This document shows, piece after piece, positions 1-34,539 of a stretch of 34,539 nucleotides of DNA (within the stretch, counting starts at the first letter, position 1; each line of letters opens with the position of its first letter). The notes below the pieces were generated by a model that was not told where the DNA came from, searched no databases, and saw nothing but the letters and a program-made list of their open reading frames with translations. A program made the position numbers and the translations under genes. Source of the stretch: an uncultured Eubacterium sp. (GTDB lineage Bacteria; Bacillota; Clostridia; Lachnospirales; Lachnospiraceae). Where the stretch lies: assembly GCA_947090545.1 (NCBI GenBank), contig CAMUPC010000016.1, positions 1-34,539 of the forward strand, in the 5' to 3' direction.

Positions 1-90
1 CCCTGCTTTTGTTCAGCAGGATGCCAAGTGCTTCTAAACCTTCTTCCAAGGCCGCAGCCAGGGCGTGCCCATCCCCTCTCCCGGCTGGTT
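1..90 (-). repeat. partial, diverged copy of the palindromic repeat element, truncated by the window edge
   Basis: The first 30 bases match the reverse complement of positions 303-332 with few mismatches, sharing CCCTGCTTT.GTTCAGCAGG and CCAAG. Similarity weakens through 31-80, and 81-90 (CCGGCTGGTT) is the exact reverse complement of 243-252. This is therefore an inverted, diverged copy of the left arm plus part of the core of the element at 243-487, cut by the window start. Positions 91-242 between the two copies hold no gene or clear promoter that I can see. Confidence 0.65.
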
Positions 91-242
91 TTCACATGTT
101 TTACACACGATAGCGGCGCGTTATGCGTTTCCAAGGTTTCTTGTTTCTTTGCGCAAATGTTAAGGCTTAGACTGTGAGGAGTTTTCATTTGGGTCTGGAT
201 GCGGTGTTGGCTTTTATCAGTTTTTTATTTAGAGCTTGCGAT

Positions 243-487
243 AACCAGCCGGAGGAAGGGGCGCGGGACTGGCTTGCGGTTCCGTTGGAAAAATGTTAGG
301 AGCCCTTGGTATCCTGCTGAACGAAAGCAGGGGCGAAGCCAAGCGGCACCTTTAGCTGCTGGCGGAAGCCAGGGCGAACTAGGTGCCGCGCCCGGACGGA
401 GCCAAGATGTAGCGCAGGATGCTTAGGGCTCCTTACATTTTGGAAAAGGAACCGCAAGCCAGTCCCGCGCCCCTTCCTCCAGCGTCC
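243..487. repeat. palindromic repeat element with long inverted arms and a structured core
   Basis: Positions 251-283 and 448-480 are a perfect 33-base inverted repeat. The pairing continues inward with a few mismatches to 305/426, where GGAGCCC faces GGGCTCC, giving arms of about 55 bases around a core of about 120 bases. The flank GGACGCYGGAGG also occurs at 34479-34489. There is no transposase and no long ORF of its own; small ORFs crossing it look like by-products of GC-rich repeats. It could be a MITE-like non-autonomous element, a REP-like element or a mobile structured RNA, and I do not recognise a named family. Positions 488-560 hold only the leader and ribosome site of the next gene. 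Confidence 0.8.
299..432 (+). other. candidate structured RNA core inside the repeat element
   Basis: Read as RNA, this stretch offers nested and side-by-side helices. GGAGCCC (299-305) pairs with GGGCTCC (426-432), and GCGGCACC (343-350) with GGTGCCGC (382-389). There is a hairpin CTGGC-GGAA-GCCAG (359-372), another at 313-331 closed by CCTGCT/AGCAGG, and a small GGC-GAA-GCC. The GAAGCCAR motif occurs twice and GGAGCCAAG once more. The strand of any transcript is unknown and expression is not shown. I could not match it to a known RNA class. Confidence 0.35.
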
Positions 488-560
488 TTATCTGAAAAAA
501 ATACGGCACAAGACGAAAACTGTCACATTCTGGTTCACCAAGGTTAGGAGAAAAACACAG

Positions 561-2420
561 ATGATCCATAGAAAAAGATTTAAAATCAGTACCAATAAAA
601 AAGAATATCTGCTCGCCGCTTTTTTTGCCTTGCTGTATCTTACCTTATCGGCAGGCACTTTAAAGGCAGCTACATCTGCCGCAGAAGCATCCGCACCGCA
701 AGGGCCGCAGTACAGTGAGGACGGCAGCCAGATCATATACACCAATCTCTTTTTTGGAAGCTACCCGCAGTCCGAGGTGACTGGAGCTGACCTGACGCCT
801 GCGATTCAGGATGCGGCATATGACAGTTATGGAGACGCGTGGGTGGATGGTGTTAAGTACCGCCGTGTCCGCAAGGAAGATGCCAATCAGAAGGAGCAGT
901 TTGGAGACAGCGAATACCGGTATTTTAAATGGGAGCGGATTCGGTGGCGTGTGCTTGCCAATGATGGAAATACGTTGTATGTCCTGGCGGATACGGGGCT
1001 TGACTGCAAAAGCTATCATGAGATGGGCGCGGCAGTTGCCTGGGAGGACAGTTCTCTGCGCAAATGGCTGAATGGTGCTTTTTATCGCACTGCTTTTTCT
1101 GACAGTGAGCGTGCGGCGATTGTGCAGCAGACGGTGGACAATCCTGCTTATGCGGCGCAGGGGACAGACAGCAGTACGCAGGATTTTATTTATGTACCGT
1201 CGATGGAGGAGATGGCGGGACGCAATTATGGGTTTCCTGCTGTTCAAAATCCATCTCCGTGCCGACAGATTCCGGCGAGTGCGTATGCGTATGCAATGGG
1301 GGCGCGCCTGGGCGAAGAGGATGGAACCGGGGAGCAGTTTTGCTGGTGGTGGCTGCGCAGCCCGGCTTCTGAGGAAGCGAATCCGTTTCGTTATGCGGCG
1401 CTGATGGGCAGTTCTGGGGCTTTTACGATGTATGGGCTTGTGGAAAATAAATACCGTGCTGTCGTTCCGGTGCTGCATATCCGCCTGGATTCTGGTGTGT
1501 GGACACGGGCGGATGATGCGTCGAGCGGTTCCGGCGGCGGGGAGTCTGCCGCAGAGCCTTTGGCTGTCAGCGCCCCGCATATGCAGCGCAGCCAGAATGT
1601 TGCAGCGTTTGACGTACAGGCGAGCGGTGGGCTTACAGACGAATACGAGTACCAGTGGTATTATGCCCCTTCCGATACAGGCAGCGGGCACCCGCTCAGC
1701 GAGTCTGATTACCAGTCGATCGTCTGGCAGGGGAAAGCGCTGTATATTGACCTGAAAGCGGACGACGTACCCGACGGGCTGTATTTATATTGTGCGGTCA
1801 GTGACGGGCGGTCTACGGTGGAAAGCAGCCGTGTCTGGTTTTCCAAAAAGAAAAAAAGCCAGACGATTACGTACAATAAGGGCAGTATTCAAAACGGGCA
1901 GATCGCTTACGGCGAAGCTTTTTCCTTAAAGGCAAAAAGCAATGGCGCGGCGTCTGCGATTTCTTATCAAAGCAGCAATCCGAAGATTTTGTCCGTCAGT
2001 GCATCCGGCAGGCTGAAAGCAAAAAACTACGGCAAGGCGTCTATTACGATCACAGCTTCGGATTCGCCGACCGATGAATACGGCAAAACGACCAAAAAGA
2101 TCACCCTGGCTGTCGTCCCAAAACAGGTGCAGGTAGCAAAGATCGTGCGTACAAGAAACAGCCAGGGCAGGCTGGAAAGCGTCTATGTCGAGTGGAAAAA
2201 GGACAAGACTATCGACGGATGCCAGTATAATATCGCCTACAACAAAAACTATACGAACAGCACCAACGGAGAAAAGGAAGGCACAGACAATTTCGTGCGC
2301 TTGAAATACTTGGACGTCAGCAAGGAAAAGCTGTATATTCGGGTGCGCACGTATAAAAAGGTTGGCAAAAAGACGTACTATGGAGCATGGAGCAAGAGCT
2401 ATATGCTGGCGATTACGTAA
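561..2420 (+). CDS. secreted DUF6273 protein with Ig-like, BIG2 and Fn3-like domains
   Basis: The 619-residue product is predicted to be exported. A lysine-rich start is followed by a hydrophobic stretch (about 13-31, LLAAFFALLYLTLSAGTL) and a likely cleavage near KAATSA. Residues about 58-310 fit the DUF6273 family: FFGSYPQSEV near the start, IRWRVLA, SSLRKWLNGAFY, and WWWLRSP followed by the closing VVPVLHIRL. An Ig-like segment follows (about 335-425), then a BIG2-type domain (about 428-515, SNPKILSVSASGRLKAK) and an Fn3-like end (about 520-619, YIRVRTYKKVGKKTYYGAWS). AGGAG at 546-550 sits about 10 bases before the ATG, supporting this start. It opens the plus-strand gene run, directly before the phosphatase/FHA/kinase genes, and no cell-wall anchor is visible. 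The function of DUF6273 is not known to me, so the role is left open. Confidence 0.85.
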   Translation: MIHRKRFKISTNKKEYLLAAFFALLYLTLSAGTLKAATSAAEASAPQGPQYSEDGSQIIYTNLFFGSYPQSEVTGADLTPAIQDAAYDSYGDAWVDGVKYRRVRKEDANQKEQFGDSEYRYFKWERIRWRVLANDGNTLYVLADTGLDCKSYHEMGAAVAWEDSSLRKWLNGAFYRTAFSDSERAAIVQQTVDNPAYAAQGTDSSTQDFIYVPSMEEMAGRNYGFPAVQNPSPCRQIPASAYAYAMGARLGEEDGTGEQFCWWWLRSPASEEANPFRYAALMGSSGAFTMYGLVENKYRAVVPVLHIRLDSGVWTRADDASSGSGGGESAAEPLAVSAPHMQRSQNVAAFDVQASGGLTDEYEYQWYYAPSDTGSGHPLSESDYQSIVWQGKALYIDLKADDVPDGLYLYCAVSDGRSTVESSRVWFSKKKKSQTITYNKGSIQNGQIAYGEAFSLKAKSNGAASAISYQSSNPKILSVSASGRLKAKNYGKASITITASDSPTDEYGKTTKKITLAVVPKQVQVAKIVRTRNSQGRLESVYVEWKKDKTIDGCQYNIAYNKNYTNSTNGEKEGTDNFVRLKYLDVSKEKLYIRVRTYKKVGKKTYYGAWSKSYMLAIT

Positions 2421-2487
2421 CAAAAAACAGGATGGTGAAGCTTTTGTGTTAGGGCGAAGGAAAACAGACAGGAAAAAAGAAAACAAC

Positions 2488-3429
2488 ATGCAGCCGGATA
2501 TGCAGCTAGGTGCCTTGTGTGCCTTGCAGGACATACAGCCAAATATGCAGACGCCGCCGGATACAGATCTGGAAGTGATTACCGAACAGCTTACAGAGTC
2601 CAAAGTCGTGACACAAAAGCTTCCGAAAAATAAAAGCACGACAGGCACGTCCTTATCCGGCACCCATATGATACAGATCGGGACAGCAAGCATTATCGGC
2701 AGCCGCAGGTCGCAGCAGGACGCTGTGTTTGGCTATGCGTCCGGCGGGACGGCGCTTGGCATTGTCTGTGACGGCATGGGCGGGCTTGCCGGAGGAGAAA
2801 CGGCAAGCCGTATTGCGCTCCAAAGCCTTGCCGATGCGTGGTTTGCGCAGTTGGAAATCGAAATAGATGATATTCCGGGTTTTTTCCGCAGGCAAGCCGC
2901 CGAAGCGGACAGGAAAGTCTATGTGCAGGAGGATACAGCCGGCAGGAGGCTACAGGCGGGCACAACGATTGTAGCCGCGATTATCCAAAAAGGCGGGCTG
3001 TACTGGCTCTCAGTCGGTGACAGCAAGCTGTATTTTATCCGCGGAAAAGAAATTCTTTCCTTAAATGTCGAGCATAATTACAGGATGGAGTTAAACGCGC
3101 TGCTGCGCCAGGGCAGGCTGACCGCGCAGGAATACGCGGCGGAAGAATACCGGGCGGAAGCGCTGACCAGCTACCTGGGCATCGGGGATCTCTCCGTGAT
3201 GGACGTAAGCCCCAGGGCATATCCGCTTAGGGAAGGCGATACGATTCTGCTGGCAAGCGACGGGCTGTATCGAAGTCTGCACGAAGAAGAGATTCTTGCA
3301 ATCGTCCAAAAAAACAGCCATTCGGTGCAGCAGGCGGCACAGGCGCTGACTGCGGCGGTAAACGGCAGAAAAAAACAGGACAATACGTCTGTAGTAATGA
3401 TGCGTTATACGATGGAGAAGCGAAGATGA
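2488..3429 (+). CDS. PP2C-family serine/threonine protein phosphatase (first copy)
   Basis: Cytoplasmic phosphatase of 313 residues, expected to remove phosphate from Ser/Thr residues, probably opposing the kinase two genes downstream. PP2C landmarks are in order: RSQQDAV, CDGMGG (metal-binding Asp95), GTT, GDSKLY (Asp178), ASDGLY (Asp258) and QDNTSV (Asp298). The usual Asn before Glu/Asp in the first motif is Gln here. The reading frame is open back to 2362 inside the previous gene. I chose the ATG at 2488 because a purine-rich GGAAAAAAG precedes it and earlier starts overlap the upstream gene; the site is weak, so the start is uncertain. About 60 residues of unrecognised, Gln/Thr-rich sequence come before the catalytic core, which starts near MIQIGTASI. 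It overlaps the FHA gene by four bases (ATGA), suggesting translational coupling. Confidence 0.9.
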   Translation: MQPDMQLGALCALQDIQPNMQTPPDTDLEVITEQLTESKVVTQKLPKNKSTTGTSLSGTHMIQIGTASIIGSRRSQQDAVFGYASGGTALGIVCDGMGGLAGGETASRIALQSLADAWFAQLEIEIDDIPGFFRRQAAEADRKVYVQEDTAGRRLQAGTTIVAAIIQKGGLYWLSVGDSKLYFIRGKEILSLNVEHNYRMELNALLRQGRLTAQEYAAEEYRAEALTSYLGIGDLSVMDVSPRAYPLREGDTILLASDGLYRSLHEEEILAIVQKNSHSVQQAAQALTAAVNGRKKQDNTSVVMMRYTMEKRR

Positions 3430-4070
3430 TATTAAAAAGATGTGACAAGGGACACTATTATGACGGCGAGATCTATCAGGAATGCCCGGAATGCAGCGGG
3501 AAGGCACAAAATGCCCAGGCGTTTGGCATGGAGGATACTGATTATGGAGACGAAGATTCTGTGACGGTCGCCCTGCCGCGCTCGCATGGACAAAGCAGTG
3601 CAAAAAACCAGGCACGCTTGGATGCATCGGAGGAGGAAAATGTAACAGTCGCCCTGCCGCATTCACATGGACAGCGCAAGCCCCGCAAACGTACTTTTAA
3701 GCCGGTGGTAGGCTGGCTTGTCTGTATCCAGGGAAAGGATTTCGGCAGCAGCTTTACGTTGCAGCTCGGCAAAAACTATATCGGCAGGTCTGTGCATATG
3801 GACGTGATGTTGCAGGGAGATGAAAGCATTGCCATGGAAAAACATGCGGCTGTGTATTATGTGCCGAAGTACCGCAGGTTTGCCGCAGAACCGGGGACGG
3901 CAGGAAAGCGGGTGTTTGTCAACAAAGAACAGATCCTGCGCCCGGTCTGGATCAAACAGCATGATAGGATAACGCTTGGAAATACAAGCCTGATGTTTTT
4001 TCCGTGCTGCGGAGAACATTTTAGCTGGGAAGAGCTGTTAAGAAAGTACATGGACAGCAGACGGCAATAA
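3426..4070 (+). CDS. zinc-ribbon and FHA-domain protein
   Basis: Cytoplasmic 214-residue protein likely to read phosphothreonine. The N-terminus has Cys6, His10, Cys20 and Cys23 in a spacing suited to one zinc ion. Residues about 95-192 form an FHA domain: LGKNYIGRS, where Gly120-Arg121-Ser122 match the conserved phosphate-binding start, then EKHAAV with His140, and ITLGNTSLMF. The Asn expected near the recognition loop may be Asn166 in VNKEQ. The linker carries two near-identical motifs, SVTVALPRSHGQ (45-56) and NVTVALPHSHGQ (72-83), each with a Thr in an acidic context. The start overlaps the phosphatase stop (ATGA), and the PASTA kinase gene follows after about 20 bases. FHA proteins encoded beside Hanks kinases and PP2C phosphatases usually act in the same signalling path; the partner here is inferred. 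Confidence 0.88.
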   Translation: MILKRCDKGHYYDGEIYQECPECSGKAQNAQAFGMEDTDYGDEDSVTVALPRSHGQSSAKNQARLDASEEENVTVALPHSHGQRKPRKRTFKPVVGWLVCIQGKDFGSSFTLQLGKNYIGRSVHMDVMLQGDESIAMEKHAAVYYVPKYRRFAAEPGTAGKRVFVNKEQILRPVWIKQHDRITLGNTSLMFFPCCGEHFSWEELLRKYMDSRRQ

Positions 4071-4092
4071 GCAAATGACAGGGGGAGCGGAT

Positions 4093-6420
4093 ATGACAAG
4101 ATGTATGGGCTGCATGGCTGAGATGACAGAGCAGGAACGGATATGCAGGCATTGCGGATACCAAAAGGACACAGATGTAAAAGAGGCATATTATCTGCTG
4201 CCCGGTACCATTTTAAAAGAAAAATACCTGATCGGCAGGGTGCTGGGCTACGGCGGATTCGGCGTTACGTATATCGGATGGGACCAGGTTTTGCAGCGCA
4301 AGGTAGCGGTCAAGGAATACCTTCCCAGCGATTTTGCGACCAGAAGCTACGGCTCCAGGCGGGTCACCGTATTTTCCGGCGAAGCGGCAGAGCAGTTTCA
4401 GGCGGGGCTTCACAGCTTTTTATTTGAAGCGAGGCGCCTGGCAAAGTTTAACGCGGTTGCGGAAACCGTCGATATTTACGACTGCTTTGAAGAAAACGGC
4501 AGCGGCTATATCGTGATGGAATACTTAGACGGCGCAACCGTCAAGGAAGTGCTGCGCAAAAGAAAACGCATCTCGGTCGAACAGGCACGCGCCATCGCAC
4601 TGTCTGTCCTGCGGGGCTTATCCGCTGTCCATAAAGAATCGATTATCCACCGTGATATCGCGCCGGACAATATTTTTATTACAAAAACAGGCAGGATCAA
4701 GATCTTAGATTTCGGCGCCGCCAGATACGCAACGGCAGTGCAGTCCAAGAGCCTTTCCGTTATTTTAAAGCCTGGCTTTGCGCCGGAAGAGCAGTACCGC
4801 AGCCGCGGCGAGCAGGGCCCGTGGACGGACATCTACGCACTTGGCGCGACGATCTACTGTATGATTACCGGAAAGCGCCCGGAAGAATCGATCCAGCGCC
4901 TTGCCGATGACCATGTAAAACCGCCTTCCCAGCTAGGCATTACGATCGACCCCAATATCGAAAACGCCATTATGAACAGCTTAAACGTCCGCAAAGAATA
5001 CCGTATCCAGGACGCCGACAGCTTTTACCGCGCCCTGTGCGGCAAAGAAGAGGTCGAGCGCATTGTAGAAAAAACAGACGCCAAAATCAACTGGAAGCTG
5101 CCCCTTTGGATGAAAGGCGCCGCCGTCTTTGCCGGCATCCTTGTATGCATCTGCGTTGGGCTGTTTGCCACCGGAAATCTGGGATTTACAAAAAAAGAAA
5201 TTACAAGCGCTGACGGCATTACAGCGCTGAGCGGGACACAGCGGTATGTGCCGAATGTCTCCGGCATGAGCTATGAAGAAGCTCAAGCCATAGTAAAAGA
5301 AAAAAATCTGAACCTGGTGATCAGCGGCATGAACTACAGTGAGAGCATTGCCAAAAATAAAATATTAAGCCAGAATCCGAAAGACGGCTCGATCGCAGAC
5401 GCAGAAGCAACGATCCAGGTCATTATGAGCGGCGGCAAAGAAGAAGTGATGATGCCGGACTTATCCGGCATGACCGCAGAGGAAGCAAAGCAGCTTATTA
5501 CAGGGCAAAACCTGCTGCTTTCTGAAAATGGCGTCAGCGAAGAGTACAGCGACGTCGTGGAAAAAGGCAGGGTCATTACACAAAGTATCCCTGCGGAAGA
5601 GCGCATTGCTGTCCAGACAGAGATCACATTATCGGTATCGCTGGGAAGCCTGAATGAAGAAACAGCGATTTTACAGGTGCCGGATGTTACAGGCATGACA
5701 AAAGAAAAAGCGGTGAAGCAGCTTCAAAAGCTCAAGGAGCAGGAAGGCTTTACCTATGTGCTTGGTGAAGTAAAAAATAAATACAGTACTGATGTGGAAA
5801 AAGGAAAAATTATCAGCCAGAAGCCAAAAGCAGGGCAGATGGTGCGCACAAATGAGCCAATCTGTATCGTGGTCAGCAAAGGGCCGGAAATGGTGCAGAT
5901 CCCAGAACTTGTCTATCTGACCAAAGACCAGGCGGTTGCGAAGCTGGAAAAGGCTGGGCTTACGGCGGAGATTAAGACGGAATACAGCGAGAAGGCGGCA
6001 GCAGGGCTTGTGACAGCGCAGAGTGCCAAGACAGGGTCGAAGGCGGCAAAAGGAAGCGTTGTTACGGTGACGGTCAGCCTGGGGAAAGCGCCGGTGCAGC
6101 AGAGCAGTGGGAATGCTGGGAACGGCGGAAGTGCTGGAAATAATGGAAGTACTGGGAATAGTGGAAGCAGCGGAGCGAGTGGATCGTCAGGTGGCAGTGG
6201 CGGAAGCAGCGGGAATGCCGGAAGCGGCGGAGCGTCGGGCGGAAGTGCTGGAAATGGCGGCGGACAGCCGTCTGGCGGGAATGCTGGGAATAGTGGAAGT
6301 GCTGGAAATAGCGGACAATCGCAGCCGGGTAGTGCTGGGAGCAGCGGGAATGCTGGGAACGGCGGCTCGGATGGGAATAAGGCGATTATGCCGGATGGCG
6401 GGAGTTTTGTTGTGGAATAG
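4093..6420 (+). CDS. membrane Hanks-type Ser/Thr kinase with zinc ribbon and four PASTA domains
   Basis: A 775-residue PrkC/PknB-like kinase. Residues 4-21 hold CxxC...CxxC (CMGC, CRHC), a zinc ribbon. The kinase domain spans about 45-320: glycine loop GYGGFG (52-57), Lys74 in VAVKEY, catalytic HRDIAPDN (Asp188, Asn193), DFG at 207-209 and APEEQY. Ala190 stands where Ser/Thr kinases normally have Lys. One membrane helix (about 338-360) is followed by four PASTA repeats (VPNVSGMS, MPDLSGMT, VPDVTGMT, IPELVYLT) that should face the wall. An unusual Gly/Ser/Asn-rich tail of about 100 residues follows and ends MPDGGSFVVE. The start at 4093 is chosen over 4075 because GGGGGAG lies just upstream of 4093. 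PASTA domains in this family bind muropeptides or wall precursors. It sits between the FHA gene and the giant LRR genes, so it may control either. Confidence 0.92.
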   Translation: MTRCMGCMAEMTEQERICRHCGYQKDTDVKEAYYLLPGTILKEKYLIGRVLGYGGFGVTYIGWDQVLQRKVAVKEYLPSDFATRSYGSRRVTVFSGEAAEQFQAGLHSFLFEARRLAKFNAVAETVDIYDCFEENGSGYIVMEYLDGATVKEVLRKRKRISVEQARAIALSVLRGLSAVHKESIIHRDIAPDNIFITKTGRIKILDFGAARYATAVQSKSLSVILKPGFAPEEQYRSRGEQGPWTDIYALGATIYCMITGKRPEESIQRLADDHVKPPSQLGITIDPNIENAIMNSLNVRKEYRIQDADSFYRALCGKEEVERIVEKTDAKINWKLPLWMKGAAVFAGILVCICVGLFATGNLGFTKKEITSADGITALSGTQRYVPNVSGMSYEEAQAIVKEKNLNLVISGMNYSESIAKNKILSQNPKDGSIADAEATIQVIMSGGKEEVMMPDLSGMTAEEAKQLITGQNLLLSENGVSEEYSDVVEKGRVITQSIPAEERIAVQTEITLSVSLGSLNEETAILQVPDVTGMTKEKAVKQLQKLKEQEGFTYVLGEVKNKYSTDVEKGKIISQKPKAGQMVRTNEPICIVVSKGPEMVQIPELVYLTKDQAVAKLEKAGLTAEIKTEYSEKAAAGLVTAQSAKTGSKAAKGSVVTVTVSLGKAPVQQSSGNAGNGGSAGNNGSTGNSGSSGASGSSGGSGGSSGNAGSGGASGGSAGNGGGQPSGGNAGNSGSAGNSGQSQPGSAGSSGNAGNGGSDGNKAIMPDGGSFVVE

Positions 6421-6446
6421 GGACGGATTGGATATAGGAGAAGGAT

Positions 6447-9400
6447 ATGAACAGAATTGTGAAACGAGGGGCGGCGTTGGGGCTGAGCCTGATGCTGGGT
6501 GTGATTGGAAGCGTGGGAGTGGCTAACCATAGATCCTATAGTGCTGCGGTTGTTAAAGCTGCGTTTACGGAAAATGAGCAGAAAGCAGCCGCAGGCGTGG
6601 TGGATATTTTAGATTATGAGAGTAATACTTCTGCTGCGGAATTTGCAGTAAACGATATTGCGGGATTTGAAAAGATTGCGGAATTGGTAAACTCTGGTAA
6701 GGAAACGTTTACAGGTAAAACAATTACGTTGATGGCGGATTTGAAGTATGATAAATCGGTTGAAAATAACCATAACGTAATTGGAGATTATGATCATGAA
6801 TTTGATGGTATATTTGATGGCGGATTTCATACGATCAGTGGTATTCATCTGAATTCAGATTTAAGGTGTGTGGGACTGTTCGGGCGAACCGGATTGAATG
6901 GAAAGATTTCTAAAATTATTTTGGAGGATTCAAATATCATATCGCAAGGTTCTTCTACTTCGGATACATATTTCGCCGGAGGAATTGTAGGTGGTCCTTG
7001 TGAGGCAGTGGTAAGTGAATGTATTAGTGAAAAAAACGTTGAAGTTACGGGAGGGAGAAATACAGATACAGGTGGAATTGTAGGGGATATGTATGCAAAT
7101 ATATCCAAATGCATAAATCTTTCTTTAGTAAAAGGAATGGGTTGTTCTGGTGGAATTGCTGGATGTATTAATTCTGATGGAAAAATAAAAGAATGCATAA
7201 ATTATGGAATGATATATAGTAATAATGATACTATGGGGGTTAGGATTGGAGGAATATGCGGTTTGTCAAACGGAGATACGGTTGAATGCTGCAATATGGG
7301 AGATGTATTAGCAGAAAATAAAGTATTAAGTACACCATGTGGCATTGGAGGGATTGCTGGTACCTCTGAAAAAGTTATAAATTGCTATAACACAGGACAA
7401 ATTATTGGAGCAGATCGTTTGTATGCAGGAGGTATTGTGGGAACCAGTAATGGCTCAGATAGAATAATAAAGAACGGTTATTCAACGGGAGAGGTTAAAA
7501 ATGGTTATCCTGGTGCTATTACATCTGTTTGTTCGAGTCGTATATGGGAATTGACCAATTGTTATTGGCTTACGGGAACAGCTCCTGACGGAGTATGTGA
7601 AACCGGACGTGGTGCATGGGCATCGGATGGAATTCAAGATACTTCTTCCGTTTTTGAATACAGTCGTGAGCAGATGGCATCTCAGGATTTTGTAAATGAA
7701 TTAAATGAAAATTGTAAAAACATGGGCTATGATGAAGTATGGGAGCCGGATGACAAGGGGATTAACTACGGCTATCCGGTTTTAAAAAATGTTCCATATA
7801 CGGTCGAGGAATTAACAAATTTTAATTTTAATGGTTTTGAGTGTAAAATTATGGATGGGGGTACAATTGGAATCCTAAAGTATCATGAGGATGGTTCCAA
7901 TGTGGCATTAGTGGTGCCTGCGGAAATAGATGGAAGAAGTGTGACAAATATACTTGAAGGCGCTTTTGCAGATTGTACAGGTTTAACAGAAATTACCATC
8001 CCGGATAGTGTGACGGAGATAGGCACAGGTGCATTTCAGGGATGTACAGGCTTGAAAGAGATTCTCATTCCACAAGAGTTAACAACAATAGGCAATTCTG
8101 TATTTTCTGGATGTACAGGCTTGACAAAAATTACAATTCCAGACAGTGTCACAGCCATAGGAAATTCAGCTTTTGCTCAATGCAGCAGCCTGAAAGAAAT
8201 AAGCATTCCAAATAGTGTAACAACCATAGAACAAGATGCTTTTAGCGGATGCAGCAGCCTTACAGACGTCTATTATGATGGAACAAAAAAACAGTGGAAC
8301 GAGGTTCAAATTGCATCAGGCAGCGGGCTGGAAGATGAAAGAATTACAATCCATTTCAATAAAGAAGATGAAACAGAAAATATTTATGAATGCAGGATAT
8401 TAGAGGATGATACAATTGAAATCGTAAAATATAACGGTTCCGATTCAATTTTACATATCCCTGAACAAATAGAGGAACGACGTGTTACAAGGATTGGAGA
8501 AGCAGCATTTTCAGGATGCACGAGCCTGACAGAAGCGGTGGTTCCATCTGGTGTCACAAGCATTGGCGGGTCAGCATTTTCGGGCTGTACCAATCTGGTG
8601 AAAATCGATCTTCCAGATGGAATTACGGATATCGAAGGAAATGCCTTTTTGAACTGTACCGGGCTGAAAGAGGTTAAAATTCCAGGCAGCATAGACCGCA
8701 TTCATGACAGCACTTTCGCCGGGTGTACAGGTTTGGCCAAACTGTGTATTCCATCCAATATAACAGATGTCAGTATGAATGCTTTCTCGGGTTGTTCCGG
8801 CTTGACGGAGGTTGAGATTCAAAATGGTGTCATCAATATAGAAGATGGGGCTTTTTCATTCTGTACGGCGTTAAGGGAAATACATATTCCGGTTAGTGTG
8901 GACAGTATAGGAGAGGGAGCTTTTGAAGCCTGCGACAGTTTGGAGGATGCCTATTATTCGGGCACGAAAGGACAGTGGGGCAAAATAAAAATCGATGCAG
9001 CCGGGAATGAAAAGCTTCTGTCTGCAAACATCCACTTTAAAGACAGCCCAATCGTGCTCCCGGAAGAACCAGCCCAGCCAGAAGTCCGTGACCCAAAACA
9101 GGAGCTGGACAGCCTAAAATCCAACGGCTCCTTCCAGCTTGGCGAGTTTACGCACTACCTGACCGAAGAGCAAATCGGCATTATGGAAAACTACCTCTAC
9201 ACCTGGCTCGCACAAGTCAATTACGCCTACCAGTATTCCGGCAGCAGCGCGCTCAAAGAGCTGGTCATGAAAAAAGCAGGCATTGACCCGGATGGTGATT
9301 TTGCATCCGGCATGGAGCAGGCGATTACCCATATTTCGGTTACTACGCCTTACGGCACAAAAACCTTGGAAATCACGATGGGCATTGGAAAGCCGGACAG

Positions 9401-11171
9401 CAGCGGGAACCTGTACCCGGGATACAGCGTGATGCACTATGAGATACTGGAAAAAAGCGGCATCCCGTCTGATGTGCCTGTGAGCGGGCAGATCGTAAGA
9501 AATCATTACGCAGATATGGGCGCTTTTGTGGAAAGTGTGAAACAAGCGTCTGAGGATTCCCTGCACAGCGTATACCAGTGGCAGCAGCTAGAAGATGAAG
9601 TGACAGCAGGCATTTTGGTCGATAAGACAGTGTCGGAAATCGTCGGCAATAAAAACGGTTCCTTTTCCGACGGAACCTTTACGATTTATGCGAAACCGCT
9701 TTTTGCATACAGTAAAATTGTAAAAATTTCCTGCCCGGTCGATGTGCATGTGTACGGCATGGACGGCAAAGAAGCAGGCTCGATCGTAAATAACCAGGCG
9801 TCCGGCGGAAACCAGAACGTCCGGCTGGATGTAGACGGGGACACGAAAACCGTTTACCTTGCGGGAAATGACTATTACCTGAACCTGCATGGCACCGATA
9901 CCGGGACGATGAAATATGAGGTAGAAGAAATTGCAAATGAAGAGGTGCGCCGCAATGTGCAGTTTTTAGAGCTTCAGTTGAAAAAGGATATGCAGTACGA
10001 GGGGTACGTGTTCCGCCCGTTAAATATCGACCGTGACTTGTATGCGCTGCGGACGGTGGAAAAGGACGGCACTGGCGGAGAGGTTTTCCATTCAGATCAG
10101 GACTCCTACCAGTCATCGTTTAAAAAGGTAGAGGGTTTGTCCTTAAGCCAGAAAAATACTTCCCTGGAATCAGACCGCACCATACAGCTAAGCGCAAGCT
10201 ATTTTCCATTGGATGCAAGCAACCCGAACCTGCGCTGGACGACAGACAACGCATCGATTGTACGGGTAGATGAAAACGGGATGATTACGGCAGTCGGCAG
10301 CGGGCAAGCCAAGGTTACCGTATCGACGAAGGACGGCAGCTTTTTAAAGCAGTATTGTGTGATTGATGTTACAGAAAAAAGCAGCGAAAACGGCACGGGC
10401 GGAAACACTGGCAATGGCTCTGGAAATAACGGTGGGAATGGCACGGGCAGCAACGGTTCAGGCTCTGGAAGTAACGGGAATGGCAGCACTGATAGTGGAA
10501 CGGGCGGCAATAACGGCAATCCTGGCAATAGCAGCGGAAGTGGGAACGGAACTGGCAGCAGTCCTGGCGGGAATGGTTCTGGCGGCAGTTCTAACGGAAA
10601 TGATTCCGGTAGCAGTACAACAGGCGGGCAGGATCAAACAACGGTTGTTGTAAGCCTGCATTATGTCTTGCAGTTTCAGGCAAACGGCGGGACAAACCTA
10701 AGCCGCAGGACAATGACGCTTTTAGCGGACGACAACCCGGGCATTATGCCGAAAGTGCAGCGCAGGGATTACTTGTTTGACGGCTGGTATACCAAACAGG
10801 AAGGCGGCGCACAGGTAACAGGGGACGAGCCGCTAAAGGAAGCGGCAACGCTGTATGCGCGCTGGACGAAAGCGGAGGCTCCGGCAAAGGTTTCGGCACT
10901 GGCGCTGAAATCGAAGAAAAAAGGTCAGCTACAGGCAAGCTTCCAGAAGGTAAAGGGCGCGTCAGGCTACCAGGTTTCGTATTCTGGCAGTAAAAAATTT
11001 ACGTCGGCAAAGACGAAGGAAGCTGGGGCGGAAGTGAAAACTAAGACGGTTACGGGATTGAAAGCAGGGAAGAAATATTATGTCAGGGTGCGGGCGTATT
11101 GCCTGGATTCTGCGGGGAATCGGATTTATGGCGCGTATAGTGCGGTGAAGAGTGTGAAAGTGAAGAGCTGA
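6447..11171 (+). CDS. giant secreted BspA-like LRR protein 1 with GLUG-type N-terminal region
   Basis: Exported 1574-residue protein; signal sequence at about 1-34 (RGAALGLSLMLGVIGSVGVA). Residues about 60-450 differ from its three paralogues: Gly-rich repeats such as AGGIVG and SGGIAG separated by Cys-containing NCYN-type turns, typical of a GLUG-motif beta-solenoid. Two LRR_5 blocks (about 465-855) follow, built from 23-residue units like AFSGCTGLTEITIPDSV and closed by YYDGTKKQW or YYSGTKGQW. Then come the shared module of unknown function (about 870-1222), a BIG2 domain (about 1226-1310), a Gly/Ser/Asn linker, an InlB_B repeat (FDGWYTKQEGG) and an Fn3-like end. GGAGAAGG precedes the ATG. 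No LPXTG, SLH or transmembrane anchor is visible. BspA-like LRR proteins are often adhesins; binding to host or microbial targets is an inference. The LRR half is AT-richer than the C-terminal half. Confidence 0.88.
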   Translation: MNRIVKRGAALGLSLMLGVIGSVGVANHRSYSAAVVKAAFTENEQKAAAGVVDILDYESNTSAAEFAVNDIAGFEKIAELVNSGKETFTGKTITLMADLKYDKSVENNHNVIGDYDHEFDGIFDGGFHTISGIHLNSDLRCVGLFGRTGLNGKISKIILEDSNIISQGSSTSDTYFAGGIVGGPCEAVVSECISEKNVEVTGGRNTDTGGIVGDMYANISKCINLSLVKGMGCSGGIAGCINSDGKIKECINYGMIYSNNDTMGVRIGGICGLSNGDTVECCNMGDVLAENKVLSTPCGIGGIAGTSEKVINCYNTGQIIGADRLYAGGIVGTSNGSDRIIKNGYSTGEVKNGYPGAITSVCSSRIWELTNCYWLTGTAPDGVCETGRGAWASDGIQDTSSVFEYSREQMASQDFVNELNENCKNMGYDEVWEPDDKGINYGYPVLKNVPYTVEELTNFNFNGFECKIMDGGTIGILKYHEDGSNVALVVPAEIDGRSVTNILEGAFADCTGLTEITIPDSVTEIGTGAFQGCTGLKEILIPQELTTIGNSVFSGCTGLTKITIPDSVTAIGNSAFAQCSSLKEISIPNSVTTIEQDAFSGCSSLTDVYYDGTKKQWNEVQIASGSGLEDERITIHFNKEDETENIYECRILEDDTIEIVKYNGSDSILHIPEQIEERRVTRIGEAAFSGCTSLTEAVVPSGVTSIGGSAFSGCTNLVKIDLPDGITDIEGNAFLNCTGLKEVKIPGSIDRIHDSTFAGCTGLAKLCIPSNITDVSMNAFSGCSGLTEVEIQNGVINIEDGAFSFCTALREIHIPVSVDSIGEGAFEACDSLEDAYYSGTKGQWGKIKIDAAGNEKLLSANIHFKDSPIVLPEEPAQPEVRDPKQELDSLKSNGSFQLGEFTHYLTEEQIGIMENYLYTWLAQVNYAYQYSGSSALKELVMKKAGIDPDGDFASGMEQAITHISVTTPYGTKTLEITMGIGKPDSSGNLYPGYSVMHYEILEKSGIPSDVPVSGQIVRNHYADMGAFVESVKQASEDSLHSVYQWQQLEDEVTAGILVDKTVSEIVGNKNGSFSDGTFTIYAKPLFAYSKIVKISCPVDVHVYGMDGKEAGSIVNNQASGGNQNVRLDVDGDTKTVYLAGNDYYLNLHGTDTGTMKYEVEEIANEEVRRNVQFLELQLKKDMQYEGYVFRPLNIDRDLYALRTVEKDGTGGEVFHSDQDSYQSSFKKVEGLSLSQKNTSLESDRTIQLSASYFPLDASNPNLRWTTDNASIVRVDENGMITAVGSGQAKVTVSTKDGSFLKQYCVIDVTEKSSENGTGGNTGNGSGNNGGNGTGSNGSGSGSNGNGSTDSGTGGNNGNPGNSSGSGNGTGSSPGGNGSGGSSNGNDSGSSTTGGQDQTTVVVSLHYVLQFQANGGTNLSRRTMTLLADDNPGIMPKVQRRDYLFDGWYTKQEGGAQVTGDEPLKEAATLYARWTKAEAPAKVSALALKSKKKGQLQASFQKVKGASGYQVSYSGSKKFTSAKTKEAGAEVKTKTVTGLKAGKKYYVRVRAYCLDSAGNRIYGAYSAVKSVKVKS

Positions 11172-11367
11172 TGATTTTTAAGAAAAAAGTGTTTTGGCAG
11201 CAGTGATTGTATTGTGTATGGTGGCGGGCTTGATAGAATATCCGAAAAGCATACACCAGGCAACGGATGCGGTTTCCGGGAATTTTCAGTATGAGCCGCT
11301 TACGGATGGAACATATCGGATGGCGTGTAGCGTTGTTGTGGAACCGTGGTTTTTTGTATTTGCATAG
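11171..11367 (+). pseudogene. truncated, frameshifted 5' remnant of a BspA-like LRR gene (copy 1)
   Basis: The stop of the preceding gene overlaps an ATG (TGATG). That frame reads MIFKKKVF and stops after 11 codons. A one-base shift at the T run near 11192-11195 opens a frame encoding a signal peptide (LAAVIVLCMVAGLIEYP) and then NFQYEPLTDGTYRM. This matches the opening strand of the family (FNYESLNDGTVKI in gene 2, YQVEELADATYKI in gene 4). Similarity then stops and the frame ends at a TAG at 11365. It looks like the dead start of another family member whose body was deleted. An identical copy lies at 15669-15865. Confidence 0.7.
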
Positions 11368-11400
11368 AGATTGTAGATATATCAAATACAGTCTCTATGC
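11362..11400. other. 14-bp-stem hairpin upstream of LRR gene 2
   Basis: GCATAGAGATTGTA (11362-11375) pairs with TACAGTCTCTATGC (11387-11400) through 14 pairs including one G-T, around an 11-base loop. A T run upstream and an A run downstream could extend the stem. Neither strand has a T tract directly after it, so it is not a classical intrinsic terminator. It sits 45 bases before the start codon of LRR gene 2 and could affect RNA processing, stability or translation. The same hairpin precedes gene 3. Confidence 0.6.
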
Positions 11401-11445
11401 TAAAAAATAGTTGAATATGTGTTTTGCTCGGATGGGAGAGGTATT

Positions 11446-14400
11446 ATGAAAAAGATCAAAAGGAGTGCTGCACTTTTTTTAGTTCTTTGCATGGTGGTAG
11501 AATTATTAATAAATGTTGGAGGGACAGAGAGAAAAGCGGAAGCAGCCGTTATAAATAGCGGAAATTTTAACTATGAGAGTTTAAATGACGGAACAGTTAA
11601 AATTGTGGCATATACTGGGGGAAATTGTGATACTCTAGTGATTCCTTCAGAAATTGACGGAAAAAAGGTGAGCGGGATAGGAGGCTATCTTTTTATGCAA
11701 AATGACCCAGCAGTGGATGAGGTCGTTATTTCTAATGGGATAAGTTTTATAGAAATAGGAGCATTTAGTAATTCTTCATCTTTACGAAGAGTTGAAATTC
11801 CAGATAGTGTTTCAGATATCAGCGAAGGAGCGTTTTATAATTGTCGAAATATGGAGACAATAAATGTAAGTTCAGGAAATTCTAATTATATGTCACAGTA
11901 TGGGATTTTATATACGAAAGATCAGTCAGTAATTTTGAGTTGTCCGCCAGTAGGACGGTCAGGTCCACTTTTAATTTCATACAGTGTCAAGAAGATAGGA
12001 ATGTGTGCTTTTAGTGAGTGTGAAGGATTTACTCAAATAATTTTTGAAGAATCAGATACGGCGACTGATATAGGAGCATTGGCTTTTATGGGATGCAGAG
12101 GTATGACTGAGTTATGGTTGCCACATAGTGTAGAGAATATAGGTAAGAATTTTATTCTAAAATGTTCAAATCTCAAAAAGATAAAGGTAGGTTGTAGAAA
12201 TTTACATTATGTGACAGACCATGGCGTTTTGTATAATATAGATAAAACAAAATTAGTGGGATGCCCGGCGAAGAGCAAGAGTGGAGCTTATGTGATCTTG
12301 CCGTCTGTACAGGAAATAGAAGCTGGAGCTTTTTCAGATTGCAGCGCCCTGACAGAAATCTACATTCCAACCGGGATATCAAGCATAGGAAATCAGGCAT
12401 TTTCAGGATGTGTACAGCTACAAGATGTATATTATGCGGGCACAAAAGAACAGTGGAATCAGATCACAGTTGACGAGCAAGGGAATGAGAGCCTAACAAG
12501 TGCCAGAATACATTATGAGACTACAGGTGAGCCGGAGGTGGATTATGAATATCGTACATTGGAGGATGGAACGGTAGAGGTTACAGAATATTTAGGATCT
12601 GATAAGCTTGTAGAAATGCCGGCGCAAATTGATGGCAAGCGTGTAACCAGCATTGGACAAGGTGCATTTGCTAGGATTGGCATACAGGAAATAAATATTT
12701 CAGAGAATGTAACTAGTATCGGAGACGGTGCTTTTGAGGGATGTGAAGTTTTGCAAAAAGTAAATCTTCCAGAGAGTGTGATCAGTATCAAAGCAGGCGC
12801 GTTTGCTTGGAGTGGTTTGCGGGAAATAACTATTCCAGAAAGTGTAACAAATATAGGAGTTGTGGTATTTGGAAATTGTGACAATTTAACAGATGTATAT
12901 TATTCTGGTACAAGAAAACAATGGAACCAGATCAACATTGCATCAGGGAGCGGGCTGGAAGATGAAAAAATTACGATCCATTTCAGTAAAGAAGATGAAA
13001 CAGAAAATATTTATGAATGCAGGATATTAGAGGATGATACAATTGAAATCGTAAAATATAACGGTTCCGATTCAATTTTACATATCCCTGAACAAATAGA
13101 GGAACGACGTGTTACAAGGATTGGAGAAGCGGCATTTTCGGGATGCACGAGCCTGACAGAAGTAGTCGTACCAGCTAGTGTTACAAGCATTGGCTGGTCA
13201 GCATTTTCAGGTTGTACAAATCTGGTGAAAATCGATCTTCCAGATGGAATTATGGAAATAGAAGGCGATGCCTTTTTAAACTGTATCGGACTGAAAGAGA
13301 TTAAAATTCCAGACAGCATAGACCGTATCCATGACGGCACATACGCCGGGTGTACAGGCTTGACCAAACTGTGTATTCCATCCAATATAACAGATGTCAG
13401 TATGAATGCATTCTCTGACTGTTCAGGCTTGACGGAGGTTGAGATTCAAAATGGTGTAATCAATATAGAAGATGAGGCTTTTTCATTCTGTACGGCGTTA
13501 AGGGAAATACATATTCCGGTGAGTGTGGCCAGTATAGGAGCGGAAGCTTTTGATACTTGCAACAATTTGACAGATGTTTATTATTCGGGTACGAAAGAAC
13601 AGTGGGGCAAAATAAAAGTCGATGCAGCCGGTAATGAGAAGCTTCTATCCGCAAACATCCACTTTAAAGACAGCCCCATCGTGCTCCCGGAAGAGCCAGT
13701 GCAGCCAGAAATCCGTAACCCAAAACAGGAGCTGGACAGCCTAAAATCTAACGGCTCCTTCCAGCTCGGCGAGTTTACGCACTACCTGACCGAAGAGCAA
13801 ATCGGCATTATGGAAAACTACCTCTACACCTGGCTCGCACAAGTCAATTACGCCTACCAGTATTCCGGCAGCAGCGCGCTCAAAGAGCTGGTCATGAAAA
13901 AAGCAGGCATTGACCCGGATGGTGATTTTGCATCCGGCATGGAGCAGGCGATTACCCATATTTCGGTTACTACGCCTTACGGCACAAAAACCTTGGAAAT
14001 CACGATGGGCATTGGAAAGCCGGACAGCAGCGGGAACCTGTACCCGGGATACAGCGTGATGCACTATGAGATACTGGAAAAAAGCGGCATCCCGTCTGAT
14101 GTGCCTGTGAGCGGGCAGATCGTAAGAAATCATTACGCAGATATGGGCGCTTTTGTGGAAAGTGTGAAACAAGCGTCTGAGGATTCCCTGCACAGCGTAT
14201 ACCAGTGGCAGCAGCTAGAAGATGAAGTAACAGCAGGCATTTTGATCGATAAGACAGTGTCAGAAATCGTCGGCAATAAAAACGGTTCTTTTTCCGACGG
14301 CATCTTTACGGTCTATGCGAAGCCGCTTTTTGCATACAGCAAAATCGTAAAGATTTCCTGTCCGGTCGATGTGCATGTGTATGGCATGGATGGAAAAGAA

Positions 14401-15669
14401 GCAGGCTCGATCGTAAATAACCAGGCATCCGGCGGGAACCAAAACGTCCGGCTGGATGTAGACGGGGACACGAAAACCGTCTACCTTGCGGGAAACGACT
14501 ATTACCTGAACCTGCACGGTACCGATACTGGGACAATGAAATATGAGGTAGAAGAAATTGCAAATGAAGAGGTGCGCCGCAATGTGCAGTTTTTAGAGCT
14601 TCAGTTGAAAAAGGATATGCAGTACGAGGGGTATGTGTTCCGCCCGTTAAATATCGACCGTGATTTGTATGCGCTGCGGACAGTTAGCGGCTCGGAAAAA
14701 GAAGTATTCTATGCAGACGAGGACAGCTACCAGTCCTTATTTAAACGGGTCGAGGGCTTATCGCTGAGCCAGAAAAGCTCTTCCCTGGATGCAGACCATA
14801 CTATACAGCTTACAGCCAGTTTGTTTCCGATGGATGCAAGCAACCCAAGCCTGCGCTGGGCGACAGACAATGGGTCAGTCGCAAGGGTAGACCAAAACGG
14901 GCTTGTAACGGCAGTCGGCAGCGGGCGCGCCACAGTTACGGTATCGACAAAGGACGGCAGCTTTTTGAAGCAGTTTTGTGTCATTGATGTTGCGGAAAAA
15001 AGCGGCGGGAATGACAGCACGGACAATGGGACTGGCGGCGCAAACGGGAGCGGTTCTGGCAGTAGTAGTTTTGGCAGCAGCGGCGGTTTCAATGGCGGGA
15101 GTCCTGGCGGCAGTACAACAGCAGGGCAGGAGAAGCCTCCTGTTGTCATCAGCCTGCATTATGTCTTGCAGTTTCAGGCAAACGGCGGCACAAACCTAAG
15201 CCGCAGGACAATGACGCTCTTAGCGGACGACAACCCGGGCATTATGCCGAAAGTGCAGCGCAAGGATTACCTGTTTGACGGTTGGTACACCAAGCAGGAA
15301 GGCGGCACGCAGGTAACAGGGGATGAGCCGCTAAAGGAAGCGGCAACGCTGTATGCGCGCTGGACAAAAGCAGCGGCTCCGGCAAAGGTTTCGGCACTGG
15401 CGTTGAAATCGAAGAAAAAAGGGCAGCTACAGGCAAGCTTCCAAAAGGTAAAGGGCGCGGCAGGCTATCAGGTTTCGTATTCTGGAAGCAAAAAATTTAC
15501 GTCGGCAAAGACGAAAGAAGCTGGGGCGGGAGTGAAAACTAAGACGGTTACGGGATTGAAAGCAGGGAAGAAATATTATGTCAGGGTGCGGGCGTATTGC
15601 CTGGATTCTGCGGGGAATCGGATTTATGGCGCGTATAGTGCGGTGAAGAGTGTGAAAGTGAAGAGCTGA
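11446..15669 (+). CDS. giant secreted BspA-like LRR protein 2
   Basis: Exported 1407-residue protein; signal sequence about 1-33 (RSAALFLVLCMVVELLI). The ATG at 11446 is preferred to an in-frame GTG at 11419 because GGGAGAGG lies just before it. Residues about 35-735 hold three LRR_5 blocks, each opening with a strand such as FNYESLNDGTVKI or YEYRTLEDGTVEV and closing with YYAGTKEQW-type caps. The shared module follows (about 738-1100), then BIG2 (about 1102-1183), a short Gly/Ser linker, InlB_B (FDGWYTKQEGG) and Fn3-like (YYVRVRAYCLDSAGN). The third LRR block and the module are nearly identical to gene 1, while the signal region is nearly identical to gene 3. Its BIG2 sequence (LDADHTIQLTASLFPMDAS) differs from the version shared by genes 1, 3 and 4. 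No wall anchor is seen. Likely a surface or secreted adhesin (inferred). Confidence 0.9.
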   Translation: MKKIKRSAALFLVLCMVVELLINVGGTERKAEAAVINSGNFNYESLNDGTVKIVAYTGGNCDTLVIPSEIDGKKVSGIGGYLFMQNDPAVDEVVISNGISFIEIGAFSNSSSLRRVEIPDSVSDISEGAFYNCRNMETINVSSGNSNYMSQYGILYTKDQSVILSCPPVGRSGPLLISYSVKKIGMCAFSECEGFTQIIFEESDTATDIGALAFMGCRGMTELWLPHSVENIGKNFILKCSNLKKIKVGCRNLHYVTDHGVLYNIDKTKLVGCPAKSKSGAYVILPSVQEIEAGAFSDCSALTEIYIPTGISSIGNQAFSGCVQLQDVYYAGTKEQWNQITVDEQGNESLTSARIHYETTGEPEVDYEYRTLEDGTVEVTEYLGSDKLVEMPAQIDGKRVTSIGQGAFARIGIQEINISENVTSIGDGAFEGCEVLQKVNLPESVISIKAGAFAWSGLREITIPESVTNIGVVVFGNCDNLTDVYYSGTRKQWNQINIASGSGLEDEKITIHFSKEDETENIYECRILEDDTIEIVKYNGSDSILHIPEQIEERRVTRIGEAAFSGCTSLTEVVVPASVTSIGWSAFSGCTNLVKIDLPDGIMEIEGDAFLNCIGLKEIKIPDSIDRIHDGTYAGCTGLTKLCIPSNITDVSMNAFSDCSGLTEVEIQNGVINIEDEAFSFCTALREIHIPVSVASIGAEAFDTCNNLTDVYYSGTKEQWGKIKVDAAGNEKLLSANIHFKDSPIVLPEEPVQPEIRNPKQELDSLKSNGSFQLGEFTHYLTEEQIGIMENYLYTWLAQVNYAYQYSGSSALKELVMKKAGIDPDGDFASGMEQAITHISVTTPYGTKTLEITMGIGKPDSSGNLYPGYSVMHYEILEKSGIPSDVPVSGQIVRNHYADMGAFVESVKQASEDSLHSVYQWQQLEDEVTAGILIDKTVSEIVGNKNGSFSDGIFTVYAKPLFAYSKIVKISCPVDVHVYGMDGKEAGSIVNNQASGGNQNVRLDVDGDTKTVYLAGNDYYLNLHGTDTGTMKYEVEEIANEEVRRNVQFLELQLKKDMQYEGYVFRPLNIDRDLYALRTVSGSEKEVFYADEDSYQSLFKRVEGLSLSQKSSSLDADHTIQLTASLFPMDASNPSLRWATDNGSVARVDQNGLVTAVGSGRATVTVSTKDGSFLKQFCVIDVAEKSGGNDSTDNGTGGANGSGSGSSSFGSSGGFNGGSPGGSTTAGQEKPPVVISLHYVLQFQANGGTNLSRRTMTLLADDNPGIMPKVQRKDYLFDGWYTKQEGGTQVTGDEPLKEAATLYARWTKAAAPAKVSALALKSKKKGQLQASFQKVKGAAGYQVSYSGSKKFTSAKTKEAGAGVKTKTVTGLKAGKKYYVRVRAYCLDSAGNRIYGAYSAVKSVKVKS

Positions 15670-15865
15670 TGATTTTTAAGAAAAAAGTGTTTTGGCAGCA
15701 GTGATTGTATTGTGTATGGTGGCGGGCTTGATAGAATATCCGAAAAGCATACACCAGGCAACGGATGCGGTTTCCGGGAATTTTCAGTATGAGCCGCTTA
15801 CGGATGGAACATATCGGATGGCGTGTAGCGTTGTTGTGGAACCGTGGTTTTTTGTATTTGCATAG
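15669..15865 (+). pseudogene. truncated, frameshifted 5' remnant of a BspA-like LRR gene (copy 2)
   Basis: Identical in sequence to the remnant at 11171-11367, including the overlapping TGATG start, the frame break at the T run and the TAG end. It encodes, in broken frames, a signal peptide and the first strand of the LRR family. Its presence in both spacers shows that the decay came before the duplication, or was copied by conversion. Confidence 0.7.
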
Positions 15866-15898
15866 AGATTGTAGATATATCAAATACAGTCTCTATGC
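15860..15898. other. 14-bp-stem hairpin upstream of LRR gene 3
   Basis: Exact copy of the hairpin at 11362-11400, again 45 bases before the start codon. No T tract follows on either strand. Its presence before two genes reflects the duplicated spacer, so conservation alone does not prove function. Confidence 0.6.
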
Positions 15899-15943
15899 TA
15901 AAAAATAGTTGAATATGTGTTTTGCTCGGATGGGAGAGGTATT

Positions 15944-18900
15944 ATGAAAAAGATCAAAAGGAGTGTTGCACTTTTTTTAGTACTTTGCATGGTGGTAGAA
16001 TTATTTATAAATATTGGAGGGACAGAAAGAAAAGCGGAAGCAGCCGTTATAAATAGCGAAAATTTTAACTATGAGAGTTTAAATGATGGAACGGTTAAAA
16101 TTGTGGGATATACTGGGGAAAATTGTGATACTTTAGTGATTCCTTCTGAAATTGATGGAAAAAAAGTGAGCAGAATTGGCGAATTTGCTTTTATGTTAGA
16201 GCCCACGATAATTATAAAAGAAATCATCATTTCTGATGGGGTGAGTTCTATAGAATACGGAGCTTTTAGTAATTGTCCATATGTGCAAAGGGTTGAAATT
16301 CCGAATAGTGTTTCAGAGATTAGTGAAGGGGCATTTTTTTATTATTCTGGTTTGAAAACGATTGACGTAAGTATAGATAATCCAAATTATATGTCCCAGA
16401 ATGGTGTTCTGTATACGAAAGATCAAACAAAGATAATAAGTTGTCCACCAGCAGAACAGTCAGGCGTATTTACTATTCCTTCTGGTGTTGCTCGAATAGG
16501 GATGTATGCTTTTGCTGATTGTATAAGATTGACAGAAATAGTGATTCCATTCGGAGTGACTGATATAGGTAAACTGGCTTTTAATGAATGTACCAGCATA
16601 ACGAGATTATCGATTCCATCCAGTGTAGTACATATAGAGGGCGGCTTTATTTTAGGATGTTCAAACTTAGGAGAGATCCAAGTGAACAGTAATAATTTAT
16701 ATTTTATGGTAGAAGATGGCGTTTTATTCAATATAACGAAAACAAAATTGTTCGCGTGTCTATCAACGAGTATTTATGGAACCTATGTGATTCCATCTTC
16801 GGTACAGGAGATAGAGGCTGGAGCTTTTTCAGATTGCAGTAATCTGACAAATATTGTAATTCCGAATGGAATCAGTGTTATCAAAAGCATAACTTTTAAT
16901 GGATGCGGATTACAAAATGTAGATATACCAGATAGCGTAACTAAAATTGAATCGGGAGCTTTTAGGCGTTGTCAGAATTTAAGGGAAATAGAGATTCCTA
17001 ATAGAGTGAAAAGTATAGGTGCACAAGCTTTTTCTGGGTGTCAATTTAGTTCAATCAGTATTCCAGAAAGCGTGAGTATAATTGGTGAGGAAGCATTTGC
17101 ATCCTGTAGTAGATTAAAAGATGTATATTATGCAGGTACACAAGAGCAGTGGAATCAGATCACAATTGCTACTCAAGGAAATGAGAGTCTATTAAGTGCG
17201 AGAATACATTATGAAGCAAGTGAAACAATCAAGAATTATGAATATAATAAGTTGGATGATGAGAAGATAGAGATAACAAAATATTTAGGAGCTGATACTA
17301 TCGTAGAGATACCAGCGCAAATAGATGGCAGGCGTGTGGTTTGCATAGGGAAGGAGGCTTTTATTGATTGTATAAACTTGGAAGAAATCAGTATGCCGAA
17401 TGGTATAACGAGCATAGGGGAAGCTGCTTTTCATAGGTGCAGTAAGCTGACAAAAGTTACAATTCCAGATAGTGTGATTGAGATTGGCAGCGGTGCATTT
17501 GCAAATTGCAGTTCGTTAAAAAATATTACGATTCCAAAAAGTGTAAGTCTGATAGAGAGTGCAGCATTTGCTCAGTGTAGTGTTTTGGAAGAAATTAGTA
17601 TTCCTGATGGTGTGACCGGCATAGAAGATTATACTTTTCAAAATAGTGGTCTTTTGACAATCCATATTCCGCAAAGCGTAGTTAATATCGGAGGAAATGG
17701 TTTTGCTAATTGTGACAATTTAAAGGATGTTTATTATGATGGTACGAAAGAGCAATGGGATCAGATCAACATTTCATTAATAGGAAATGGAAGTTTACTA
17801 AATGCAGAGATCCATTGTAATGATGATACTTCATCAGGGAGTTATGAATACAGTGAGCTTATTGATGGAAACATTGAGATTACAAAATATATTGGTTTAG
17901 ATGAATTTGTAAAGATTCCAGATGAAATTGACGGGAAAAAAGTGACAAGTATAGCTCCGTATGTATTCAGATATCATACGGAAATAAAAGAGATTACAGT
18001 TTCCGACGGTATCGCATTTAACCTGAGCGGTGACTTATTTATAGGCTGTACTGCACTAGAAGCGATTTATGTGGAAGAAGGTAATATGCTTTTTTCTTCT
18101 GCAGATGGAGTTCTATATAATAAAGACAAGACAAAACTTATAAGGTTTCCTGAAGGGAAGAATGGCGCATATGAAGTTTTGGATGGCACTAAAATAATAG
18201 GAGACGATGCATTTTCGGAATGCAGGGGACTAAGTAGCATCAAACTTTCTAACGACATAACGGAAATAGGCTGGGGAGCATTTGCTGGGTGTTATAGATT
18301 GACAGAAATTGGCATTCCATCCGGCGTAGCTTTGATAGAAGATGCAGCTTTTTTTCAGTGTAGTAGATTAAAAAATGTTTATTATGATGGGACGAAAGAG
18401 CAGTGGGAAAAGATAAAGATAGGCAAAGGTGGTGTAATGGGTGAAAGCAATTCAAACGCACCTTTGGTAAATGCAAACATTCACTTCAAGGACAGCCCAA
18501 TTGTCCTCCCGGAAGAACCAATCCAGCCAGAAGTCCGTGACCCAAAACAGGAGCTGGACAGCTTAAAATCCAACGGCTCCTTCCAGCTCGACGAGTTTGC
18601 GCACTACCTGACCGAAGAGCAAATCAGCATTCTGGAGGACTACCTCTACACCTGGCTTGCGCAAGTCGATCACGCTTACCAGTATGCGGGCAGCAGCGAC
18701 ATCAAAGAATTGATGATGAAAAAAGCCGGCATCGACCCGGACGGCAACTTTGCATCCGGCACAGAGCAGGCGATTACCCATATTTCCGTTGACACCCCTT
18801 ATGGGACAAAAACACTGGAAATTACAATGGGGCTTGGACAGCCGGACAGCATCGGCAACCTGTACCCGGGATACAGCGTGATGCATTACGAAATACTGGA

Positions 18901-20644
18901 AAAAAACGGCATCCCGTCTGACGTGCCAGTAAGCGGCCAAATCGTAAGGAATGGCTACACAGACATGGGCGCTTTTGTGGAAAGCGTAAAACAGGCATCA
19001 AACGACTCGCTGCACAGCGTATACCAGTGGCAGCAGTTGGAGCCTGAAACAGCAGCCGGGATTTTAATCGATAAGGCAACGGCAGAAATTGTCGGCAACA
19101 AAAACGGTTCCTTTGCCGACGGCACCTTTACGATTTATGCGAAGCCGCTTTTTGCATACAGCAAAATCGTAAAAATCTCCTGCCCGGTCGATGTGCATGT
19201 ATATGGCATGGATGGCAAAGAAGCAGGCTCGATCGTAAATAACCAGCCGTCCGGCGGAAACCAGCATGTGCGGCTGGATATGGACGGGGAGACAAAGACG
19301 GTTTACCTTGCGGGAGAGGATTACTACCTGAACCTGCGTGGTACAGGCACAGGGAAGATGAAGTACGAGGTAGAAGAAATCGCCAACGAAGAAGTGCGCC
19401 GCAACGTGCAGTTTTTAGAGTTGCAGTTAAAAAATGACATGCTCTACGAAGGGTACGTATTCCGCCCATTAAACATTGACCGCGACCTGTATGCGCTGCG
19501 GGCAGTGGAAAAGGATGGTACTGGCGGGGAGGTTTTCCATTCAAATCAGGATTCCTATCAGTCATCGTTTAAAAAGGTACAGGGCTTGTCCTTAAGCCAG
19601 AAAAACACATCCCTGGAATCCGACCGTACGATACAGCTAAGCGCAAGCTATTTTCCATTGGATGCAAGCAACCCGAACCTGCGCTGGACGACAAACAATG
19701 CATCGGTTGCGCGGGTAGATGAAAACGGGCTGATTACGGCAGTCGGCAGCGGACAAGCCACGGTTACTGTATCGACGAAGGACGGCAGCTTTTTAAAACA
19801 GTATTGTGTGATTGATGTTTCAAAAAAAGGAGGCGGAAACGGCTCCGGCGGCAGCACTGGAAGTGGATCTGAAAATAACGGAGGGAATGGAACGGGCGGC
19901 AGCGGCTCAGATTCTGGCAATAATGGGACTGGCAGCGGAGACGGAAACGGCGGCAATAACACTATTCCTGGCGATAGCAGCAATGGTTCTGGCAGCGGTT
20001 CTAGTGGAAACGGAACGGGCAGCGGTTCTAATGGAAGTTCCGGCAGCAGCACCAGCGGCAATTCCAGCGGAAATGGTTCCGACAGCAGTACAACAGACGG
20101 ACAGGATCAAACACCGGTGGTCGTAAGCCTGCATTATGTCCTGCAATTTCATGCAAACGGCGGAACAAACCTAAGCCGCAGGACAATGACACTCTTAGCC
20201 GACGACAACCCGGGCATTATGCCGAAAGTCCAGCGCAAGGACTATACATTTGACGGCTGGTACACCAGGCAGGAAGGCGGTAAGCGTATCACAGGGGACG
20301 ACCCGCTGACAGAGGCATCGACGCTGTACGCGCGCTGGACCAAGACGCAGGCTCCGGCAAAGGTTTCGGCGCTGACAGTAAAATCCAAGAAAAAAGGGCA
20401 GCTACAGGCAAGCTTTCAAAAGGTAAAGGGTGCGGCAGGCTATCAGGTCGCGTATTCCGGCAGCAAAAAATTTACATCGGCAAAGAAAAAAGAAGCCGGA
20501 GCCAATGTGAAAACAAAAACGATCACAGGGCTGAAAGCCGGGAAGAAATACTATATCAAGGTGCGGGCGTACTGTGTGGATTCTGCGGGGAACCGGATTT
20601 ATGGCGCGTATAGTGCAGTAAAAAGTGTAAAGACAAAGGCATAA
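15944..20644 (+). CDS. giant secreted BspA-like LRR protein 3
   Basis: Exported 1566-residue protein. The signal sequence (RSVALFLVLCMVVELFI) and ribosome site are almost the same as in gene 2; the ATG at 15944 is chosen for its GGGAGAGG. Three LRR_5 blocks occupy about 39-845, opening with FNYESLNDGTVKI, YEYNKLDDEKIEI and YEYSELIDGNIEI, with caps YYAGTQEQW, YYDGTKEQW and YYDGTKEQW. A non-LRR insert lies in blocks 1 and 3 (for example MSQNGVLYTKDQTKI), a common variant in the family. The shared module (about 847-1210) is closer to gene 4 than to genes 1 and 2 (LRGTGTG, LKNDMLYEG). BIG2, a long Gly/Ser/Asn linker (about 90 residues), InlB_B and an Fn3-like end follow. The LRR part is clearly AT-richer than the rest. 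No wall anchor is seen. Confidence 0.9.
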   Translation: MKKIKRSVALFLVLCMVVELFINIGGTERKAEAAVINSENFNYESLNDGTVKIVGYTGENCDTLVIPSEIDGKKVSRIGEFAFMLEPTIIIKEIIISDGVSSIEYGAFSNCPYVQRVEIPNSVSEISEGAFFYYSGLKTIDVSIDNPNYMSQNGVLYTKDQTKIISCPPAEQSGVFTIPSGVARIGMYAFADCIRLTEIVIPFGVTDIGKLAFNECTSITRLSIPSSVVHIEGGFILGCSNLGEIQVNSNNLYFMVEDGVLFNITKTKLFACLSTSIYGTYVIPSSVQEIEAGAFSDCSNLTNIVIPNGISVIKSITFNGCGLQNVDIPDSVTKIESGAFRRCQNLREIEIPNRVKSIGAQAFSGCQFSSISIPESVSIIGEEAFASCSRLKDVYYAGTQEQWNQITIATQGNESLLSARIHYEASETIKNYEYNKLDDEKIEITKYLGADTIVEIPAQIDGRRVVCIGKEAFIDCINLEEISMPNGITSIGEAAFHRCSKLTKVTIPDSVIEIGSGAFANCSSLKNITIPKSVSLIESAAFAQCSVLEEISIPDGVTGIEDYTFQNSGLLTIHIPQSVVNIGGNGFANCDNLKDVYYDGTKEQWDQINISLIGNGSLLNAEIHCNDDTSSGSYEYSELIDGNIEITKYIGLDEFVKIPDEIDGKKVTSIAPYVFRYHTEIKEITVSDGIAFNLSGDLFIGCTALEAIYVEEGNMLFSSADGVLYNKDKTKLIRFPEGKNGAYEVLDGTKIIGDDAFSECRGLSSIKLSNDITEIGWGAFAGCYRLTEIGIPSGVALIEDAAFFQCSRLKNVYYDGTKEQWEKIKIGKGGVMGESNSNAPLVNANIHFKDSPIVLPEEPIQPEVRDPKQELDSLKSNGSFQLDEFAHYLTEEQISILEDYLYTWLAQVDHAYQYAGSSDIKELMMKKAGIDPDGNFASGTEQAITHISVDTPYGTKTLEITMGLGQPDSIGNLYPGYSVMHYEILEKNGIPSDVPVSGQIVRNGYTDMGAFVESVKQASNDSLHSVYQWQQLEPETAAGILIDKATAEIVGNKNGSFADGTFTIYAKPLFAYSKIVKISCPVDVHVYGMDGKEAGSIVNNQPSGGNQHVRLDMDGETKTVYLAGEDYYLNLRGTGTGKMKYEVEEIANEEVRRNVQFLELQLKNDMLYEGYVFRPLNIDRDLYALRAVEKDGTGGEVFHSNQDSYQSSFKKVQGLSLSQKNTSLESDRTIQLSASYFPLDASNPNLRWTTNNASVARVDENGLITAVGSGQATVTVSTKDGSFLKQYCVIDVSKKGGGNGSGGSTGSGSENNGGNGTGGSGSDSGNNGTGSGDGNGGNNTIPGDSSNGSGSGSSGNGTGSGSNGSSGSSTSGNSSGNGSDSSTTDGQDQTPVVVSLHYVLQFHANGGTNLSRRTMTLLADDNPGIMPKVQRKDYTFDGWYTRQEGGKRITGDDPLTEASTLYARWTKTQAPAKVSALTVKSKKKGQLQASFQKVKGAAGYQVAYSGSKKFTSAKKKEAGANVKTKTITGLKAGKKYYIKVRAYCVDSAGNRIYGAYSAVKSVKTKA

Positions 20645-20680
20645 GTTTTCAGCAGGCAGAATGCCGGGGAGGTTATGAAA

Positions 20681-23600
20681 ATGGCAGGAAAAAGGATTTT
20701 AGCAGTGATCCTTGCAATAGGTATCGCTGCTGGGCTGGTGATTGATCCAGGCGCCGGAAAAACAGCCAGGGCGGATATTGTTGCAGACTATCAGGTGGAA
20801 GAGCTTGCAGACGCAACGTATAAGATCGTGAGCTATTTGGATACGCAAACGAAGGTGGAAGTCCCAGAGACAATATCTGGAAAAAAGGTGACGGTAATCG
20901 GGCATCGTGCGTTTGCCTACAAAGATACATTGGAAGAAGTGACGATCCCGTCCAGTGTCACGGTGATGGAAGGACAGGCGTTTCAGTATTGCAGTGCGTT
21001 GAAAAAAGCTGTGTTCTTGTCTGGAGGTCTGCGCGAGGTTGGCGATTATGTTTTTGATGGCTGCGCCTTGGAGGAAATCGTACTGCTGCCTGGCGTGGAA
21101 AAAATCGGCAGAGGTGCATTTTTAAACTGCACAAAGATGGCAGCGGTATCGATTCCTGCTACGGTAACTGAAATTGGGGAGGAAGCTTTTTCCGGTTGCA
21201 GTATCCTGGAGGGGATTACCTTGCCGTCTGGGGTGACGGTGATAGGAAAGAATACGTTTTCCAATTGTAGGAATTTGGCGCAGGCTGCGATTCCAGATGG
21301 TGTGACCAGTATCGGGGAACTTGCCTTTTATGGATGTTCCGCACTGACGCAGATCGTGATTCCAGACAGCGTGACGGACATTGGGCGATTTGCTTTTGAA
21401 AGGTGTACAGGTATGACGCAGATCCATTTGCCAGCCAATGTGTCAAGCATAGGAAGAGGTGCGTTTTCTGGTTGTGAGCAGCTACAGGATGTGTATTATG
21501 CCGGGACGCAGGAACAGTGGGACCAGATTGCGATTGCGTCTGAGGAAAATGAAAGCCTGACTGGTGCAACGATCCATTTTGAAACGGCGAGCGAGCCTGT
21601 GGGGGATTTTGAATATGAAGTGTTAGGGGATGGTACGGTATCGATTACGAAATATATAGGGAATGGTACGGATGTAACGGTGCCGGATAAAATTGACGGA
21701 AAGAGTGTGACGGAGATCGGAGAGAAAGCTTTTACGGGTTGTGAAAATATAACACGGATAGTGCTGCCGTCGACATTGGAACGAATCAAAGGATCGAGTG
21801 GAATATATGAAATAGAAGGAGCTTTTTCAAATTGTACAGGTTTGGAGGAAATTGTCATACCAGATAATGTGACAGCGATAGGGGAGCATGTATTCCGTGG
21901 ATGTTCTAATCTCAAAAAGTTGATTTTGCCATCTGAGCTGAAAAGTATAGGAGAAGATGCTTTTTTTGATTGTCAGAGTTTGGAGGAAATTTTGATCCCA
22001 GCCAGTGTGACAAGGATAGAGGACGGGACGTTTTTTGGGTGTACTGCTTTAAGAAGGGTAATGATTCCTGATGGGGTATTGAGTATAGGATCTGATGCTT
22101 TCGGTGAGTGTACTAATTTGAAAGAAATCATGCTACCAGCCAGTGTAACAAGTATAGGAGAGCTATTATTTCAGGGTTGCGACAAACTAATAAAAATAAA
22201 TATTCCTGATGGTATAACAAGCATAGGGGTTCAGACTTTTTACCTGTGCAAAAGTTTGAGAAAGATCAGTATTCCAGCTAGTGTGACAAGTATAGGAAGA
22301 AATGCTTTTAATACATATAGCACCAGCTTAACAGATATCTATTATTCTGGAACAGAAGAACAGTGGAAGCAGATCACGATCGAGCAGCAGGGAAACCAAA
22401 TACTCAATCAAGCTACGATCCATTTTAGTAGCAGTATGCCCGACGATGGCGATTCCACAGATTTTGAGTATCGTGTATTAAGCAATAAAGAAACAATTGA
22501 AATTACAAAATACACAGGTTTCGATACGATTGTAGAAATTCCAGAGCAAATTGATGACAAACAAGTAGTTCGTGTAGGGACAGAGGCTTTTTATCGCTGT
22601 TCAAGTTTGACACAGATCAGTATTCCAGCCAGCGTGAAAAGTATAGGAAGTGGAGCGTTTTTAGAATGCAGCAGCCTTGCAGATGTCTATTATGCTGGCA
22701 CCAGAAAGCAGTGGGGTGAGATCAGTCTTGCAACAGACAGCGGACTTGAAGATGAAAGGATAACGATACATTTCAAGGAGTCGGATGAACCAGCAATAGA
22801 CTATGAATATAACATATTAAATGACAATACAATCGAAATCAAAAAATACACAGGTTCAGAAGCAGAAATAAAAATTCCGGCACAGATTGATGGAAAGCAA
22901 GTAACGTTAATACGTGCAAATGTGTTTAAAAATAATAATGTTATAAAAACAATTACAATTCCATCATCTGTTACAAGTTTTATGGGCGCTGCGATTGTTA
23001 ATTGTCCCAATCTTGTCGCTATTTACACGGATCGTACAAGCAACAGCTATATATCAGATGATGGTATTTTGTTTAATAAAGAAAAAACAGAGTTGGTGAG
23101 AGTTCCAGAGGGAAGAAGTGGGACGTATATTGTCCCGGCAGGAGTTGATACAATTGGAAAGTATGCATTCTCTAGATGCAAAAATTTAACGGAAATCACT
23201 GTGCCGAATGGCGTCCAAAAAATTAAGAGCTTTGCATTTAAAGAGTGTATAGGGTTGACGCATATAATTTTTCCAGAAAGTGTGGATATGATCAATCAAG
23301 GCACATTTTTGTCTTGCAGTAGTTTGGAGCAGTTTCATATACCAAACAAAGTAAAAGAAATAGAAGATCGTGTTTTTATGGACTGTAAAAGTTTACAAAA
23401 TATAGTGATTCCAGATGGAGCGACACAAATAGGTACATATTCATTTGCAGATTGTGAGAATTTGAAATCTATCACGATACCAGTAAGTGTTATTAAAATA
23501 TCTAATAGTGCATTCAGTTTGGACAATGCGAGCAAATTGGAAGATGTGTATTATGGTGGTACTAGGAGACAATGGGAACAAATCGAAGTGCCAGGAGAAG

Positions 23601-25693
23601 GTGGAGGAAATGTCACTGAGAAACTTCATCTAACCGCGACAATCCACTATAAAAACGACCCAATCATCCTCCCAGAAGAACCTATCCAGCCAGAAGTCCG
23701 TGACCCAAAACAGGAGCTTGGCCTCTTAAAATCCAACGGCTCCTTCCAGCTTGACGAGTTTACACACTACCTGACGAAAGAGCAAATCGGCATCATGGAA
23801 AACTACCTCTACACCTGGCTTGCGCAAGTCAATTACGCCTACCAGTATTCCGGCAGCAGGGAACTCAAAGAGCGGATCATGAAAAAAGCCGGCATCGACC
23901 CGGACGGCGATTTTGCATCCGGCATGGAGCAGGCGATTACCCATATTTCCGTGAATACGCCTTACGGGATAAAAACACTGGAAATCACAATGGGTCTTGG
24001 AAAGCCGGACAGCACCGGCAACCTGTACCCGGGATACAGCATAATGCATTACGAAATACTGGAAAAAAATGGTATCCCGTCCGATGTGCCAGTAAGCGGC
24101 CAAATCGTAAGAAATGATTACACAGACATGGGCAATTTTATAGAAAGCGTAAAACAGGCGTCGAACGACTCTTTGCACGGCGTATACCAGTGGCAGCAGT
24201 TGGAGCATGAAACAGCAGCCGGGATTTTGATTGATAAGACAGCCGCAGAAATTGTCGGCAACAAAAACGGGTCTTTCTCCGACGGTACCTTTACAATCTA
24301 CGCGAAGCCGCTTTTTGCATACAGCAAGATCGTAAAAATCTCCTGTCCGGTTGATGTGCATGTATACGGCATGGACGGCAAAGAAGCAGGCTCGATCGTA
24401 AATAACCAGCCGTCTGGCGGAAACCAGCATGTACGGCTGGATATGGACGGGGAAACAAAGACGGTTTACCTTGCGGGGGAGGATTACTACCTGAACCTGC
24501 GCGGCACAGGCACGGGGACGATGAAGTACGAGGTAGAAGAAATCGCCAATGAAGAAGTGCGCCGCAACGTGCAGTTTTTGGAGCTGCAATTAAAAAATGA
24601 CATGCTCTATGAGGGATATGTATTCCGCCCGCTGAATATCGACCGCGACCTGTATGCGCTGCGGACAGTGGAAAAGGACGGTACGGGCGGCGAAGTTTTC
24701 CGTTCCAGCCAGGATTCCTATCAGGCTTCATTTAAAAAGGTACAGGGTTTGTCGTTAAGCCAGAAAAACACATCCCTGGAATCCGACCGTACGATACAGC
24801 TAAGTGCAAGCTATATTCCGTTGGACGCAAGCAATCCGAACCTGTGCTGGACGACAGACAATGCATCCATTGTGCGGGTAGACGAAAACGGGCTGATCAC
24901 GGCAGTCGGCAGCGGACAAGCTACGGTGACCGTATCAACGAAGGACGGCAGCTTTTTAAAGCAGTACTGCGTGATTGATGTCGCAGAAAAAAGCGGCGGC
25001 AATAGCTCCGGCGATAACGGAAACAGCAACGGCAGCACGGATAATGGATCTGGCGGTGGAAACGGGAATAGTTCGGGCAGCAGCTCAGGCGGCAGTTTCG
25101 GCGGAAGTGGTCCAAGCAGCACAACAGACGGACAGGACAAAACGCCGGTTGTCGTAAGCCTGCATTATGTCTTGCAGTTTCACGCAAACGGCGGGACAAA
25201 CTTAAGCCGCAGGACGATGACGCTTTTAGCCGATGACAGCCCGGGAATTATGCCGAAAGTACAGCGCAAGGACTATACATTTGACGGCTGGTACACCGAT
25301 CAGGAAGGAGGCAGGCGCATCACAGGGGACGAGCCGTTAACAGAGGCGTCGACGCTGTATGCGCGCTGGAGTAAGGCGCAGGCTCCGGCAAAGGTTGGAG
25401 CGCTGACCTTAAAATCCAGGAAAAAAGGGCAGCTACAGGTGAGCTTTCCACAGGTAAAGGGTGCGTTGGGCTACCAGGTTTTGTATTCCGGCAGCAAGAA
25501 GTTTACGTCAGCAAAGACAAAAGAAGCCGGGGCGTCTGTGAAAACAAAAACGATCACAGGATTAAAAGCCGGGAAGAAATACTATATCAAGGTGCGGGCA
25601 TACAGCGCAGACTCTGCGGGAAATAAGATTTTTGGCAGATACAGCGCCGTAAAGAGCGTGAAGGTCAATGGAACAGTGGCGGATGCACCATAA
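20681..25693 (+). CDS. giant secreted BspA-like LRR protein 4
   Basis: The longest of the four, about 1670 residues. Two in-frame ATGs lie at 20675 and 20681. GGGGAGG ends only two bases before the first, so the second, with eight bases of spacing, is the better start. The signal sequence is RILAVILAIGIAAGLVIDP. Four LRR_5 blocks cover about 37-990, opening with YQVEELADATYKI, FEYEVLGDGTVSI, FEYRVLSNKETIEI and YEYNILNDNTIEI. The first two are GC-richer than the LRRs of the other paralogues, the later ones AT-rich. The shared module, BIG2, a short Gly/Ser linker, InlB_B (FDGWYTDQEGG) and Fn3-like domain follow, with an extra NGTVADAP tail. One otherwise conserved Arg is Cys in BIG2 (NLCWTTDNAS). 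It is separated from gene 3 by 36 bases and from the CAP gene by 14, supporting one transcript. Confidence 0.9.
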   Translation: MAGKRILAVILAIGIAAGLVIDPGAGKTARADIVADYQVEELADATYKIVSYLDTQTKVEVPETISGKKVTVIGHRAFAYKDTLEEVTIPSSVTVMEGQAFQYCSALKKAVFLSGGLREVGDYVFDGCALEEIVLLPGVEKIGRGAFLNCTKMAAVSIPATVTEIGEEAFSGCSILEGITLPSGVTVIGKNTFSNCRNLAQAAIPDGVTSIGELAFYGCSALTQIVIPDSVTDIGRFAFERCTGMTQIHLPANVSSIGRGAFSGCEQLQDVYYAGTQEQWDQIAIASEENESLTGATIHFETASEPVGDFEYEVLGDGTVSITKYIGNGTDVTVPDKIDGKSVTEIGEKAFTGCENITRIVLPSTLERIKGSSGIYEIEGAFSNCTGLEEIVIPDNVTAIGEHVFRGCSNLKKLILPSELKSIGEDAFFDCQSLEEILIPASVTRIEDGTFFGCTALRRVMIPDGVLSIGSDAFGECTNLKEIMLPASVTSIGELLFQGCDKLIKINIPDGITSIGVQTFYLCKSLRKISIPASVTSIGRNAFNTYSTSLTDIYYSGTEEQWKQITIEQQGNQILNQATIHFSSSMPDDGDSTDFEYRVLSNKETIEITKYTGFDTIVEIPEQIDDKQVVRVGTEAFYRCSSLTQISIPASVKSIGSGAFLECSSLADVYYAGTRKQWGEISLATDSGLEDERITIHFKESDEPAIDYEYNILNDNTIEIKKYTGSEAEIKIPAQIDGKQVTLIRANVFKNNNVIKTITIPSSVTSFMGAAIVNCPNLVAIYTDRTSNSYISDDGILFNKEKTELVRVPEGRSGTYIVPAGVDTIGKYAFSRCKNLTEITVPNGVQKIKSFAFKECIGLTHIIFPESVDMINQGTFLSCSSLEQFHIPNKVKEIEDRVFMDCKSLQNIVIPDGATQIGTYSFADCENLKSITIPVSVIKISNSAFSLDNASKLEDVYYGGTRRQWEQIEVPGEGGGNVTEKLHLTATIHYKNDPIILPEEPIQPEVRDPKQELGLLKSNGSFQLDEFTHYLTKEQIGIMENYLYTWLAQVNYAYQYSGSRELKERIMKKAGIDPDGDFASGMEQAITHISVNTPYGIKTLEITMGLGKPDSTGNLYPGYSIMHYEILEKNGIPSDVPVSGQIVRNDYTDMGNFIESVKQASNDSLHGVYQWQQLEHETAAGILIDKTAAEIVGNKNGSFSDGTFTIYAKPLFAYSKIVKISCPVDVHVYGMDGKEAGSIVNNQPSGGNQHVRLDMDGETKTVYLAGEDYYLNLRGTGTGTMKYEVEEIANEEVRRNVQFLELQLKNDMLYEGYVFRPLNIDRDLYALRTVEKDGTGGEVFRSSQDSYQASFKKVQGLSLSQKNTSLESDRTIQLSASYIPLDASNPNLCWTTDNASIVRVDENGLITAVGSGQATVTVSTKDGSFLKQYCVIDVAEKSGGNSSGDNGNSNGSTDNGSGGGNGNSSGSSSGGSFGGSGPSSTTDGQDKTPVVVSLHYVLQFHANGGTNLSRRTMTLLADDSPGIMPKVQRKDYTFDGWYTDQEGGRRITGDEPLTEASTLYARWSKAQAPAKVGALTLKSRKKGQLQVSFPQVKGALGYQVLYSGSKKFTSAKTKEAGASVKTKTITGLKAGKKYYIKVRAYSADSAGNKIFGRYSAVKSVKVNGTVADAP

Positions 25694-25707
25694 GGAAGGA
25701 GGATACG

Positions 25708-28700
25708 ATGAAAAACAGACAGAGGAATCAAAGGCTGACAGCCTTGCTTTTGGCATGTTTGGTGCTGTTTGCACAGGCATTTTCTGTACAAGGCATGATA
25801 CAGTCAGATGCAAAAGCAAAAAGAAAAGCACCTGTAAAAATATCCAGGCAGGCACAGGGAATGACGGTAGCATATCATTCCCAGGAGGATATCCGTAACT
25901 ATGTGAAGAAAAACGGAGCCACACTTTCAGATCCGCTGGAATTTGCCAAAAATCCAGTAACAAATATTCCGTACGATCCGGGAAGCCTGGCAGCGGGTAC
26001 GCAGCAGTCAGCATTAAATATGCTTAAGCAGATGCGGTATATTGCAGGCATCTCTGACCAGGTGGAGTTGTCAGACAGCTATTGTAGGTATGCACAGGCA
26101 GGCGCATTTTTAAATTATGTCAATAATCGTCTGACACATACGCCGCAAAAGCCGTCTGGTATGGATGAAGCATTATATCAGGAAGGATATACAGGAGCAG
26201 GAAGATCAAATATTGCACGGGCATCATGGAGCGGGCGCAGCCTGAACGAGACGATCGTATTGTCGTGGATGGAGGATGGAGATGCATCTAATATTAGCAG
26301 AGTGGGACACCGCAGATGGATGTTAAATCCGAGAATGGGAAAAACCGGATTTGGTGCGGTAAGCGGTTCTTATGGCACTTACAGCAGCGTATATGCATTT
26401 GATACAAGCAATGCATCCGCTTCTGAAATGGGTGTTGCATGGCCTGCACAGAATATGCCGACAGAATATTTTAACACAGATTTTCCATGGAGCATCAGTA
26501 TGGGAAGTGAGCTGGACCAAAGCAAGGTGAAAGTGAAGCTGACCAGAAAATCAGACAACCAGGAATGGAGGTTTTCAGCAGATTCCTCAGATGGGGATTT
26601 TTATGTAAATAATGACGGATATGGGCAGAAAGGATGTATTATTTTTCGCCCGCCGCTGAAAGACATAAAAGCATATAGGGATGGGGACAGTTATGAGGTG
26701 GAGATTACAGGCACTGCGCAGCCAGTCTCTTATACAGTGAGTTTTTTTGATCTGGAAGAACAAAAACCGGTGGAGTTAGACCGTATTACGGCACGATATC
26801 AGGGGGCGCCGGTTGCGGAAGGCGCTCAGGTTAAGAGGTCTGATATTGTTGTGACAGGCATTTATACAAACGGCAGTGAAAAGCAGATTACAGATTTTAC
26901 AATTCAGCCTTATACGATCAAAGCCGGAAGCAATACGATTACGATTCAGTATCAGGGAAAAACCGCTGCCATCACAGTGACCGGAATTGCCACGGTCAAA
27001 AAGGTTACGGTACATTTTGACGCAGCAGGCGGTACGGCAGTTTCTGATCGTAGTGTGGATAAAGGTTCGGTATTAACGCCAATTCCTGTTACAGCGCGAA
27101 AAGGATACATTTTTGAAGGCTGGTATACGGCAGCGGAGGGCGGTACAAAGCTGGAGGCAACGACCGTTATCGAGCAGGACATCACGTATTATGCACATTG
27201 GAAAGCGGTAAAATTAAGCCATATCCAGGCGGAAACGGAAATTGTCCGCCTGATTGAAGGAGTTGCATATGAATATGAACCGGATGATTTTCGTGTTACG
27301 GCAATCTATACAGACGGGAGCTGGCGCATGGTTACCGATTATACGATCGATGAACATACGATTACGGCAGGAGAGAACACACTGACGATCCGTTATGGCG
27401 GAAAATCAGCAGAAGTAAAAGTCAATGCGGTATCGGTAAAGAGCTTTTCCGCAATGTATATGGGAGGCCCCAAAGCGGAAGGGACAACACAGCTTGGAGA
27501 GTATGATATACGGCTGTATGTATCTCTTTCAGACGGAGATACGCTTACTATCAAACATCCAGAAGATTATCAGATAGACCCGTTTGTGATTCAGCCAGGA
27601 GAAAACACCTTGACGGTAAGATTTGGCGGAAAGTCCCGGACAATCACAGTTACTGGGTATCGTAATACAAGTGCGGTAACATTGACTGGCATTACCGCGC
27701 AATATACAGGCGGCAGTATTGCAGCAGGAGATAAGCTTGACAAGGCAAAACTGAAAGTAACAGCGTTATATTCAGACGGAAGCAGCCAGGAGGTCTATGA
27801 TTATACTGTCTCTGACGATGTGATTCGGGAAGGGGAGAATACTATTACCGTCACTTATCAGGGGCAGACAGCAGTGTTTCAAGTAACAGGTACCAAGCCA
27901 AATGCACAAAAAGTTATAGTGCAGTTTCAGCCACAGGGAGGCAGTGCGGTATCCAGCCAGACAGTGGAAAAAGGCGCTGCGGTCGGTACACTGCCTGTGC
28001 CTGTGAAAAAAGGGTATCTTTTTGACGGCTGGTATACGCAGGCTGAAGGCGGTACGCTCGTTACACCACAGACAAAGGTCAATGACAATATTACCTATTA
28101 TGCGCATTGGACGAAGCAGTCAGATCCAGATGAACCAGACGGTCCAACTGATCCAGACAACCCCGGTCAGCCTAACCAGCCATCCACTCCAGACAACCCG
28201 GCAGCACCTAACCAGCCATCCACCCCAGACAATCCGTCCGCCCCGGATACTCCCGTCCCAGGACAGCCAGACAACCCATCCCGTCCATCCGTCCCAGATG
28301 ACAGCGTAACTGTCACATTTGACACGCAAGGCGGGGAATACACACCGTCCATCCGTGTGGATAAAAATGGAAAGCTGTCCTATATTCCAATGCCGCACAA
28401 ATCTGGCTGGATCTTCCAGGGGTGGTACACAGGCAGAAACGGCACAGGCAGTATGCTGACGCTTCATACGGAAGTTTGGCAGGACACCATCTATTATGCT
28501 TACTGGATATCGGCAGGCAGGACAATGACAGGGATCGAGGTTTCTGTGAACGGCACTGCATACGCTGGACAGCAGGTACAGCAGGCTTTGGCCGTAAAAG
28601 CAGTTTATTCTGACGGTACAAGCGAATGGATCTATGATTATGACGTTTCGCAGGCAATTTTAAATGCGGGAAGCAATACGCTTACGGTAGCCTGTTGCGG

Positions 28701-29418
28701 ATTTTCCAAAAGCATCCAGATCCAGGCGGCCGCAAGTACGCAAGGTACAGCGATCAGGGCGCTTACGGCATATTATGGCGGAGGCGAGATTCCGATCGGC
28801 ACGTATTCGGTGTTTGGCGGATTAATCGTAAGAGCAAGCTATTCCGATGGGACAGAGCGCGAAGTGTACGATTACGCGTTAAGCGGCAATACCATTCTGC
28901 CGGGGACAAATACGGTTATGGTTTATTATGAAGGCAAAACAGCGCGGTTTACCGTTACAGGCTATCAGCATCATACCGTCCGGCTGCATACAGACGGCGT
29001 GTCGGATGTCTGGGTGGCAAAGGACGCTGACCTAGGCACTGTTTTGAACAACTGTTATCCAAGACGAAGCGGCTATCAGTTTATGGGATGGTATCTGGAC
29101 GCGGGCTGTACGCAAAAAGCAGGCGCGGGCATGAAAGCGGCAGACGGTATGCACGTCTATGCAAAATGGCAGCAGCTTTACAATTGGAGCTTAAACAAGA
29201 CAAAAGCAACGATCCGGCAGGGCAAGACAGCGAAGTTGTCGGTAAAGGGACTGAAAAATACCGATATCACCTGGAAAACATCTAACAAACGGATTGCCCT
29301 TGTATCAGCAAAAGGCGTGATCAAGGCAAAGAAGCCCGGCACAGCGGTAATTACTGCGGTTACGCCGGATGGGTCAGTGATGACATGCACGGTAAAGGTT
29401 ATGAAAAAAGCCAAATAG
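25708..29418 (+). CDS. secreted CAP-domain protein with Ig-like and InlB_B repeats
   Basis: Exported 1236-residue protein; signal sequence about 1-30 (LTALLLACLVLFAQAFSVQG). Residues about 95-260 form a CAP (SCP/PR-1) domain, with NMLKQMRYIAG, LTHTP (142-146) and GHRRWMLNP (from 200), which supply the usual His residues. The rest alternates about six Ig-like (Big_3-type) units, each ending in a strand like NTITIQYQGKTAAITVTG, with four InlB_B-type units (GYIFEGWYTAAEGG, GYLFDGWYTQAEGG, GWIFQGWYTGRNG, GYQFMGWYLDAG). A Pro/Asp/Asn-rich hinge lies at about 806-865, and a BIG2-type domain (TWKTSNKRIALVSAKGVI) closes the protein. AAGGAGG precedes the ATG. No wall anchor is visible. CAP proteins have varied roles; the stalk layout suggests display of the CAP head away from the cell (inferred). 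Confidence 0.9.
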   Translation: MKNRQRNQRLTALLLACLVLFAQAFSVQGMIQSDAKAKRKAPVKISRQAQGMTVAYHSQEDIRNYVKKNGATLSDPLEFAKNPVTNIPYDPGSLAAGTQQSALNMLKQMRYIAGISDQVELSDSYCRYAQAGAFLNYVNNRLTHTPQKPSGMDEALYQEGYTGAGRSNIARASWSGRSLNETIVLSWMEDGDASNISRVGHRRWMLNPRMGKTGFGAVSGSYGTYSSVYAFDTSNASASEMGVAWPAQNMPTEYFNTDFPWSISMGSELDQSKVKVKLTRKSDNQEWRFSADSSDGDFYVNNDGYGQKGCIIFRPPLKDIKAYRDGDSYEVEITGTAQPVSYTVSFFDLEEQKPVELDRITARYQGAPVAEGAQVKRSDIVVTGIYTNGSEKQITDFTIQPYTIKAGSNTITIQYQGKTAAITVTGIATVKKVTVHFDAAGGTAVSDRSVDKGSVLTPIPVTARKGYIFEGWYTAAEGGTKLEATTVIEQDITYYAHWKAVKLSHIQAETEIVRLIEGVAYEYEPDDFRVTAIYTDGSWRMVTDYTIDEHTITAGENTLTIRYGGKSAEVKVNAVSVKSFSAMYMGGPKAEGTTQLGEYDIRLYVSLSDGDTLTIKHPEDYQIDPFVIQPGENTLTVRFGGKSRTITVTGYRNTSAVTLTGITAQYTGGSIAAGDKLDKAKLKVTALYSDGSSQEVYDYTVSDDVIREGENTITVTYQGQTAVFQVTGTKPNAQKVIVQFQPQGGSAVSSQTVEKGAAVGTLPVPVKKGYLFDGWYTQAEGGTLVTPQTKVNDNITYYAHWTKQSDPDEPDGPTDPDNPGQPNQPSTPDNPAAPNQPSTPDNPSAPDTPVPGQPDNPSRPSVPDDSVTVTFDTQGGEYTPSIRVDKNGKLSYIPMPHKSGWIFQGWYTGRNGTGSMLTLHTEVWQDTIYYAYWISAGRTMTGIEVSVNGTAYAGQQVQQALAVKAVYSDGTSEWIYDYDVSQAILNAGSNTLTVACCGFSKSIQIQAAASTQGTAIRALTAYYGGGEIPIGTYSVFGGLIVRASYSDGTEREVYDYALSGNTILPGTNTVMVYYEGKTARFTVTGYQHHTVRLHTDGVSDVWVAKDADLGTVLNNCYPRRSGYQFMGWYLDAGCTQKAGAGMKAADGMHVYAKWQQLYNWSLNKTKATIRQGKTAKLSVKGLKNTDITWKTSNKRIALVSAKGVIKAKKPGTAVITAVTPDGSVMTCTVKVMKKAK
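28171..28242 (+). repeat. two-copy 36-base tandem repeat in the proline-rich hinge
   Basis: The unit starting CCTAACCAGCCATCCAC begins at 28171 and again at 28207, a 36-base period encoding PNQPSTPDNPxA. It lies inside the CAP gene hinge and could change length by slippage. Confidence 0.7.
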
Positions 29419-29438
29419 AAATAGAAACGGAGGAAGCG

Positions 29439-30164
29439 ATGCTTTCATTTGATATCTTATCAAACCCCGGAGAACGGGAGTATAACGAAGATTATGCAGG
29501 AGTAAACAGGCGCGGGGACGCTTACTGCTTTGTCCTTGCCGACGGCCTTGGCGGGCATGGCGGCGGGGACGAGGCATCCCGTCTTGTGGCAGAGACGATT
29601 TTGCAGGATTTCGCCAGGTGCGGAACCGTGTCCGAAGCATATCTTGCAGGCTGCTTTGAGAAAAGCCAGCGGATCTTATTAGAAGAGCAGAAAAAGCAAA
29701 GGCGTATGACAGAGATGAAAACGACACTGACGGTTCTTCTGGCAGATGAAAGCCGTATCCAGTGGGGACATATCGGAGATTCCAGAATCTATTATTTTCA
29801 GGACAAAAAGCTAAAGCAGCGTACCTTAGACCACAGCGTCCCGCAGATGCTGGTGCTTGCCGGAAAGCTGAAAGAAAAGAACATCAGAGGGCACGCAGAC
29901 CGCAACCGCCTGCTTCGGGTTATGGGCATTGCGTGGGACGAGCCGCAGTACGAGATCGCGGCACCGATGCGGCGGATGGGAGGAGAAGCGTTTTTGCTCT
30001 GTACGGATGGGTTTTGGGAGTGGATACAGGAAAAGACGATGCAGCATTTGTTAAAAAAGGCTGGCAGCACGCAGGAGTGGCTTGCGATGATGGAGAAAGC
30101 GGTGGTCAGGCAGGGGATTGGCAAAGGGATGGATAATTATACGGCGGTTGGGGTATTTTTATAA
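29439..30164 (+). CDS. PP2C-family serine/threonine protein phosphatase (second copy)
   Basis: Cytoplasmic phosphatase of 241 residues, more compact than the first copy. Motifs in order: EREYNEDYAG (classical Asn-Glu-Asp), ADGLGGHGGG (Asp35), KTTLTVLL, GDSRIYYF (Asp114), CTDGFWEW (Asp190) and GMDNYTAV (Asp232), so all expected metal-binding acids are present. The frame is open back into the CAP gene, but the ATG at 29439 has GGAGGAAG just upstream and gives the normal family length. The gap to the CAP gene is 20 bases. It is a distinct PP2C, not a recent duplicate of the one at 2488-3429. A second phosphatase near the cohesin/sortase genes may act on another substrate or restore the same kinase path; this is inference. 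Confidence 0.92.
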   Translation: MLSFDILSNPGEREYNEDYAGVNRRGDAYCFVLADGLGGHGGGDEASRLVAETILQDFARCGTVSEAYLAGCFEKSQRILLEEQKKQRRMTEMKTTLTVLLADESRIQWGHIGDSRIYYFQDKKLKQRTLDHSVPQMLVLAGKLKEKNIRGHADRNRLLRVMGIAWDEPQYEIAAPMRRMGGEAFLLCTDGFWEWIQEKTMQHLLKKAGSTQEWLAMMEKAVVRQGIGKGMDNYTAVGVFL

Positions 30165-30226
30165 AGCGTTTTAAGCGTGGGCATTATTGCTTGGCTAAAG
30201 GATTTTCATTCAGAAAGGAGAAGCTT

Positions 30227-31120
30227 ATGAGCAGAAAAAACTTGATGTTGGCAGGACTATGCTGCGCCCTGCTAGTAACCTGCATCACACCAAAACAAAC
30301 AGTCTATGCAGCATCCCCGTCACTGTCCGCCTCTGCGGACACTGGCAGCGCCTCCAAAGGCGACTACGTCAATATTGACGTAGAGCTTGGAAACAATCCG
30401 TCCATCAGTACGCTTGGCGCAGCGCTTACCTACGACAGCAGCGTCTTAAAATATGACAGCAGTACATGGAACGGCGGTTTTTCCGGCAGCGATATGCAGA
30501 TGGCATCCGATACCGGCAGTGAGGTCAACTTGTCCGTTGTCTGCGACGACAGCTATGCGGCGGACGGCACAGTCGTCACCGTGCGCTTCCAGGCGGTTCA
30601 GGATACCGATTCGATTCCGGTTACACTGTCCCTGCGCGATATGGCAGACGCGGACTTGGCTGCGGTATCGGACTGCCAGGTTGCAAGCGCTGTATCTGCG
30701 CCGCAGACGGCATCCGTACCGGGACAGACAGCAAATTCGGAGCCAGACAGCGGGGAGGATGATTTCGTAGACCTGGATGATCCGCAGGAAGCATCCGATA
30801 TCGACATCGTGGACGAAGAAAGCGGAGCGGCACAACAGCCGTCAGCCGTACAGCAGCCGGATACAGACGGCGGGAACCGTTCATCAGGCGGAGTTTCCAG
30901 TTCATCGCAAACCGTTACAAACACACAGACGCAAACATACCAGCAGCAGGCAAAAACGCAGACGGTCGCGGCAAAGGCGGCGAATACATCCAGCCTGGAT
31001 AAAAATTACAAGACAGGCGCCGGAATCGGGACCGATATTTTTCTGATCGCCGCGACAGTATGCGGAATACTGGCGCTTGTATTTGCTATCAGGCGTCGTC
31101 GCAGTAAGGAGGAGCCATGA
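30227..31120 (+). CDS. cohesin-domain surface protein with C-terminal sorting-signal-like anchor
   Basis: A 297-residue exported protein; signal sequence about 1-29 (LAGLCCALLVTCIT to VYAAS). Residues about 32-150 fit a cohesin domain: GDYVNIDVELGNNPSISTLG, then LTYDSSVLKYD and VTVRFQA. An acidic, then Gln/Thr/Ser-rich stretch (about 160-255) would span the wall. The end has the three parts of a sortase signal: NYKTG (260-264), a hydrophobic segment (271-288) and RRRR (289-292). NYKTG resembles class B sortase motifs of the NPxTG type but has Tyr in place of Pro. The ATG at 30227 is chosen for AAAGGAG upstream; an earlier in-frame TTG at 30191 lacks one. It overlaps the next gene by four bases (ATGA). 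The class B sortase two genes downstream is the likely anchoring enzyme. If uncleaved, it would still be a membrane-anchored cohesin. Confidence 0.85.
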   Translation: MSRKNLMLAGLCCALLVTCITPKQTVYAASPSLSASADTGSASKGDYVNIDVELGNNPSISTLGAALTYDSSVLKYDSSTWNGGFSGSDMQMASDTGSEVNLSVVCDDSYAADGTVVTVRFQAVQDTDSIPVTLSLRDMADADLAAVSDCQVASAVSAPQTASVPGQTANSEPDSGEDDFVDLDDPQEASDIDIVDEESGAAQQPSAVQQPDTDGGNRSSGGVSSSSQTVTNTQTQTYQQQAKTQTVAAKAANTSSLDKNYKTGAGIGTDIFLIAATVCGILALVFAIRRRRSKEEP

Positions 31121-31848
31121 AAAAGACAGTGAAGCTTGCAGCGCTTGTACTCAGCCTGTGTACAGCGGCCAGCGGATTTTGCGTACGTGCCTATGCGGAT
31201 ACAGCAGCATGGGATATTGAAAACAGCCTGGATGTTTCCGAATGCAGGCAGGGTGATACGGTTACAATGTCGGTAAACTTAAAAGGCGCCAGTGCATCCG
31301 CGTCACAGGAAATCGCTTCCATGAGCGGGACACTGGAATACGATACAAGCCTGTTTACCGTAGAAAAAGCAGATATTCTTCCAGAAGAAGCAAAAAACGT
31401 GCAGGAATACTCGTTTGACCGTGCATCCGGTATTTTTAAAGTGCAGTATACATCGGACAGGACTGTAAAAGACGGCGATCTGCTGCTGCACATCAAGCTT
31501 CATACCGCAGCGGACGCATCTACCGGGAAAACGACGCTTTGCGTGACAGATATGCAGTGGAAGAGTACAAAGAGTGACAAAGAAACAGAAATCGAACATC
31601 ATGTCCCGGCAAAAATCACAATTGCTTCGGCAAAAGATGTTTCTGCCGGAGATGTAAACCAGGACGGAGAAGTCAATCTAATCGATGCAAAGCTTGTTAT
31701 GCAGTATTATAACGGTGCGATAGAACTGGATGCCCAACAGCAGAAAAATGCTGATACAAACGGCGATGGAAAAGTGAATCTTACAGATGCAAAGCGTATT
31801 ATGCAGTATTATAATGGGGAGATCGAGTCTTTAAGCCAGGAAGGTTGA
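31117..31848 (+). CDS. secreted cohesin-like and type I dockerin protein
   Basis: A 243-residue exported protein; signal sequence about 1-27 (LAALVLSLCTAASGFCVRAYA). Residues about 30-170 are cohesin-like: GDTVTMSVNLKGA, MSGTLEYDTSLFTVEKADI and GDLLLHIKLHT. Residues 178-236 form a complete dockerin with two calcium loops, DVNQDGEVNLID (179-190) and DTNGDGKVNLTD (213-224), each followed by AKxxMQYYNG. The two halves are almost symmetrical, a feature that in known dockerins permits binding in two orientations. Start and upstream stop overlap (ATGA), so it is probably made together with the anchored cohesin protein. With both a cohesin and a dockerin it could act as an adaptor or polymerising link. 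The binding partner is inferred, and no carbohydrate-active domain is present in this window. Confidence 0.88.
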   Translation: MKKTVKLAALVLSLCTAASGFCVRAYADTAAWDIENSLDVSECRQGDTVTMSVNLKGASASASQEIASMSGTLEYDTSLFTVEKADILPEEAKNVQEYSFDRASGIFKVQYTSDRTVKDGDLLLHIKLHTAADASTGKTTLCVTDMQWKSTKSDKETEIEHHVPAKITIASAKDVSAGDVNQDGEVNLIDAKLVMQYYNGAIELDAQQQKNADTNGDGKVNLTDAKRIMQYYNGEIESLSQEG

Positions 31849-31905
31849 TCCAGGTTAGGATCACACAGAACCAAAAGATCTATCCAGGAAAGAAGATGAA
31901 CCACG

Positions 31906-33396
31906 ATGTTAACATGGACAGCAGAAGAAAAAGCTCTAAAAAACATCCAAAAAATCATAGCCCGTGTCTGGCGCATGAATCATGCACAGCTTTCCACGTT
32001 TTGCAATAAGCTGCAAAAAAACAGCCACGAGCTGCTTCCAGGACAGCTCGGCAGCGCATTTCTCAAAGTTTTGCAGCAAACAGCGCAGAAAGAGCAGATA
32101 TCGGCAAAGGTATGGACAGAACTGATGCGGGATACGGAGCGCCTGTTAAATCTGGTACAAATGCAGTGCCGCCAGGAAGAACAGGCATGTCGTTTGCTGC
32201 TGTACAGGCTGGAAGCCCAGCAGGACAGGATATTTCAGACAGAGCTGGGCAGGGCATTTTTGCCCTTATTAAAAGAGAAATTAGGCATGATTCCGCCATC
32301 CCGGACACAGACAGCATCCATCCAGGAAAGGGCATCTAAGCACGAGCATAGGCAGAATACATCAGGGCTGCACACAGAGCTTCACCAGGAATTGGAAAAA
32401 GTCGCGGACTGGCTGATGAATGGCCCCGAGCAGGCGCCAGGAAAGAAAACAAAGAAAAACAGAAACAATCGTTCTGTCTGCCACAGCGCCGCCAAACGAT
32501 CCCCTGCTCTTATCTTTGCCTGTCTGTCCATATGCTTTATGGGAATCTGGCTGTACGGGCAGATCCAAAGAAACCAGAATCAATGGCAGTTGCAGCAGAT
32601 GAAAGTGGCATCATCCAAAGAGCCAGATCTGTTTTGGTCAGACAGTCCCACAGCAGACACAGATGCAGCCGCACGCAGGAAAGCCAGATCAAATATAGCG
32701 CCAGGAACAACCAGCAACGAAACAGGCGTGGCAGAAAATCATCCTCAGACAACAGACAAAACCAGCGCGGCTAAGAACATCCGTCAGACAAAAAGGAATG
32801 CCGCAGCCAGGCAGAAAAAGCTGCCGCAGTATGAGCAGATGTCAAAAGAATACCCGGACTTGTTTGGATGGCTGCTGATTCCAGACACACAGATCGACCT
32901 TCCGGTAATGCAGCCGCACAAGGAAAGTGATTTTTACCTTCACCACGATTTTCAGGGAGCAGCTTCGTCAGAGGGAGCACTGTTTGTAGATGCAAAAAAC
33001 AATCTCCTGCCGCCGGACTGCAACACGGTTGTTTACGGGCACAATATGAAAAACGGGCATATGTTCGGCACGCTGGATTTGTATCAAGATGCGGATTATT
33101 TTCAGGCGCATAAGGAGATTCATTTTGACACGATTTATGAAACAGGGATCTATGAAGCCGTTGCTGTAGTAAAGACAAGGATCTTGCAGGAGGAAGAGCC
33201 GGGATTTCGGTATTATCAGTTTTTTCAATCCAACGACCGCCAGTCCTTTCACGCATGTCAGGAGTTTGTAAAGCAAAACCAATTGTTTGATTCCGGCAGC
33301 TTTTTGCAGTATGGGGACCGGATTTTGATGCTGTCTACCTGCGAATATTCACAGGAAAACGGAAGGCTTGTCGTTGTTGCCAGGAAAATTGGCTAG
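31906..33396 (+). CDS. class B sortase with long cytoplasmic N-terminal region
   Basis: Transpeptidase that cuts sorting signals and links proteins to the wall. The C-terminal part (about 310-496) is a sortase B domain: LFGWLLIPDTQIDLPVMQ, VVYGHNM with catalytic His379, LSTCEYS with Cys479, and GRLVVVAR with the likely catalytic Arg487. One membrane helix at about 199-219 (ALIFACLSICFMGIWLYGQI) is followed by a polar, Lys/Gln/Thr-rich stalk. The roughly 195 residues before the helix are helical, Gln/Leu-rich and unlike anything I recognise. Ordinary class B sortases are roughly half this length (about 240 residues), with only a short N-terminus. The ATG at 31906 has AGGAAAG about 12 bases upstream, a modest site. 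It closes the plus-strand run, and the protein at 30227-31120 is its most obvious substrate. Confidence 0.9.
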   Translation: MLTWTAEEKALKNIQKIIARVWRMNHAQLSTFCNKLQKNSHELLPGQLGSAFLKVLQQTAQKEQISAKVWTELMRDTERLLNLVQMQCRQEEQACRLLLYRLEAQQDRIFQTELGRAFLPLLKEKLGMIPPSRTQTASIQERASKHEHRQNTSGLHTELHQELEKVADWLMNGPEQAPGKKTKKNRNNRSVCHSAAKRSPALIFACLSICFMGIWLYGQIQRNQNQWQLQQMKVASSKEPDLFWSDSPTADTDAAARRKARSNIAPGTTSNETGVAENHPQTTDKTSAAKNIRQTKRNAAARQKKLPQYEQMSKEYPDLFGWLLIPDTQIDLPVMQPHKESDFYLHHDFQGAASSEGALFVDAKNNLLPPDCNTVVYGHNMKNGHMFGTLDLYQDADYFQAHKEIHFDTIYETGIYEAVAVVKTRILQEEEPGFRYYQFFQSNDRQSFHACQEFVKQNQLFDSGSFLQYGDRILMLSTCEYSQENGRLVVVARKIG

Positions 33397-33437
33397 AGCG
33401 TATTAGAAAAACCATTTCTATGATCTGTATCCCAACC

Positions 33438-33512
33438 TTGCGGAGAATTGCAACCCAATTTAGTCAGCGCAGCCCGCTGCAATTCCCTAATTTGGGTGAA
33501 ATTCTCCGCAAA
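33438..33512. repeat. long imperfect inverted repeat between convergent genes
   Basis: TTGCGGAGAATT at 33438 and its continuation through ACCCAATTT pair with the reverse complement ending at 33512 (AATTTGGGT...ATTCTCCGCAA), giving about 23 imperfect pairs. A smaller CAGCG/CGCTG hairpin lies inside. No T tract follows on either strand. It lies 42 bases past the sortase stop and 42 bases before the stop of the minus-strand gene. It may act as a bidirectional transcript end or 3' protection, or be a small repeat insertion. Nothing else is seen in 33397-33554. Confidence 0.6.
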
Positions 33513-33554
33513 CTGTATAGATATGCAAGGCTTTCTCATGGAATCGCAACATTT

Positions 33555-34190
33555 CTAAACTTTAAAATAGTGCTTCAAAATCTGCATAATCTGGGATTCG
33601 TTAAAATCTAAATGATCGTAGTCTATACGATCACTCTGCACACCAGCCACGCATCCATTTTGGATCAGTTCATGATATATAATTCCACTGTTTTCATCGA
33701 TAAAACGGCCGACAATATCCAAATATGTATCATCAACATGCGTATACCTTTGGATCGCTTCTCTTGAAATATTGTCTTTTAGCATCTGGCAGATAAGGCT
33801 GATCTTTTTTAACTCAAGAAATGTGCTGACTACCATTCGGATATCCAAAAAACATTGTTTCAGAACACTTTCTTTTGCATTCTCCGCCAGCAGGCCACTT
33901 TGCATAAATAAATTTGCTTCCTGCGATGAATACCTGTCGTCTGCTTCGTAATCCTTTTTTGAAAATTCATCTAATAAAGGTGCATACTGATCCTGTAGCC
34001 GCTGCGAAGTAAAATGCTGAGCAAGTTCTGCAATCGCGAAATAATCACCTATATAGAAGCTGTATAATAGTTTTTCCAATAAAACAACTTCCAGAATCTC
34101 ATCTTCCTCTAGCCCACGATTCAGAAGCCTGTATTTTTCAGATTCTAAAGAAGCCTGCACAGCAGTTGGACAGATACCATCCAAAAACAA
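33555..34190 (-). CDS. hypothetical protein with a damaged or non-standard start
   Basis: I do not recognise this protein. From a TTG at 34190 it encodes 211 residues, helical and acidic, with no signal peptide or membrane segment; the C-terminal half includes MLKDNISREAIQRYTHVDD and ends LKHYFKV. The frame remains open upstream to 34319 and reads like protein there (KWKAGEKPDHKQYFAQTKYF), but offers no ATG, GTG or TTG. A fine ribosome site and ATG at 34323 lie in a different frame, which stops after 36 codons. Thus either the gene lost its start through a one-base insertion or a shortened protein begins at the TTG. It runs against the plus-strand operon and seems unrelated to it. Confidence 0.55.
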   Translation of the reverse strand: MFLDGICPTAVQASLESEKYRLLNRGLEEDEILEVVLLEKLLYSFYIGDYFAIAELAQHFTSQRLQDQYAPLLDEFSKKDYEADDRYSSQEANLFMQSGLLAENAKESVLKQCFLDIRMVVSTFLELKKISLICQMLKDNISREAIQRYTHVDDTYLDIVGRFIDENSGIIYHELIQNGCVAGVQSDRIDYDHLDFNESQIMQILKHYFKV

Positions 34191-34330
34191 ACCAAGAAAA
34201 TGATCCCATAAGCTAAAATATTTCGTTTGTGCAAAGTACTGTTTGTGGTCTGGCTTTTCGCCTGCTTTCCATTTGGAAGCATACGTATAGAAAATTGTGG
34301 AATAATAGATCTGTGCTATTCATACTTATA

Positions 34331-34340
34331 TTCCTCCTTA
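34331..34340 (-). promoter_or_regulatory. strong ribosome binding site whose ATG is out of frame with the gene
   Basis: On the minus strand TAAGGAGGAA is followed, nine bases after GGAGG, by an ATG at 34323-34321. The ATG overlaps a TGA that closes the main coding frame, so removing one base after the ATG would join this start to the open frame beginning at 34319. The site marks the original start of the minus-strand gene. Confidence 0.7.
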
Positions 34341-34377
34341 ATCAAAAGCTCGAAGTAAAGATACCAGCGTCTCTCTC

Positions 34378-34409
34378 ATTATCATGCAATAAAAATAGCC
34401 GTTCGTCAA
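34378..34409 (-). promoter_or_regulatory. possible promoter of the minus-strand gene
   Basis: Minus-strand TTGACG (34409-34404) and GATAAT (34383-34378) each match sigma-A consensus at five of six positions, but the 20-base gap between them is longer than usual. They lie about 55 bases upstream of the ATG at 34323. Weak evidence. Confidence 0.3.
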
Positions 34410-34478
34410 GAACATCCCTAACTTGGATAGACCGAAATTGCGATTGTTTTGGTCAGGTGTTGCATTTTTGGAAGAAGG

Positions 34479-34539
34479 GACGCCGGAGGAAGGGGAGCGG
34501 GGCTTGCTTCCGGTTCCGATTCCAAAATGTAAGGAGCCC
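34479..34539 (+). repeat. left arm of another palindromic repeat element, truncated by the window end
   Basis: The sequence from GGACGCCGGAGGAAGGGG to the terminal CCAAAATGTAAGGAGCCC aligns with the reverse complement of the right arm of the element at 243-487 (positions 426-487), with a few substitutions and small indels. It ends exactly at the GGAGCCC where the core would begin. The stretch 34410-34478 before it holds no gene that I can see. Confidence 0.75.

Follow-up and report, generated by a model that had tools for sequence, protein, structure and literature searches.

Introduction

Type VII secretion systems (T7SSs) of the kinds designated T7SSe and T7SSj were surveyed by Garrett, Higginson and Palmer in 2024 (PMC11217815). 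Sections of that survey raise the possibility that the kinases, phosphatases and FHA proteins of many T7SS loci control secretion, and describe T7SS substrates as frequently encoded next to the machinery. In T7SSb, the EssC FHA domain is without a phosphothreonine site, according to portions of two sources (PMC4925161; PMC11217815). The terms leucine, sortase and lachnospir have zero occurrences in the survey's main text.

Here we analyze a 34,539-nucleotide stretch of DNA, the window, which is contig C16 of an uncultured Eubacterium genome (G000). The window is probably the downstream half of a T7SSe/j-like locus with Thr phospho-control, to which a lineage-specific LRR array and a cohesin/sortase accessory have been added.

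Results

ORF calls placed 13 consecutive genes on the plus strand between positions 561 and 33396. Pfam and NCBIfam profiles, used to assign domains throughout the window, bore out the initial annotation of this run as one PASTA kinase, two PP2Cs and one FHA protein, and likewise its five giants, two cohesins, one dockerin and class B sortase. The features are as follows.

237–520, no strand: dispersed inverted repeat, contig-edge copy; also at 34446–34539
561–2420, plus: exported DUF6273/Big_2 protein (Pfam/NCBIfam; conserved position in relatives)
2362–3429, plus: PP2C-1 phosphatase (PP2C_2; Pfam/NCBIfam; metal-ligand Asp motifs conserved)
3426–4070, plus: FHA protein with Cys-motif N-terminus and non-canonical FHA domain
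3549–3578, plus: candidate phosphoacceptor motif 1 (Thr47), TVxL motif of the FHA protein
3630–3659, plus: candidate phosphoacceptor motif 2 (Thr74), TVxL motif of the FHA protein
4075–6420, plus: membrane PASTA Ser/Thr kinase (Pkinase and 4 PASTA stretches; HRD and DFG intact)
6447–11171, plus: giant LRR protein 1 (signal-like N-terminus, LRR_5, P0025 domain, Big_2, Flg_new, fn3-like)
9075–10169, plus: P0025 domain copy 1 (profile); copies 2–4 at 13702–14790, 18524–19618 and 23687–24781
11172–11418, plus: 247-bp spacer, 100% identical to the second copy
11419–15669, plus: giant LRR protein 2 (Pfam/NCBIfam; ATG likely at 11446)
15670–15916, plus: 247-bp spacer, second copy, 100% identical to the first
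15917–20644, plus: giant LRR protein 3 (Pfam/NCBIfam)
20675–25693, plus: giant LRR protein 4 (Pfam/NCBIfam)
25708–29418, plus: giant CAP/Big_3/Flg_new protein, the fifth giant (1236 aa; Pfam/NCBIfam)
29439–30164, plus: PP2C-2 phosphatase (PP2C_2; Pfam/NCBIfam; ORF opens at 29385)
30191–31120, plus: cohesin wall anchor (ATG likely 30227; cohesin 30332–30625; NYKTG at 31004, followed by a TM and a basic tail)
31117–31848, plus: cohesin and type I dockerin adaptor (cohesin 31234–31605; dockerin 31645–31809)
31906–33396, plus: class B sortase, SrtB (domain about 32875–33387; one hydrophobic segment)

The gene run is not due to chance, because the same order and content are found again in other genomes. 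It is broken up by the two spacers. Scans for promoter-like sites (30 and 35, against 23.9 and 27.4 expected) and terminator-like sites (18 and 18, against 16.2 and 17.2) lay near the shuffle expectation and are not informative on co-transcription. The dispersed repeat closes the window on both sides and also lies at the ends of other contigs, so missing neighbors cannot be judged from the window.

The initial annotation had held that no secretion machinery accompanies these genes. This statement is a contig-edge artifact, since the T7SS genes for EssC, YukD, a second receptor kinase, a DUF6382-FHA protein and LytTR lie at the end of a second G000 contig, C10, which is not joined to C16. EssC scores 1079 bits against TIGR03928, the Firmicutes EssC model (cut-off 778), and YukD (C10:39417–39665) 37.7 bits against PF08817 (cut-off 27). 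For WXG100, as for the protease-FHA protein, the evidence comes from relatives' loci and not from G000 itself; WXG100 scores 31.4 bits against PF06013 in G003 (cut-off 27.3) and has related sequences by BLAST in the corresponding loci of G001, G002, G005, G006, G007, G008 and G010.

Across genomes, the upstream block comprises the second receptor kinase, the DUF6382-FHA protein, a short single-TM protein, the EssC ATPase, a LytTR regulator and YukD, and in relatives additionally WXG100 proteins and a protease-FHA protein. It runs on into DUF6273, PP2C-1, the FHA protein, the PASTA kinase, the LRR giants and PP2C-2, after which the cohesin anchor, the cohesin-dockerin adaptor and SrtB form the downstream end of the combined locus. 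The T7SSe/T7SSj components membrane Ser/Thr kinase, PP2C and DUF6382-FHA protein are all present in it, and a 67-aa ORF at C10:32800–33003 with one hydrophobic segment is, by hydropathy alone, a candidate for the short single-TM protein (TseK or TsjK; in T7SSe also TseH). Among the ORFs of C10 and the window, which flank a sequence gap in G000, a simple hydropathy scan yielded no protein of the TseI/TsjI type, large, Sec-exported, with Ig domains and a TM at the C-terminus. EssA, EssB and EsaA had no match among the proteins scanned, and the window and C10 genes scanned gave no match to LXG or RHS effectors. The preferred interpretation of the kinase-PP2C-FHA trio is that it supplies phospho-control within a T7SS locus. 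A trio near a T7SS is a setting already known, which the initial annotation had mentioned and then dismissed.

A single-contig collinear run from the second kinase to the cohesin gene occurs in G003, G010 and G007; in the other five carriers, G000 among them, contig breaks split the locus. The PASTA kinase and PP2C-2 (each at no less than 70% identity) and P0025 share an identical distribution, 8 of the 13 genus genomes, and the chance of two identical 8-of-13 sets is 1 in 1287 if relatedness is ignored. Comparison of gene order across relatives upheld the linkage of signaling and LRR genes that had been proposed: they are joined rather than separated, the PASTA kinase being followed by an LRR giant in 7 of 7 genomes with a readable next gene. 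The eighth carrier, G001, falls outside this count, its contig ending after the PASTA kinase. The succession is direct except in G010 and G005, where PP2C-2 intervenes and adjoins the kinase. The DUF6273 gene is flanked by PP2C-1 and, on its other side, by the protease-FHA gene or a small gene for a coiled-coil protein in G003, G010, G006, G007, G008, G001 and G005; the DUF6273 of 561–2420 had gone unnamed in the earlier reading. The G003 genes for EssC and the two kinases are split over several frames.

Both PP2Cs have intact motifs by alignment. PP2C-1 probably starts downstream of 2362 and keeps its metal-ligand Asp motifs in the 8 sequences aligned; PP2C-2 starts at MLS in 4 of 5 orthologues, though the window ORF opens further upstream.

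The FHA gene, which has no orthologue match in G001 or G005, had been labeled a phosphorylation reader. Its FHA domain stands (26.0 bits, cut-off 20.7), but the reader role is doubtful because the canonical phosphothreonine-binding Ser is missing: in 6 of 6 aligned sequences the Arg of GR and the His of SRxH are kept and the Ser is replaced by M, A or W. SRxH is intact in the genus EssC (8/8) and protease-FHA (8/8) sequences examined. All 14 adaptors (six FHA, eight DUF6382-FHA) carry a Thr motif, TVxL, ahead of the FHA domain, and the motif is absent from all 468 other ORFs (204,543 residues), for a pattern defined only after being noticed. Its Thr, which in DUF6382-FHA lies in YTVML, is a candidate phosphoacceptor. 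The EssC letters ETTVL were rejected as an instance of the motif, as they are not conserved among orthologues.

Four of the giants (1416–1672 aa) carry LRR_5, and all four begin with a hydrophobic Sec-type N-terminus; the CAP giant has a relative at G000:C129, paired there with another SrtB. Of the earlier description of giant surface proteins, the five giants with signal-like N-termini hold and the surface location is putative, a simple scan having found no hydrophobic segment after that N-terminus in the LRR and CAP giants. None of 20 members of the P0025 domain matched Pfam, and the domain's profile met no clear relative among PDB sequences (one match, E 0.27). The domain is present in 5 of 397 family genomes, G000 and four from other genera (G323, G425, G041 and G027). 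BLAST of the window and C10 proteins against the fetched stretches of these four gave no EssC-like or T7SS match near the P0025-like domains. On these stretches we reject a family-wide link between LRR giants and T7SS, and the link is lineage-specific. The LRR array looks recombinogenic.

The wall anchor's cohesin is barely above threshold (PF00963, 24.9 bits, cut-off 24.1), and 9 of 10 anchor homologues carry [NS]Y[KQ]TG, a TM and a basic tail. The adaptor scores 36.4 bits against PF00963 and 55 bits against PF00404 (Dockerin_1; cut-off 22.9). G000 has two cohesins, both in the window, and two dockerins, the second in an M60 peptidase. M60 enzymes carrying dockerins are known. SrtB matches PF04203 (45.4 bits, cut-off 26.6), has SrtB structures as its best PDB matches, keeps catalytic His379, Cys479 and Arg487 unchanged in 13 of 13 sequences, and falls below the TIGR03064 cut-off (139.3 bits, 153.75). 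About 195 N-terminal residues precede its single hydrophobic segment. A DNA search of G000 for [NS]Y[KQ]TG gave 4 matches against 2 for the reversed-pattern control; of the 4, the window's alone belongs to a protein that carries the full signal. A match on C76, in a 119-residue frame with a short hydrophobic stretch, was judged spurious by eye; the remaining two lie in very short frames.

Discussion

We propose that two membrane kinases sense the exterior, the PASTA kinase perhaps through wall fragments and the other through a solute-binding-like ectodomain. They would phosphorylate the TVxL Thr in both FHA adaptors; EssC and protease-FHA would bind the phospho-Thr through their canonical FHA domains and so switch secretion, and PP2C-1 and PP2C-2 would reset the signal. 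The LRR giants would be exported by Sec, not by the T7SS, and probably bind neighboring cells or host glycans. SrtB may attach the cohesin anchor to the wall via NYKTG, the adaptor's dockerin may dock onto that anchor, and its own cohesin may be offered to the M60 peptidase, which has the one further dockerin found in G000. In one uncultured Lachnospiraceae lineage, the LRR array and cohesin/sortase kit are joined to the T7SS; their function we infer from sequence.

A serious possibility, which we nonetheless place short of probable, is that two independent neighbors meet here: a T7SS ending at the PASTA kinase or PP2C, and an LRR-cohesin-sortase island adjacent by descent, with unshared regulation. 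This account gives the genes the same identities as the phospho-controlled locus favored above and differs on joint working, so the likelihoods of the two need not sum to one. Each module does occur apart. G012:C50 carries LRR, cohesin, cohesin-dockerin and SrtB genes as a cassette without kinase or T7SS, and part of this arrangement recurs at G002:C40 and G003:C1:765–770 kb; T7SS, kinase and PP2C are found without cohesin or sortase in the fetched stretches of G002:C36, G015, G025 and G070. G004:C7, which also counts in favor of the phospho-controlled locus, is an empty site, its left flank collinear with G000:C10 and its right with G006:C37, and retains a SrtB orthologue without either module. 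In G007, T7SS, LRR, cohesin and adaptor are present, and the only SrtB match is a 38% relative elsewhere. Against independence, the cohesin block contains or borders PP2C-2 in G000, G003, G006, G007 and G008, and within the genus P0025-type LRR giants are confined to the 8 kinase-carrying genomes.

We regard as doubtful the bolder idea of an undescribed T7SS subtype with contact-gated secretion, built on two kinases, TVxL, FHA and PP2C, with a gene-converting LRR array as an exchangeable target-recognition device. Wall- and solute-sensing receptor kinases would here write phospho-Thr on the adaptors' TVxL motifs, the FHA domains of EssC and the membrane protease would read it, and two PP2Cs would erase it.

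The wall-sensing switch tied to surface display, as initially proposed, is possible as a secondary role; display itself needs no switch, because the cassettes above exist without kinase or T7SS. In its free-standing form, with PASTA kinase, FHA protein and PP2C controlling display and not secretion, it is improbable: giant exported proteins do directly follow the PASTA kinase, and the conserved, probably cytoplasmic N-terminal region of SrtB could be a kinase target, but T7SS genes are collinear upstream in relatives, both the canonical FHA domains and some of the motifs belong to T7SS components, and display cassettes occur switch-free. That the LRR giants are themselves T7SS substrates is very improbable, for although their genes lie within the locus, and machinery-adjacent coding is frequent among substrates in sections of PMC11217815, all four have a hydrophobic Sec-type N-terminus and no WXG or LXG domain was matched.

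Under the preferred reading of a T7SS locus with phospho-control, the locus offers a concrete conserved candidate phosphoacceptor motif together with canonical FHA partners, and the question of secretion control is therefore testable with purified domains. In it, a T7SS is accompanied by dedicated LRR giants, exported by Sec, and by a minimal set of cohesin, dockerin and sortase genes. It also illustrates how contig edges can conceal the real setting of a signaling cluster.

Among known systems, the Stk1/PrkC PASTA kinase and Stp1 phosphatase share domain plan and PP2C family with the window's enzymes, which however score below equivalog cut-offs (kinase 342 bits against 450 for NF033483; PP2Cs 142 and 152 against 230), show an N-terminal Cys motif and sit in a T7SS locus. 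BspA-type LRR proteins likewise carry LRR_5 repeats in exported giants, whereas the window's giants add the P0025 domain and stand in tandem in a T7SS locus. Cellulosomes, as cohesin-dockerin scaffolds, resemble the kit in type I dockerin, cohesin anchor and adjoining sortase; here, in contrast, just two cohesins and two dockerins were found in the genome, the dockerin outside the window belonging to an M60 peptidase. T7SSb of S. aureus and B. subtilis shares the EssC model match, YukD and WXG100, but its EssA, EssB and EsaA are unmatched among the proteins scanned, and the EssC phosphothreonine site kept here is absent there in the parts of PMC4925161 and PMC11217815 that treat it. Closest are T7SSe and T7SSj as set out in sections of PMC11217815, alike in an EssC-type ATPase with canonical FHA, WXG100, a YukD-like protein, membrane Ser/Thr kinase, PPM/PP2C phosphatase, DUF6382-FHA and, as a candidate by hydropathy only, the short single-TM protein. 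A TseI/TsjI counterpart was not seen here, and beyond their described components this locus carries the PASTA kinase, a second PP2C, protease-FHA, LytTR, DUF6273, the LRR array and the cohesin, dockerin and sortase genes.

Genes of the window and its edges

The window carries 13 plus-strand genes between 561 and 33396, and the gene list in the initial annotation proved correct, with its domains matched. By Pfam and NCBIfam, the genes stand in this order:

Plus strand, DUF6273 protein
Plus strand, protein phosphatase PP2C-1
3426-4070, plus strand, FHA protein
Plus strand, PASTA kinase
6447-25693, plus strand, four LRR giants (LRR1-LRR4; 1416-1672 aa)
Plus strand, CAP/Big_3/Flg_new giant
Plus strand, protein phosphatase PP2C-2
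30191-31120, plus strand, cohesin protein (anchor)
31117-31848, plus strand, cohesin-dockerin protein (adaptor)
31906-33396, plus strand, class B sortase (SrtB)

The window (G000:C16:1-34539) belongs to an assembly of 380 contigs and 4.42 Mb. A dispersed inverted repeat lies at both of its ends (237-520; 34446-34539), with further copies at the ends of contigs C10 (L062/L063), C65 (L095) and C129 (L096), and in another genome of the genus at G004:C7 (L080). Because the repeat at the window's ends also sits at these contig ends, the window is most likely truncated by assembly; the repeat probably breaks assemblies of the genus. Family members run to hundreds of bases, in pieces 71-95% identical, at contig ends and intergenic positions in the genus. 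Close to the contig-end repeat is a minus-strand ORF of 211 aa (33555-34190) with no Pfam or NCBIfam match.

Type VII secretion genes upstream of the run in related genomes

Upstream of the orthologous genes in the related genome G003 lie a kinase split over two frames, a DUF6382-FHA protein, a fragmented FtsK-like ATPase, fragments of LytTR, YukD-like and WXG100-like proteins, and a protease-FHA protein. Contig C10 of the window's own genome ends with a second kinase, DUF6382-FHA, a small protein (67 aa) with a single hydrophobic segment, an ATPase of 1672 aa, LytTR, a protein of 218 aa and YukD. Against the curated EssC model, whose cut-off is 778 bits, the ATPase reached 1079 bits, and YukD, like WXG100 from G003, exceeded its Pfam cut-off. 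Together, these genes make up a type VII secretion (T7SS) locus. The initial annotation had read the window as a wall-sensing switch tied to surface display, with no secretion machinery present; its gene set stands and its interpretation is partly supported, but the absence of machinery is contradicted by the T7SS genes on C10, which are collinear in relatives. The WXG100 and protease-FHA genes, not located in G000, are expected in the gap separating C10 from C16.

A single contig spans second kinase to cohesin in G003, G010 and G007, while contig ends break the run in G006, G008, G001, G005 and G000. At G004:C7:95000-114999, the left flank holds partners of five C10 proteins in order (67-85% identity), followed by an SrtB orthologue (66.5%) and, beyond it, four ORFs whose partners (61-88%) adjoin the G006:C37 sortase. 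Between left flank and right-flank ORFs, T7SS, LRR and cohesin genes are absent and the sortase alone is kept. Judged by this empty site, the block between the left flank and the sortase acts as a single insertion or deletion.

Distribution and modularity

The PASTA kinase (at least 70% identity) occurs in 8 of 13 genus genomes, the G003 copy in two frames. PP2C-2 at the same threshold, and P0025, a domain of the LRR giants, occur in those same eight; two identical 8-in-13 sets would arise by chance once in 1287, a figure that ignores relatedness. EssC (at least 74%) is found in nine genomes, the eight plus G002. P0025 matched 10 of 116 genomes searched: the eight and, with partial matches, G027 and G041. 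Around P0025-like domains outside the genus (G323, G425, G041, G027), no T7SS was nearby in the stretches fetched. The LRR-T7SS association is a lineage trait.

The modules also occur singly. G012:C50 has the full LRR, cohesin, adaptor and sortase set without T7SS, as do, less completely, G002:C40 (LRR, cohesin, adaptor; SrtB on a separate contig) and G003:C1:765-770 kb (LRR, cohesin, sortase; frames partly broken). Conversely, T7SS with kinase and PP2C relatives occurs in G002:C36, G015, G025 and G070, where the stretches fetched gave no match to a cohesin or sortase. In G010 and G005, PP2C-2 comes immediately after the kinase, and in G000, G003, G006, G007 and G008 it adjoins the cohesin gene; it therefore seems to be part of the signalling module, the LRR genes having expanded to either side.

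Within the LRR array, the 3' parts of the four genes share 79-94% DNA identity; the 5' parts have diverged further, yet LRR2 and LRR3 retain ~80% over 1.2 kb. LRR1 and LRR2 are 100% identical over 400 bases (9196-9595, in 100-base bins), as are two 247-bp spacers (11172-11418; 15670-15916), each containing, as read by eye, an apparent broken remnant of an LRR gene 5' end. Assembly error is a possible source of these identities; the identical tract and spacers suggest recent duplication and gene conversion.

A predicted surface-display kit

In 9 of 10 homologues of the cohesin anchor, the C-terminus has [NS]Y[KQ]TG followed by a hydrophobic segment and then basic residues, the tenth being frame-disrupted; the window's protein has the C-terminal hydrophobic segment. 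G000 encodes two cohesins (E threshold 0.001), both in the window. Its dockerins also number two: one belongs to the adaptor, the other to an M60 peptidase of 1760 aa on C65. This M60-type metallopeptidase (L095, 12166-17448) has its dockerin close to the N-terminus. The simplest chain would run from anchor to adaptor to M60 cargo, with binding predicted. The sortase N-terminal region is conserved across the genus; the window-type sortase is missing from G007. A second class B sortase with a long N-terminus (G000:C129, L096, 297-3947) is paired with a CAP/Flg_new giant, and the same pair occurs on G004:C38.

Putative phospho-control and comparison with known systems

Catalytic motifs are intact in the kinase and PP2Cs. 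In six of seven orthologues of the second kinase, the ectodomain is solute-binding-like (SBP_bac_8). The window's FHA protein keeps GR and H, with Ser replaced by M, A or W (6/6), and DUF6382-FHA has Gly there (8/8). Both adaptor types carry, N-terminal to the FHA domain, the motif [DE]x(1-3)[VYT]TVx[LM][PGS]. All six FHA proteins have it, twice in five of them and once in G007, and so do all eight DUF6382-FHA proteins, once each. The pattern, drawn up after the motif was seen, occurred in 0 of 468 other ORFs >100 aa (204,543 residues; fetched stretches plus window). Acidic residues before the Thr and a hydrophobic residue at +3 are consistent with PknB-type substrates and the GarA/OdhI arrangement.

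SRxH is intact in EssC in all eight genus sequences examined (G003, in pieces, left out) and in protease-FHA (8/8); more distant EssC proteins vary at the site (SGEH, SKQH, SKKH, SRNH). Phosphothreonine motifs are described as missing from S. aureus and Geobacillus EssC (PMC4925161); a 2024 survey (PMC11217815) gives them as conserved in T7SSe and T7SSj. Because a TseI-like protein, one of the defining features of T7SSe and T7SSj, was not found within the sequence visible here, the system is counted as a member of neither subtype; it is read as a variant of the T7SSe/j kind.
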